Origin: Streptomyces asiaticus
GTDB taxonomy: Bacteria; Actinomycetota; Actinomycetes; Streptomycetales; Streptomycetaceae
DNA: 64,000 bases
Assembly (NCBI RefSeq): GCF_018138715.1
Contig: NZ_JAGSHX010000006.1
Coordinates: 992,001 to 1,056,000 of the forward strand
Reading direction: 5' to 3'
Position 1 is the stretch's first letter; the number at the start of each line of letters is the position of its first letter. Shown piece after piece: positions 1-64,000 of the stretch. The translations under genes and the position numbers were made by a program. Under the pieces are notes generated by a model. It made no database searches. It had not been told where the DNA came from and saw only the letters and a list, made by a program, of their open reading frames with translations.

Positions 1-68
1 ACCCCGGCGGCGGCCGCCACCTGTTTGATGGTGGGGCGCCGTCCCGGTTTCGCGGCGGTCGTGCTCAC
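1..68 (-). CDS. LacI-family transcriptional repressor, N-terminal fragment
   Basis: Only the first 22 codons lie in the window. Reading the minus strand from a GTG at 68-66 gives a short leader followed by RRPTIKQVAAAAG, the first helix of a LacI-type helix-turn-helix. The start overlaps the stop of the upstream permease gene in a GTGA arrangement, so the two are probably translationally coupled. LacI regulators encoded at the end of sugar ABC operons commonly repress their own operon in response to the imported sugar; that role is inferred here. The effector-binding domain is beyond the window edge. Confidence 0.75.
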   Translation of the reverse strand, partial: MSTTAAKPGRRPTIKQVAAAAG

Positions 69-892
69 GCCTTGACCGCCCCGTTGATGAGCGCCTGCTG
101 CATGCGCTTCTGGAGCACCGTGTAGACGACCCATACGGGGATCAGGGTCAGGACGGTACCGGCGGTGAGGACCCCGTAGTCGGTGCCGGTGATGGCCTTC
201 AGGGTGGGCAGGGCCACCTGGACGGTGCGCTGCTCGGGGTCGGGGCCGATGATGATCAGCGAGTACAGGTACTCGTTCCAGAAGGTGAGGAAGTTCAGCA
301 GGAGCACGGTGGCGATGCCGGGCAGGCACATCGGTATGTAGATGTGGCGCAGCACCGTGTACGTGGACGCCCCGTCCATCCGGGCGGCCTCCTCCATCTC
401 CCTGGGGATGGTCCGCATGAACTGCACCAGGATCACCACCGACAGCGGCATCGCCGTCGCGGGCAGGAAGAAGACCATGAACAGCCGGGTGTGGAACAGC
501 CCGGTGGCGGCGGCGAGCAGGAAGGTGGGGAAGAGCGCCGCGAACGTGGGGATCAGGAAGCCCAGCGAGAAGACCTTCTCCATCGCCGAGGCCAGCCGTC
601 CCGTGGAGCGGGCGAGCGCGAACGCCGCGGGCAGCGCCAGCAGCAGGGTCAGCGCCAGGGCGAGGACCGTCACCAGTGCGGAGTTGACGACGGCCGTGCC
701 CAGGTCGGCGCTGTCGTAGGCGGTACGGAAGTTGCCGAAGCCGAGCGACTCGGGCAGTGCGAAGGGATGGGCGAAGATCTCCTCGTTGCTCTTGAACGCG
801 GAGGCGAGGAAGTAGTAGAGCGGCACGATCAGCAGTACCGCGTAGGTCCACACCAGGATGTGTGCGGGCAGCCAGCGCTTGCCGAGTTTCAT
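65..892 (-). CDS. Carbohydrate ABC transporter permease (MalG family)
   Basis: A 275-residue inner-membrane permease of the binding-protein-dependent transport family. It has about six hydrophobic segments. The cytoplasmic EAA loop reads EMEEAARMDGAS around residues 170-180, and this loop contacts the ATPase. The ATG at 892 is chosen because it opens on a typical MalG N terminus (MKLGKRWLPAHILVWTYAVL) and follows an AGGCGG-like ribosome site. It is third in a minus-strand operon after the binding protein and the MalF partner, with a 17-bp gap to the latter. No ATPase gene is present, so a shared MsiK-type ATPase elsewhere is likely, as is usual for Streptomyces sugar importers. The substrate cannot be read from the sequence. 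Confidence 0.92.
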   Translation of the reverse strand: MKLGKRWLPAHILVWTYAVLLIVPLYYFLASAFKSNEEIFAHPFALPESLGFGNFRTAYDSADLGTAVVNSALVTVLALALTLLLALPAAFALARSTGRLASAMEKVFSLGFLIPTFAALFPTFLLAAATGLFHTRLFMVFFLPATAMPLSVVILVQFMRTIPREMEEAARMDGASTYTVLRHIYIPMCLPGIATVLLLNFLTFWNEYLYSLIIIGPDPEQRTVQVALPTLKAITGTDYGVLTAGTVLTLIPVWVVYTVLQKRMQQALINGAVKA

Positions 893-909
893 GGTGAGCC
901 GCCTCAAGG

Positions 910-1848
910 TCAGTAGTTCTGGCGGAACGCGCGGCGGATGGCGAGCAGCCCGACGAGCCCGGCCAGGAAGAGGATGACGCCGACGGTCTGGCTGTAGCCG
1001 AGGTCGGCGGCGATGAACGCCTTCTGGTAGACGAGGAACGACAGCGTCGTGGACGAGCTGCCGGGACCGCCCTGGGTGAGCAGCAGCACATGCTGCGCGG
1101 AGCCGAAGAGGGTCCACAGGAACTGGAGCATGGTGACGACGCCGACATAGTCGCGGATCACGGGGAAGTGGATGCGCCACATGGTCCGCCAGTGCCCGGC
1201 CCCGTCCAGCTGGGCCGCCTCGCCGAGGTCGTCGGGGACGCTGTCGAGCCGGGCGGCGAACAGGACGGCGGTGAAGCCGATCCCGCTCCACACGTCCAGG
1301 GCGATCAGACAGGCCAGGGCCGTGGACGGCGAGGCGAGCCAGGCGTCGGTGAGCGAACCGAGCCCCACCGACTGGAGCGCGCCGTTGGCCAGTCCGTCCG
1401 GGGACAGCGCCGCGTAGAACACCATGGCCTTGGCGGGGGTGGAGATCAGGCCGGGGATGAACAGCAGATAGCGGATCACCCGGTGTCCGGGCGGCTTCTG
1501 CGCCACGTAGTAGCCCAGCATGTAGGCGCACACGATCATGATCGGCAGTGCCACCGCCAGTTGGACGGCGGTGTTGCGCACCGCGTCCCAGAAGACGGGG
1601 TCGTCCAGGACCGTGCGGACGTTGCCGAGCCCGGCGAACGACACCGGCTGGAGCATGCCCGGCCAGTGCAGGGCGGCGATCACGAAGATGGCGATCACCG
1701 GGCCGATCATGAAGACCGCGTACCAGACCAGCGCCGGGACGGCCAGGATCGTGCCGCCCTGCCTGGGTGTGCCGGTACGGCCTGTGGTGGCGGGCGGCGC
1801 GGGGTGGCGGATCGCGGCCCCGCCCGGGGGCGACGTCAGCGTCGTCAT
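910..1848 (-). CDS. Carbohydrate ABC transporter permease (MalF family)
   Basis: A 312-residue permease that pairs with the downstream MalG-type protein. The N-terminal 30 residues are polar and low in complexity. Six membrane segments follow, with an EAA-type loop (DLGEAAQLDGAGHW) near residue 205. The ATG at 1848 is preferred over upstream possibilities because an extension would add Arg/Pro-rich sequence unlike the family, and a GGGAG site sits just upstream. It lies 52 bp after the solute-binding lipoprotein gene, consistent with one transcript. It imports a sugar or oligosaccharide of unknown identity. Confidence 0.92.
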   Translation of the reverse strand: MTTLTSPPGGAAIRHPAPPATTGRTGTPRQGGTILAVPALVWYAVFMIGPVIAIFVIAALHWPGMLQPVSFAGLGNVRTVLDDPVFWDAVRNTAVQLAVALPIMIVCAYMLGYYVAQKPPGHRVIRYLLFIPGLISTPAKAMVFYAALSPDGLANGALQSVGLGSLTDAWLASPSTALACLIALDVWSGIGFTAVLFAARLDSVPDDLGEAAQLDGAGHWRTMWRIHFPVIRDYVGVVTMLQFLWTLFGSAQHVLLLTQGGPGSSSTTLSFLVYQKAFIAADLGYSQTVGVILFLAGLVGLLAIRRAFRQNY

Positions 1849-1900
1849 GAGGTGGCTCCCGTGGAGTCGGGCTCGGGATATGAGCGAACGGGCGGGCGGT

Positions 1901-3205
1901 TCACGCGGAGCGGTACGCGGTCTCGAGCGCGGCGCGGACCTTCGCGGCGCTGGTGCCACGGGTGAAGGAGGTGCTGGTCGCGGTGATCAGCGGCTGGGCC
2001 GCGGCGGGCGGGACGTACACATCGGGCAGCAGCGCCTGGCTCACCGTCGAGCCCAGCCGCTGCGCCGCGGCGACCAGCGGGAAGTCGGTGCTTACGGTGT
2101 CGGAGCGCAGCGCCATGTCGCGGCCGCTCTCCTTGATGAACCGGGCGACGGTGTCGGGCCGGTACATGAAGCGCAGGAACTTCTCGACGGCGTCGATCTT
2201 CTTGGTGCCGTTCGGGCTGATCCAGAACCCGATCAGGGTGTAGGTGCGCAGGATGGTGGGCTTCTCGTGCACGGCGCCGTCGGCCAGCGGCCATCCGCCG
2301 ACCTCGGTGTGCCGGGCCACCTTCGGGGGCACCTTGGCCAGCGCCGAGGACATCGCCGACTCGATCGCCGCGGCCTGCGTGTTGAACTGCGTGGTCATCG
2401 AGTCCGAGGTGAGGCCCTGGGCCTTGTCGGCGAAGACACCCGCGTCGCGCAGGGTCACGAAGTACTCGATGCCCTCCCGGGCGCCTCTGCTGCCGAAGTC
2501 CCCCGTGGTGTAGGCGTGCCGGGCCTCGTCCTCGGTGAGGAAGGTCTGGATGATCTGGGCGAGCAGCTTCTGCCCGGTCCAGTCGTTGCCACCGACGGTC
2601 ACGGGCGCGATCCCCTTGGCGCGCAGCTTGCGGGACGCGGCGATCAGTTCGTCGCCCGTGGTGGGTATCGCGTCGACGCCCGCCCGGTCCAGCAGGGCCC
2701 GGTTGTAGGCGATCGGCCAGTTGGTGGCGAAGTAGGGGAAGGCGCGCACCCTGCCCTTGGCGTCGGTCCACTCGGCGAGCGCCTGCGGGAGCACGCGCTC
2801 CCGCAGCCCCCAGTCGTCCAGATAGCCCTTGACGTCGACCGTGGCGCCGACGTCCGTCCACGCCAGCGTCTTGTCGTAGAGGTTGACCATGACGACGTCC
2901 GGCTCCTTGCGGGCCAGCCGCGAGGTCTCGTAGACCTGCGCGAGGTCGTCGCCGTTGATGAGGTTCTTGACCTTGAGTCCCGGATGTTCCTTGCGGAACC
3001 GGTCGAGGGCCGCGAGGTAGGTGGGGGATCCCGGGGCGGTGGTGCCCAGTTGGCTGTGCACGACGAGCGTATCGGGATCGGAGTCCGCGCCGGTGAGTGC
3101 GGAGCAGGCGGAAAGGCCGGGCAGGACGGTCGCGGCGGCGAGGCCGGAACCGGCGGCGAGGAAGCCGCGCCGAGTCAGCGGTGAGTGCACTGCGGGGGTC
3201 TCCAA
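1901..3205 (-). CDS. Extracellular solute-binding lipoprotein of a sugar ABC importer
   Basis: A 434-residue periplasmic-type binding protein (family 1, MalE/UgpB-like). The N terminus has a twin-arginine motif (TRRGFLAAG) and a lipobox ending LSAC near residue 34, so it is probably exported folded by Tat and anchored by lipid to the outer face of the membrane. The mature part has the alternating alpha/beta pattern of these proteins and conserved segments such as AFPYFATNWPIAYN and FWISPNGTKK. It is the first gene of the importer operon. A pair of GGTTAA hexamers lies immediately upstream and may be the operator of the LacI protein encoded at the end of the operon. Confidence 0.9.
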   Translation of the reverse strand: METPAVHSPLTRRGFLAAGSGLAAATVLPGLSACSALTGADSDPDTLVVHSQLGTTAPGSPTYLAALDRFRKEHPGLKVKNLINGDDLAQVYETSRLARKEPDVVMVNLYDKTLAWTDVGATVDVKGYLDDWGLRERVLPQALAEWTDAKGRVRAFPYFATNWPIAYNRALLDRAGVDAIPTTGDELIAASRKLRAKGIAPVTVGGNDWTGQKLLAQIIQTFLTEDEARHAYTTGDFGSRGAREGIEYFVTLRDAGVFADKAQGLTSDSMTTQFNTQAAAIESAMSSALAKVPPKVARHTEVGGWPLADGAVHEKPTILRTYTLIGFWISPNGTKKIDAVEKFLRFMYRPDTVARFIKESGRDMALRSDTVSTDFPLVAAAQRLGSTVSQALLPDVYVPPAAAQPLITATSTSFTRGTSAAKVRAALETAYRSA

Positions 3206-3211
3206 CCAGGC

Positions 3212-3228
3212 GGTTAACGAGTGGTTAA
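3212..3228. promoter_or_regulatory. Direct hexamer repeat upstream of the sugar operon
   Basis: GGTTAA occurs at 3212-3217 and again at 3223-3228, 11 bp apart, just upstream of the binding-protein start (3205). The one-turn spacing places both on the same face of the helix. It is AT-rich for this genome, so it could be part of the promoter or an operator. This is inference from position and spacing only. Confidence 0.35.
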
Positions 3229-3318
3229 TCGATCTACCTCGAGGGTGTGAGGAATGTAGGAGCCACTTCGCCTCTGGTCAAGACCTTGCCGGGACCGAAA
3301 CCACACGGGACCCGCGGA

Positions 3319-3348
3319 ACCCCATCCGCCGCGGGGAGCGGATGGGGT
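3319..3348 (-). terminator. Strong hairpin terminator after the esterase gene
   Basis: A perfect 11-bp stem (ACCCCATCCGC / GCGGATGGGGT) with an 8-nt loop lies between the end of the esterase gene (3450) and the start of the sugar operon (3205). There is no clear U run, which is common for Streptomyces terminators. It probably ends the esterase transcript. Confidence 0.65.
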
Positions 3349-3366
3349 GCGGGTCGTCCGTGGCGA

Positions 3367-3450
3367 GTCCGTGGTGGCGGGCCCGTGGTGGCGGGTCCGT
3401 GATGGCGGGCCCGTGGTGGCGGGCCCGTGGTGGCGGGCCCGTGGTGGCGC
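3367..3450. repeat. 14-bp tandem array, six units
   Basis: Six consecutive 14-bp units of the form GCCCGTGGTGGCGG (variants GTCCGTGGTGGCGG and GTCCGTGATGGCGG) run from 3367 to 3450, with a shortened unit before them. The last base of the array is the first base of the esterase stop codon (CTA at 3450-3452, read as TAG on the minus strand), so the array sits exactly in the 3' untranslated region. Each unit junction makes a GGGCCC self-complementary site. Confidence 0.85.
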
Positions 3451-4946
3451 TATTCCCAGGCCAGCCGTATCGGGGCGCCGGGGTCCGCCACCTGCGTCCA
3501 TGTCTCGGCGATGCGCATGGTCGTCCTGCGCACGCCGTCGTACGGCGGCCAGCCGGGGTCGCCCGTCCTCGCGAACCGGATCCAGGTGGCGTGGACCCGG
3601 GAGGCGAGGTCGGCGGGCGGCTCGGTCGGGCCGAGGATCGCCTCGGGTCCGTGCAGCCGCGCGAGCTCGGTGCGGTCGAACACGAACGGCAGCTCCATGA
3701 CGTGCGAGGCCCCGAGCCGTCCGTCCAGCGCCTTGGACCGCCAGGCGAACTCGTAGACGTGGGTACGCGACGAGGGGTGCCGGGCATGGGCGGTGGCGAG
3801 CCGCCGGGTGCCCGCGCCGAACAGGGCGTCCGTCATGATGGCGGCCCGCAGCTCGCCCGGGGACGCCCCGGGCCGCTCGCGGCGGTAGACCTCCACCAGC
3901 TTCTCGGGGGCGGGGTGCGAGCGTGCCGCCGTGGCGTGGACGTCCTCCTCGGTCGAGGACGTGAGGCGGCCCGACGGGGCCAGATAGAGGTTGCCCTCCT
4001 CGGCGGTCGTGCCGAGCAGCAGATCGACACCCGCGCCACGTCCGGTGGCCACCGCCTCGGCCGGCTGCTGGTCCAGGACGAGGCTGAACGCGCTCAGGCC
4101 GACCAGCGGATCGAAGCGCCCGTCGACCGTGAGATCGATCCCGGCGAGTTGCGGCATGGCCTCGACGAAGCGCTCGTCGGGGACCGACGCCAGCGCCTCC
4201 GCGGTCGCGGCGGTCCCCAGGGCGCGGCCGAGGGCCTGGGTCACCCGGCTCGCCTGGGCGCGGCTGAACGCCCCCAGGCCGCTGCCGCTCTGGATGATCG
4301 CGCGATGGAAGAGTCCTTCGGCCCGTGGGTCGGCCACCACCCCGCCCACGATGGTGGCGCCCGCCGACTGGCCGAAGAGCGTCACCCGGGACGAGTCGCC
4401 CCCGAAGGCCGCGATGTTCCCCCCGACCCAGCGCAGCGCCGCGATCACATCCAGCAGGCCGCGGTTGTCGGGGGCGTCGGGGAGGTGCAGAAACCCGGGT
4501 ATTCCGAGCCGGTAGTTGAGGGTGACCAGGACGACGCCGTCCCGGGCGAAGGCGGTGCCGTCGTAGAGCTCGGACCGGGTGGACCCGGCCACGAAGCCGC
4601 CGCCGTGCACGAACACCATCACGGGCAGGTCGTCGCGCGCGGTGTCGGGCGTCCAGATGTTCACCGCGAGGTAGTCCTCGCCCGGGACCCAGCCCTGTCC
4701 GAAGTACGGGGACATGTCGAGCCGGCCGAACGCGTCGCGCCTCGGCTGCGGTGCCGTGGGGCCCGCGGCGGTGGCATCCCGGACACCGTCCCACGGCGGG
4801 TGCGGCGTCGGCGGTGCGAACCGGGCGGCGCCACGTGGCGGGGCGGCGTAGGGGATGTGCCGGAAGACGGTGGCGTGTTCCTCCTGGCGGCCGCGGACCG
4901 CGCCGTGGGAGGTCACGACGACGGGGGCGGTGGTGTGGTTCGTCAT
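3450..4946 (-). CDS. Type B carboxylesterase
   Basis: A 498-residue serine hydrolase of the carboxylesterase/para-nitrobenzyl esterase family. Visible features are the oxyanion segment VFVHGGGFVAGS, the nucleophile elbow FGQSAGA (Ser near residue 194), an acidic residue in the TAEEGNLYL region and the histidine segment GASHVMELPFVFD. There is no signal peptide, so it is probably cytoplasmic. The ATG at 4946 is chosen because upstream codons encode Arg/Pro-rich sequence without family similarity. It follows the metallohydrolase gene by 40 bp and probably shares its transcript, which suggests sequential hydrolysis of an ester or lactone. The substrate is unknown. Confidence 0.88.
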   Translation of the reverse strand: MTNHTTAPVVVTSHGAVRGRQEEHATVFRHIPYAAPPRGAARFAPPTPHPPWDGVRDATAAGPTAPQPRRDAFGRLDMSPYFGQGWVPGEDYLAVNIWTPDTARDDLPVMVFVHGGGFVAGSTRSELYDGTAFARDGVVLVTLNYRLGIPGFLHLPDAPDNRGLLDVIAALRWVGGNIAAFGGDSSRVTLFGQSAGATIVGGVVADPRAEGLFHRAIIQSGSGLGAFSRAQASRVTQALGRALGTAATAEALASVPDERFVEAMPQLAGIDLTVDGRFDPLVGLSAFSLVLDQQPAEAVATGRGAGVDLLLGTTAEEGNLYLAPSGRLTSSTEEDVHATAARSHPAPEKLVEVYRRERPGASPGELRAAIMTDALFGAGTRRLATAHARHPSSRTHVYEFAWRSKALDGRLGASHVMELPFVFDRTELARLHGPEAILGPTEPPADLASRVHATWIRFARTGDPGWPPYDGVRRTTMRIAETWTQVADPGAPIRLAWE

Positions 4947-4986
4947 GCGTGGTGTGTCTCTTTCTCGGTATCGCTGCGGCCGCCGG

Positions 4987-5889
4987 TCACAGGCGTGCGA
5001 AGGCGGCCCACTCCTTGATGGCGAACGTGCCGCCCTCGCGCCGCACCTCGGCGGCGCCGTGGCCACCGAGGTGCGCCGGGAAGACGAGGGCGTGCTGATC
5101 GGCGGCCCGGCCGAGGACCCGGCGGCGGGTGGCGCGGGATTCGGCCGGGTCCTCGCAGAAGCAGCTGTTGGTGTCGGGATCCGCGATCTGCACCGGGCTG
5201 TGCAGCAGGTCTCCGACGAAGAGCGCGCGGTCGCCCCGGGAATCGAGAGCGAGCACGGAGGATCCCGGTGTGTGTCCGGGGGCGAGTTCCAGACGCAGAT
5301 TGGCGTCGATATCGAGGCTGCCGTCCCACAGCAGCGCCTTGCCCGCTTCCCGGATGGGGGCTACGGAATCCTCGAAGACGTTCTGATTGCCCCTGCCGAG
5401 CAGTGGCTTGTGCTCGTTCTCCGGATTCCAGAACTCGAAGTCGCGCTCGGGGATGAGATACGTGGCGTTCGGGAAGGTCGGCACCCACTGCCGACCGTCG
5501 AGACGGGTGTTCCAGCCCACGTGGTCGACGTGCAGATGGGTGTTGACCACGATGTCGACGTCGTCCGGCCGCACCCCGGCCCTGGCGAGATTCCCCAGGA
5601 AGTCGGTGTCCAGATAGCTCCATACCGGTGCGTAGGGCCGGTGCTTGTGGTTGCCCACTCCGGTGTCGACGAGAATGGTCTTGCCCTCGCTGCGCAGGAC
5701 CCAGGTCTGAATCGCGGACCGCACGTTATCGGTGCCGGGATCGTAGAAGTCCGGGACCAGCCAGGAGGCATTGTCCTTCCAGACCTCCTCAGGGCTTTCC
5801 GGAAAGAAGGTCCGGGGCGTCAGGTCGACGGATCCGTAGTATTCCTCGACGCGTGTGACGGTGACATCGCCCAAGGTTATCTGCTGCAT
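4987..5889 (-). CDS. Metallo-beta-lactamase-fold hydrolase
   Basis: A 300-residue MBL-fold protein. The zinc motif THLHVDHVGW (H-x-H-x-D-H near residues 117-122) is followed by GHTPGSS near residue 205, VGDLLHSP near 226 and PAHLGG near 272, which supply the remaining metal ligands. The layout resembles the lactonase/quorum-quenching and related MBL hydrolases rather than true beta-lactamases, and no signal peptide is seen. It is the first gene of a two-gene unit with the esterase. It is divergent from the xylanase across a 365-bp gap that contains two palindromes. The substrate is not determined. Confidence 0.85.
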   Translation of the reverse strand: MQQITLGDVTVTRVEEYYGSVDLTPRTFFPESPEEVWKDNASWLVPDFYDPGTDNVRSAIQTWVLRSEGKTILVDTGVGNHKHRPYAPVWSYLDTDFLGNLARAGVRPDDVDIVVNTHLHVDHVGWNTRLDGRQWVPTFPNATYLIPERDFEFWNPENEHKPLLGRGNQNVFEDSVAPIREAGKALLWDGSLDIDANLRLELAPGHTPGSSVLALDSRGDRALFVGDLLHSPVQIADPDTNSCFCEDPAESRATRRRVLGRAADQHALVFPAHLGGHGAAEVRREGGTFAIKEWAAFARL

Positions 5890-6023
5890 GGATATTCGCC
5901 TTGTTCATGAGAAGTCCGATTCGCAGCAGAATCCTCGTCCGAATGGGTCATGGGCGGTATCCGTCACCTGACTGCAGTCGCTGACCGAGGCGGGCAGCAC
6001 GACCGATAACACATCACGAGGCG

Positions 6024-6038
6024 CCGAAAACTTTTCGG
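6024..6038. promoter_or_regulatory. CGAAA/TTTCG-type palindromic operator
   Basis: CCGAAAACTTTTCGG is a perfect 7-1-7 inverted repeat about 215 bp upstream of the xylanase start. GAAA-TTTC type repeats upstream of Streptomyces xylanase genes are known regulator sites, so substrate-dependent repression is plausible. The position is also suitable for the divergent MBL gene. Confidence 0.55.
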
Positions 6039-6074
6039 AAACAGAGGGGGCGAGATCTTTTGCGCCATCGATGA

Positions 6075-7646
<1,572 letters not shown>

Positions 7647-7687
7647 CCGACCGGCAGGGGACCGCACCCGCACTTACAGGAGGGATC

Positions 7688-8449
7688 ATGACCGGACGCG
7701 GGAAGGCCACGGCAAGACGCGCAGGCACAAGAAGCACCGGGAAAGCGCGGCGGTTCGCGCTCGTCGCCGCGGCCACGGCCGCCCTGGCGGGGTTCTCCGC
7801 CGCGCCGTCGCCCGCCGCCACGCACGGCGCGGCGCACACCGAGCGGGCCTGGGCCAACTGCCCCAATGGATATGTGGGTCTGACGTACGACGACGGGCCG
7901 AACCCGGGGTCGACCCAGGCGCTGCTCAACGCCCTGCGCGCGGGTGGCGCGAAGGCCACCTTCTTCATCTGGGGGCAGCACGCCGACCAGTATCCGGACC
8001 TGCTCAGGGCCGAGCAGACGGCCGGCATGTGGATCGCCAATCACACCACCTCGCACCCCCATCTCACCCAGATCGGCGAACCGGCGGCGTACAACGAGAT
8101 CGCGGGCGCCCAGAACACCATCAAGCGCATCACCGGGCAGACACCCACCCTGTTCCGGCCGCCCTACGGGGAGACCAACGCGCAGGTCAGGGCCGATGAG
8201 GCCCGTCTCGGGCTGACCGAGGTGCTGTGGAGCGTGGACTCCCAGGACTGGAACGGGGCCGGCACCCAGCAGATCGTCCAGGCCGCCGCCACCATGCGGG
8301 CGGGCAGCATCATCCTCATGCACGACGGCGGGTACCAGACCACCGTCGCCGCCGTGCCGCAGATCCTCAGCGGGCTCGCGGCACGGGGGCTGTGCCCCGG
8401 CAGGATCACGGCCGGGGCGGGTGGCGGCGCGGTCGTCACGGCTCCCTGA
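7688..8449 (+). CDS. Secreted NodB-fold polysaccharide (acetyl-xylan) deacetylase
   Basis: A 253-residue CE4-type deacetylase with an N-terminal signal peptide ending near AAT. The five family motifs are present: TYDDGPNP (Asp68 and Asp69), NHTTSHPH with the metal-binding His119 and His123, RPPYG, VDSQDW and LMHDGG. Family members remove acetyl groups from xylan, chitin or peptidoglycan. The position behind a GH10 xylanase favours acetyl-xylan. Unlike some Streptomyces acetyl-xylan esterases it has no carbohydrate-binding module, ending soon after the catalytic domain. The last 14 bases overlap the end of the convergent antiporter gene. Confidence 0.9.
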   Translation: MTGRGKATARRAGTRSTGKARRFALVAAATAALAGFSAAPSPAATHGAAHTERAWANCPNGYVGLTYDDGPNPGSTQALLNALRAGGAKATFFIWGQHADQYPDLLRAEQTAGMWIANHTTSHPHLTQIGEPAAYNEIAGAQNTIKRITGQTPTLFRPPYGETNAQVRADEARLGLTEVLWSVDSQDWNGAGTQQIVQAAATMRAGSIILMHDGGYQTTVAAVPQILSGLAARGLCPGRITAGAGGGAVVTAP

Positions 8450-9815
8450 GCGCCGTATCCGGCTGACCGCTTCCGGCCGCGTCGCGCGGCAGCGGCCGCG
8501 GGCCCGTCCCGGTGTTCGCCGCGCCACCGGCGCCCCCGTGTTCGCCACCGCGGCAGGCGGTGCGCGACGGGGGCGCCGGCAACAGGCGCTGGAGCAGCGG
8601 GCCGGTCATCATCGTGGTGACCACGGCCATGGCCACCATCACGGTGAAGACACGGCCGTCGATGACACCGAGGCCCAGGCCCACGTTGAGCAGGACGAGT
8701 TCGGTGAGCCCGCGCGCGTTCATCAACACGCCGAGAGTGACGGCCTGCCGAGGGGTGGCCCCGGTGAGCCGGGCGGCGGCCGCGGCACCGATGAACTTGC
8801 CCGCGCAGGCCGCGACGAGCACGGCGAGCAGCATGGCCAGGCCCTGGCCGCCGAGTCCCTGGAAGTTGACGGACAGCCCGGTGACGGTGAAGAAGACCGG
8901 GAGCAGCAGCAGGCTCGACTGCTCGATGCGCGCGGGCACCTCCGGAGCGTGGGCCTCGAGCAGGCGGCGCGGTACGACGGCGCCGAAGACGAAGGCGCCG
9001 AACACGGTGTGCAGTCCCATCGCGTCGGTGGCCCAGGCCGACAGCAGCAGACCGCTGAAGACCACGCCTTGGACCAGTGTGCTGTCCCGGTTCCAGGACC
9101 GCTCGGGCGCCAGCAGCCGGTGCAGCGCGGGCCTGACCACGTACAGCATGCCGACGACGAAGAGGGCGGAGAGCAGCGCCATCCGGGCGAGCGGCCAGGA
9201 ACCGTCGGCGTTCACCACGACGACCACGACGGCGAGGATCCCCCATGCCAGCAGGTCCTGGAGGGCGGCGCAGGCGAGCGCCATGGTGCCGATGCGCTCC
9301 CGGGCCAGACCGTGGTCGGTCAGGATGCGGGCGAGCACCGGGAAGGCCGTGATGGACATGGCCGCGCCCAGGAACAGCGCCGGACCGAGCAGCCCCATCC
9401 GCCCCTGCTCGGTGATTCCCCAGGACGCGAAGGCGACGGCCAGGCCCGTGCCCAGGGAGAACGGCAGGGCGACGGAGCTGAGTGAGACCGACACCACCTG
9501 CCGGCCACGGCCACGCAGTTGCGCCACGTCGAGGTGGTGTCCCACTCCGAACATGAAGAGCACGAGGCCCAGTTGGGCCAGCAGCTGGAGGAAGGGGCGG
9601 GCCTGGTCCGGGAAGAGGACCGCGGTCGGATTCCCGGGCAGCAGCCCCAGCAGACTGGGCCCCAGCATCAGGCCCGCGGCGATTTCCCCCAGCACCGCCG
9701 GCTGCCGCAGCCGCTGGGCGATCCGCCCGCAGACGACGGCCGCGGGTACGACCACGGCGAGGCCGATCAGCACATCACGGATGGTCTCTTCCAGCGCACT
9801 GCCACTCATGGCCAT
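8436..9815 (-). CDS. Monovalent cation:proton antiporter (CPA2 family)
   Basis: A 459-residue membrane protein with about twelve hydrophobic segments. Typical CPA2 sequence is present: QPAVLGEIAAGLMLGPSLLG near residues 38-58, LGLVLFMFGVG, and the MSITAFPVLARIL segment with a following LQDLLAW acidic site. The C terminus is a short Gly/Arg-rich tail without a nucleotide-binding domain. It exchanges Na+ or K+ for protons across the cytoplasmic membrane. Antiporter genes occur at the edges of several glycopeptide-type antibiotic clusters, but here a hairpin at 9963-10001 separates it from the upstream ABC operon, so membership of the cluster is uncertain. Confidence 0.9.
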   Translation of the reverse strand: MAMSGSALEETIRDVLIGLAVVVPAAVVCGRIAQRLRQPAVLGEIAAGLMLGPSLLGLLPGNPTAVLFPDQARPFLQLLAQLGLVLFMFGVGHHLDVAQLRGRGRQVVSVSLSSVALPFSLGTGLAVAFASWGITEQGRMGLLGPALFLGAAMSITAFPVLARILTDHGLARERIGTMALACAALQDLLAWGILAVVVVVVNADGSWPLARMALLSALFVVGMLYVVRPALHRLLAPERSWNRDSTLVQGVVFSGLLLSAWATDAMGLHTVFGAFVFGAVVPRRLLEAHAPEVPARIEQSSLLLLPVFFTVTGLSVNFQGLGGQGLAMLLAVLVAACAGKFIGAAAAARLTGATPRQAVTLGVLMNARGLTELVLLNVGLGLGVIDGRVFTVMVAMAVVTTMMTGPLLQRLLPAPPSRTACRGGEHGGAGGAANTGTGPRPLPRDAAGSGQPDTALREP

Positions 9816-9962
9816 GGCCCTCCCCCGTCACCGGTTCCGCCCAGTTTCGGCGAGCCACCTCGCGTACGGAAATGCGCACTTGGACGTGTGGACGCGGGGC
9901 CGACGCCGATCGCGTGCGACCACGGCCGTACGTCCGTTCCCCTGTTTTCCGGGCAGGCCGAA

Positions 9963-10001
9963 GCCCGGCACCGGGACGGGGGATTCACCACGGTGCCGGG
10001 C
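9963..10001 (-). terminator. Hairpin terminator after the MacAB-type operon
   Basis: A perfect 11-bp stem (GCCCGGCACCG / CGGTGCCGGGC) with a 17-nt loop starts 9 bp past the stop of the permease gene. There is no U run. It likely ends the long minus-strand transcript that may begin as far upstream as the NRPS genes. Confidence 0.65.
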
Positions 10002-10009
10002 GGCTCGGT

Positions 10010-11208
10010 TCAGACCGTTCGCAGCGCCTCCGTGGGTGGCATCCGGGCCGCCCGCAGGGCGGGCAGCAGCCCGGCGATGGCGCCGATGGCCACGGCCGCG
10101 CCGAGTCCACCCGCCCAGGCGAGCACCGGCACCACGGTCTCCCAGCCCTTGACGCCCGCGTAGACGAACGTCGCCAGCGTGCCCAGCACGACCCCGACCG
10201 CGCCACCGAGCATGGCGAGTAGGATCGCCTCGGAGAGGAATTGGAGCCGGATGGTGCCACGGGTGGCGCCGAGCGCCCGCCGCAGTCCGATCTCCGAGCG
10301 GCGTTCGAGCACGGAGATCACCATGGTGTTGGCGACACCGATGCCCCCGACGAGCAGGGCCACCGCCCCCAGCCCGAGGAACAGTCCGTCCAGCGCCGAC
10401 CGCGCGGCGGCCCGGGCCTCGAGCGCCGCCGACGGCTGGGTGACGCTGACCTCGCTGGGGTTCTGCGGGTTGGCCGTGGCGGCCAGGACGTTGCGGACCT
10501 CCTTGACCTGGTCGGTGTTGGACCGTACGTACACCGTGGAGGGGTGGCCGTCGAAGTCCAGGTACTTCTTCGCGGCCTCATAGCCCACCAGCACCGCCGA
10601 GTCGATCTCCGGTGTCAGCTTCGCGGGCTTGAGCACCCCGGACACGTAGAACCACTGGCCGCCGACCCAGATGCGCATGCCCGGGTGGATCCGGGAGATG
10701 CCCAGCCGGCTGGCGGCGTCCCAGCCGAGGACGGCCACCGGCTGCCGCGCGGTGGCGGCGTTGAGGTATCGGCCCTGGGCCATCGAGGTGCGCACCGCGG
10801 CCGGGAGGCGCAGGCTGGCGGCGTTCACCGTAAGGGAGTTGGTGTTCAGGCTCGGGATGTGCGGGCTGCGGTACGCCTCGGCGTCGGTCTTGCCGGTGCT
10901 CTGCACCGCCTCGACCGGGCCGATCCGGGAGATCATGCCCGGCGCCTCGACGGGGAGCTTGGCGTCCCCGCCGCCCAGCGACTGGCCCGGAGTGACCTTC
11001 AGCAGATTGGTGCCCAGCTTGTCGATCTCGGCGAGCAGACCGGCCTGCGATGAGGACGACAGCCCGAGCACCGCCACCATCGCGGCGACGCCGATGGCGA
11101 TGCCCAGCGCCGACAGGGCGGCCCGCATCCGGCGGGTGCGCAGGCCCACGCTGGCGGTCCGGCCCAGGTCGGCGGGGTGGAGCCGGCCGGGGGCGGGGGC
11201 CGTGGAGG

Positions 11209-11212
<4 letters not shown>
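10010..11212 (-). CDS. MacB/FtsX-type ABC transporter permease
   Basis: A 400-residue permease. One N-terminal membrane helix (residues about 28-52, with [21 protein letters not shown]) is followed by a large extracytoplasmic MacB-PCD domain and three C-terminal membrane helices typical of FtsX-like permeases ([20 protein letters not shown] and later segments). With the ATPase and the adaptor it should form a MacAB-like tripartite mechanotransmission exporter, without an outer-membrane channel in this Gram-positive host. The start overlaps the ATPase stop in an ATGA arrangement. Such systems export peptides, antibiotics or lipoproteins, so self-protection against the NRPS product is a fair inference. 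Confidence 0.92.
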
Positions 11213-11969
<757 letters not shown>

Positions 11970-11973
<4 letters not shown>

Positions 11974-13124
11974 GAGGCGGGCACCGCGATCTTCTGGCCG
12001 ACCTCGAGTCCGGCGCCGCTGACTTCCACCTTGCCCTCGCTGTCGTCGAAGAGCCCGGTGCGCACCGGGATCAGCTTGTGCTTGCCGCCCGCGTCGACGA
12101 CCTCGATGGCGTAACCGCCTCCGGCGAGCGCCAGCAGCGCGTTCACCGGCACCGACAGCACGTCCTTCACGGTGTCGGAGACGATGGCCACCTGGACGGG
12201 CGCCTGGTCGAGCCCGCCGGTGGCCTTCGGGTCCTTCGGCTTGATCTGCACCTCGATCGTGGTCTTGTCGTCGGCCTGCTTCGCCACCTTCCCCACCGAT
12301 GACACCTCGCCGTCGGTCGACTTGCCGTTGGGGAGGGTGATGGTCACCTTGTCGCCGACCGCCACTCCGGTCTGCTGGCTGGCGTTGAGCTCGACCGTCA
12401 CCTGCCGCTTGGTCGAGGAGACCTGGAGGACGTTCTGCCCCTGCCCGGCCGGGCCACCGCGTACGGCCCCGGACTTGATGACCCGGACCTCCTCGGCGGG
12501 CAGGAACACCGCCTGTCCGAGGGACAGTTCACCCGTCTTTTTCAGGCCGACGTCCTCCTGGAGCTCCTTGAGGGCGTAGTACGTCTGCATGCTGAAGTAG
12601 TCCGAGTCGGGGTCGATCTGTGCCTTGGTGGCGTACTTGAGGCTGACGAGCGCGGCGTTGAGCTGCCGCACGTCGGCGCCCTCGGCGCCGTAGGCCAGAT
12701 CGCGGTAGACCGGCTCGGCGGCGCCCTGGAGCATCACCACCGGCTTGCCGCTCACGCGGTAGAGCACCTTGCCCTGGCTGATCACATCGCCCACGGCGGG
12801 CAGCTTGGTGATGGTGCCCTTGGCGTTGTTGACCACGTCGTACGAGCCCGCGTAGCCGAGCGTCCCGTTCTCCAGGGTGCGGGCCGACAGGGAGCCCTGG
12901 GTGACCTTCGCCAGCCCGGTGGGGGCGCTGGTCCTGGTCGACGAGTCCTTCTCGGACTTCTTGAACGGATCGGCCACGACGACGCCCGCGCCCGCCGCGA
13001 CCACGATCGCCACGACGACGATCGCGGTCAGCCCACGCCGCTTGCGCCGCGCCGGTGGTGGCACGCTCTGCCGCTCCGGGGGGCTCGCTTCCTCGTCCTC
13101 GGTCGGGCTCTGGGTCGCACTCAC
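11970..13124 (-). CDS. MacA/HlyD-like adaptor with peptidoglycan-binding-type domain
   Basis: A 384-residue membrane-anchored adaptor. A basic cytoplasmic stretch (ARRKRRG) precedes one membrane helix ([19 protein letters not shown], about residues 30-48). The extracellular part has lipoyl/barrel-sandwich halves, a peptidoglycan-binding-like insertion ([16 protein letters not shown] through [13 protein letters not shown]) and a C-terminal beta-barrel. The GTG at 13124 is chosen because it overlaps the stop of the lipoprotein gene (GTGA) and removes a non-homologous Arg-rich extension. It links the MacB-type permease to the cell wall or substrate. This domain combination is frequent in actinomycete MacAB-like loci. 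Confidence 0.85.
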
Positions 13125-13726
13125 GCCGAGCCCCCACCGGGCTTGTTGGGCTCCATGTTGCGCAGGGACTCGGGCTGGTACTGCTTGCAGGCGTCCTCCG
13201 CCTTCTTGAACTGCGGAGTGGTCGGGTCGACCTCCAGCTTGAAGCCACCGCTCTCGTCCGGGTCCGGGAAGCTGGGCACGCCGTTCTTGCGCATGCACTT
13301 GGCGTACTTGAGCTTGTCCTTGGTCGGCCACACATCGCCCGGACCGCCGCCACCTTCCTGCGGGGGCGGGGCCGGCATGTACTGCTTGCAGGCCTTCTCG
13401 GCCTTCTTGAACTCCGACGACTGCGGGTCGATTCCGGCGCCCATGCCCTCACCGGGCTTCGGGTCCTTGAAATCGGGCAGGCCATTCTTCCGCATGCACT
13501 CCGCGAATTTCAGCCCGTCCCCTTGCGCGCCGGCCTCCGGCTGCTTGGACTGCGAGTTCTTCCCGGAGCCCACGCTGGCCACGCTCTTATCGGGTTTGCC
13601 GTTGTCGCCACAGGCAGTGGCGAGCAGGGCGACCCCGGTCAGCAGCGCCGCCAGTGCGGTGGTGCGCCGCAGCCTCTTCTTGGGTGCGGCACTGCCAACC
13701 GACGGCCGCTCCGTGATAACCACCAT
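13121..13726 (-). CDS. Lipoprotein with two CMRxNGxPxFxDP repeats
   Basis: A 201-residue exported protein. A basic N region and hydrophobic stretch end in LLATAC, with a probable lipidated Cys39. The rest is two copies of an about 55-residue repeat. Each contains FAECMRKNG or YAKCMRKNG, a P-x-F-x-DP motif, a short DP segment and a closing KKAE-ACKQY, so each has a Cys pair that could form a disulphide. The linker between them is Gly/Pro-rich. The same repeat occurs twice in the product of the next gene upstream. It is translationally coupled to the MacA-like adaptor, so it is probably an accessory surface component of that transporter. The molecular role is not known to me. Confidence 0.75.
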   Translation of the reverse strand: MVVITERPSVGSAAPKKRLRRTTALAALLTGVALLATACGDNGKPDKSVASVGSGKNSQSKQPEAGAQGDGLKFAECMRKNGLPDFKDPKPGEGMGAGIDPQSSEFKKAEKACKQYMPAPPPQEGGGGPGDVWPTKDKLKYAKCMRKNGVPSFPDPDESGGFKLEVDPTTPQFKKAEDACKQYQPESLRNMEPNKPGGGSA

Positions 13727-13826
13727 GCCACTGTCCCCATTCCTTCGGGATTTCCTGTACCTCCTGTTTTAGCGAGGGGGCGGTTTCGCCGAGGTTTCAG
13801 TGGGGGTTACGGCCGGAGATGCGCGG

Positions 13827-13951
13827 GTCCCGGGGCGCCGGGCATGCGGAAGTCCCGGGCCGCCGGGCAGGCGGAAACCTCGGTCCACCGAGCAGGCGGA
13901 GGTCCCGGGGCGCCGGGCAGGCGGAAGCCCCGGGCCGCCGTACAGGTGGTT
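13827..13951. repeat. 25-bp tandem array, five units
   Basis: Five imperfect 25-bp units (13827, 13852, 13877, 13902, 13927) with consensus GTCCCGGGSCGCCGGGCAGG followed by CGGAA occupy the gap between the two repeat-protein genes. The first, second and fourth units are nearly identical; the third and fifth are diverged. Shorter GGCACCGGGCGG copies follow near 13984-14008. No gene is evident in 13727-14009. The spacing is too short and has no spacers, so it is a minisatellite and not a CRISPR array. Confidence 0.85.
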
Positions 13952-14009
13952 CGGCGGACCGGGGCGGAGGAGCCACCCGGCAGGGCACCGGGCGGGGCAC
14001 CGGGCGGGG

Positions 14010-14579
14010 TTACGCCGGCCCCGGCGCTCCTGCGGGCAGGTTCTGCCGGCAAGCCTTGTGGGCGTCCCGGAACTCGGGCGACTTGACGTCGATCCCGGCC
14101 TCCTCGGGGGCGAAGCCGCCGCCCTTCGGGTCGGGGAACTCGGGCACGCCGTTCTTCCGCATGCAGTCCACGTACTTCGTCAGATCGGGCATCCCACCGG
14201 GCGGCGGGGAAGCCCGGCGCCCTTCCGGCATCAGACGCTCGCAGGCTTTCTCCGCCTTCTTGTACGCATCGCCCTTGACGTCTATGCCGCTGCTCGGGTC
14301 CAGCAGAATGGAGCCGTCCGCGGCGGGGTCGGGAAAGTCCGGCACGCCATTGTCCCGAAGGCATTCGACGAAGGCCATGCTTTTGGCCTTCTTGTCCCCC
14401 GCCCCGGCGCTCCCGGAGGACTTCGGGGAATCGTCGGAGCCGAGCGCGAAACCCAATCCGCCCGCCACCATCCCGATCGCGAGAGCAGCCCCCAGCGAAA
14501 CGAGCAGAATGCCCAATCTGCCCTGTCGGCGCGTGCCCTCGGGCGGCTCACCCGCGGCCGCGTTCTCCTTCTCGTCCAT
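14010..14579 (-). CDS. Membrane-anchored protein with two CxRxNGVPxFPDP repeats
   Basis: A 189-residue protein paralogous to the downstream lipoprotein. It has a charged cytoplasmic N terminus, one membrane helix (LGILLVSLGAALAIGMVAGG, about residues 22-41), a short Ser/Gly linker and two extracellular repeats. The repeats begin FVECLRDNGVPDFPDP and YVDCMRKNGVPEFPDP and end with KKAEKAC or RDAHKAC. It uses a transmembrane anchor instead of a lipid. The gene starts 20 bp after the stop of the last NRPS gene behind a GGAGAGAGAG site, so it is likely on the NRPS transcript and leads into the MacAB-type unit. The function is unknown; a sensor or binding component of the exporter is possible. Confidence 0.75.
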   Translation of the reverse strand: MDEKENAAAGEPPEGTRRQGRLGILLVSLGAALAIGMVAGGLGFALGSDDSPKSSGSAGAGDKKAKSMAFVECLRDNGVPDFPDPAADGSILLDPSSGIDVKGDAYKKAEKACERLMPEGRRASPPPGGMPDLTKYVDCMRKNGVPEFPDPKGGGFAPEEAGIDVKSPEFRDAHKACRQNLPAGAPGPA

Positions 14580-14599
14580 ACTCTCTCTCCACCCTCTCC

Positions 14600-15375
14600 C
14601 TAATTCTTCGTCAGCAGCTGCGCGGAAATAAGCCGACCGATCGTTTCGAGGGGCTCTCCGGTGAGCATCCCGTCGTGATCGGAGGCGATCCGTACCGGTT
14701 CGATATGCCCGTCGACGTACGGCGCCCAGCTGTCCGGAGCCAGCGGCGCGGGGGCCGACGCGGGCCGACCCTCCGTGGCGACGAAGAGCAGCAGTTCTCC
14801 GCGGAAGACGCCGGGCGTGTGGTGCTGGAGGAGCCGGTTGTTGTTGGCGTTGACCCTCTGGATCTCGGAGAGCATCCGCACCCGCTTGGGCCGCCCGCCA
14901 CGGGGCCCTTCAGTGGGCTCGCCGGCGGGCCCACCGAAGGCTCCGTCGGTGGGCCCGTCGGTGGGCCCGTCGGCAAACCCGTCAGCGGGCTCGCCGGTCG
15001 GCTCCGCGTCGTCTACGCCGGGGTAGCCATCGAGGCTGACCAGGAGGTCCACCGTTTCACCCCGCTGCTGGAGCAGTGCCGCCATCGCATGGGCCACGGT
15101 GCCACCGAACGACCAGCCGAGGAGGTGATAGGGCCCGGCCGGCTGCACGGTCCGGATCCTCGCCACGTAGTCCGCGGCCATCTCCTCGACCGTCGGTGGC
15201 AGTGACTCATCCGTGCCGAAACCGCGGGCCTGCAACGCGTAGACCGGCCGGTCCGGCGGCAGGTGATCCGCGAGTTCCGCGTAACAGCGCCCCAGCCCGG
15301 TGCTCGGGTGGACGCAGAACACGGGCGGCCGGTCGCCTTCCGTCCGGAGTGGCAGCAACAGGCCGGTGGCGTCGG
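14600..15375 (-). other. Type I thioesterase domain with repetitive insertion
   Basis: The C-terminal part of the last NRPS is an alpha/beta hydrolase: [10 protein letters not shown] near its start, the nucleophile motif GWSFGGT and the histidine segment SDHDGML near the end. Between them, at 14896-15013, an insertion of about 39 residues is built from GPTDG/GEPxDG-like units. This falls after the nucleophile in the lid region, where substrate chains enter. The domain follows T12 directly, with no glycopeptide-type X domain between. Confidence 0.9.
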
Positions 15376-18300
15376 AGTCGGTGCGGGCGGTGCCGTTCTC
15401 CGCACCGTCGAGCAGTCGGGCCACGTCGGCCACCGTCGGGGCGGTGAACACCGCGCGGATGCTGACCTCGGCGCCGAGGACGGCCCGGATCTGGGCAATC
15501 AGCTTCATCACCAGGATCGAGTCGCCACCGAGCTCGAAGAACGACGCCTCGGCGCTCACCACCTCCTCCAGGCCCAGCACCTCGGCGAAGAGGGCACACA
15601 GGCGCTCCTCGGCCGGCGTCTCCGGGCCGCGTCCCGCCGTTGCCGCGCCGGTGAAGTCGGGTGCGGGGAGTGCGGCCCGGTCCAGCTTGCCGTTCACCGT
15701 GATCGGCAGCGCGTCAAGCGTCACAAACGCGGCCGGGACCATGTAGTCGGGCAGCCGATCAGCGAGGAACGCCCGCAACCGAGGCACATCCACGGCGTCA
15801 TCCGACACGATGTAGGCGACCAGCCGCTTGTCCCCCGTACGGTCCTCCCGGGCGATCACCGCCACCTGACCAACACCCTGGTGGGCGGCGAGGGCGGTCT
15901 CGATCTCACCGGGCTCGACACGGAAACCACGCACCTTGACCTGGTCGTCCACGCGGCCGCCGAAGACGAGCTGGCCGTCCGCGGTCCACTTGGCCAGGTC
16001 ACCTGTGCGATACATCCGCCCGCCCGTGAAGGGACACGCGACGAAGCGCTCCGCGGTCAGCCCGGGGCGGCCGAGATAGCCACGTGCAAGGCCCGGACCC
16101 GCGACATACAGCTCACCCAGCACCCCCACGGGGACCGGGTGGAAACGCTCGTCCAGCACATAGACAGCGGTGTTGGGGTTCGGACGGCCGATGGGCACCG
16201 GGCCCGAGCCGGACGCCTCCAGGGGCTCGCTCATCGTCGCGCACACGGTGACCTCGGTCGGCCCATACGCATTGACCATCCGCCGCCCCGGCGCCCACCG
16301 CTCGACCAACGACGGCGGGCACACCTCGCTGGCCACCACCACCGTGCCCAAGCCCTCGGGCAACTCCTCCACCGTGGCCAGCACCGACGGCGACACCGTC
16401 ACATGCGTGACACCCAGCGCCGCGGCGGTCGTGCCCAGCGAGCCGTTGGGCGGGAGCATGTCCTGGTCCGCCATCACCAGGGCGGCGCCCGAGAGCAACG
16501 CCATGAACAACTCCCATACCGAAGCGTCGAAGCTCAGCGACGCCAGCTGCAACACCCGCGCATCAGCACCCACCGCAAACCGCTCGATCTGCGCGCTGAC
16601 GAGGTTTCCGATGCCGCGATGCGTGACCGCCACGCCCTTGGGACGGCCCGTCGAGCCCGATGTGTAGATCACGTACGCCACGTCGTCCACGCCCACGGAG
16701 ACCACCGGCGCCGGGGCCGCGTCCGCGGCTTGCACTGCGGACGGATCCCACACGATGCACTCGACCCCGCCCGGAACCAGCCCCCGAGTCTCCTCGGAGC
16801 ACACCACCAGCACCGGCCCGGCATCCTCGACCATCCACCCGACCCGCTCCACCGGATACGCCGGATCCACCGGCACAAACCCAGCCCCCGCCTTGGCAAT
16901 CCCCAGCAGCACCGGCACCACATCCGCCGACCGCTCCAGGACCACCGCGACCAGGTCACCGCGCCCCACACCCCGCGCGGCCAACACCCCGGCCACCCGA
17001 TCCGACCGATCCCTCAACTCCGCGTACGACCACTCCTCACCACCCGCGCCCACCACAGCCACCGCATCCGGGGACAGCTCAGCCCGTGCGTCGAACAACT
17101 CCGCCAATGGCCGCACGGGAACGTCCCGCTCGGTGGCGTTCCATCCCTCCAGCACCCGCTCCCGCTCCACGCCATCGAGCACCTCGAACTCACTCACCCG
17201 AGCGGTAGGGTCGGCCGCCACCTGATCCAGCAACCTCGCCAGCCGCTCGGCGAGCCCCTCCACCGTCCGCTCATCAAAGAGGTCGGTGGCATACAGGAAC
17301 GCGCCGCGGATCCCGCCCGGATTGCCGTCGCCGTCGCGGTGCTCGGCCAGATCGAGGGCCAGATCCACCCGTGCCGAAGCCTCCGTCCCCGACTCGAACG
17401 GACGCACCCGCAACCCCGGCAGATCCCACAACCGCCCCTCACCCGAAGGCGCACCCTGAAGACCCAACGACACCTGAAACAGCGGATTACACCCCAACGA
17501 ACGCGCAGGATTGAGATCCTCCACCAACCGCTCAAACGGCACATCCTGATGGGCATACGCGTCCAGATCCGCCTCCCGCAGCCGGGACAACAACTCCACG
17601 AACGTCGGATCGCCACCCACATCGCTCCGCAACACCAACGTATTGACGAAGAACCCCACCAGCCCGTCCAAGGCCGCATCCCCACGCCCCGCCACCGCCG
17701 TACCGACCGGAATATCCTTCCCCGCACCCATCCGCGACAGCAGTGCGGAGATGGCGGCGTGCATCACCATGAACATCGTCGCCCCGCCCCGCTGGGCGAG
17801 CTCCGTGAGCCGGGCGTGGGTTTCCGCGGTGATGGCGATCGGCACTTCGCCACCGCGGAAGGACGGCACCGCCGGCCGGGGCCGGTCCGCGGGCAGGACG
17901 AGCTCCTCCGGCACACCGGCCAGCGCCTCACGCCAGTAGCCGAGCTGGCCACTGATCACACTGTCCGGCTCCTCGAGGGTGCCCAGCACCTCACGCTGCC
18001 ACAGCGCATAGTCCGCGTACTGCACCGGCAACGGCTCCCAGCCGGGCGCACGGCCCGCCCGACGCGCCGCATACGCCACCCCGACCTCCCGACCCAACAC
18101 ACCCATCGACCAACCATCAACCGCGATGTGATGCGCCACGATCAACAACACATACTCCGACGGACCCGTCTTCAACAGCCGCGCCCGCCACGGCAGATCA
18201 ACGCTCAGATCAAAGCCCCGGGCGGCATAGCCACCGAGCACCTCCCGCAGATGTTCCTCCCTGGTCTCCACCACGATCAGCGGCGGCCGACCCCCCTCGC

Positions 18301-21300
18301 CCGCCAGCACATGCTGACGCGGTTCACCAGCGGTCTCGGGAAAGACCGTACGCAGACTCTCGTGCCGGTCGGCCACGTCCCCGAGCGCCGCCTCCAGAGC
18401 AACCCTGTCCAGCTCACCGGAGAGCCGGAGCGCCAGCGGGAGGTTGTACACCGCACCGTCGCCGACGCCTTCGAGCCGGTTGAGGAACCACATCCGCTGC
18501 TGGGCGTACGACAGTGGCAGCACCTCCGGGCGCGGCCGAGCGGTCAGTGCCTGCTGGGCGGTGCCGTCCTCCGCACCGTCGAGCAACCGGGCCACGTCGG
18601 CCACCGTCGAAGCGGTGAACATCGCACGGATGCTGACCTCGGCGCCGAAGGCGGCCCGGATCTGGGCAATCAGCTTCATCACCAGGATCGAGTCGCCACC
18701 GAGCTCGAAGAACGACGCCTCGGCGCTCACCACCTCCTCCAGGCCCAGCACCTCGGCGAAGAGGGCACACAGGCGCTCCTCGGTGGGCGTCTCCGGGCCG
18801 CGTCCCGCCGTTGCCGCGCCGGTGAAGTCGGGTGCGGGGAGTGCGGCCCGGTCCAGCTTGCCGTTCACCGTGATGGGCAGCGCGTCGAGCGTCACAAACG
18901 CGGCCGGGACCATGTAGTCGGGCAGCCGATCAGCGAGGAACGCCCGCAACCGAGGCACATCCACGGCGTCATCCGACACGATGTAGGCGACCAGCCGCTT
19001 GTCCCCCGTACGGTCCTCCCGGGCGATCACCGCCACCTGACCAACACCCTGGTGGGCGGCGAGGGCGGTCTCGATCTCACCGGGCTCGACACGGAAACCA
19101 CGCACCTTGACCTGGTCGTCCACGCGGCCGCCGAAGACGAGCTGGCCGTCCGCGGTCCACTTGGCCAGGTCACCTGTGCGATACATCCGCCCGCCCGTGA
19201 AGGGACACGCGACGAAGCGCTCCGCGGTCAGCCCGGGGCGGCCGAGATAGCCACGTGCAAGGCCCGGACCCGCGACATACAGCTCACCCAGCACCCCCAC
19301 GGGGACCGGGTGGAAACGCTCGTCCAGCACATAGACAGCGGTGTTGGGGTTCGGACGGCCGATGGGCACCGGGCCCGAGCCGGACGCCTCCAGGGGCTCG
19401 CTCATCGTCGCGCACACGGTGACCTCGGTCGGCCCATACGCATTGACCATCCGCCGCCCCGGCGCCCACCGCTCGACCAACGACGGCGGGCACACCTCGC
19501 TGGCCACCACCACCGTGCCCAAGCCCTCGGGCAACTCCTCCACCGTGGCCAGCGCCGACGGCGACACCGTCACATGCGTGACACCGAACTCCGCCACCAC
19601 CTCGCTCAACGACCCATTGGGCGGAAGCGTGTCCGAGTCCGCCATCACGAGAGCCGCGCCCGAGAGCAACGCCATGAACAACTCCCACACCGATGCGTCA
19701 AAGCTCAGCGACGCCAGCTGCAACACCCGCGCATCAGCACCCACCGCAAACCGCTCGATCTGCGCGGCCGCCAGGTTCCCGATGCCACGATGCGTGACCG
19801 CCACGCCCTTCGGCCGCCCCGTCGACCCCGACGTATAGATCACATACGCCACATCATCGACATCCACCGAGGTCGCGGGCGCGGGCTCCGCCACCACCTC
19901 AGACGGATCCCACACCCAGGACTCCACCCCGGCCGGAAGCAACCCCCGAGTCCCCTCCGAGCAGAGGACCAGCGCAGGCGCCGAATCCTCGACCATCCAC
20001 TGGATCCGCTCGACCGGATACGCCGGATCCACCGGCACAAACCCCGCCCCCGCCTTGGCAATCCCCAACAACACCGCCACCACATCCGCCGACCGCTCCA
20101 ACACCACACCCACCAGATCACCGCGCCCCACACCCCGCGCGGCCAACACCCCCGCCACCCGATCCGACCGATCCCTCAACTCCGCGTACGACCACTCCTC
20201 ACCACCCGCACCCACCACAGCCACCGCATCCGGGGAGACGGCCGCCCGCTCGTCGAAAAGCTCACCCAACGGCCGCACGGGAACCTCTCGCTCGGTGGCG
20301 TTCCACTCCACCAGCACCCGCGCCCGCTCGCCCGGGCCCAGCACGGCGACCTCACTCACCCGAGCCGCAGGATCCGAGGCGACCTGCTCCAGCACCCGCA
20401 CCAACCGCTCGGCGAGCACCTCCACCGTCCGCTCATCAAAGAGATCGGTGGCATACAGGAACGCGCCGCGGATCCCGCCCGCATTGCCGTCGCCGTCGCG
20501 GTGCTCGGCCAGATCCAGGGCCAGATCCACCCGTGCCGAAGCCTCCGTCCCCGACTCGAACGGACGCACCCGCAACCCCGGCAGATCCCACAACCGCCCC
20601 TCACCCGAAGGCGCACCCTGAAGACCCAACGACACCTGAAACAGCGGATTACGCCCCAACGAACGCGCAGGATTGAGATCCTCCACCAACCGCTCAAACG
20701 GCACATCCTGATGGGCATACGCGTCCAGATCCGCCTCCCGCACCCGGGACAACAACTCCACGAACGTCGGATCGCCACCCACATCGCTCCGCAACACCAA
20801 CGTATTGACGAAGAACCCCACCAGCCCGTCCAAGGCCGCATCCCCACGCCCCGCCACCGCCGTACCGACCGGAATGTCCTTCCCCGCACCCATCCGCGAC
20901 AGCAGCAGCGCCAGCGCCGCCTGGACAACCATGAACATCGTGGCCCGCCCGCGCTGGGCGAGCGCCACCAGTCGGGCGTGGACCTGCGGGCTCACCCTCA
21001 CCGGCATGGAACGGCCTCGGAAGGAGGAGACGGCGGGCCGGGGCCGGTCGGTCGGCAGGACGAGCTCCTCCGGCGCACCGGCCAGCGCCTCACGCCAGTA
21101 GCCGAGCTGGCCACTGATCACACTGTCCGACTCCTCGAGGGTGCCCAGCACCTCACGCTGCCACAGCGCGTAGTCCGCGTACTGCACCGGCAACGGCTCC
21201 CAGCCGGGCGCACGGCCCGCCCGACGCGCCGCATACGCCACCCCGACCTCCCGACCCAACACACCCATCGACCAACCATCAACCGCGATGTGATGCGCCA

Positions 21301-24300
21301 CGATCAACAACACATACTCCGACGGACCCGTCTTCAACAGCCGCGCCCGCCACGGCAGATCAACGCTCAGATCAAAGCCCCGGGCGGAGTGCGCCGCCAG
21401 GACCTGCGGCAATTCCTGCTCCGTCGTTTCCACGACCACGAGCGACGGTCGGCCGGCGCCACCCGCCAGCACATGCTGACGCGGTTCGCCATCGGTCTCG
21501 GGAAAGACCGTACGTAAACTCTCGTGCCGGTCGCCGACATCCCCGAGCGCCGCCTCCAGAGCAACCCTGTCCAGCTCACCGGAGAGCCGGAGCGCCAGCG
21601 GAAGGTTGTAGCCCGCGCCTTCGCCCACGCCTTCGAGGCGGTTGAGGAACCACATCCGCCGCTGGGCGTACGACAGCGGTACGGAGTCAGGCCGGGGGCA
21701 CGGCGCCAGCGCGGGGCGGGCCCGGCCGTCCGGGTCGCCTTCCTCCTCGATACGGCGGGAGAGGAGGGCGACCGTGGCGGCGGTGAAGAGCTCACGGATG
21801 GTGATCCGGGTGTTGAGCACCGCCCGGACCCTGGCAATGAGCCGCATCGCCAGGAGTGAGTCACCGCCGAGCTCGAAGAACGAGACATCGGCACTGACCC
21901 GCTCCACGCCGAGCACCTCGGCGAAAAGCCCACAGAGGATCTCTTCAGTGGGGGTCGCCGGGCCCCGGCCCGCCACGGTGGCTGTGGCGTCGGGGGCCGG
22001 GAGCTTCGCGCGGTCCAGCTTGCCGTTGACCGTCAACGGGAGCGCATCCAGCACGACGACCGCCGGGACCATGTACTCCGGCAGCCGGTCCGCCGCGAAC
22101 TCCCGTACGGCTGCCAGGTCCAGCTCCCCATTGGGGACCACGTACGCGACCAGCCGCTTGTCCCCCGGCCCGTCGCCACGTACCACCACCGCGACCTGGC
22201 CCACGCCCTCACAGGCGGCCACCACCGTCTCGATCTCACCCGGCTCGACGCGGAAACCACGCACCTTGACCTGCTCATCGACCCGCCCCGCGAAGACCAG
22301 ATCACCATCGGCCGTCCACTTCGCCAGGTCGCCACTGCGATACATCCGGCCACCCGGCGCAGCGAACGGGCAGGCCACGAACCGCTCTGCCGATAGCCCC
22401 GGCCGACCGATATAGCCCCGGGCCAGCCCGGCACCGGCGATATAGACCTCGCCGACCACGCCAACCGGCACCGGCCGCAGGAACGGATCCAGCACAAACA
22501 CCTTGTTGTTGGGCAGCGGCCGACCGATAGGGGGCGCAGCCTCCAACCCGGCCTTCAGCGCGGTCGCGGTAGCGGTGGTGATGACGGTGGCCTCGGTCGG
22601 CCCGTAGGTGTTCCACACCCGCGCACCCGCCGACCACCGACCAGCCAGCTCCGCACTCAACCGCTCCGCGCCCAGAACCCAGTTCCGCACACCCTGGACG
22701 GCATCCGGGTCCAGCACCCCGAGCAGCGACGGCACCACACTCGCCACCCGCACCCCACACCGACCGATCATCTCCGCCAACGCCTGCGGATCCCTACGCT
22801 CCTCCGCACTCGCCACCGCCAACGTCCCACCAGCCGCAAGGGTGACGGCGACATCGAGGACGGCGGCGTCAAAGCTGAACGACGCGAACTGCAACGCCAC
22901 CACACCCGCGTCCATCCCCAACACCGGACGCATCGCCTCAGCCAGATTCGCCACACCACCATGAGCGACGGCCACACCCTTCGGCCGCCCCGTCGAACCC
23001 GACGTATAAATCACATACGCCAACTGATCCGGGACAACGACCGTCCCCAACGGCTCCGCCGAGTAGGCATCGGCACCCTCGAGAAAGACAGCACGAGCAT
23101 CACCGAGCGGGACGCCATCGAGGCAATCGACCGTGCCCAGGACCACCTCGGCCCCGCTGTCCGCGATCACAAAGCCCAACCGGTCGGCCGGATACTCCGG
23201 ATCCAGCGGAACGAACGCCCCACCCGCCTTCCACACCGCCAACTCCGCCACCACCATGTCCACCGACCGCGCCAAACACAACGCAACCCGCGACTCCCGA
23301 CCAACACCAGCACCGGCCAACAACCGCGCCAACCGATTCGCCCGCCCGTCCAACTCCCCATAGGACAACGCCTCACCACCACACCGCACCGCCACCCCAT
23401 CCGGCGCCTCCGCAACCCACCCCTCAAACCGCTCCACCACCGAACCGCCACACAGCGCAGCCTCCGTGGCATTCCACTCCGCCACCACCCGAGCCCGCTC
23501 CACCTCCCCCACCACATCCAGCCGACCGACCAACGTCTCCGGATCGGCCGCCATCTGCCCCAGCACCCGGAGTACCTGGTCGACCAGCCCCTGGGCCGTC
23601 TCCTCGTCGAACAGGTCCGGCCGGTAGCTCAGCCGCATGCCCAGGCCGCCGCTCGGGCCGACCACCAGGCCGAGCGGGTAGTTGATCGACTCCCGGAGCC
23701 CATGCTCGGTGAACTTCAGGCCGCCCGGTCCGCGTCGATCGGCCTCATCGCCCGATGGCTTATCGCCCGATGGCTTGTCGCCCGGCGGCTTCCGCGCGTT
23801 CGTGCCCGAAGGGAAGCTCTCGAACGCCATGATGGTGTCGAACGTCGCCCCGGGCCCGGCCTGCCGCTGGATATCGCTGAGGCTCAGATACTGGTAGTCC
23901 ACCAGCGCCGCCTGCTCGGCCTGGAGCTCCGTCAGCAGTTCGGCCACCGACTGCGCAGGGTCGAAGCGCACGCGTACCGGCACGGTGTTGATGAAGAGCC
24001 CCAGCATGCTCTCCATGCCCGGCAGGTCCAGCGGCCGTCCGGCCACGCTGGCGCCGAACACCACATCCCGTCGGCCGGTCAGCTTGCCGACGACGAGAGC
24101 CCAGGCGGCCTGAACGACCGTGTTCAGGGTGAGGCCGTGGAAGCGGCGCGTCAGGTCGCGCAGCGCCTGGTCCAGCTCCTTGCTCGCCCTGCCGGACACC
24201 ATGGCGGAGTGCGCCGGCGCCCCGTTGTACTCGGCCGGGGCCACCAGTGTCGGCTCATCCGCCCCGGCCAGCATCTTCCGCCAGGCCGCCATGGCTTCTT

Positions 24301-24874
24301 CCTTGTTCTGGCGGGCGAGCCAGGCGAGGTAGTCACGGTACGGGGTGACGGGCGGCAGACCGTGTGCGCTGCCCCCGGCCTCGTAACACGTCCACAACTC
24401 CCGCATCAGCACCGGCAGCGACCAGCCATCCAGCAGGATGTGATGCAGCGTGACCATCATCCGGTACACATCCGGCCCGACCTTGACCAACAACACCTTC
24501 AGCAACGGCGGCACCGCCAGATCGAAACGCCGCTCCCGCTCCTCGATCCCCAACCGCTCCGACTCCACACGGGCCGCTTCCGCGTCCAGCCCGGACAGGT
24601 CCTCCTCACGCCACGGCAGGGTCACCCGGCGCATGACGAGCTGGACCGGGGCCCCGGAGGCACGCCGCTGGAAGCCCGCGCGCAGGCTCTCGTGGCGGTC
24701 GAGCAGCGCCTGCCAGGACGCCCGCAGCACCGCGGAGTCCAGCTTGCCCTCCAGGCCGGTGATCATCTGCTCGACGTAGACGTCGATGCCCTCCTCGTCG
24801 TACACCGCATGGAACAGCAGACCCTCCTGTAGCGGCGACAGCGGCCATACCCCCACCAGAGCGGAGTCGGTCAT
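14600..24874 (-). CDS. Nonribosomal peptide synthetase, modules 10-12 with terminal thioesterase
   Basis: A 3424-residue synthetase: C-A-T, C-A-T, C-A-T-TE. The first C domain opens with [14 protein letters not shown] and is of the DCL type expected after an epimerised donor. The next two open with PLSYAQxRMWF (LCL type). All C domains have HHxxxDGWS and all T domains have GGDS. Predicted substrates are X, Phe and Phe. The ATG at 24874 is one base after the stop of the preceding NRPS and has AAGGAG seven bases upstream; an in-frame start further upstream would add only Arg/Ser-rich sequence. The TE releases the finished chain by cyclisation or hydrolysis. Modules 11 and 12 share long near-identical DNA stretches. 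Confidence 0.95.
14896..15013 (-). repeat. In-frame Gly/Pro/Asp repeat in the thioesterase lid
   Basis: On the coding strand this stretch encodes short units such as [16 protein letters not shown] and [10 protein letters not shown]. At DNA level, GTGGGCCCGTCG is repeated in tandem on the plus strand near 14950. The reading frame is preserved. Confidence 0.8.
18528..21688 (-). other. NRPS module 11 (C-A-T), predicted Phe
   Basis: LCL-type C, A and T domains. The pocket residues read by alignment to GrsA are D-A-W-T-V-A-A-V-C-K, one step from the GrsA phenylalanine pocket. Most of the A domain and the preceding C domain are nearly identical in DNA to module 12. No epimerase is present, so L-Phe is expected, though Trp cannot be ruled out. 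Confidence 0.75.
21689..24874 (-). other. NRPS module 10 (C-A-T), unusual pocket X
   Basis: DCL-type C domain, matching an epimerised upstream residue from module 9. The A pocket is D-A-L-S-V-G-T-V-I-K, shared with modules 3, 4 and 9. The C-A region has a 15-bp in-frame repeat encoding KPSGD units. The substrate is not assigned with confidence; Dpg is a hypothesis based on DpgC in the cluster. Confidence 0.7.
23748..23792 (-). repeat. 15-bp in-frame repeat, three units, in C10
   Basis: TCGCCCGATGGCTTA-type units at 23748, 23763 and 23778 encode [15 protein letters not shown] on the minus strand, in a loop of the C domain of module 10. The other DCL domains lack this stretch. Confidence 0.8.
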
Positions 24875-24875
24875 C

Positions 24876-27800
24876 TCAAGCTCCTTCGTCCATCTGCTGC
24901 GCTGTCGCTTCGAACTCGTCCAACTCGCTCTGGCTGATGTCCACCAACGGGAAGTCGGAGGGGGTGTGGCCACCGATACCGGTGTCGGCGTCGACGTCCG
25001 TGGTGTGCGTGGTCAGTCCGGTGAGCATCGCTGCCCAGCCGTCCAGCAGGCTCCGGGCGGCCGACTCCGCCAGCAGCTCGGACGGCCAGGACACGATGAG
25101 GGTGAGCTGCGGGCCGTCGGGCAGGTCGTGGACGATGCCCATGACCTCCAGGGCGTGCATGACCGCGATCCGGTCGTTGGCGCCGCCACCTCGGCCACCG
25201 TCACCGGCGGTCTGCCAGGCATGTTGCTCGGCGGGCCGCTGACCCTGTTTGCCCTGGTGCTGCTGGCCGGGGAACCGGCCCAGGTAGTTGAAGCCGATCT
25301 GGGCGGTGGGCAGGGTGGTGAGGGCGGGCGCGGTCTCGGGGTTGAGATACCGGAGCATCCCGTAGCCGAGCCCGTCTCCGGGGACGGCGCGGAGCTGTTC
25401 CTTGATGCGCTTGATGGCCCGTCCCGCCACGGCCCCGCCGGAGCGCAGCTCCATGACGTCGACGACGCCGACGTCGAGCCGCACCGGGTAGCTGCTGGTG
25501 AACCAGCCCACCGTACGCGTCAGATCCACGCCCTCCGCCAACGGCACCCGGCCATGGCCCTCGAGGTCCAGCAGGACCCCGGGCGTGTCCTCCTGGCCCT
25601 GGCGGCGCCGCCACTCGGCCAACGCCGCGGTCAGGCCGGTCAGCAGTATGTCGTCGACGCCCGCGTGGAACGCCGTCGGCACGGTGGTCAACAGCGCCGA
25701 TGTGACCTCCGTGGACACCTTCACCGACAGCTGCCGGACGGTGGCGCCGAGGTCCCGCTCCGGGTCCACGGGCCGCGAGGTGAGGAGGGGGTCGTGGCCG
25801 TCCAATAGCTCGGTCCAGGCGGGAAGTTCGGCGAGCCGCAGTTGCCCGGTGGCCTCGGTCCGCAGGGCCCGGGCCCAGTGCCGGAAGGAGGTGGGCACCG
25901 GCTCCAGCACGACCTCACGGCCGGCCGCCAGCTCCGTATACGCCTCGGCCAGGTCGGGCACGAGGACGCGCCAGGAAACGCCGTCCACGACCAGGTGGTT
26001 GAGGAGGATCAGCAACCGGCCTGGGGTGTCCGGGCCGAGGTCGAACCAGACCACCTGCATCATCACACCCGCGCGCGGATCGAGCCGGTCCGCGGCGGCC
26101 CGCGACTGCTCGGCGATCAGGCGCTCGAGGTCATCCCCGGCCGCACTCGCATCGATCCGGTGCACCCACGGGGCCACGGACACGGTCGGGGGGACGTGCA
26201 GGCGAGCCTCGGGCTCGGTCTCCAGCCGCGCCCGCAGCATGTCGTGGTGATCGACCACCGCCTGAACGGCAGCGGTCAGCGTCTCGAGCCGCATCCCCGC
26301 CGGAGCCACCACCACCGTGGACTGGAACACCGCACCTATGCGGTCTGCTCCGGCCCGGTCCAGCAGCTCATGCATGACGGGGGTCAACGGCACCTCGCCC
26401 GTGCCCGGGTCGCCGCTCCCCTCCAGGCCACCGGGGGCAGCGGCATCATCGGCCACCAGCGCCAACTCCGCCGGGGTTCGTCGCTCGAACACCTGCCGGG
26501 CGCTCACGGCCAGACCGGCCTTACGCGCCCTCGACACCAGCAGCATCGACATGATCGAGTCACCGCCGAGCTCGAAGAACGACGCATCGGCGCTGACCTC
26601 ATCGAGGCCAAGCACCTCGGCGAAGAGCCCACAGAGGATCTCTTCGGTCGGGGTGGCCGGCCCCCGGCCCACCACGGTGGCTGTGGCGTCGGGGGCGGGG
26701 AGCGCGGTGCGGTCCAGCTTGCCGTTGACGGTGAGTGGCAGCGCGTCCAGCACGACGACCGCCGGGACCATGTACTCCGGCAGCCGGTCCGCCGCGAACG
26801 CGCGTACCGCCGCCACGTCCAGTTCCCCGTTGGGGATCACATACGCGACCAGCTGCTTGTCCCCCGGCCCGTCGTCACGTACCACCACCGCGACCTGGCC
26901 CACGCCCTCGCAGGCGGCCACCACTGCCTCGATCTCGCCGGGCTCGACGCGGAAGCCACGGACCTTGACCTGCTCATCGACGCGACCCGCGAAGACGAGG
27001 TCACCGTCGGCGGTCCACTTCGCCAGGTCGCCACTGCGATACATCCGGTCGCCCGGGGCGGCGAAGGGGCAGGCCACGAAACGCTCGGCGGACAGGTCCG
27101 GGCGACCGATATAGCCCCGGGCCAGGCCCGCACCGGCGATGTAGACCTCGCCCGTGACGCCTACGGGTACCGGCTTGAGGAACTGGTCGAGCACATAGAC
27201 GCGGGCGTTGGGGAGGGGGCGGCCAATCGGCGGGGCCTCCTCCAACTCGGCGTCCAGCGGAGTAGCGGTCGCGGTCGTGATGACAGTGGCCTCGGTCGGG
27301 CCGTAGGTGTTCCACACCCGCGCACCCGCCGACCACCGCCCAGCCAGCTCCGCACTCAACCGCTCCGCGCCCAGCACCCAGTTCCGCACACCCTGGACGG
27401 CATCCGGGTCCAGCACCCCGAGCAGCGACGGCACCACGCTTGCGACTTGCACGCCACACCGGCCGATCATCTCCTCCAGCGCCTGCGGATCCTTGCGCTC
27501 CTCCGCATTCGCCACCGCGAGAGTGCCGCCAGCGGCGAGGGTGACGGCGACGTCGAGGACGGAAGCGTCAAAGCTGAACGACGCGAACTGCAACGCCACT
27601 ACGCCCGCGTCCATCCCCAGCACCGGACGCATCGCCTCGGCCAGATTCGCCACACCACCATGCGCGACAGCCACACCCTTCGGCCGCCCCGTCGAACCCG
27701 ACGTATAGATCACATACGCCAACTGATCCGGGACAATGACCCTGCCTAGCGGCTCCGCCGAGAAGGCATCGGCACCGTCGAGGAGTACCACGCGGGCGTC

Positions 27801-29549
27801 ACCGAGGGGGACGTCGGTGAGGCAGTCGGCCGTACCGAGGACGACCTCGGCGCCACTGTCCGCAATCACGAAACCCAGCCGATCGGCCGGATACTCCGGA
27901 TCCAGCGGAACGAACGCCCCACCGGCCTTCCACACCGCCAACTCCGCCACCACCATGTCCACCGACCGCGCCAAACACAGCGCAACCCGCGACTCCCGAC
28001 CAACACCGACTTCACTCAAAAGCCGCGCCAAGCGATTTGCCCGTCGGTCCAACTCCCCGTACGGCAGGACCTCTTCACCGCACCGCACCGCCACCCCATC
28101 CGGCGCCTCCGCAACCCGCGCCTCGATGCGCTCCACGATCGAACCGCCGGGCAGCGCAGCCTCCGTGGCATTCCACTCCGCCACCACCCGAGCCCGCTCC
28201 ACCTCCCCCACCACATCAATCTCACTGACCCGCACCCCCGGATCAGCCGCCACCGCCTCCAACACCCGCACCAACCGCTCCACCAACCCCCGCGCCGTAC
28301 CCACATCAAACAAATCCACCGCAAACAACAACGCCCCACCCAACCCCGCCGGCGCCCCCACACCATCACGGTGCTCGATCAGCGTCACCGACAGGTCGAA
28401 GCGGGCCACGGGGTCCGCGGTCGACGGCAGCGTGTCGACCTCCAGGCCGGGCAGCTCCCACTTCTCCGGCGCGGCGCTCTGGAGCGCCAGCATGACCTGG
28501 AACAGCGGGTTGCGCGCCAGCGACCGTTCCGGGCTCAGCACATCCACCAGCCGCTCGAACGGCACGTCCTGATGCGCGTACGCGGCCAGATCGGTCTCCC
28601 GCACCCGCGCCAACACCTCGTTGAACGTCGGGTCGGCGCTGACGTCCGTCCGCAAGACCAGCGTGTTGACGAAGAACCCGGCCAGGGCATCCATGGCCTC
28701 GTCGCCACGACCTGCGATCGCGGTGCCGATGGGGATGTCCGTGCCCGCGCCCAGCCGGGCCAGCAGCACCGCCAGTGCGGCCTGGGCGACCATGAACATG
28801 GTGGCGTTGCCCTGCTGGGCGGCCGCCACCAGCCGGGCGTGGGTCTCGGCGTCCACGTGCAGGGGCACCGTGCCGCCCCGGAAGGACGACGCGGGCGGGC
28901 GCGGCCGGTCGGTCGGCAGCGTCAGCTCCTGGGGGGCGTCGGCCAGGGCCGCGCGCCAGTAGTCCAGCTGACCGCTGATCACGCTGTCCGGGTCCTCGAT
29001 ATCGCCCAGCACCTCACGCTGCCACAGCGCATAGTCCGCGTACTGCACCGGCAGCGGCGGCCACCCCGGCGCGTCGCCCGCCCGACGGGCGGCGTACGCC
29101 ACGCCGATGTCCCGCGCCAGCACGCCCATCGACCAACCGTCCACCGCGATGTGGTGCGCCACGATCAGCAGTACGTACTCCATGGGCCCGGTCGCCAACA
29201 GCCGGATGCGCCACGGCAGATCGGCGCTCAGCTCGAAGCCACGCCCGGATTGCGCCGCGAGTGTCGCGCCGAGCTCGTCCGGTGTGGTCTCCACGACGAT
29301 CAGCGGTGGTCGACCCGCCTCGCCCTCCAGCACCCGCTGCCGGGGCTCGCCGTCCGTCTCGGGGAAGATCGTGCGCAGGCTCTCGTGCCGGTCGGCGACA
29401 TCGCCCAGCGCGGCCTCCAGCGCGGCGATGTCCAGGTCTCCCGAAATCCGCAGCGCCAGCGGCAGGTTGTAGCCCGCGCCTTCACCGACGCCTTCGAGCC
29501 GGTTGAGGAACCACATCCGCTGCTGGGCGTACGAGAGCGGCAGCACCTC
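24876..29549 (-). other. NRPS module 9 (C-A-T-E), unusual pocket X, D-configured
   Basis: The A pocket is D-A-L-S-V-G-T-V-I-K. The E domain at the end of the protein has HLVVDGVSW and EGHGR and should be active. The first His of the HH pair is Asn, but the second, catalytic one is kept. The next module has a DCL condensation domain, consistent with a D residue at position 9. Confidence 0.72.
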
Positions 29550-32500
29550 CGGCCGGGTCCGCGCCGTCAGCGCGGACCGGCTGGTGCCGTCCTCGCGGGC
29601 GTCGAGCAGCCGGGCGACCCCGGCCACCGTCGGCTCCGTGAACAGCCTGCCGATCCCGATGTCGGTGTCCAGCACTGACCGGATCCGGGCGATCAGCCGC
29701 ATGGCGAGCAGAGAGTCGCCACCGAGCTCGAAGAACGAGTCTTCCGCGCCGACCCGCTCCAGGCCCAGCACCTCGGCGAAGAGCCCGCAAAGGATCTCCT
29801 CGGCCGGAGTGGCCGGGCCCCGGCCGGAGGTGGTGGCGGCGAAGTCGGGGGCGGGGAGCGCGGTGCGGTCCAGCTTGCCGTTGGCGGTGACGGGGAGGGT
29901 GTCGAGGGGGACCAGGGCGGTCGGGACCATGTACTCGGGCAGCCGCTCGGCCATGTACTCCCGCAGCCCGGTCAGGCCACTCTCGCCATCGCCGCTGCGT
30001 ACGACGTAGGCCACCAGGCGCTTGTCGCCCTGCCGGTCCTCACGGACGACGACCGCGACCTGGCCCACACTCTCATGCGCGGCAAGCACTGCTTCGATTT
30101 CCCCCGGCTCCACCCGGAAACCACGGATCTTCACCTGCTCATCCGCCCGACCCGCGAACACCAACTCACCATCGGCCGTCCACCGCGCCAGGTCACCCGT
30201 GCGATACATCCGCCCACCCGTGAACGGGCACGCCACGAAGCGCTCCGCCGACAGCCCCGGCCGACCGAGATAGCCATGAGCGAGCCCGGCGCCCGCGAGA
30301 TAGAGCTCGCCGTTGACGCCCGGGGGCACGGGGTTGAGGTGCTCATCGAGGACGAATGCCTTGGCGTTGTCGCGCGGTCGGCCGATCGGCAGCACTGCCG
30401 GAGCCACCGCCTCAGGAGCCACCCGATACGTCGTGGCACACAAGGTGGCCTCGGTCGGACCGTACAAATGCCGCACCACAATCCCCGGGCAAGCAGCCCT
30501 CACCTGAGCCACCGCACCAGCAGGCACCACATCGCCGCCGGTCAGCACCTCCGCCAGCCCCGACAAGCACTCCGGCGACTCCTCCGCCAACACACCGAAC
30601 AGACCAGCCGTGACATGCACAGCCGTCAGCCCATGTGCCTTCACCAAGCTCGCCAACGCCATCGCGTCCAGCCGACCCGGCGGCGCCACCACCACCCGAC
30701 CACCGCTCACCAACGGCACCCACACCTCAAACACCGCCACATCAAACGCATGCGGCGCATGCATCAACACCCGACCCCGCGCCGCCGCACTCCAACACCC
30801 ATCCACCACCAACGCGGCCACCGCACCATGGCTCACCGCCACACCCTTCGGCACACCCGTCGACCCCGACGTAAACATCACATACGCCACATCCCCAGCC
30901 GAAACCACCCCCTCCGGCACCGGCGCGCCCTCCGGCCCACCGAACAACTCATCCACCGCCACCGCACCCGGCACCCCAAGACCCCCATCCGCCACCACCC
31001 AACCCACCTGCCCCAACACCAACCCCCGCCGCGCCACCGGCCACCCCACATCCACCGGCACAAACCCAGCCCCCACCCTCAACACGCCCAACCACACCGC
31101 CACCAACTCCACCGAACGCTCCATCACCACACCCACCAGATCACCGCACACCACACCCCGCGCAGCCAACCCACCCGCCACCCAATCCGCACGCTCGGCC
31201 AACTCGCCATACGACCACTCCCGGCCGTCCGCCCCCACCACAGCCACCGCATCCGGCGCCTCCGCCACCCGCGCCGCGAACAACTCCACCAACGACACCC
31301 CGGACACCGAACGCTCAGTGGCATTCCACTCCCCCACCACCCGCGAAAACTCGCCCTCCCCCAACACATCAATCCCACTGACCCGCACCCCAGGATCAGC
31401 CGCCACCTGCTCCAACACCCGCACCAACCGCCCCGCCAACAACCGCACCGTGCCCTCATCGAACAGATCGGTCGCATACAACAGCCCACCCACGAGCCCG
31501 GCCGGATCACCTTCGCTGTCCCGGCGTTCGGCCAGGGTCAGCGACAGGTCGAACTTGGCGGTGGACTCCTGCGAGGTGGCCTCCAGCGGCCCGACGCGCA
31601 ACCCGGACAGATTCCACCGGTCCTGGGACGCGGGCAGGTTCTGGAGGACGAGCGTGATCTGGAACAGTGGGTTTCGGGAGAGCGACCGGGTCGGGTTGAG
31701 GTCTTCGACCAGCCGCTCGAACGGCACATCCTGATGCGCGTACGCCGCCAGATCGGTCTCCCGCACCCGCGCGAGCAACTCGTCAAAACCCGGGTCGGCG
31801 CTCAGATCGGTGCGCAGCACCAGCGTATTGACGAAGAACCCGGCCAGCCCGTCCAGCGCCGCGTCACCACGGCCCGCCGTCGCCGTGCCGATGGGGATGT
31901 CCGTACCCGCACCCATCCGCGACAGCAGAACCCCCAGCGCCGCGTGGACGACCATGAACATCGTCGCCCGGCCACGCCGCGCCAGCTCCACCAGCCGGGC
32001 GTGGGTCTCCGCGTCCACCTCCACCGGCAGAGTGCGCCCGTGGAACGTCGGCGTGGCCGGTCGGGGCCGGTCGGTCGGCAGGTCCAGCTCCTCGGGCGCG
32101 CCGGCGAGCGTCCGCCGCCAGTGGTCCAGCTGCCCGCTGATCACACTCTGCGGATCGCCGAGGTCACCGAGTACCTCGCGTTGCCAGAGCGCGTAGTCCG
32201 CGTACTGCACGGGCAGTGGCTCCCAGCCCGGGAGTCGGCCCTGGTGACGGGCGGTGTAGGCGGTCTCCAGGTCCTGCGCGAGGACGCCCATCGACCAGCC
32301 GTCCACCGCGATGTGGTGCGCCACGATCAGCAGGACGTAGTCCGTGGGGCCGGTCCTCAGCAGTCTGATCCGCCAGGGCAGATCGACGCTGACATCGAAG
32401 CCACGGCCCACGTGGGCCGTGAGGGCGTCGTCGATCTCGTCCTCGGTAGTGTCCACCACGACCAGCGACGGCCTGCCCGCGGCGCCTTCGAGCACCTGCT

Positions 32501-35500
32501 GACGCGGAACGCCTTCGCTCGCCGGGTAGATCGTGCGCAGGCTCTCATGTCGGTCGGCGACATCGCCCAGCGCGGCCTCCAGCGCCGCGAGGTCCAGGTC
32601 ACCGGACATCCGCAAGGCCAGGGGGAGGTTGTACACCGCGCCCTCGCCCGCTCCTTCGAGCTGGTTGAGGAACCACATGCGCTGCTGCTCGAACGACAGC
32701 GGCAGCACCTCCGGCCGGGGCCGCGCCGTCAGCGCGGCGTGGGTCTGGCCGGTTGCCGCGCCCACCAGCCGGGCCACGCCGGCGGCCGAGGAGGCGGCGA
32801 AGAGCTCCCCGATGGTGAGCTCCGCCCCCAGAACGGCGCGGATGCGGGCGATGAGCCGCATGGCGAGCAAGGAGTCGCCACCCAGCTCGAAGAAGGACGC
32901 CTCCGCGTTCACCCAGTCCAGCCCGAGCACCTCGCCGAAGACCCCGGCGACGATCTCCTCGACCGGAGTGGCGGGGCCGCGCCCGGTGGCGCCGCCGAAC
33001 TCCGGGGCGGGGAGCGCGGTGCGGTCCAGCTTGCCGTTGGCGGTGACGGGGAGGGTGTCAATGGCCATCACGGCCGCCGGGACCATGTACTCGGGCAGCC
33101 GCTCGGCCACGTACTCCCGCAGCCCAACCAGGCCACTCTCGCCATCGCCGCTGCGTACGACGTAGGCCACCAGGCGCTTGTCGCCCTGCCGGTCCTCACG
33201 GACGACGACCGCGACCTGACCCACACTCTCGTGCGCGGCAAGCACGGCCTCGATCTCCCCCGGCTCCACCCGGAAGCCACGGATCTTCACCTGCTCATCC
33301 GCCCGACCCGCGAACACCAGCTCACCATCGGCCGTCCACCGCGCCAGGTCACCCGTGCGATACATCCGCCCACCCGTGAACGGGCACGCCACGAAGCGCT
33401 CCGCCGTGAGGCGAGGGTGTCCCGTGTACCCACGGGCGAGTCCCGCTCCGGCGAGATAGAGCTCGCCCCTCACCCCGACCGGAACGGGCTTGAGGTGCTC
33501 ATCGAGGACGAACGCCTTGGCGTTGTCGCGCGGTCGGCCGATCGGCAGCACTGCCGGAGCCACCGCCTCAGGAGCCACCCGATACGTCGTGGCACACAAG
33601 GTGGCCTCGGTCGGACCGTACAAATGCCGCACCACAATCCCCGGGCAAGCAGCCCTCACCTGAGCCACCGCACCAGCAGGCACCACATCACCACCCGTCA
33701 GCACCTCCGCCAGCCCCGACAAGCACTCCGGCGACTCCTCCGCCAACACACCGAACAAACCAGCCGTGACATGCACAGCCGTCAGCCCATACGCCTTCAC
33801 CAAACCCGCCAACACCGCCGCGTCCACCCGACCCGGCGGCGCCACCACCACCCGACCACCACTCACCAACGGCACCCACACCTCAAACACCGCCACATCA
33901 AACGCATGCGGCGCATGCATCAACACCCGACCCCGCGCCGCCGCACTCCAACACCCATCCACCACCAACGCGGCCACCGCACCATGGCTCACCGCCACAC
34001 CCTTCGGCACACCCGTCGACCCCGACGTAAACATCACATACGCCACATCCCCAGCCGAAACCACCCCCTCCGGCACCGGCGCGCCCTCCGGCCCACCGAA
34101 CAACTCATCCACCGCCACCGCACCCGGCACCCCAAGACCCCCATCCGCCACCACCCAACCCACCTGCCCCAACACCAACCCCCGCCGCGCCACCGGCCAC
34201 CCCACATCCACCGGCACAAACCCAGCCCCCACCCTCAACACGCCCAACCACACCGCCACCAACTCCACCGAACGCTCCATCACCACACCCACCAGATCAC
34301 CACGCCCCACACCCCGCGCAGCCAACCCACCCGCCACCCAATCCGCACGCTCGGCCAACTCGCCATACGACCACTCCTCGCCACCGGCACCGACCACAGC
34401 CACCGCATCCGGGCAGGCAGCGGCTCGCGCCGCGAACAACTCCACCAACGACACCCCGGACACCGAACGCTCAGTGGCATTCCACTCCCCCACCACCCGC
34501 GAAAACTCGCCCTCCCCCAACACATCAATCTCACTGACCCGCACCCCAGGATCAGCCGCCACCTGCTCCAACACCCGCACCAACCGCCCCGCCAACAACC
34601 GCACGGTGTCTTCGTCAAACAGATCGGTCGCGTAGAGCAGCGAGCCCATCAGCCCCGTCGGCGCCCCCTCCTCGTCGCGGCGCTCGGCCACCGTCGCCGA
34701 CAGATCGAACCGGGCGGCCGGGGAGGCGGCCGGGAGACCGCTCACCTCCAGCCCGGCCAGCTCCCACGGCCGACGGCCCTGCGGCAGGTTCTGCATGGTG
34801 AGCGACACCTGGAAGAGCGGGTGTCGGCCCAGCGACCGGGTGGGGTTGAGATCCTCGACCAGCCGCTCGAACGGCACATCCTGATGCGCGTACGCGACCA
34901 GGTCGGTCTCCCGCACCCGGGCCAGCAGTTCGGTGACCGACGGGTCGCCACTCAGGTCGGTGCGCAGCACCAGGGTGTTGATGAAGAACCCGGCCAGCCC
35001 GTCCAGCGCCGCGTCACCACGGCCCGCCGTCGCCGTGCCGATGGGGATGTCCGTACCCGCACCCATCCGTGACAGCACAAGCGCCAGCGCCGTGTGCATC
35101 ACCATGAACATCGTCGCCCGGCCGCGTTGGGCGAGCTCCACCAGCCGGGCGTGGGTCTCCGCGTTCACCTCGAACGGCATTTCGCCGCCGGTGAAGGAGG
35201 ACACCGCAGGTCGGGGCCGGTCGGTCGGCAGGTCCAGCTCCTGCGGGGCACCGGCGAGCGCCTGCCGCCAGTACTCCAGCTGCCCGCTGATGACACTCTG
35301 CGGATCGCCGAGGTCGCCCAGCACCTCGCGCTGCCACAGGGCGTAGTCCCCGTACTGCACCGGCAGGGGCTCCCACCCGGGCAGTCGGCCCGCGCGCCGG
35401 GCCGCATAGGCCGTGCCGATGTCGCCCGCGAGAATGCCCATCGACCAGCCGTCGGCCGCGATGTGGTGGACGGCGCCCATGAGGACGTACTCGGCCGGGC

Positions 35501-38500
35501 CGGTCACCAAGAGCCGTACCCGCCACGGCAGTTGGCGTCGGACATCGAACGGCTGGTTCGCGTACGCCGCGAGCTGCGCGGCCGCCTCATCCGCGGCGGT
35601 GTGCACCACCGTCAGCGAAGGTCGGCCCGCCGCACCGTGCAGGACCTGCTGGCAGGGGACGCCCGCGGTCTCCGGGAAGACCGTGCGCAGGCTCTCATGC
35701 CGGTCGGCCACATCGCCGAGGGCGGCTTCCAGCGCCGGGATGTCGAGGTCGCCGGAGAGCCGCAGGGCCAGGGGGAGGTTGTACGCGGCCCCCTCGCCGG
35801 TGGTCTCGAGCCGGTTGAGGAACCACATCCGCTGCTGCTCGAACGACAGCGGCAGCGTCTCGGGCCGCGGTCGCGCCGTCAGCGGCGCCCGGGACTCGCC
35901 GCCGAGCTCGCCCACCAGCCGGGCGACGCCGGCGACGGTGGGGGTGGCGAACAGATCGCCGATGCTGACCTCCGCGTCGAGGACGGCGCGGATGCGGGCG
36001 ATGAGCCGCATGGCGAGGAGGGAGTCGCCGCCCAGCTCGAAGAAGGAGGCGTCGGTGCCGACCCACTCCAGGCCGAGGACCTCGCCGTAGAGGCTGCTGA
36101 GGATCTCCTCGGTGGGTGTGGCCGGGCCACGTCCCTCGGCCGCGTCGGTGAAGTCGGGGGCGGGGAGGGCGGCGCGGTCCAGCTTGCCGTTGACGGTGAC
36201 CGGCAGGGCATCCAGGGCGACGACCACGGCCGGGACCATGTGGTCCGGCAGCCGCTCGGCCACGTACTCCCGCAGCCCGCCAGTATCCAGATCCCCGTCG
36301 GGGACGACGTACGCCACGAGCCGCTTGTCGCCGGGGCGGTCCTCCCGTACCACGACAGCGACGTGGCCGACACTCCGATGACCGGCGAGAACGGCCTCGA
36401 TCTCGCCGGGTTCGACGCGGAAGCCACGCACCTTGACCTGGTCGTCGGCCCGGCCGCCGAAGACGAGTTGACCGTCCCCGGTCCACTTGGCGAGGTCGCC
36501 GGTGCGATACATCCGCCCGCCCGTGAACGGACACGCCACGAAGCGCTCCGCCGTCAGCCCGGGGCGGCCGAGGTAACCCCGCGCGAGCCCCGGCCCCGCG
36601 ACATACAGCTCACCCAGCACCCCCACGGGGACCGGCCGCAGTCGCTCGTCCAGTACGTAGACGGCGGTATTGGCGATCGGACGGCCGATCGGCACCGGTC
36701 CGGACGGCTCCAGGGGAGCGCTCATCGTCGCGCAGACCGTGACCTCGGTCGGCCCGTACGCATTGACCATCCGACGGCCCGGTGCCCACCGCTCCACCAG
36801 CCCCGGCGGACACACCTCACCCGCCACCACCAGCGTCCGCAGACTCCCCGGCAGCTCCTCCACCGTCGCCAGCACCGACGGCGGCACCGTCACATGCGTC
36901 ACACCAAACTCCGCCACCACCCCACTCAACGACCCCCGCGGCGGCAACCTGTCCACACCCGCCATCACCAACGCACCACCCGAAAGCAACGCCATACACA
37001 TCTCCGACACCGCAGCGTCAAAACTCAACGACGCCAACTGCAACACCCGCGCATCAGCACCCACCGCAAACCGCTCGATCTGCGCAACCGCCAAATTCCC
37101 CAGGCCACGATGCGTCACCGCCACACCCTTCGGCCGCCCCGTCGACCCCGACGTATAGATCACATACGCCACATCATCGAGATCCACGGACACCACAGGC
37201 GCCGATTCACCCTCCGCAGACGCATCCCACACCAAGCACTCCACCCCGACCGGAACCAACCCCCGAGTCCCCTCCGAGCACACCACCAACACCGGCCCGG
37301 CATCCTCGACCATCCACCCAATCCGCTCCACCGGATACGCCGGATCCACCGGCACAAACCCCGCCCCCGCCTTCACCACCCCCAACAACACCGCCACCAC
37401 ATCCACCGACCGCTCCAACACCACACCCACCAGATCACCGCACCCCACACCCCGCGCAGCCAACACCCCCGCCACCCGATCCGACCGCCCCCCCAACTCC
37501 GCGTACGACCACTCCTCACCACCCGCACCCACCACCGCCACCGCACCCGGCGAAACGGCCACCCGCGCATCGAACAACTCACCCAACGGCCCCACCGGCA
37601 CAACCCGGTCAGTCGCGTTCCACTCCCCCACCACCCGCGCCCGCTCACCGCACCCCAGCACCTCGACCTGGCTCACCCGAGCCGCCGGATCCGAGGCGAC
37701 CTGCTCCAGCACCCGCACCAACCGCTCCGCCAGCGCGTGCGCGGTGGGCTCGTCGAAGAGGTCCGTGGCATACAGCAGATCGCCGTCGATCCCCGCCGGG
37801 TTGCCCTCGCCGTCCCGGTGTTCGGCCAGGGTCAACGACAGGTCGACCCGGGCCGCCGCGGCCCCGGGTGTCATCGACCGCACCTCGACGCCCGGCAGCT
37901 CCCACTCCTGCGGTGGCATCGTCTGCACGGAGAGCATCACCTGGAACAGCGGGTGCCGGGCCAGTGAGCGGGTGGGGTTGAGTTCCTCGACGAGGTGTTC
38001 GAAGGGCAGGTCCTGGTGTGCGTAGGCGGCCAGGTCGGTCTCCCGCACCCGGGACAGCAGCTCCGCGAAGGTCGGGTCACCGCTCACATCGGTCCGCAGG
38101 ACCAGCGTGTTGACGAAGAAACCGGCCAGCCCGTCCAGTGCCGCGTCGCCACGCCCCGCGACCGCCGTGCCGATCGGAAGGTCCTTCCCCGCACCCATCC
38201 GCGACAGCAGCAGCGCCAGCGCGGCGTGCACGACCATGAACATCGTGGCGTCGCCGCGTCGCGCGAGCTCCACGAGCCGGGCATGGGTGGGCACGTCGAT
38301 CCGTACCCCGGCCGCCCCGCCACGGTGTGAGGACACGGCGGGCCGGGGGCGGTCGGCCGGAAGTGTCAGCTCCTGGGGCGCGTCGGCCAGGGCCCGCCGC
38401 CAGTGGTCCAGTTGGGCGCTGAGCAGGCTGTCGGGGGTGTCCAGGTCGCCGAGGAGACGGCGCTGCCAGAGCGCGTAGTCGGCGTACTGCACCGGCAGCG

Positions 38501-41500
38501 GCTCCCACACCGGCGCCCGGCCCTCCCGACGGGCGGCGTACGCCACTTCCAGGTCCCTGAGCAGCAGATCCATCGTCCAGCCGTCCACCGCGATGTGGTG
38601 TGCGACGATCAGCAGGACGTACTCTGCGGGGCCGGTCCTCAGCAGCCGGATCCGCCACGGGAGGTCGGCGCTGAGGTCGAAGCGCTGCTCGGTCTGCTCG
38701 GCGAGCACCTGCTCGACCCGGTCGGCGGAGGTGTCGAGGACGACCATGCGCGGGCGCCCGGCCGAGGGTTCGAGGATGTGCTGGCGCGGCACGCCGTCCG
38801 TTTCGGGGTAGATCGTGCGCAGGCTCTCGTGCCGGTCGGCGAGGTCGCCAAGGGCGGCTTCGAGCGCCGGCAGGTCGAGGTCGCCGGAGACGCGGTAGCG
38901 CAGTGGCAGGTTGTACGCGGCTTCGCCGCCCTGTTGGGCCTCCTCCATCTGGTTGACGAACCACATCCGCCGCTGCCCGAACGACAGCGGTACGACCTCC
39001 GGCCGGGGCTGCGGGGTGAGCGGGAGCCGCACACCGCCCCCACTGGTGAGCTGCCGGGCGACCGCGGCGACGGTCGGCCCGGCGAACAGCTGCCGGATGC
39101 TCAGCTCGGTGTCCAGGACGGCGCGGATCCGGGCGATCAGCCGCATGGCCTGGAGCGAGTCGCCACCCAGCGCGAAGAACGACGCGTCGACGCCGACCTG
39201 GTCGAGGCCGAGGATGTCGGCGAACAGCCCGCACAGCGCCTCTTCGACGGGGGTGGCGGGGGCGCGGCGGCCGGTCAGGCCCGCGTAGTCGGGGGCGGGC
39301 AGGGCGTCGCGGTCGAGCTTGCCGTTCACCGTGACGGGGAGGGCGTCGAGCGCCATCACGGCGGCCGGGACGAGATGGTCGGGCAGCCGTTCCGCCACGT
39401 ACTCCCGTAGCCCGGCCGTGTCCGCGTCCTCGCCGGGGACGACGTAGGCGACGAGGCGGCGGTCCCCGGGGCGGTCCTCGCGGACCACGACGGCGGACCG
39501 GCGGACGGCGGGGTGGGTGGCGAGGACGGCCTCGATCTCGCCGGGTTCCACCCGGAAACCGCGGATCTTGATCTGAGTGTCGGCCCGTCCGACGACGACG
39601 AGTTGGCCGTCGGGAGTCCAGTGGGCCAGGTCCCCGGTGCGGTACATCCGCCCGCCGGGGGCGCCGGGTTCGTCGGCGGCGGCGAACGGGCAGGCCACGA
39701 AGCGCTCGGCGGTCAGCGCAGAGCGGCCGAGATAGCCGCGGGCCAGGCCGGGGCCGGCGAGGTAGAGCTCTCCCGTGACCCCTGCGGGGACGGGCTGAAG
39801 GCACTCGTCCAGGACATACGTCTGCCCGTTCTCGAGCGGCCGTCCGATCGGCACGGGGGCGTCGGCGTCGGCCGGGGTGAGCGGGTCGCTCAGGGTGACG
39901 CAGACGGTGGCCTCGGTGGGGCCGTACGCGTTCAGCATCCGCCGCCCCGGCGCCAGCCGTGCCACCAGCGCGGGCGGGCACACCTCGCCCGCGGCCGCGA
40001 CGGTGGTCACGGTGGCGGGCAGTTCGTCGGCGGCGGCGAGCACGGACGGCGGCGCGGTCAGATGTGTGACGCCGAACTCGGCGGCGACGTCGGCCAGCGA
40101 CCCGTACGGCGGCAGCATGTCCTGGTCCGCCATGACGAGGGTGGCCCCGGCGGGCAGGGCGGTGCAGAACTCGGCGAACGCGGCGTCGAAACTGGGCGAG
40201 GCGAACTGGAGGACGCGCGCGCCGGGCCCGGACCCGAACCGGGAGATGTGGCTTGCCGCCAGGCTGCCCACTCCGCCGTGGGTGACCACGACGCCCTTCG
40301 GGGTGCCGGTGGAGCCGGAGGTGTAGATGACGTACGCGGGGTGCGGCAGCCGCTGCGGCCGGACGCGGTCGGCGTTCCCGGGGGCGGTGGCCGGGCGTGT
40401 CGCCAGCGCGGCGGTCACTTCCGGGGCGTCGAGGACCAGGCGGGGCGGCGTGTCGGCGTCCGGCACGTCCTCGGGGCCATCGCTGCGTGGCGTGGCCCCG
40501 GGCCCGCCAGTGCTCAGTACGGCCTCGGTCCCGTCGCTGCGTATCTCGGCCTGGGTCCCGTCGCTGCGTATCGCGGCCTCGGTCCCACCGACGCCCAGCA
40601 CGGCCTCGGTCCCACTCGTGCACAGCACCAGCTTCGGCCGGGCGTCGGCCAGCATGAACGCGACCCGCCGCGCCGGATACCGGGGGTCTATGGGCAGATA
40701 GCCCGCTCCCGCCTTGACCACGGCCAGCAGCACGGCCATCAGCTCGACGGACCGCTCCATGGCCACGCCGACCAGGTCCTCGGGGCCGATGCCACGGGCG
40801 ATCAGCTCGTGTGCCAGCCGGTTGCCGCGCTCCTCCAGCTCTGCGTACGTCAGGCCGCGCTCCGCCCCGACGACGGCCAGGGCATCGGGGGTTCGCCGCA
40901 CCTGTGCCTCGAACAGCTCGGCCAGCGTGCCCTCCGGCACGTTCCGGGCCGTGTCGTTCCAGTCCTGGACGACGGTCGCCCGCTCGGCCGGGTCGAGGAT
41001 CCGCAGCCGGCTGAGGGGCACGGTGGGGTCGGCGGCGATCTGTTCCAGCACCGCCGCCAGCCGCCCGGCCAGGGCCTGGACGGTGGCCTCGTCGAACAGC
41101 TCGGTGGCGTAGAAGATGTCGCCGCCGATACCGGCCGGGCTGCCGTGCTCGTCGCGGTGTTCGGACAGGTCGACGGAGAGGTCGAAGCGGGCGGCGAGGG
41201 AGCCGGGCGGGGTGGGGCGGACCTGGAGGCCGGGCAGGTCCCACTGCGCGGGCGGGACGTTCCGCAGCGACAGCATGACCTGGAACAGCGGGTTGCGGGC
41301 CAGCGAGCGCGACGGCGCGAGGTCCTCGACGAGGTGCTCGAAGGGCACGTCCTGGTGTGCGTACGCGCCCAGGTCGGTCTCCCGCACCCGGGCCAGGAGT
41401 TCGGTGAAGGCGGGGTCGCCGCTCAGGTCGGTGCGCAGCACGAGCGTGTTGACGAAGAAGCCGGTCAGCCCGTCCAGCGCGGCGTCGCCACGGCCCGCGG

Positions 41501-44500
41501 TGGCCGTGCCGATGGGAATGTCCGTGCCCGCGCCCATCCGGGCGAGGAGCGCCGCCAGCGCGGCGTGCACGACCATGAACACCGTGGCCCCGCCGCGCTG
41601 CGCGAGCCCGACGAGGCGGGCGTGGGTGGAGGCGTCGATCCGTACGGGAACCAGGCCGCCCGCGTACGACGACACCGCCGGGCGCGGCCGGTCGGCCGGA
41701 AGCGCCAGCTCCTGCGGCGCGTCGGCGAGAGCGTCGTGCCAGTAGGCGAGCTGGTCGCTCAGCAGGCTGTCCGCGTCGCCCCGCTCCCCCAGCAGCCGCC
41801 GCTGCCAGAGGGCGAAGTCGGCGTACTGCACCGGCAGCGGCTCCCAGACCGGCGCCCGCCCCTGCCGACGTGCTGCGTAGGCCGTGCTGAGGTCCCGTGC
41901 GAGGACACCCATCGACCAGCCGTCGGCCGCGATGTGGTGGGCCACGATGAGCAGCACGTACTCGGTGGGTCCTGTGGCCAACAGCCGTACCCGCCACGGC
42001 AGTTCGGTGCCGAGCTCGAAGCCGCGGCCGGCGTGCGCGCTCAGCTCCGCCTCGACCTGGTCCGCGGGGAGGTCGACGACCACGAGTGGCGGATGCGCCG
42101 CGGGGCCGTCCAGCACCCGCTGCCGCGGAACGCCATCGGTCTCCGGGAACACCGTGCGCAGGCTCTCGTGGCGGTCGGCGACGTCGGCGAGGGCGGCTTC
42201 CAGCGCGCCGGTGTCGAGGTGGCCGGAGAGGCGTAGCGCGAGGGGCATGTTGTAGACACCCGCGGCCGCCCCGGCGACCCCGGCGGCCCCGGCGACCTCT
42301 GCGCCCTCCGCGCCCTCCGCGCCCTCTGTGTCTTCGCCGGTGGTCGCGAGCCGGTTGAGGAACCACATCCGCTGCTGCCCGTACGACAGCGGCAGTTGCT
42401 CGGGGTGCCGGGGGCGCGGCTGTGGCTCCAGCGGTGGCCGTGCGTCGCCGTGCTCGGCGTCGATCCGGCGGGCGGTGTCGGCGACGGTCGGGGTGGCGAA
42501 CAGATCGGCGATGCGCAGTTCGCTGTCGAGGACGGGACGGATGCGGGCGATGAGCCGCATGGCGAGGAGGGAGTCGCCGCCGAGCTCGAAGAAGGAGGTG
42601 TCGGCGCCCACCTGGTTCAGCCCGAGGACCTCGGCGAAGAGCCCGCAGAGGATCTCCTCGGTGGGGGTGGCGGGCGCGCGTCCCTCGGCGATGCCCGCGG
42701 TGTCGGGGGCCGGGAGGGCGGCGCGGTCCAGCTTGCCGTTGACGGTGAGCGGCAGCGCGTCGAGGGTCACGATGGCCGGGATCATGTACTCGGGCAGTCG
42801 GTCGGCGGCGAGGCGGCGCAGAGCCGCCAGGTCGAGCTCACCGGTGGGGACCACATACGCGACGAGGCGCCGGTCCCCGGGGCGGTCCTCGCGGATGACC
42901 ACGGCGGCCTGGGCCACGGCCGGGTGGCCGCTGAGGACGGCCTCGATCTCACCGGGCTCGACGCGGAAACCACGGACCTTGACCTGCTCATCGACGCGAC
43001 CCGCGAAGACGAGGTCACCATCTGCGGTCCACTTCGCCAGGTCACCGCTGCGATACATCCGGTCGCCCGGGGCGGCGAAGGGGCAGGCCACGAAACGCTC
43101 GGCGGACAGATCCGGCCGACCGATATAGCCCCGGGCCAGGCCCGCACCGGCGATGTAGACCTCGCCCGTCACGCCCACAGGCACCGGCTTGAGGAACTGG
43201 TCGAGCACATAGACGCGGGCATTGGGGAGGGGGCGGCCAATCGGCGGGGCCTCCTCCAACTCGGCGTCCAGCGGAGTGGCGGTCGCGGTGGTGATGACGG
43301 TGGCCTCGGTCGGCCCGTAGGTGTTCCACACCCGCGCACCCGCCGACCACCGACCAGCCAGCTCCGCACTCAACCGCTCCGCACCCAGCACCCAATTGCC
43401 CACACCCGGCACGGCATCCGGATCCAGCACCCCCAACAGCGACGGCACCACACTGGCCACCCGCACCCCACACCGGCCGATCATCTCCGCCAACGCCCGC
43501 AGGTCGTTGCGCTCGGCGGTGGTGGCGACGGCGAGGGTGCCACCGGCGGCGAGGGTGACGGCGACGTCGAGGACGGAGGCGTCAAAGCTGAACGACGCGA
43601 ACTGCAACGCCACTACGCCCGCGTCCATCCCCAGCACCGGACGCATCGCCTCGGCCAGATTCGCCACACCACCATGCGCGACAGCCACACCCTTCGGCCG
43701 CCCCGTCGAACCCGACGTATACATCACATACGCCAACTGATCCGGAACGATGACTGTCCCCAGCGGCTCCGCCGAGAAGGCATCCGCACCCTCGAGGAGG
43801 ACCGCGCGGGCATCACCGAGGGGGACGTCGGTGAGGCAGTCGGCCGTACCGAGGACGACTTCGGCGCCACTGTCCGCGATCACGAAACCCAGCCGATCGG
43901 CCGGATACTCCGGATCCAGCGGAACGAACGCCCCACCGGCCTTCCACACCGCCAACTCCGCCACCACCATGTCCACCGACCGCGCCAAACACAACGCAAC
44001 CCGCGACTCCCGACCAACACCGACTTCACTCAAAAGCCGCGCCAAGCGATTTGCCCGTCGGTCCAACTCCCCGTACGGCAGGACCTCTTCACCGCACCGC
44101 ACCGCCACCCCATCCGGCGCCTCCGCAACCCGCGCCTCGATGCGCTCCACGATCGAACCGCCGGGCAGCGCAGCCTCCGTGGCATTCCACTCCGCCACCA
44201 CCCGCGACCACTCCGCCTCACCCAGCACATCCAGCCGACCGACCAACGTCTCCGGATCGGCCGCCATCTGCCCCAGCACCCGCACCAGGCGGTCCAGAAG
44301 TCCCTGGGCCGCCTCGGGGTCGAACAGGTCCGGGCGGTAGTCCAGCCGCAGCCGCAGCTCCTCCGTCGGGTGGACGCCCAGCGACAGCGGGAAGTTGGTG
44401 GACTCGCGCATCGCCGTGCCGGTGATCCGCAACCCAGCGGCCGCCGCCGTGGCGTCCTGCCCTCCGATGGGGTGGTTCTCGAACGCCATGATGGTGTCGA

Positions 44501-45533
44501 AGGTCGCGCCGGACCCGGTCTGCCGCTGGATCTCGGTGAGGCTCAGATGCTGGTGGTCCAGCAGCGCCGACTGCCGTTCCTGTACCTCCGCCAGCAGCTC
44601 GGCGACCGTACGCGCCGGGTCCAAGCGCACCCGTACGGGCAGTGTGTTGATGAAGAGCCCCAGCATGCTCTCCATGCCGGGGAGGTCGGCGGGGCGCCCC
44701 GCCACCGTCGCGCCGAACACCACATCGCGGCGGCCGGTGAGCCGACCGAGCACCACGGCCCAGGCGGCCTGGATCACGGTGTTCAGGGTCAGGCCGTTGC
44801 GGCGGGCGAGGTCGCGCAGTTGGCCGGCGAGTTCCGCTCCGGCGTCGGTGGCCGCCTTGCCGGAGGCGACCGGGGCAGTGGACTGTCCGCCCGGTGCCAC
44901 CAGTGTCGGCTCGTCCGCGCCCGTCAGCTCCCGCCGCCATGCGTCTCGCGCGGCTTCCTTGTCCTGGCGGGCGAGCCAGGCGAGGTAGTCACGGTACGGG
45001 GTGACGGGCGGGAGGCCACCGGCGCTGCCCCCGGCCTCGTAACACGTCCACAACTCCCGCATCAGCACCGGCAGCGACCAGCCATCCAGCAGGATGTGAT
45101 GCAGCGTGACCATCATCCGGTACACATCCGGCCCGACCTTGACCAACAACACCTTCAGCAACGGCGGCACCGCCAGATCGAAACGCCGCTCCCGCTCCTC
45201 GATCCCCAACCGCTCCGACTCCGCACGGGCCGTATCCGCATCCAGCCCGGACAGGTCTTCCTCACGCCACGGCAGCTCCACGCCCCGGGCGATGACCTGC
45301 ACCGGCTGCGCCACCCCGGCCAGCTGCCGAAAGCCCGCGCGCAGGCTCTCGTGCCGGTCGAGCAGCGCCTGCCAGGACGCCCGCAGCACCGCGGGGTCCA
45401 GCCTGCCCTCCAGGTCCAGCACGAGTTGCTCGACATAGACGTCAATGCCCCGCCCGTCGTACACCGCGTGGAAGAGCAGGCCCTCCTGCAACGGCGACAG
45501 CGGCCAGACGTCCTGGACTCGCATCTGAGTCAT
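24876..45533 (-). CDS. Nonribosomal peptide synthetase, modules 4-9
   Basis: A 6885-residue six-module synthetase: C-A-T five times, then C-A-T-E. The first C domain ([14 protein letters not shown]) is of the DCL type. The other five begin with the LCL signature PLSxxQxRMWF. All six C domains keep HHxxxDGW and all T domains keep GGDS. Predicted order is X4, aromatic5, Tyr6, Hpg7, Hpg8, D-X9. The terminal E domain has NHLVVDGVSW and EGHGR, so the catalytic His and Glu are present. The start ATG overlaps the stop of the preceding NRPS (ATGA). The gene ends one base before the start of the next NRPS. Subunit boundaries coincide with E/DCL junctions, which is where docking usually occurs. Confidence 0.95.
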   Translation of the reverse strand: MTQMRVQDVWPLSPLQEGLLFHAVYDGRGIDVYVEQLVLDLEGRLDPAVLRASWQALLDRHESLRAGFRQLAGVAQPVQVIARGVELPWREEDLSGLDADTARAESERLGIEERERRFDLAVPPLLKVLLVKVGPDVYRMMVTLHHILLDGWSLPVLMRELWTCYEAGGSAGGLPPVTPYRDYLAWLARQDKEAARDAWRRELTGADEPTLVAPGGQSTAPVASGKAATDAGAELAGQLRDLARRNGLTLNTVIQAAWAVVLGRLTGRRDVVFGATVAGRPADLPGMESMLGLFINTLPVRVRLDPARTVAELLAEVQERQSALLDHQHLSLTEIQRQTGSGATFDTIMAFENHPIGGQDATAAAAGLRITGTAMRESTNFPLSLGVHPTEELRLRLDYRPDLFDPEAAQGLLDRLVRVLGQMAADPETLVGRLDVLGEAEWSRVVAEWNATEAALPGGSIVERIEARVAEAPDGVAVRCGEEVLPYGELDRRANRLARLLSEVGVGRESRVALCLARSVDMVVAELAVWKAGGAFVPLDPEYPADRLGFVIADSGAEVVLGTADCLTDVPLGDARAVLLEGADAFSAEPLGTVIVPDQLAYVMYTSGSTGRPKGVAVAHGGVANLAEAMRPVLGMDAGVVALQFASFSFDASVLDVAVTLAAGGTLAVATTAERNDLRALAEMIGRCGVRVASVVPSLLGVLDPDAVPGVGNWVLGAERLSAELAGRWSAGARVWNTYGPTEATVITTATATPLDAELEEAPPIGRPLPNARVYVLDQFLKPVPVGVTGEVYIAGAGLARGYIGRPDLSAERFVACPFAAPGDRMYRSGDLAKWTADGDLVFAGRVDEQVKVRGFRVEPGEIEAVLSGHPAVAQAAVVIREDRPGDRRLVAYVVPTGELDLAALRRLAADRLPEYMIPAIVTLDALPLTVNGKLDRAALPAPDTAGIAEGRAPATPTEEILCGLFAEVLGLNQVGADTSFFELGGDSLLAMRLIARIRPVLDSELRIADLFATPTVADTARRIDAEHGDARPPLEPQPRPRHPEQLPLSYGQQRMWFLNRLATTGEDTEGAEGAEGAEVAGAAGVAGAAAGVYNMPLALRLSGHLDTGALEAALADVADRHESLRTVFPETDGVPRQRVLDGPAAHPPLVVVDLPADQVEAELSAHAGRGFELGTELPWRVRLLATGPTEYVLLIVAHHIAADGWSMGVLARDLSTAYAARRQGRAPVWEPLPVQYADFALWQRRLLGERGDADSLLSDQLAYWHDALADAPQELALPADRPRPAVSSYAGGLVPVRIDASTHARLVGLAQRGGATVFMVVHAALAALLARMGAGTDIPIGTATAGRGDAALDGLTGFFVNTLVLRTDLSGDPAFTELLARVRETDLGAYAHQDVPFEHLVEDLAPSRSLARNPLFQVMLSLRNVPPAQWDLPGLQVRPTPPGSLAARFDLSVDLSEHRDEHGSPAGIGGDIFYATELFDEATVQALAGRLAAVLEQIAADPTVPLSRLRILDPAERATVVQDWNDTARNVPEGTLAELFEAQVRRTPDALAVVGAERGLTYAELEERGNRLAHELIARGIGPEDLVGVAMERSVELMAVLLAVVKAGAGYLPIDPRYPARRVAFMLADARPKLVLCTSGTEAVLGVGGTEAAIRSDGTQAEIRSDGTEAVLSTGGPGATPRSDGPEDVPDADTPPRLVLDAPEVTAALATRPATAPGNADRVRPQRLPHPAYVIYTSGSTGTPKGVVVTHGGVGSLAASHISRFGSGPGARVLQFASPSFDAAFAEFCTALPAGATLVMADQDMLPPYGSLADVAAEFGVTHLTAPPSVLAAADELPATVTTVAAAGEVCPPALVARLAPGRRMLNAYGPTEATVCVTLSDPLTPADADAPVPIGRPLENGQTYVLDECLQPVPAGVTGELYLAGPGLARGYLGRSALTAERFVACPFAAADEPGAPGGRMYRTGDLAHWTPDGQLVVVGRADTQIKIRGFRVEPGEIEAVLATHPAVRRSAVVVREDRPGDRRLVAYVVPGEDADTAGLREYVAERLPDHLVPAAVMALDALPVTVNGKLDRDALPAPDYAGLTGRRAPATPVEEALCGLFADILGLDQVGVDASFFALGGDSLQAMRLIARIRAVLDTELSIRQLFAGPTVAAVARQLTSGGGVRLPLTPQPRPEVVPLSFGQRRMWFVNQMEEAQQGGEAAYNLPLRYRVSGDLDLPALEAALGDLADRHESLRTIYPETDGVPRQHILEPSAGRPRMVVLDTSADRVEQVLAEQTEQRFDLSADLPWRIRLLRTGPAEYVLLIVAHHIAVDGWTMDLLLRDLEVAYAARREGRAPVWEPLPVQYADYALWQRRLLGDLDTPDSLLSAQLDHWRRALADAPQELTLPADRPRPAVSSHRGGAAGVRIDVPTHARLVELARRGDATMFMVVHAALALLLSRMGAGKDLPIGTAVAGRGDAALDGLAGFFVNTLVLRTDVSGDPTFAELLSRVRETDLAAYAHQDLPFEHLVEELNPTRSLARHPLFQVMLSVQTMPPQEWELPGVEVRSMTPGAAAARVDLSLTLAEHRDGEGNPAGIDGDLLYATDLFDEPTAHALAERLVRVLEQVASDPAARVSQVEVLGCGERARVVGEWNATDRVVPVGPLGELFDARVAVSPGAVAVVGAGGEEWSYAELGGRSDRVAGVLAARGVGCGDLVGVVLERSVDVVAVLLGVVKAGAGFVPVDPAYPVERIGWMVEDAGPVLVVCSEGTRGLVPVGVECLVWDASAEGESAPVVSVDLDDVAYVIYTSGSTGRPKGVAVTHRGLGNLAVAQIERFAVGADARVLQLASLSFDAAVSEMCMALLSGGALVMAGVDRLPPRGSLSGVVAEFGVTHVTVPPSVLATVEELPGSLRTLVVAGEVCPPGLVERWAPGRRMVNAYGPTEVTVCATMSAPLEPSGPVPIGRPIANTAVYVLDERLRPVPVGVLGELYVAGPGLARGYLGRPGLTAERFVACPFTGGRMYRTGDLAKWTGDGQLVFGGRADDQVKVRGFRVEPGEIEAVLAGHRSVGHVAVVVREDRPGDKRLVAYVVPDGDLDTGGLREYVAERLPDHMVPAVVVALDALPVTVNGKLDRAALPAPDFTDAAEGRGPATPTEEILSSLYGEVLGLEWVGTDASFFELGGDSLLAMRLIARIRAVLDAEVSIGDLFATPTVAGVARLVGELGGESRAPLTARPRPETLPLSFEQQRMWFLNRLETTGEGAAYNLPLALRLSGDLDIPALEAALGDVADRHESLRTVFPETAGVPCQQVLHGAAGRPSLTVVHTAADEAAAQLAAYANQPFDVRRQLPWRVRLLVTGPAEYVLMGAVHHIAADGWSMGILAGDIGTAYAARRAGRLPGWEPLPVQYGDYALWQREVLGDLGDPQSVISGQLEYWRQALAGAPQELDLPTDRPRPAVSSFTGGEMPFEVNAETHARLVELAQRGRATMFMVMHTALALVLSRMGAGTDIPIGTATAGRGDAALDGLAGFFINTLVLRTDLSGDPSVTELLARVRETDLVAYAHQDVPFERLVEDLNPTRSLGRHPLFQVSLTMQNLPQGRRPWELAGLEVSGLPAASPAARFDLSATVAERRDEEGAPTGLMGSLLYATDLFDEDTVRLLAGRLVRVLEQVAADPGVRVSEIDVLGEGEFSRVVGEWNATERSVSGVSLVELFAARAAACPDAVAVVGAGGEEWSYGELAERADWVAGGLAARGVGRGDLVGVVMERSVELVAVWLGVLRVGAGFVPVDVGWPVARRGLVLGQVGWVVADGGLGVPGAVAVDELFGGPEGAPVPEGVVSAGDVAYVMFTSGSTGVPKGVAVSHGAVAALVVDGCWSAAARGRVLMHAPHAFDVAVFEVWVPLVSGGRVVVAPPGRVDAAVLAGLVKAYGLTAVHVTAGLFGVLAEESPECLSGLAEVLTGGDVVPAGAVAQVRAACPGIVVRHLYGPTEATLCATTYRVAPEAVAPAVLPIGRPRDNAKAFVLDEHLKPVPVGVRGELYLAGAGLARGYTGHPRLTAERFVACPFTGGRMYRTGDLARWTADGELVFAGRADEQVKIRGFRVEPGEIEAVLAAHESVGQVAVVVREDRQGDKRLVAYVVRSGDGESGLVGLREYVAERLPEYMVPAAVMAIDTLPVTANGKLDRTALPAPEFGGATGRGPATPVEEIVAGVFGEVLGLDWVNAEASFFELGGDSLLAMRLIARIRAVLGAELTIGELFAASSAAGVARLVGAATGQTHAALTARPRPEVLPLSFEQQRMWFLNQLEGAGEGAVYNLPLALRMSGDLDLAALEAALGDVADRHESLRTIYPASEGVPRQQVLEGAAGRPSLVVVDTTEDEIDDALTAHVGRGFDVSVDLPWRIRLLRTGPTDYVLLIVAHHIAVDGWSMGVLAQDLETAYTARHQGRLPGWEPLPVQYADYALWQREVLGDLGDPQSVISGQLDHWRRTLAGAPEELDLPTDRPRPATPTFHGRTLPVEVDAETHARLVELARRGRATMFMVVHAALGVLLSRMGAGTDIPIGTATAGRGDAALDGLAGFFVNTLVLRTDLSADPGFDELLARVRETDLAAYAHQDVPFERLVEDLNPTRSLSRNPLFQITLVLQNLPASQDRWNLSGLRVGPLEATSQESTAKFDLSLTLAERRDSEGDPAGLVGGLLYATDLFDEGTVRLLAGRLVRVLEQVAADPGVRVSGIDVLGEGEFSRVVGEWNATERSVSGVSLVELFAARVAEAPDAVAVVGADGREWSYGELAERADWVAGGLAARGVVCGDLVGVVMERSVELVAVWLGVLRVGAGFVPVDVGWPVARRGLVLGQVGWVVADGGLGVPGAVAVDELFGGPEGAPVPEGVVSAGDVAYVMFTSGSTGVPKGVAVSHGAVAALVVDGCWSAAARGRVLMHAPHAFDVAVFEVWVPLVSGGRVVVAPPGRLDAMALASLVKAHGLTAVHVTAGLFGVLAEESPECLSGLAEVLTGGDVVPAGAVAQVRAACPGIVVRHLYGPTEATLCATTYRVAPEAVAPAVLPIGRPRDNAKAFVLDEHLNPVPPGVNGELYLAGAGLAHGYLGRPGLSAERFVACPFTGGRMYRTGDLARWTADGELVFAGRADEQVKIRGFRVEPGEIEAVLAAHESVGQVAVVVREDRQGDKRLVAYVVRSGDGESGLTGLREYMAERLPEYMVPTALVPLDTLPVTANGKLDRTALPAPDFAATTSGRGPATPAEEILCGLFAEVLGLERVGAEDSFFELGGDSLLAMRLIARIRSVLDTDIGIGRLFTEPTVAGVARLLDAREDGTSRSALTARTRPEVLPLSYAQQRMWFLNRLEGVGEGAGYNLPLALRISGDLDIAALEAALGDVADRHESLRTIFPETDGEPRQRVLEGEAGRPPLIVVETTPDELGATLAAQSGRGFELSADLPWRIRLLATGPMEYVLLIVAHHIAVDGWSMGVLARDIGVAYAARRAGDAPGWPPLPVQYADYALWQREVLGDIEDPDSVISGQLDYWRAALADAPQELTLPTDRPRPPASSFRGGTVPLHVDAETHARLVAAAQQGNATMFMVAQAALAVLLARLGAGTDIPIGTAIAGRGDEAMDALAGFFVNTLVLRTDVSADPTFNEVLARVRETDLAAYAHQDVPFERLVDVLSPERSLARNPLFQVMLALQSAAPEKWELPGLEVDTLPSTADPVARFDLSVTLIEHRDGVGAPAGLGGALLFAVDLFDVGTARGLVERLVRVLEAVAADPGVRVSEIDVVGEVERARVVAEWNATEAALPGGSIVERIEARVAEAPDGVAVRCGEEVLPYGELDRRANRLARLLSEVGVGRESRVALCLARSVDMVVAELAVWKAGGAFVPLDPEYPADRLGFVIADSGAEVVLGTADCLTDVPLGDARVVLLDGADAFSAEPLGRVIVPDQLAYVIYTSGSTGRPKGVAVAHGGVANLAEAMRPVLGMDAGVVALQFASFSFDASVLDVAVTLAAGGTLAVANAEERKDPQALEEMIGRCGVQVASVVPSLLGVLDPDAVQGVRNWVLGAERLSAELAGRWSAGARVWNTYGPTEATVITTATATPLDAELEEAPPIGRPLPNARVYVLDQFLKPVPVGVTGEVYIAGAGLARGYIGRPDLSAERFVACPFAAPGDRMYRSGDLAKWTADGDLVFAGRVDEQVKVRGFRVEPGEIEAVVAACEGVGQVAVVVRDDGPGDKQLVAYVIPNGELDVAAVRAFAADRLPEYMVPAVVVLDALPLTVNGKLDRTALPAPDATATVVGRGPATPTEEILCGLFAEVLGLDEVSADASFFELGGDSIMSMLLVSRARKAGLAVSARQVFERRTPAELALVADDAAAPGGLEGSGDPGTGEVPLTPVMHELLDRAGADRIGAVFQSTVVVAPAGMRLETLTAAVQAVVDHHDMLRARLETEPEARLHVPPTVSVAPWVHRIDASAAGDDLERLIAEQSRAAADRLDPRAGVMMQVVWFDLGPDTPGRLLILLNHLVVDGVSWRVLVPDLAEAYTELAAGREVVLEPVPTSFRHWARALRTEATGQLRLAELPAWTELLDGHDPLLTSRPVDPERDLGATVRQLSVKVSTEVTSALLTTVPTAFHAGVDDILLTGLTAALAEWRRRQGQEDTPGVLLDLEGHGRVPLAEGVDLTRTVGWFTSSYPVRLDVGVVDVMELRSGGAVAGRAIKRIKEQLRAVPGDGLGYGMLRYLNPETAPALTTLPTAQIGFNYLGRFPGQQHQGKQGQRPAEQHAWQTAGDGGRGGGANDRIAVMHALEVMGIVHDLPDGPQLTLIVSWPSELLAESAARSLLDGWAAMLTGLTTHTTDVDADTGIGGHTPSDFPLVDISQSELDEFEATAQQMDEGA
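29550..32711 (-). other. NRPS module 8 (C-A-T), predicted Hpg
   Basis: The A pocket is D-V-F-H-L-G-L-L-C-K, again the Hpg code. Modules 7 and 8 therefore insert two consecutive Hpg units. No epimerase follows either module. The Hpg supply genes are not in the window. Confidence 0.82.
32712..35861 (-). other. NRPS module 7 (C-A-T), predicted Hpg
   Basis: The A pocket is D-V-F-H-L-G-L-L-C-K, the 4-hydroxyphenylglycine code with a conservative Ile-to-Val change at position 236. Its A core is near-identical to module 8 at a fixed offset of 3156 bp. Confidence 0.82.
35862..38999 (-). other. NRPS module 6 (C-A-T), predicted Tyr
   Basis: The A pocket is D-A-S-T-V-A-A-V-C-K, a Tyr or beta-hydroxytyrosine-type code. 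The A core is near-identical in DNA to module 2 of the first NRPS. This intact copy shows what module 2 should read at its frameshift (five C at about 37366, four in module 2). Confidence 0.72.
40452..40613 (-). repeat. 27-bp in-frame tandem repeat, six units, in A5
   Basis: Exactly 162 bp encode six nine-residue units on the minus strand: GTEAVLGVG, GTEAAIRSD, GTQAEIRSD, GTEAVLSTG, GPGATPRSD and GPEDVPDAD. They follow KLVLCTS in the loop upstream of core motif A3 (YTSGSTGTPKG). None of the other eleven A domains has this expansion. Confidence 0.9.
42255..42345 (-). repeat. In-frame Gly/Ala/Glu low-complexity stretch in C5
   Basis: Nine-base units encode EGAEGAEGAE followed by VAGAAGVAGAAAG near the N terminus of the C domain of module 5, between MWFLNRL and YNMPLALRL. 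The other C domains have only a few residues here. Confidence 0.8.
42402..45533 (-). other. NRPS module 4 (C-A-T), unusual pocket X
   Basis: A DCL-type C domain accepts the D-configured residue from module 3. The A pocket is D-A-L-S-V-G-T-V-I-K. The A-domain DNA is almost identical to module 9 over roughly 1.2 kb (42.96-44.2 kb versus 26.94-28.2 kb), indicating recent duplication or gene conversion. Confidence 0.7.
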
Positions 45534-48500
45534 CGTGCTCCCCCCTTGTCCGCGAGTTCCGCTTCGAGCGCGTCGATCTGGCTCTGGTCGAGCGTGATGA
45601 GTGAGAAGTCCGACGGTGTGTGGCCGCCGCCGGAACCGGTGGTGTGGGTGGCGAGGCCGGTGAGCATCGCCAGCCAGCCATCGGCGAGTCGCCGCATGTC
45701 GTCGGGGTGGTGGAGGTGCTGGGGCCAGGCGAGTGTCAGCGTGAGCAGCGGGCCGTCCGGCAGGTCACGGACCAGGCCGACGGCCTCCAGGGCATGGGCC
45801 AGCGGGACCTCGTCGCCCACTCCACCGCCGAGACCGCCTTCGGGGGCGGCGGACCAGGCGGCGGCCGTCTGGTCCGGTGTCCCGTCGGCGAAGCGGCCCA
45901 CGTAGGTGAAGCCGATCTGGGCGGTGGGCAGCGCGGCGAGCGCGGGCGCGGTCTCGGGGTTGAGATGGCGGAGCAGACCGTGGCCGAGGCCATCGCCCGG
46001 GACGGCGCGGAGCTGTTCCTTGATGTGCTTGACGGCCCGTCCCGCCACCGGCCCGCCGCCGCGCAGCCCGGAGAAGTCCTGTGTCGCGGGGTCGAGCCGC
46101 ACGGGGTACGTGCTGGTGAACCAGCCCACCGTACGGGCCAGATCGAGACCGCCGGACGTCCGACCGTGGCCTTCCACGTCCACCAGGACCCCGCCTTCCG
46201 CATTCTGTCCGCGGTGCCGCCGCCACTCCGCGACGGCGGAGGCGAGGGCGGTGAGCAGCACATCGTCGATCCCGGCGTGGAAGGCGGCCGGGACCGCCGT
46301 CAGCAGGGTGGCGGTGAGCTCGGCCGAGGCCGTCACGGAGACCCGCCGCAGCGTGGCGCCCACGTCGCGGGCCGGGTCCAGGGGGCGGGCGCCGAGTGGC
46401 GCGTCGGAGCCGCGCAGCAGTCGGGTCCAGGCGGGGAGCTCGGCGAGCCGCGGTGGACCGGTGGCTTCGGTCCGCAGGGCCCGGGCCCAGTGCCGGAAGG
46501 AGGTGGGCACCGGCTCCAGCACGACCTCACGGCCGGCCGCCAGGTCCGCGTACGCCTGGGCGAGGTCCGGGATGAGGACGCGGAGGGAGAGCGTGTCCAC
46601 GGCGAGGTGGTGGACGGTGAGCAGGAGCCGTCCGGGGGCGCTCGGGCCGAGGTCGAACCAGACCACCTGCATCATCACACCCGCGCGCGGATCGAGCCGA
46701 TCCGCGGCGGCCCGCGACTGCTCGGCGATCAGGCGCTCGAGGTCACCCCCGGCCGCGCTCGCATCGATCCGGTGCACCCACGGGGCCACGGACACGGTCG
46801 GCGGGACGAGGATGCGGGGCTCGGGCTCGGTGTCCAGTCGGGCCCGTAACATGTCGTGGTGATCGACCAGGGCCTGAACGGCACCGGTCAGCGTCTCCAG
46901 CCGCATCCCCGCCGGAGCCACCACCACGGTCGACTGGTACACCCCAGCTATGCGTTCTGCTCCGGCCCGGTCCAGCAGCTCATGCATGACGGGGGTCAAT
47001 GGCACCTCGCCGGTGCCCGAATCGCCGCTCCCCGCCAGGCCATCGGCGGTGGCCACATCACGGGCCACCACGGCCAGGTCCGCCGGGGTCCGTCGCTCGA
47101 ACACCTGCCGGGCGCTCACGGCCAGACCGGCCTTACGCGCCCTCGACACCAGCAGCATCGACATGATCGAGTCACCGCCGAGCTCGAAGAACGACGCATC
47201 GGCACTGACCTCATCAAGGCCAAGCACCTCGGCGAAGAGCCCACAGAGGATCTCTTCGGCCGTCGTCTCCGCGGCCCGGCCCGACGTCATCTCAGCGGTG
47301 TCGGGGGCGGGGAGCTCGGCACGGTCCAGCTTGCCGTTGACCGTCAAGGGCAGCGCATCAAGCGCCATGACGGTCGGGACCATGTACTCCGGCAACCGGT
47401 CCGCCGCGAACTCCCGTACGGCCGCCACGTCCAGCTCCCCGTTGGGGACCACGTACGCGACCAGCCGCTTGTCCCCCGGCCCGTCGCCACGTACCACCAC
47501 CGCGACCTGGCCCACGCCCTCACAGGCGGCCACCACCGCCTCGATCTCACCCGGCTCGACCCGGAAACCACGCACCTTGACCTGCTCATCCACGCGACCC
47601 GCGAAGACCAGATCACCATCGGCGGTCCACTTCGCCAGGTCGCCACTGCGATACATCCGGTCACCCGGGGCGGCGAACGGGCAGGCCACGAACCGCTCGG
47701 CGGACAGATCCGGCCGACCGATATAGCCCCGGGCCAGGCCCGCACCGGCGATGTACACCTCGCCCGTCACGCCCACAGGCACCGGCTTGAGGAACGTGTC
47801 CAGCACGAACACCTTGCTGTTAGGCAGAGGGCGGCCTATTGGCGGTGCCGTACCCAGTCCGGGATCGAGGGGCATGGCGGTGGCGGTGGTGATGACGGTG
47901 GCCTCGGTCGGCCCGTAGGTGTTCCACACCCGCGCACCCGCCGACCACCGACCAGCCAGCTCCGCACTCAGTCGCTCCGCGCCCAGAACCCAGTTCCGCA
48001 CACCCTGGACGTTGTCCGGGTCCAGCACCCCGAGCAGCGACGGCACCACGCTCGCCACCCGCACCCCACACCGGCCGATCATCTCCGCCAACGCCTGCGG
48101 ATCCCTACGCTCCTCCGCACTCGCCACCGCCAACGTCCCGCCAGCAGCGAGGGTGACCACCACATCGAGGACGGCGGCGTCGAAGCTGAACGACGCGAAC
48201 TGCAACGCCACCACACCCGCGTCCATCCCCAACACCGGACGCATCGCCTCAGCCAGATTCGCCACACCACCATGCGCGACAGCCACACCCTTCGGCCGCC
48301 CCGTCGAACCCGACGTATAGATCACATACGCCAACTGATCCGGAACGACGACCGTCCCCAGCGGCTCGGCGGAGAAGCCGTCCGCCTCCTCCAGACGCAC
48401 AACACGGGCACCACCGACCGGCACCTCGGCCAAGCTCTCCGACGTACCGAGAACCACTCCGGCCCCGCTGTCCGCGATCACAAAGCCCAACCGGTCGGCC

Positions 48501-50169
48501 GGATACTCCGGATCCAGCGGAACGAACGCCCCACCGGCCTTCCACACCGCCAACTCCGCCACCACCATGTCCACCGACCGCGCCAAACACAACGCAACCC
48601 GCGACTCCCGACCAACACCAGCACCGGCCAACAACCACGCCAACCGATTCGCCCGCCGATCCAACTCCCCATACGACAACGCCTCACCACCACACCGCAC
48701 CGCCACCCCATCCGGCGCCGCCACAACCCGCGCCTCGATGCGCTCCACGATCGAACCACCGTGCAGCGCAGCCTCCGTGGCATTCCACTCCGCCACCACC
48801 CGAGCCCGCTCCACCTCCCCCACCACATCAATCTCACTGACCCGCACCCCCGGATCAGCCGCCACCGCCTCCAACACCCGCACCAACCGCTCCACCAACC
48901 CCCGCGCCGTACCCACATCAAACAAATCCACCGCAAACAACAACGCCCCACCCAACCCCGCCGGCGCCCCCACACCATCACGGTGCTCGGCCAGGTCCAG
49001 CGACAGATCGAAGCGGGCCGGGACCTGGGCGGCCGCCGGTATCCGTCGAACCCGCAGCCCCGGCAGGCCCCATTGCGGCGCCGGTAGGCTCTGGAGGGCC
49101 AGCAGGACCTGGAACAGCGGGTTGTGGGAGAGCGAGCGTGACGGGTTCAGGTCCTCGACCAGTCGCTCGAACGGCACGTCCTGATGCGCGTACGCGGCCA
49201 GATCGGTCTCCCGCACCTGGGCCAGCAGCTCCGTGAAGGACGGGTTCGCGCTGAGATCGGCGCGGACGACCAGGGTGTTGACGAAGAACCCGGCCAGGTC
49301 GTCCAGCGCCGGGTCGCCACGGCCCGCGATCGGCACGCCGATGGTGATGTCGTCGCCCGCACCCACCCGGCTGAGCAGCACGGAGAGGGCGGCGTGCACC
49401 ACCATGAACATGGTGGCGCGACCACGGCGGGCCACGTCCAGCAGCCGGGCGTGGGTTTCCGCGCCGATCTGGATCGGCACTTCGCCACCCCGGAACGACG
49501 ACATCGCAGGACGGGGCCGGTCGGTCGGCAGCGCGAGCTCCTGGGGCGCACCGGCCAGCGCCTCACGCCAGTAGCCGAGCTGGCCGCTGATCACGCTGTC
49601 CGGGTCCTCGGGATCGCCCAGCACCTCGCGCTGCCACAGCGCGTAGTCCGCGTACTGCACCGGCAGCGGCTCCCACCCGGGCGCGCCGCCCGCCCGCCGA
49701 GCCGCATACGCCGCCCCCAGGTCCCGCGCCAGCACACCCATCGACCAGCCGTCGACGGCGATGTGATGCGCGACGATCAGCAGCACGTAGTCCGATGGTC
49801 CCGTCTTCAACAGCCGTGCCCGCCACGGCAGATCGACGGTCACATCAAACCCACGGTCGGCGTGCAACCCGAGTTCGGCCGCGAGGAGTTCCTCGCTGGT
49901 CTCCACGACAACGAGTCGCGGTCGGCCCGCCTCGCCCTCCAGCACCCGCTGGCGCGGCTCGCCATCGGTCTCAGGAAACAACGTGCGCAGGCTCTCGTGC
50001 CGGTCGGCCACATCGCCCAGCGCGGCCTCCAGCGCGGTGACATCCACCTCTCCGGTCAGCCGAAGGGCCAGCGGCAGGTTGTAGACCGCTCCGGCCCCCG
50101 GGTTGGTCTCCTCGAGCCGGTTGAGGAACCACATGCGCCGCTGGGCGTACGAGAGCGGCAGCGCCTCCG
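45530..50169 (-). other. NRPS module 3 (C-A-T-E), unusual pocket X, D-configured
   Basis: LCL-type C ([12 protein letters not shown]), A pocket D-A-L-S-V-G-T-V-I-K, T3 with [13 protein letters not shown] and a complete E domain ([24 protein letters not shown]). The following module, at the start of the next protein, has a DCL condensation domain. Confidence 0.75.
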
Positions 50170-53100
50170 GCCTCGGCCGCGGCGTCAGCGGGGGCCGGGC
50201 GGCCGTACCTCCAGCCGCCGCGACGAGGCGGGCGACTCCGGCCACCGTGGGAGCGGCGAACAGCTCGCCGATGTTGAGCTCGGTGTCGAGGACGGCGCCG
50301 ATCCGGGCGATGAGCTTCATCGCGAGGATCGAGTCGCCACCGATGGTGAAGAACGACACCTCGGCGCCCACTCGTTCAAGGCCGAGAACCTCGCGGTACA
50401 GGCCACAGAGGATCTCCTCGGTCGGCGTGGCGGGACCGCGCCCGCCGGCGTCGGAGAAGTCGGGGGCGGGGAGGGCGGCGCGGTCCAGCTTGCCGTTGAC
50501 GGTGACCGGCAGGGCGTCCAGGGCGACGACCGCGGCGGGGACCATGTGGTCCGGCAGCCGCTCGGCCACGTACTCCCGCAACCCCGCAGTATCCACATCC
50601 CCGTCGGGGACCACGTACGCCACGAGCCGCTTGTCACCGGGGCGGTCCTCCCGTACGACCACGGCGACCTGCCCGACACTCCGATGCCCGGCGAGAACCG
50701 CCTCGATCTCACCCGGCTCCACCCGGAAACCACGCACTTTGACCTGGTCATCAGCGCGCCCACCGAAGACCAGCTCACCATCGGCCGTCCATGTGGCGAG
50801 GTCGCCGGTGCGATACATCCGCCCGCCCGTGAACGGACACGCCACGAAGCGCTCCGCCGTCAGCCCGGGGCGGCCGAGGTAACCCCGCGCGAGCCCCGGC
50901 CCCGCGACATACAGCTCACCCGCCACGCCTTCGGGCACGGGTCGCAGAAACTCGTCCAGCACGAACACCCGCGTATTGGCGATCGGACGGCCGATCGGCA
51001 CCGGCCCGGACGGCTCCAGAGGCCCACTCATCGTCGCGCAGACCGTGACCTCGGTCGGCCCGTACGCATTGACCATCCGACGGCCCGGTGCCCACCGCTC
51101 CACCAGCCCCGGCGGACACACCTCACCCGCCACCACCAACGTCCGCAAACTCCCCGGCAGCTCCTCCACCGTCGCCAGCACCGACGGCGGCACCGTCACA
51201 TGCGTCACACCGAACTCCGCCACCGCCTCACTCAACGACCGCTTCGGCGGCAACCTGTCCGCACCCGCCATCACCAACGCGCCACCCGAAAGCAACGCCA
51301 TACACATCTCCGACACCGCGGCGTCAAAGCTCAACGACGCCAACTGCAACACCCGCGCATCAGCACCCACCGCAAACCGCTCGATCTGCGCAACCGCCAA
51401 ATTCCCCAGGCCACGATGCGTCACCGCCACACCCTTCGGCCGCCCCGTCGACCCCGACGTATAGATCACATACGCCACATCATCGACACCCACCGAAACC
51501 GCAGGCACAGACTCCGCCACCACCTCAGACGGATCCCACACCAAGCACTCCACCCCGACCGGAACCAACCCCCGAGTCCCCTCCGAGCACACCACCAACA
51601 CCGGCCCGGCATCCTCGACCATCCACCCAATCCGCTCCACCGGATACGCCGGATCCACCGGCACAAACCCCGCCCCGCCTTCACCACCCCCAACAACACC
51701 GCCACCACATCCACCGACCGCTCCAACACCACACCCACCAGATCACCGCACCCCACACCCCGCGCAGCCAACACCCCCGCCACCCGATCCGACCGACCCC
51801 CCAACTCCGCGTACGACCACTCCTCACCACCCGCACCCACCACCGCCACCGCACCCGGCGAAACGGCCACCCGCGCATCGAACAACTCACCCAACGGCCC
51901 CACCGGCACAACCCGGTCAGTCGCGTTCCACCCCTCCACCACCCGCGCCCGCTCACCGCACCCCAGCACCTCGATCTCGCTCACCCGAGCCGCCGGATCC
52001 GCCGCCATCTGCTCCAGCACCCGCACCAGCCGCCGTACCACGCCCCGGGCGGCGTGCTCGTCGAACGCGTCCGGGCGGTAGTCCAGCCAGAACTTCAGCT
52101 CGTCCGCCGGGTCCACCCCCAGCGTCAGCGGGAAAGTGGTGGCCATCCGGGTCGTGCTGTCCGTCAGTCGCAGCGGGGCGGCCGGTCCGGTCTCGCCCGC
52201 GTGGAAGTTCTCGAAGGCCATCAGGGTGTCGAAGGTGGCGCCAGGTCCGGCCAGGCGCTGGATCTCCTTGAGGCCGAGGTGCTGGTGGTCGAGCAGCGCC
52301 GACTGCTGGGCCTGCACCGCGCCGAGCAGGCGGGCGATGGAGTCTGCTGGGCGCAGCCGGACCCGTACGGGGATGGTGTTGATGAAGAGCCCCAGCATGT
52401 CCGCCATCCCCGCCAGCTCCGGCGGGCGGCCGGCCACCGCGGCGCCGAACACCACATCGCTGCGGCCGGTGAGCTTGCCGACGATCTGGGCCCAGGCCAC
52501 CTGGAGCACGGTGTTCAGCGTGACGCCGTGGCCTCGGGCGAGCTCTCGCAGCGCACCGGCCAGATGGTCGCCGGTCTCGGCGAGGACCTTGCGGGTGAGG
52601 ACGGGTTCGGCGTTCGGATCGAGCGCGGCGACCGTCGTCGGCCCGGACACGCCATCCAGCGCCCGCTGCCAGGCGGCACGCGCCGCGTCCCGGTTCTGGC
52701 GGCGCAGCCAGGCCAGATACTCGCCGTAGGGCGTGGTCGGCGCCAGTGCGCGGATGTCGCCGCCGGGGGCGCAAGCGGCCCACAGCTCGCGGATGAGGAT
52801 CCGCAGCGACCAGCCGTCGAGCACGATGTGGTGCAGGGTCACGACCATGCGGTGGCGGTCGCGGCCGGTCTTCACCAGCAGGATTCGTGCCAGGGGCGGG
52901 GCGGTGAGGTCGAAGCGGCGGGCCCGTTCCGCGCTTTCCAGACGGTCCGCCCGGTGCCGCGCCGCCTCGGCGCCGAGGTGCGACAGGTCCACCTCGCGCC
53001 AGGGCAGGGTGACGTGGCGGACGATCACCTGGACGGGTTCGTCCACGCCGACCAGGCGGCGGAAGCCGGTGCGCAGACTGCCGTGCCGTTCGACGAGCGC

Positions 53101-56100
53101 CTGCCAGGTGGCGCGCAACTTCCCGGCGTCCAGGGGCCCTTCGATCTCCAGGACCTTCTGTTCGACATAGATGTCCCGCTCCCGCTCATCGAACATCGCG
53201 TGGAAGAGCAGGCCCTCCTGGAGGGGTGACAGCGGCAGTACATCGACTACGCCGCCCGCCACCTCGGCCTCGAGCTCCTCGATCTGGTCCTGGTCGAGTG
53301 CCATCAGCGGGAAGTCGGATGGCGTATGGCCACCGCCGGTGTGTGCGGCGAGGCCGGACAGCGTCTCCGCCCACGCTTCGAGCAGGCGTCGGGCGGCCGG
53401 TGCGGTGAGGAGGGGCTCCGGCCAGTCCAGGCTGAGGACCAGTTCGGTTCCCTCGAGACCGGCCGCCGCTTCGAGCGGGTGGGTGGGCGGCCGGTCGTCG
53501 TCGCCCGGGGCGGTGAAGCCGAGCTGCGGGGTGGGCAGGGCGGCGAGCGTGGCGGCGGTGTCGGGGTTGAGGTGGCGCAGCAGGCCGTAGCCGAGTCCAT
53601 CGCCGGGGACGACCCGCAGCCGCTCCTTGATCTGCTTCATGGCCCGGCCCGCGGCAGGCCCGCCGAGGCGGATCTCCGCGAGGTCGAGGGCCCCGGTGTC
53701 GAGCCGTACGGGGTGCCTGTGGGCGAACGAACCCACGGTGCGGGAGAGATCGGCGCCACTGCCCAGGGCGGCACGTCCGTGGTCCGGCACCGCCATGTCC
53801 ACGAGGAAGCCACCGGCCCGGTCCTGGCCGTCGCGCCAGGCGGCGAGGGCCACGGTCAGCCCGGTCAGCAGGACGGTCTCGGCGCCGGTGTGGAACGCGT
53901 CCGGCAGGGCGGTCAGCACCGCCGCCGTGGTGTCGGCCGGGATGCGTACGGAGGCGCACCGCACCGGAGCGTTCGCATCGCGGGCCGGGTCGGCGGGCCG
54001 GGTGGTGAGCAACGGGTCGCCGGCGGCGAGGAGTTCGGTCCAGGCGGGCAACTCCGCACGCCGTTGGGCGCTGTCGGCCTGCGTGGCCAATGCCCGTGTC
54101 CAGTGACGGAACGACGTCGGCACCGACGCGATCTCCCGCCCCGCGATCGCGGCGGCCATGTCCTCCAGCACGATCCCCCAGGACATCGCGTCGACCACCA
54201 GCCGGTCCGCTACGACGAGCAGCCGCCCGGGCGCGTCCGGCCCGCTGTCGCACCACACGGCACGGGCCATCACCCCGGCCCGCCGGTCCAGCCGCCGCCC
54301 GGCCTCGGCCGACTCGGCGGCGAGCAGCTGCTGGAGCCGATCGGCGTCCATGCCTGCCGTCGCCACCCGCCGCGTCCACGGGCGGACGGACACCGAGCCC
54401 GCCGGGGGTACGGTCAGCCGCCGCTCCGGCGTGGTCTCCAGCCGGGCCCGCAGCATGTCGTGGCGATCGACGACGGCCTGTAGCGCACGGGCGATGTCGT
54501 CCAGGTCGAGCCCGGCCGGGACGTCCAGCACGGCCGACCGGAATCCCGCGGCCCTCTCGGGTCTCGCGGGCCCCTGAAGTCCTTCGTGGTCCAGCAGTTC
54601 GTGCATGGCCGGGGAGAGCGGCAGATGTCCGGCGCCCCGCGCCCGGTCACCTGTCGCGGCGCTCTCGTCCAGCGGTTCGGCGATGTCGGCGAGGCGGGCC
54701 GGGGTGGCGAGCTCGAACACCTGGTACGGGGCGATCACCAGCCCGGCGCGCCGGGCCACCGACACCAGCAGCATGGTCAGAATCGAATCGCCGCCGAGCT
54801 CGAAGAAGGATGCCTCCGCGCTGACCCGCTCCAGGCCGAGGATCTCGCCATAGAGCCGGCACAGCACCTCTTCGGTGGGCGTCCGCGGACCACGGCCCTC
54901 GGCGGCGTCGGTGAAGTCGGGGGCGGGGAGGGCGGCGCGGTCCAGCTTGCCGTTCACCGTGACCGGGAGCGCGCCCAGCGCGACGACCGCGGTGGGCACC
55001 ATGTACTCCGGCAGCCGCTCGGCCACGTACTCCCGCAGCCCGCCGGTGTCCACATCCTCGTCAGGGACGACGTAGGCGACGAGCCGCCGGTCCCCGGGGC
55101 GGTCCTCCCGTACGACCACGGCGACGTGGCCGACACTCCGGTGCCCGGCGAGAACGGCCTCGATCTCCCCCGGCTCCACCCGGAAACCCCGCACCTTGAC
55201 CTGCTCATCGGCCCGGCCACCGAAGACCAGCTCACCGTCGGCCGTCCGCCGGGCGAGGTCGCCCGTGCGATACATCCGCCCGTCCGCGAACGGGCAGGCC
55301 ACGAACCGTTCCGCCGTCAGCCCCGGGCGGCGCAGATAGCCCCGTGCGAGCCCCGGCCCCGCGACGTACAACTCGCCCAGCACGCCCTCGGGCACCGGCC
55401 GCAGGCGCTCGTCCAGCACAAACACCCGTGTGTTGGCGATGGGCCCGCCGATCGGCACCGGTCCGAACGGCTCCAGAGGCGCGCTCATCGTGGCGCACAC
55501 GGTGACCTCGGTCGGGCCGTACGCATTGATCATCCGACGGCCCGGCGCCCACCGCGCCACCAGCGCCGGCGGGCACACCTCACCCGCCACCACCAGCGTC
55601 CGCAGGCTCTCCGGCAGCTCCTCCACCGTCGCCAGCACCGACGGGGGGACGGTCGCGTGCGTGACGCCGTATTCCGCCACCGTCCCGCTCAACGACCCTT
55701 GCGGCGGCAACCTGTCCGCACCCGCCATCACCAACGCGGCACCCGAAAGCAACGCCATGCAGATCTCGGACACCGCGGCGTCGAAGCTCAACGACGCCAG
55801 TTGCAGCACCCGCGCATCGGCGCCCACCGCGAACCGCTCGATCTGCGCGGCCGCCAGGTTGCCGATGCCACGATGCGTCACGAGCACGCCCTTGGGACGG
55901 CCGGTCGAGCCCGACGTGTAGATCACATACGCCACATCATCGGCATCCACGGACACCGGGGGCGCCGATTCACCCTCCGCGGCCGGATCCCAGACCAGGC
56001 ACTCCACCCCGGCCGGCACCAAGGCCCGCGTCTCCTCCGAGCACACCGCGAGCACCGGCCCGGCGTCCTCGACCATCCATCCGATCCGCTCGGCCGGATA

Positions 56101-56379
56101 CGCCGGATCGACCGGGACGAACCCCGCCCCGGCCTTCGCCACCCCCAGCCACACCGCCACCAGTTCGGCGGACCGGTCCAGCACCACCGCCACGAGGTCA
56201 CCGCGCCGGACCCCGTGCGCGGCCAGCGCCCCGGCGACTCGGTCCGCCCGCGCCCCCAGCTCCGCGTACGACCACTCCAGACCGTCCGCGCCGATCACCG
56301 CCACCGCGTCCGGCGACTCGGCCACCTGGGCGTCGAACAACTCGCCCAGCGGTCGCCAGGATTCGGTCGTGCCATGCAT
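45530..56379 (-). CDS. Nonribosomal peptide synthetase, modules 1-3, interrupted by a one-base frameshift
   Basis: The first synthetase of the line: A-T-E, C-A-T, C-A-T-E. It starts directly with an adenylation domain, so it has no lipid- or peptide-accepting C domain and should begin the chain with a free amino acid. The ATG at 56379 follows AGGGAGA by seven bases. The frame breaks at 51673-51676, where four C stand in place of the five in the paralogous module 6. Adding one base makes the gene 10851 bp (3616 residues) with one continuous frame. As written, the upstream part stops at 51466. Predicted residues are Tyr, Tyr and D-X. E1 lacks its catalytic residues; E3 has HHLAVDTLS and EGHGR intact. 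Confidence 0.9.
50170..53249 (-). other. NRPS module 2 (C-A-T), predicted Tyr, frameshifted
   Basis: The C domain opens [14 protein letters not shown] and keeps HHIVLDGWS. The A pocket is D-A-S-T-V-A-A-V-C-K, as in module 6. T2 reads FFTIGGDSI, differing from the usual FFELGGDS but keeping the phosphopantetheine Ser. The frameshift lies in its A domain. Confidence 0.75.
51673..51676 (-). other. Frameshift site in the A domain of module 2
   Basis: Plus strand reads CCCCGCCCCGCC here and CCCCGCCCCCGCC in the equivalent position of module 6 (about 37361-37373), with near-identical flanks. The missing C changes [12 protein letters not shown] to VKAGRGLC and abolishes the A domain between core motifs A2 and A3. 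A homopolymer sequencing error and a true mutation are both possible. Confidence 0.88.
53250..56379 (-). other. NRPS module 1 (A-T-E), predicted Tyr, degenerate epimerase
   Basis: Initiation module. The A pocket is D-A-S-T-V-A-A-V-C-K (Tyr or beta-hydroxytyrosine type). T1 has [10 protein letters not shown]1 begins [16 protein letters not shown], but its HHxxxD motif is [10 protein letters not shown] and the EGHGR motif is replaced by VPDHGR. Both catalytic residues are therefore lost, and D-configuration at residue 1 is doubtful although the next C domain is DCL-like. Confidence 0.78.
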
Positions 56380-56442
56380 GGATGTCTCCCTCTGCCGCGG
56401 TACGCGATGGCGGTGGTCGGCGCTACGTGTGCTCAGCCGTGC

Positions 56443-58572
56443 TCAGCCATGTCCGGGCGGCGGGCCGCCGGGCATCGCCCGCATGCCCGGATGAGGTCCC
56501 GGGCCCGGGAAGGGCGCAGGACCGGGCCCTGGCCCCGGGAACGGGCCGGCCCCCGGGCCCGCCGGATACGGCCCATGGGGAGGACCGACCGGAGCATGTC
56601 CGTGGGGCCCCGGTCCATGGCCATTGCCCACCGGCCCGTGGCCATGGGGCGGCACCGGCCCATGGCCATTGGGTGACGCCTCATGCCCACCCGGCCCCCC
56701 GCGCCCCGCGAACTGCGTGCGGTACAGCTCCGCGTAGAGCCCACCCAGGGCGAGGAGTTCCTCGTGGGTGCCGCTCTCCCGCACCCGGCCGCCGTCGATC
56801 ACGAGGATCTGGTCGGCGTCGCGGATCGTGGACAGCCGGTGGGCGATCACCAGGGAGGTGCGCCCCGCGAGCGCGGTCTCCAGTGCCCGTTGCAGCGCGG
56901 CCTCGGACTCGGAGTCGAGGTGTGCCGTGGCCTCGTCGAGGACGACGACCGGTGGCGCCTTGAGCAGGAGCCGGGCCATGGCGATGCGCTGTTTCTCGCC
57001 GCCGGAGAGCCGGTAGCCGCGGTCGCCGACGACGGTGTCGAAGCCGTCGGGCAGGGACTCGATCAGGCCCCAGATCTGGGCGGCCTTACAGGCGTCGATC
57101 ATCTCCTGCTCGGTGGCCTCCGGACGGGCGTAGCGGAGGTTGTCGCCGATGGTGGTGTGGAAGAGATAGGCGTCCTGGGTGACGACGCCGATGGTGTCGT
57201 AGAGGGACTCCAGCGTGAGGTCCCGGAGGTCGTGTCCGTCGATGCTGACGGTGCCTTCGCCGGGGTCGTACAGCCGGGGTACGAGATGGGTGATGGTGGT
57301 CTTGCCGGCGCCTGAGGGGCCGACGAGGGCGGTGAGCTTCCCGGCGGGCAGCCGGAAGCTCAGCTCGCGCAGGGTCCAGTCGTTCCTGGTGCGCTCCGAC
57401 CGCGGGATGGCGATCGATTCGAGGGAGGCGAGCGAGACGTCCGCGGCGGCCGGGTACGAGAACGAGACGCCGTCGAAGACGATTTCGGGCGCGCCGTCGC
57501 GGGGCAGGGCGATCGCGTCGGGCTTCTCGGAGATGAGCGGCTTGAGGTCGAGGATCTCGAAGAGCCGGTCGAAGCTGACGAGCGCGGTGACCACGTTGGC
57601 CTGGGCGCTGGAGAGCTGGTTGATGGGGCCGAAGAGCCGGGTGAGCAGCGTGGCCAGGGCCACCAGGGTGCCGATCTCGAAGGCGTCGTCGATGACGAGG
57701 CGGCCGCCGACGCCGTAGACCACGGCGGTGGCGAGCGCGCTGAGGAGGACCATCGACAGGAAGAGCAGCTTGCCGTTGACGGCGGTCAGGACGCCGAGGT
57801 CGCGGACCTTGCCGGCCAGCTTGGTGAACTGGCGCAGCTCGCGGCTGGGCCGGCCGTACAGCTTGGTCAGCAGCGCGCCGGTCACGTTGAACCGCTCGTT
57901 CATCAACGCGCCCATTTCGGCGTTCTGCTCCATCTGGGAGCGCATGAGCCGCTGGAGCCGGCGCCCGACGACCTTGCCGGGGAGGATGAAGAAGGGCAGC
58001 ACCACCAGGGAGATCAGGGTGATCACCCAGGACAGGTAGAACATCGTGATGAGGACGAACAGCAGGGTGAGCACGGCCGAGACGACCGTGGACAGCAGTG
58101 ACGTCAGGGCCTGCTGGGCCCCGACCACGTCCGCGTTGAGCCGGCTGACCAGGGCGCCGGTCTGGGCCCGGGTGAAGAACGCCAGCGGCTGGCGCTGCAC
58201 ATGGTCGAAGACCTTGGTGCGCAGTTCGTAGACGAGCCCTTCACTGACCCGGGCCGAGTACCACGCCTCGCCGAACCCCAGCAGCGCGCCGAGGACCGCC
58301 AGTCCGCCGACCGCCACGGCGATACCCACGACGACATCGGAATCATGTTCGGCGATGCCATTGTCGATGAGGTATTTGAAGAGGATGGGGACGGCCACCA
58401 CAATGGCGGCGTTCGCCACGGTCATGAGCAGCAGCAGACAGATGCTGACGCGGTACGGCCGGGTATACGGAACTATCCGTTTCGCGGTCCCGGCTTTTAT
58501 TTTCTGCTTGGTCACCGATGGGTCGGGGCCCACCGCGCGAATCATCATCGGCCCTGGGCCGCCTATGGACAC
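56443..58572 (-). CDS. ABC exporter (fused TMD-NBD, MsbA-like) with Gly/Pro/His tail
   Basis: A 709-residue half-transporter. Six membrane helices occupy residues about 40-330. The nucleotide-binding domain follows, with Walker A GPSGAGKTT near residue 418, signature LSGGEKQRIAMARLL and Walker B VVVLDEATAHLDS near 543. The last 85 residues are a low-complexity tail of HGPG/GPGP units with many His. The GTG start at 58572 follows AGGAG by seven bases. It lies 30 bp after the MbtH gene and 63 bp before the first NRPS, so it should be co-transcribed and export the peptide. Exporters in this position are common in glycopeptide-type clusters. The His-rich tail is unusual. Confidence 0.93.
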   Translation of the reverse strand: MSIGGPGPMMIRAVGPDPSVTKQKIKAGTAKRIVPYTRPYRVSICLLLLMTVANAAIVVAVPILFKYLIDNGIAEHDSDVVVGIAVAVGGLAVLGALLGFGEAWYSARVSEGLVYELRTKVFDHVQRQPLAFFTRAQTGALVSRLNADVVGAQQALTSLLSTVVSAVLTLLFVLITMFYLSWVITLISLVVLPFFILPGKVVGRRLQRLMRSQMEQNAEMGALMNERFNVTGALLTKLYGRPSRELRQFTKLAGKVRDLGVLTAVNGKLLFLSMVLLSALATAVVYGVGGRLVIDDAFEIGTLVALATLLTRLFGPINQLSSAQANVVTALVSFDRLFEILDLKPLISEKPDAIALPRDGAPEIVFDGVSFSYPAAADVSLASLESIAIPRSERTRNDWTLRELSFRLPAGKLTALVGPSGAGKTTITHLVPRLYDPGEGTVSIDGHDLRDLTLESLYDTIGVVTQDAYLFHTTIGDNLRYARPEATEQEMIDACKAAQIWGLIESLPDGFDTVVGDRGYRLSGGEKQRIAMARLLLKAPPVVVLDEATAHLDSESEAALQRALETALAGRTSLVIAHRLSTIRDADQILVIDGGRVRESGTHEELLALGGLYAELYRTQFAGRGGPGGHEASPNGHGPVPPHGHGPVGNGHGPGPHGHAPVGPPHGPYPAGPGAGPFPGPGPGPAPFPGPGPHPGMRAMPGGPPPGHG
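56446..56706 (-). repeat. Low-complexity His/Gly/Pro-coding tail of the ABC exporter
   Basis: The 3' end of the exporter gene encodes units such as NGHGPVPPHGHGPVGNGHGP and PFPGPGPGPAPFPGPG. On the plus strand this appears as repeated CCATGGCC/GGGCCC-like blocks. About eleven His residues lie within the first half of the tail. Confidence 0.8.
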
Positions 58573-58602
58573 GACGCTCTCCTCGGCTTGGGTCGGTCCG
58601 AC

Positions 58603-58809
58603 CTATGTGAGCTGGTCGATGAGGCTCTTGGGGCGCATGTCGCGCCAGTTCTCCTCGATGTAGTCCAGGCAGTTCTTGCGGGCGTCCTCGCCGAATACGA
58701 CGCGCCAGCCGGCCGGTACCTCGGCAAAGGCGGGCCACAGCGAATACTGGCCCTCGTCGTTCAGCAGGACCAGAAAGGAACCGTTTTCGTCGTCGAACGG
58801 ATTGGTCAT
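58603..58809 (-). CDS. MbtH-like NRPS accessory protein
   Basis: A 68-residue protein with the full family signature: [10 protein letters not shown] at the start, [10 protein letters not shown], a conserved Trp in AGWRVVFGE and the closing [17 protein letters not shown]. Proteins of this family bind the N-terminal part of adenylation domains and are needed for their folding or activity, especially for Tyr- and Hpg-type domains. The ATG at 58809 is chosen because [10 protein letters not shown] is the standard start and AAGGAG sits six bases upstream; the longer frame adds unrelated residues. It is the first gene of the minus-strand biosynthetic operon. Confidence 0.96.
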
Positions 58810-59030
58810 CTTCACTCCTTCCAACTTCCCTGGAGCGGGCCGGAATTCAAGGTAACGAGGGCCCATCGGGAGCGGCAAGGTCGACTATTGAAGTGGCGTC
58901 CAACCGCGTATTCTCTGCACTTGGACAACGGGTGAAACCCCGCGGAAACCGGAGCCGGGGCATTCTGGATCTCGTTGTCCAGGGGGCAGGGCCGAGCAGG
59001 CCGGTTGGACAGACCGAGGAGGGGGAGCGG
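58810..59030. promoter_or_regulatory. Divergent promoter region between mbtH-like and response-regulator genes
   Basis: This 221-bp gap must hold the promoters of the NRPS operon (minus) and of the two-component genes (plus). It contains TGGACAACG at 58922-58930 and its inverted copy CGTTGTCCA at 58973-58981. GTCCAAC at 58898-58904 and GTTGGAC at 59004-59010 form a second inverted pair around a similar centre. The symmetry suggests binding sites for the adjacent OmpR-type regulator. This is inferred from the repeats only. Confidence 0.5.
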
Positions 59031-59684
59031 GTGCGCGTGCTCGTGGTGGAGGACGACCAGGAAATGGCGCAGGCGGTGGCCGTCGGCTTACGGCGGGCGC
59101 AGATGGCCGTCGATGTGGCGTTCGACGGGGCGGGCGGCCTTGAGCGGGCGCTGCTCAGTGACTACGACGTGATCGTGCTGGACCGGGATCTGCCCGGGAT
59201 GCACGGCGATGAGATCTGCTCCGAGCTGATCGCGTCCGGCTGCCGCAGCAGGGTGTTGATGCTGACCGCGGCGGCCTCGGCGGAGGATCTGGTCGACGGG
59301 CTCAATCTGGGGGCCGATGACTATCTGGCGAAGCCGTTCGACTTCCCGGTGCTGATCGCCCGGATCGGCGCCCTGGCCCGGCGGGCACATCCGGCCGTGC
59401 CGCCGGTGGTGCACCACGGCGACCTGGTGGTGGACACGGCGCGCCGCAAGGCCGCACGGGCGGGCCGGCCGCTGGAGCTGGCGCCCAAGGAGTTCGGCGT
59501 GCTGGAGCTGCTGCTGTCGGCCAAGGGGCGGGCGGTCTCGGCGGAGGAGCTGCTGGAGCGGGTGTGGGACGAGGCGGCCGATCCGTTCACCAGCGCCGTG
59601 AAGATCACCATCAGCAGGCTGCGGGCCAAGCTGGGCGAACCGCCGGTGATCGAGACCGTCGCCAAGCGCGGCTACCGGATCTGA
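59031..59684 (+). CDS. OmpR-family response regulator
   Basis: A 217-residue regulator. The receiver domain has the acidic pair in VEDDQE (Asp8, Asp9), the phosphorylation site Asp51 in VLDRDLPG, Thr in LMLTAAA and Lys in LAKPFDF. The C-terminal winged helix has the OmpR pattern (LELAPKEFGVLELLL and a closing TVAKRGYRI). The GTG at 59031 opens directly on VRVLVVEDD after a GGAGGGGGAG stretch; an upstream ATG at 58893 would add non-homologous residues across the promoter. The partner kinase starts eight bases downstream. It is divergent from the NRPS operon and probably controls it or a resistance response. Confidence 0.93.
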   Translation: MRVLVVEDDQEMAQAVAVGLRRAQMAVDVAFDGAGGLERALLSDYDVIVLDRDLPGMHGDEICSELIASGCRSRVLMLTAAASAEDLVDGLNLGADDYLAKPFDFPVLIARIGALARRAHPAVPPVVHHGDLVVDTARRKAARAGRPLELAPKEFGVLELLLSAKGRAVSAEELLERVWDEAADPFTSAVKITISRLRAKLGEPPVIETVAKRGYRI

Positions 59685-59692
59685 GGCCGACG

Positions 59693-61084
59693 ATGCCTTC
59701 GCTGTCGCGGCTGATGGCTCCGCTGTCCCGGCTCACCGCCCGGCTCGCGCACTCAGCCCTGCCCCGGCGTACGGTCCGGCTGAAGCTGACGCTGCTGTAC
59801 GGGGCGCTGTTCCTGCTCTCCGGGGCGGCGCTGCTGACGATCACGTATCTGCTGGTGCTGGGCGCGGGCGGCGGTTCGCTGTCCGGCGGGCAGCCCGCAC
59901 CGGGCGGCGGTGGGCCGCGGGCGGGCGAGACCGACGGCCACTCGCCGCCGGTGCCGCCGCCGCGGGGGCGCATCGGGGAGAGCACCCGCGATGTCCTCCC
60001 GGCCGCGGCGCGGGAGATCATGGAGCTCCAGCGGGACGCCATGCTGCACGACCTGCTGGTGCAGTCCGCGATCGCGCTCGGGCTGATGTCGGTCATCTCG
60101 ATCGCGCTGGGCTGGGTGGTCTCCGGACGGATACTGCGCCCGCTGCGCACGGTCATCGGCGCCGCCCGGGAGATCTCGGCGACCAGCCTGCATCAGCGCC
60201 TCGCGCTCGAGGGCCCGAGCGATGAACTCAAGGAGCTGGGCGACACGTTCGACGGTCTGCTCGGCCGGTTGGAGACCTCGTTCGAGGCACAGCGCCGGTT
60301 CGTCGCCAACGCCTCGCATGAGCTGCGCACTCCCCTCGCCCGGCAGCGGACGCTGGGGCAGCTGGCCCTGTCGGATCCCGACGCGGACGTGGCATCGCTG
60401 CGCACGGCGCATGAGCGGATCCTCGCCGCGGGCGCCCAGCAGGAGCGCATGATCGAGGCGCTGCTGACCCTGGCCCGTAGCCACGCGGGGATCGAGGTGC
60501 GCAGGCCGTTCGACCTGGACCGGCTGGCGCGGGAGGTCGTGGCGGCCCGCCGGACGGACGCGGAGCAGCGGCGGATCACGCTGCGCTGTGCGCCGGCGGC
60601 CACGGTCGCGGCGGGCCACCGGCCGCTGGCCGAACGGCTCGTCATCAACCTGGTGGACAACGCGCTGCGGCACAACGGGCCGTACGGCTGGGTGGAGGTG
60701 GCCACGGCGGACGAGCCCGGCCGGGCGGTCCTGACCGTGGCCAATTCCGGTCCGGTGGTGCCACCGAGCGCGCTGGACCAGATGTTCCAGCCGTTCCAGC
60801 GGCTCGGCGACCCGCGGACCAACAAGGACGGCCTGGGCCTGGGGCTGTCGATCGTGCAGGCCATCGCGGTGGCCCATGACGCCACGCTCGCCGTGGAGGC
60901 CCGCCCGGAGGGGGGCCTCGTCTTCACGATCGGCTTTCCGCACCCGCCGGTCCACCGGCCGGGACCGGCAACGGACCACCGGCAGGCACCCGGCCACCAG
61001 CGGGAACCGTCACCCGCTCACCGCCCGGGACCGCCAGTGGCCCACCGCCCGGGACCGCCACCGCAGCGGCGAGGGGAGCGGTGA
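59693..61084 (+). CDS. Sensor histidine kinase
   Basis: A 463-residue membrane kinase. Two membrane helices (LTLLYGALFLLSGAALLTI, about residues 31-49, and a second near 125-145) flank an extracellular loop rich in Gly/Pro. A HAMP domain follows. The H box is FVANASHELRTPLARQR with His209, the N box is NLVDNALRHN with Asn323, and the G box is GLGLGLSIVQ. The C terminus extends about 50 residues beyond the kinase core as a His/Pro/Arg-rich tail. The last 161 bases overlap the 3' end of the convergent hydrolase gene. The signal is unknown; a cell-wall or peptide signal is plausible for a cluster of this type. Confidence 0.93.
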   Translation: MPSLSRLMAPLSRLTARLAHSALPRRTVRLKLTLLYGALFLLSGAALLTITYLLVLGAGGGSLSGGQPAPGGGGPRAGETDGHSPPVPPPRGRIGESTRDVLPAAAREIMELQRDAMLHDLLVQSAIALGLMSVISIALGWVVSGRILRPLRTVIGAAREISATSLHQRLALEGPSDELKELGDTFDGLLGRLETSFEAQRRFVANASHELRTPLARQRTLGQLALSDPDADVASLRTAHERILAAGAQQERMIEALLTLARSHAGIEVRRPFDLDRLAREVVAARRTDAEQRRITLRCAPAATVAAGHRPLAERLVINLVDNALRHNGPYGWVEVATADEPGRAVLTVANSGPVVPPSALDQMFQPFQRLGDPRTNKDGLGLGLSIVQAIAVAHDATLAVEARPEGGLVFTIGFPHPPVHRPGPATDHRQAPGHQREPSPAHRPGPPVAHRPGPPPQRRGER

Positions 61085-61874
61085 AGAAGTCGACGAGCGC
61101 GGCGTTCACCGCGGCCGGCTTCTCCAGATAGCCGTAGTGTCCGCAGCCGGGGATCTCGGTGTAGCGGGCGCCCGGGATGGCGTCGGCGACCTCCCGGGTG
61201 AGCTGCGGCCGTACGATCAGGTCGTGCTCGAAGCCCAGGACCAGGCACGGGCAGCGGATGGCCGCGTACGCGGGCAGCCGGTTGGGGATCAGCTGGAGGC
61301 CGAGCTGGCCGCGGACCGAGGCCAGGTCGACGGCGGAGAACTCGAAGATGTCCAGCCAGTCCCGCAGCCGTTGCTCATCGGCCAGGGTCTGCGGGGACAG
61401 GCTCTGCAACGCGTTGACATAGGCGGCGTAGCGGGGCGGCAGCTTGACCCCGCTGTCGGCCAGGTCCATCTCCGCGATCGCCTGGGCGGTGGCGAAGGTG
61501 TCGGCCCGGCCGCTGGTCGCCATCAGCACGGCCGACCGGACGAGTTCGGGCCGGGCCAGGATCAGCTCCTGGACGATGATGCCGCCCAGGGAGAAGCCCA
61601 CGACCCGGCACGGGCCCGCGCCGAGGTGCTCGATGAGGCCCGCGATGTCCGCCGCCATGTCGTCGAGGGTGAAGCCCTCGGTGCAGGGATCGCTCGGCGG
61701 GATCCCGCGGTTGTCCACGGTGATCACCTTGAAGCCGGCCGCCTTGAGCGCGGGCACCTGGTGGGTGCGCCACATTCGGCCGGGGGCCCCGGTGCCGGTC
61801 ACCATGACGACCGGGTCCCCCGTTCCGTGCTCCTCGTAGTTCAGCTGGATCCCGTTGATCCGGACGACAGGCAT
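60924..61874 (-). CDS. Alpha/beta hydrolase
   Basis: A 316-residue hydrolase. The nucleophile elbow is VVGFSLGGII, the oxyanion region follows VMVTGTGAPG, and the histidine segment is GCGHYGYLEKPAAVN; an acidic residue in the FEHDLIV segment would complete the triad. The last 45 residues are Gly/Pro/Val repeats (VPGGGPLAVPGG and similar), beyond the normal domain end. The start is two bases after the halogenase stop. Hydrolases of this kind in glycopeptide clusters act as thioesterases that release beta-hydroxytyrosine (Bhp type), so a role in precursor release or editing is possible. No partner P450 is in the window. Confidence 0.85.
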   Translation of the reverse strand: MPVVRINGIQLNYEEHGTGDPVVMVTGTGAPGRMWRTHQVPALKAAGFKVITVDNRGIPPSDPCTEGFTLDDMAADIAGLIEHLGAGPCRVVGFSLGGIIVQELILARPELVRSAVLMATSGRADTFATAQAIAEMDLADSGVKLPPRYAAYVNALQSLSPQTLADEQRLRDWLDIFEFSAVDLASVRGQLGLQLIPNRLPAYAAIRCPCLVLGFEHDLIVRPQLTREVADAIPGARYTEIPGCGHYGYLEKPAAVNAALVDFFTAPLAAAVAVPGGGPLAVPGGERVTVPAGGRVPAGGPLPVPAGGPAGAESRS

Positions 61875-61876
61875 CG

Positions 61877-63370
61877 TCAGGCCGGCCCCGGCTGCCAGAG
61901 CATGCCGTCGTCGGAGGTGATGAGTCCGCCGGGGAACATCGGCACATCGGGGCCGAGGTCCTCGCCGAGGAAGGCGCGGCTCTGCACCTGAGCGCCCTCC
62001 TGCATCGCCTGGCGCACCGCGGAGGAGCGGAACAGCGGCGTCATGTTCCCCTCCGCGTCGGCGGACATCTCGTCGATGGCGGAGACGAACTCGGCCGACT
62101 TGGACTTCATGCGCAGCGCGGCCGACTCGGCCCCGTCGAGGTCGAACTCCGAGGACGACACGCCCGCCACGAGCTCGACGAACGACTCCAGCTCGGTGTG
62201 CTGGTTGCGGGTGACCTTCTTGGCCGACCAGAAGTAGGAGTTCTCATCCACGTGCATGTCGTAGAAGGACATCAGGAACTCGTAGAAGACGCCGTACTCC
62301 CGGCGGTAGCGGGCCTCGAACTCGGTGAACGCCGCCTCCTCCGAGACGATCCCGGCCAGGCTGCTGCTGATCGAGCGGGCCGCCAGCAGGGCGCTGTAGG
62401 TGGCCAGGTGGACGCCGGAGGAGAAGACCGGGTCGACGAAGCAGGCGGCGTCGCCGATGAGCACGAGGCCGGGCCGCCAGAACGTGGTCTGGTGGTACGA
62501 GTAGTCCTTGCGCACCCGCAGCTGGCCGTACTGGCCCTCCGTCACCCGGGTGGCGTCCGACAGATACTCCTTGATCAGCGGGCATTCGTCGATGAGCGCC
62601 AGCAGGGCCCGCTCCGGATCGCCCTGGATCTTGTCGGCGTTCTCCCGGCGGACGACCGCGCCGACGCTGGTGAGGTCCGGGGTGAGCGGGATGTACCAGA
62701 ACCAGCCGCTCTCGAACGCCACGGACAGGATGTTGCCCGAGTTGGGGGCGGGCAGCCGCTTGCCGCCCTCGAAGTAGCCGAACAGCGCGAGGCTGCGGAA
62801 GAACTGCGAGTACTCCCGGGTGCCGCCCACCCGCTTGTGCAGCCGGCTGCCGTTGCCCGACGCGTCCACGACGTAGCGGGCGTGCACCTCGTGCTCGGCG
62901 CCGTCCGCGTCGGTGTACCGCACGCCGGTGACCCGGTCGCCGTCCTCGAGCACATCGGTGACCGACACCCGGAAGCGCACCTCGGCGCCCTTCTCCACCG
63001 CGTGCTCCAGCAGGATGTTGTCGAACTTCGAGCGCTCGACCTGGTACGCGTGCGAGGTGGCCCCCGCGATCTTCGGGGACACCGAGAAGGAGAACGTCCA
63101 CGGCTCGGCGTTGGCACCCCAGCGGAACGTGCCGCCCTTCTTCGGGGTGAACCCGGCCGCGGCCAGCTTCTCCGCCACCCCGGTCATCCGGCAGACGCCG
63201 TGGATCGTGGACGGCAGCAGCGACTCGCCGATCTGATACCGCGGAAACGTCTCCTTCTCCAGAATCAGGACCCGGTGGCCCCGCATGGCGACGAGCGCGG
63301 CCAGCGTCGACCCACCCGGACCGCCCCCGACCACCACGACGTCGTACTCCTGACGACCCTCACTCATCAT
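61877..63370 (-). CDS. FAD-dependent halogenase
   Basis: A 497-residue flavoprotein of the halogenase family. The N-terminal FAD motif is VVVGGGPGGSTLAA, followed by KETFPRYQIGESLLP. The W-x-W-x-I-P signature appears as GWFWYIPLTP near residue 222. The second FAD motif is LVLIGDAACFVDPVFSSGVHLA. The length and C-terminal extension match the phenol/carrier-bound group found in glycopeptide and enduracidin/ramoplanin clusters, which chlorinate Tyr or Hpg residues. The start is one of two adjacent ATG codons (63370 or 63367) after AGGAGGGGG. It lies 56 bp after dpgC. A partner flavin reductase is not in the window. Confidence 0.92.
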   Translation of the reverse strand: MMSEGRQEYDVVVVGGGPGGSTLAALVAMRGHRVLILEKETFPRYQIGESLLPSTIHGVCRMTGVAEKLAAAGFTPKKGGTFRWGANAEPWTFSFSVSPKIAGATSHAYQVERSKFDNILLEHAVEKGAEVRFRVSVTDVLEDGDRVTGVRYTDADGAEHEVHARYVVDASGNGSRLHKRVGGTREYSQFFRSLALFGYFEGGKRLPAPNSGNILSVAFESGWFWYIPLTPDLTSVGAVVRRENADKIQGDPERALLALIDECPLIKEYLSDATRVTEGQYGQLRVRKDYSYHQTTFWRPGLVLIGDAACFVDPVFSSGVHLATYSALLAARSISSSLAGIVSEEAAFTEFEARYRREYGVFYEFLMSFYDMHVDENSYFWSAKKVTRNQHTELESFVELVAGVSSSEFDLDGAESAALRMKSKSAEFVSAIDEMSADAEGNMTPLFRSSAVRQAMQEGAQVQSRAFLGEDLGPDVPMFPGGLITSDDGMLWQPGPA

Positions 63371-63426
63371 TGCTTCCCCCTCCTGGCGTCGTTGCTCTTC
63401 TCGTAGCCCGCCGGGCGCGGCCGCGG

Positions 63427-64000
<574 letters not shown>

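Follow-up and report, generated by a model that had tools for sequence, protein, structure and literature searches.

Ramoplanin and enduracidin, long, Hpg-rich, chlorinated peptides of 17 residues, carry a lipid starter and include Orn/Thr/Asn-type residues. Feglymycin, the linear product of Streptomyces sp. DSM 11171, has Dpg and Hpg as its main building blocks and also contains Val and Asp positions. PMC5133696 presents it as a 13-mer whose N-terminal residue is D-Hpg and which includes five D-Dpg residues, and it thus has at least six D centres. For the type V glycopeptide kistamicin, parts of PMC6565677 describe a cluster with a core-less A domain in module 1, an extra E domain in module 3 and none in module 4, and place Dpg at position 7 in all type I-IV glycopeptides. 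The NRPS locus analysed here is a real cluster of the feglymycin/type V glycopeptide building-block group, and an orphan as far as is visible in the open-licence literature. The sequence-only reading had likened its building blocks to those of ramoplanin, enduracidin, feglymycin and the glycopeptides while setting it apart in length and order, and that reading is supported. The predicted product resembles ramoplanin and enduracidin as a long, Hpg-rich, chlorinated peptide, but the lipid starter and the Orn/Thr/Asn-type residues are absent here.

The window (the whole 64,000-nucleotide stretch analysed) covers positions 992001-1056000 of contig C6 in a source genome of 11.88 Mb in 6 contigs, and we consider it quite probable that its collinear, three-protein NRPS makes an all-aromatic dodecapeptide. 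Domains were assigned from Pfam (NRPS 1 and 3), motifs (all four ORFs), a condensation-domain search of the strain's own genome and HMMs built from the window, the domains of NRPS 2 resting on the last three. The synthetases span 14603-56121 on the minus strand and hold 12 A, 11 C, 3 E and 1 TE domains in the order A-T-E/C-A-T/C-A-T-E, then C-A-T x5 + C-A-T-E, then C-A-T x2 + C-A-T-TE, which is the co-linear, 12-module order that had been read from the letters (Table 1). All 11 C and 3 E domains were independently recovered by the condensation-domain search of the whole genome, and the 12-module pattern is not due to chance. The chain starts without a condensation domain, NRPS 1 opening with its A domain (match from residue 15); no lipid-starter C domain was found there, and by Pfam, motifs and HMMs T12 and TE lie too close together for an X domain to fit, both absences as previously claimed. 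P450 matches were likewise absent from 992-1110 kb, the nearest lying outside the window at 979.2-980.1 kb. Readings with an X domain, a P450 or a lipid starter were each tested and dropped. A "tRNA" call inside NRPS 2 was dismissed for want of a proper anticodon, and ORFs on the opposite strand over the NRPS genes were treated as mechanical. The MbtH match has its 5' end at 58809, where the sequence-only reading had closed the locus.

Table 1. Features of the locus and its surroundings, with positions in the window
Feature	Position	Strand	Evidence or remark
NRPS 1, first part: A1 (DASTVAAVC)-T-E1, C2, start of A2	51466..56379	-	ORFs, Pfam, window-built HMMs
NRPS 1, second part: rest of A2 (DASTVAAVC), T2, module 3 C-A-T-E (DALSVGTVI)	45530..51664	-	ORFs, Pfam, HMMs
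NRPS 2: modules 4-9, C-A-T x5 + C-A-T-E; A codes DALSVGTVI, DAATAAAVC, DASTVAAVC, DVFHLGLLC, DVFHLGLLC, DALSVGTVI	24876..45533	-	condensation-domain search, motifs, HMMs
NRPS 3: modules 10-12, C-A-T/C-A-T/C-A-T-TE; A codes DALSVGTVI, DAWTVAAVC, DAWTVAAVC (predicted Dpg, Phe, Phe)	14600..24973	-	ORFs, Pfam, HMMs
Terminal thioesterase	14603..15373	-	Pfam Thioesterase, HMM
E domain, module 9	25293..26327	-	HMM, motif reading
E domain, module 3	45911..46939	-	HMM, motif reading
E domain, module 1, degenerate	53518..54543	-	motif reading, alignment
ABC exporter (membrane + ATPase)	56443..58572	-	Pfam
MbtH-like protein, matched part	58651..58809	-	PF03621, 103.6 bits (C6:1050651-1050809)
Response regulator	58893..59684	+	Pfam
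Sensor kinase	59564..61084	+	Pfam
Alpha/beta hydrolase	60924..61874	-	Pfam
Flavin halogenase	61877..63370	-	nearest solved structure CndH (3e1t)
DpgC, cut by window edge	63427..64000	-	ORF extends 704 bases beyond edge
Two related small lipoprotein-like ORFs, PG-binding protein, MacB/LolD-type ABC pair	10010..14579	-	Pfam; directly downstream

Pocket codes were read from an alignment at the numbered pocket positions used for A codes. For calibration, clusters of known product were parsed in the same way: two Amycolatopsis clusters, taken as vancomycin-type, and the kistamicin cluster, recognised by strain name and by the features given in part of PMC6565677. A1, A2 and A6 carry DASTVAAVC, identical to the code of kistamicin module 6 (Tyr), and DVFHLGLLC of A7 and A8 is similar to D[IA]YHLG[LM]LC of kistamicin Hpg modules 4, 5 and 7. 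Module 5 of kistamicin is assumed here to be an Hpg module, and DAWTVAAVC, the code of A11 and A12, is presumed to denote Phe. DAATAAAVC of A5 had no match among the known codes at hand; residue 5 would be aromatic and bulky, perhaps Trp. Tyr at 1, 2 and 6, Hpg at 7 and 8, Phe at 11 and 12 and an aromatic residue at 5 had all been predicted by eye and agree with the aligned codes, and the codes support an all-aromatic reading. The four modules that had been left as "X" (3, 4, 9 and 10) share one code, DALSVGTVI, and most likely take Dpg, so that the predicted chain would read Tyr1-Tyr2-D-Dpg3-Dpg4-aromatic5-Tyr6-Hpg7-Hpg8-D-Dpg9-Dpg10-Phe11-Phe12. As an unchlorinated linear peptide it would weigh an estimated 1,907 Da if residue 5 is Phe and 1,946 Da if it is Trp, each chlorine adding about 34 Da.

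DALSVGTVI and both known Dpg codes, DAHQAGTLY of kistamicin module 3 and DPYHGGTLC of module 7 of the two Amycolatopsis clusters, have the pair G301-T322, whereas Hpg codes have G301-L322; beyond this pair, DALSVGTVI shares with the known Dpg codes the near-universal first Asp. A tree was built of 48 A domains, those below 250 bits or with code gaps, kistamicin module 3 included, being omitted. In it the DALSVGTVI domains branched apart as a clade of 17 rows (100/100), while the vancomycin-type Dpg A domain grouped among Hpg domains, away from that clade. Co-occurrence was examined because the clade stands apart in this way, and the Dpg assignment therefore rests on co-occurrence and pocket likeness. 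A10 had matches in 23 of 392 genomes of the genus (E<=1e-150) and DpgC in 64 of 392 (E<=1e-100), DpgC being found in 21 of the 23 A10-matching genomes versus 43 of the 369 others (Fisher 2.5e-16, a value that serves only as a guide, the genomes being related and DpgC being scored anywhere in the genome and not per cluster). The code at the best locus was [AG]LS[VL]GTV[IM] in 19 of the 23 genomes, all with DpgC, and DAMCVGTVI in two, which are exactly the two genomes without DpgC; the remaining two best loci, DALNQGAVM and DASTIAAVC, both came from genomes with DpgC.

HmaS is needed for Hpg, and its distribution followed the Hpg codes. Nine of the 12 genomes examined had an HmaS match (E<=1e-40), which was linked in six clusters with Hpg codes (G007, G016, G017, G018, G019 and G381, the linkage in G018 being made through its DpgC locus, L043) and unlinked in four clusters with DALS-type codes and no Hpg codes among the parsed modules. 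Genomes G122 and G301 held no HmaS match anywhere, and S. varsoviensis and S. pseudovenezuelae, the latter with a split cluster that was only partly parsed, held matches on other contigs only. G015, also partly parsed, had no HmaS match; the cluster of G020, another of the 12, was left unparsed. It is conceivable that the DALSVGTVI modules accept some other phenylglycine or aromatic acid, as their separation from the vancomycin-type Dpg A domain might suggest and as the predicted nature of the Dpg assignment allows, but the code is tightly linked to DpgC and independent of HmaS, which makes this unlikely. An alternating-Dpg cluster of the feglymycin type, sought as confirmation of the DALS code, was not found among the clusters parsed. 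Dpg clusters that have no halogenase (S. aculeolatus L083-085, G122 and G301, in the stretches examined) resemble the present locus in having DpgA-C or DpgC nearby and DALS-type A domains that share 68-76% identity with A10, but differ in having E domains in most middle modules, a degenerate last A domain and another order. If DALSVGTVI does denote Dpg, the rule would allow many Dpg-rich clusters to be read correctly.

The condensation domains fell into two groups. C2, C4 and C10, each directly after an E domain, share 56-75% mutual identity, and the other eight share 64-87%, with 26-35% between the groups; D-accepting C domains follow E domains. One starter, one TE and these junctions between E and D-type C domains together settle the order of the synthetases. 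In known E domains, the second His and the Glu of EGHGR are catalytic. Both residues are kept in E9 (NHLVVDGVSW and LEGHGR) and in E3 (a ten-residue stretch, letters not shown, and VEGHGR), E3 being atypical after HHxxxD, where TLSL replaces GVSW. In E1, however, HHxxxDG reads DRLVVDA and the Glu of EGHGR is lost. Because E1 is degenerate and E3 and E9 keep their catalytic residues, residue 1 is probably L and a D configuration is expected at residues 3 and 9, although C2 falls in the D-accepting group despite the state of E1, which counts against this reading. Both losses occurred in all five aligned sequences (the window and four relatives), and E1, whose degenerate state the sequence-only reading had missed, looks dead. 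Streptomyces sp. S465 and G381 give a shortened E1 match, and their A1 and C2 stand about 500 bases closer together than those of the window.

Synthetase 1 had been read as one gene, but here its reading frame is interrupted: two ORFs that overlap but differ in frame meet near 51,660, within G-rich runs in the first part of A2, the A2 pocket lying entirely inside the second ORF. An assembly error may explain the break, or a defect of the strain; because of the break the source strain may make no product. That the break is real, the cluster decaying and the assembly line dead would account for the two frames and for the degenerate E1. We regard this as improbable: it is a single break in about 14,000 synthetase codons, GC3 is of the coding type throughout, the break sits in a G-rich run, a kind of sequence that is often misassembled, and S. 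iranensis, S465 and G381 each have the NRPS 1 protein in one continuous frame. The E1 change, moreover, is shared by relatives and hence is not decay of this strain.

The supply genes lie across and past the right edge of the window. DpgC, which the sequence-only reading had placed in the locus, is present, although only part of it is inside the window and the rest is in the flanking genome. After it, reaching about 7.8 kb from the edge, come DpgB, DpgA, an aminotransferase, a prephenate dehydrogenase, and genes resembling HmaS and Hmo (L005:427-8831). DpgA, DpgB and DpgC are NCBIfam equivalogs, all over the cut-off; the HmaS-like and Hmo-like names come from family and context (NCBIfam 4HPPD; Pfam FMN_dh), and DpgD was not seen among the flanking-genome ORFs examined. 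The alpha/beta hydrolase also stands beside DpgC in several relatives that have no halogenase. The halogenase claimed for the locus was borne out by its match to CndH (3e1t, 579 bits; CmlS, 247 bits) and by GGGPGGS and WFWYIP in its translation, motifs that we take to be those of flavin halogenases; its long ORF reaches 63889, overlapping DpgC, and its likely start is 63370. By this likeness the enzyme would act on a carrier-bound substrate, presumably chlorinating a phenolic residue (Tyr or Hpg), and the product is probably chlorinated. The TE would release the peptide in linear or cyclic form and the ABC exporter would secrete it.

Kistamicin and the type V clusters share with the present one the Tyr/Hpg/Dpg monomers, the CndH/CmlS-type halogenase and, for kistamicin, an identical A code in the Tyr modules and similar ones in the Hpg modules. 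A cross-linked, type V glycopeptide-like product would suit these monomers, the halogenase (72% identical to one in the kistamicin genome, L047) and the two-component system, which parts of PMC8698665 report in type V clusters. It is nevertheless very improbable, since P450 matches are lacking in 992-1110 kb, the X domain is absent and 12 modules stand against seven in kistamicin; type V systems make a shorter peptide with an X domain, P450 cross-links and another module order, and P450 cross-linking would not be expected here.

Feglymycin lies closer in kind: Dpg and Hpg are the main building blocks of both, neither would be cross-linked, the supply genes here are DpgA, DpgB, DpgC, an aminotransferase, HmaS-like and Hmo-like, and both have a two-component system (passages of PMC7148328 and PMC8698665); the halogenase gene of the present cluster may be a further difference. 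The antiSMASH results in Table 2 of PMC10525797 call a "T3PKS, NRPS" cluster of S. rugosispiralis feglymycin at 84%, and a section of PMC11947806 gives a feglymycin hit above 70% for a strain closest to S. asiaticus. The S. rugosispiralis label most likely belongs to the present cluster family, because the single DpgC match of that genome is located in the sister locus. That the present cluster makes feglymycin itself, as this label, the building-block genes and the two-component system held in common might imply, is scarcely credible against 12 modules for the 13 residues described in part of PMC5133696, three E domains (one degenerate) for at least six D centres, a Tyr-type first module for an N-terminal D-Hpg and no Val or Asp code, and the label was rejected on module and E counts, feglymycin's described structure setting it apart. 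Automatic annotation thus misnames at least one cluster of the present family, and dereplication may skip it.

We searched open-licence PubMed Central for a described counterpart. The titles and abstracts listed describe no 12-mer of the present kind, the text searched contained no paper with "dihydroxyphenylglycine" and "chlorotyrosine" together, and that literature yielded no cluster that has this module order and a known product. The hit for "hydroxyphenylglycine" with "dodecapeptide" (PMC10608164) concerned nyuzenamides and ohmyungsamycins, neither of the present kind. An antibacterial or antiviral action would be argued from feglymycin and kistamicin by analogy only. We give about an even chance to the wider proposal that the "feglymycin" label hides, in related Streptomyces, a class of chlorinated peptides yet to be described: long, all-aromatic, free of cross-links, with two D-Dpg-Dpg pairs, and existing in 11- and 12-residue forms because one Phe-type module was gained or lost.

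Occurrence in related species lay outside the sequence-only reading. The closest DpgC kin (91-98% identity) are in S. iranensis, S. rugosispiralis, S. sabulosicollis, S. endocoffeicus, S. antioxidans and S465, which we take to be the S. violaceusniger clade; S. iranensis and its kin are also the closest relatives of the source genome as a whole. The flanking genes and first module are common to all of these except S. sabulosicollis, whose match is confined to the flanking genes, as its contig ends there; the genes directly downstream of the synthetases (10010..14579) are also kept in relatives and are only candidate cluster members. Like the window, the S. iranensis cluster closes with two Phe modules; it lies on two contigs, and module 7 falls in the gap between them. 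S465 and G381 count 11 modules, of which a single one, coded DAWNVAGVC, stands at the end, and in S. rugosispiralis, parsed in pieces, module 10 is followed by one module only (DAWSVAGVC). Modules 11 and 12 of the window are 91.7% identical to each other and 91.6 and 91.8% identical to their S. iranensis counterparts; because each is as close to its counterpart as to the other, the pair probably predates the split between the two strains, and near-100% stretches within it suggest later exchange. These natural 11- and 12-module versions would be useful for studying module gain and loss and TE tolerance. Outside the genus, Microbispora amethystogenes has an 81% identical halogenase with the same neighbours, and its first module carries the code DALSVGTVI.

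The catalytic motif of the first E domain (see table) was absent both in the window and in four relatives, and in Streptomyces sp. S465 and in the related genome G381 the domain was reduced to a shortened remnant. Despite the lost E motif, the C domain that follows it still fell in the D-accepting group. At the other end of the assembly line, modules 11 and 12 proved to be near-duplicates, with 91.7% DNA identity overall and blocks at 98-100%. The pair also occurred in S. iranensis, and a single module was present in S465, G381 and S. rugosispiralis.

Features of the window and the comparisons by which they were characterized
Feature	Position in window	Strand	Basis
GH10 glycosidase gene with CBM2	6165-7646	plus	
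ORF with polysaccharide deacetylase domain, overlapping the GH10 gene	7160-8449	plus	
Small lipoprotein-like protein	13121-13726		
Small lipoprotein-like protein, related to the preceding one	14010-14579		
Modules 11 and 12, near-duplicates	15461-21685		DNA comparison
First E domain, catalytic motif lost	53518-54543		sequence comparison

The two lipoprotein-like proteins shared 35-39% identity, and their genes adjoined a gene for a PG-binding protein and genes for a transporter of the MacB/LolD type, an arrangement that relatives keep directly downstream of NRPS 3; a role of these genes in export or self-protection is possible. The GH10 and polysaccharide deacetylase genes lie beside the NRPS cluster and probably do not belong to it. 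The halogenase-exporter-regulator block of the window was also found in Microbispora amethystogenes (L029 / L090), where the synthetase, which continues past the contig end, differs from the window cluster in that its first module carries DALSVGTVI.

DALS-type pocket codes, assigned to Dpg by co-occurrence and pocket likeness, were present in 8 of the 11 readable A domains of an NRPS cluster in genome G122 (L159-L162) and in 8 of 9 in one of genome G301 (L166-L168), so that the products of both are predicted to be near-homopolymers of Dpg, with the D configuration at many positions. No HmaS was detected at E<=1e-40 in the whole genome of either G122 or G301. In several Dpg clusters (L083-L085, L094-L099, L101-L102, L107, L108-L109, L159-L162 and L166-L168) the module preceding the TE had a C domain, but its A domain was degenerate and scored very low, at about 50-110 bits, whereas the window has no such degenerate A domain before its TE. 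The long synthetase of genome G119 (L155-L158), whose first C domain matched weakly, combined DALS-type codes with others that we take to be Thr-, Asp-, Orn- and Gly-like; it resembles a ramoplanin/enduracidin-type lipopeptide synthetase that would use Dpg.

Besides the DpgC at the edge of the window, the S. asiaticus genome itself encoded another at the beginning of contig C1 (L175, G000:C1:1888-3105), and an NRPS with the codes DAYHSGTLI and DGLQFGTVI lay at the start of contig C6 (L176, G000:C6:1-20000); these might be the two ends of one split cluster.
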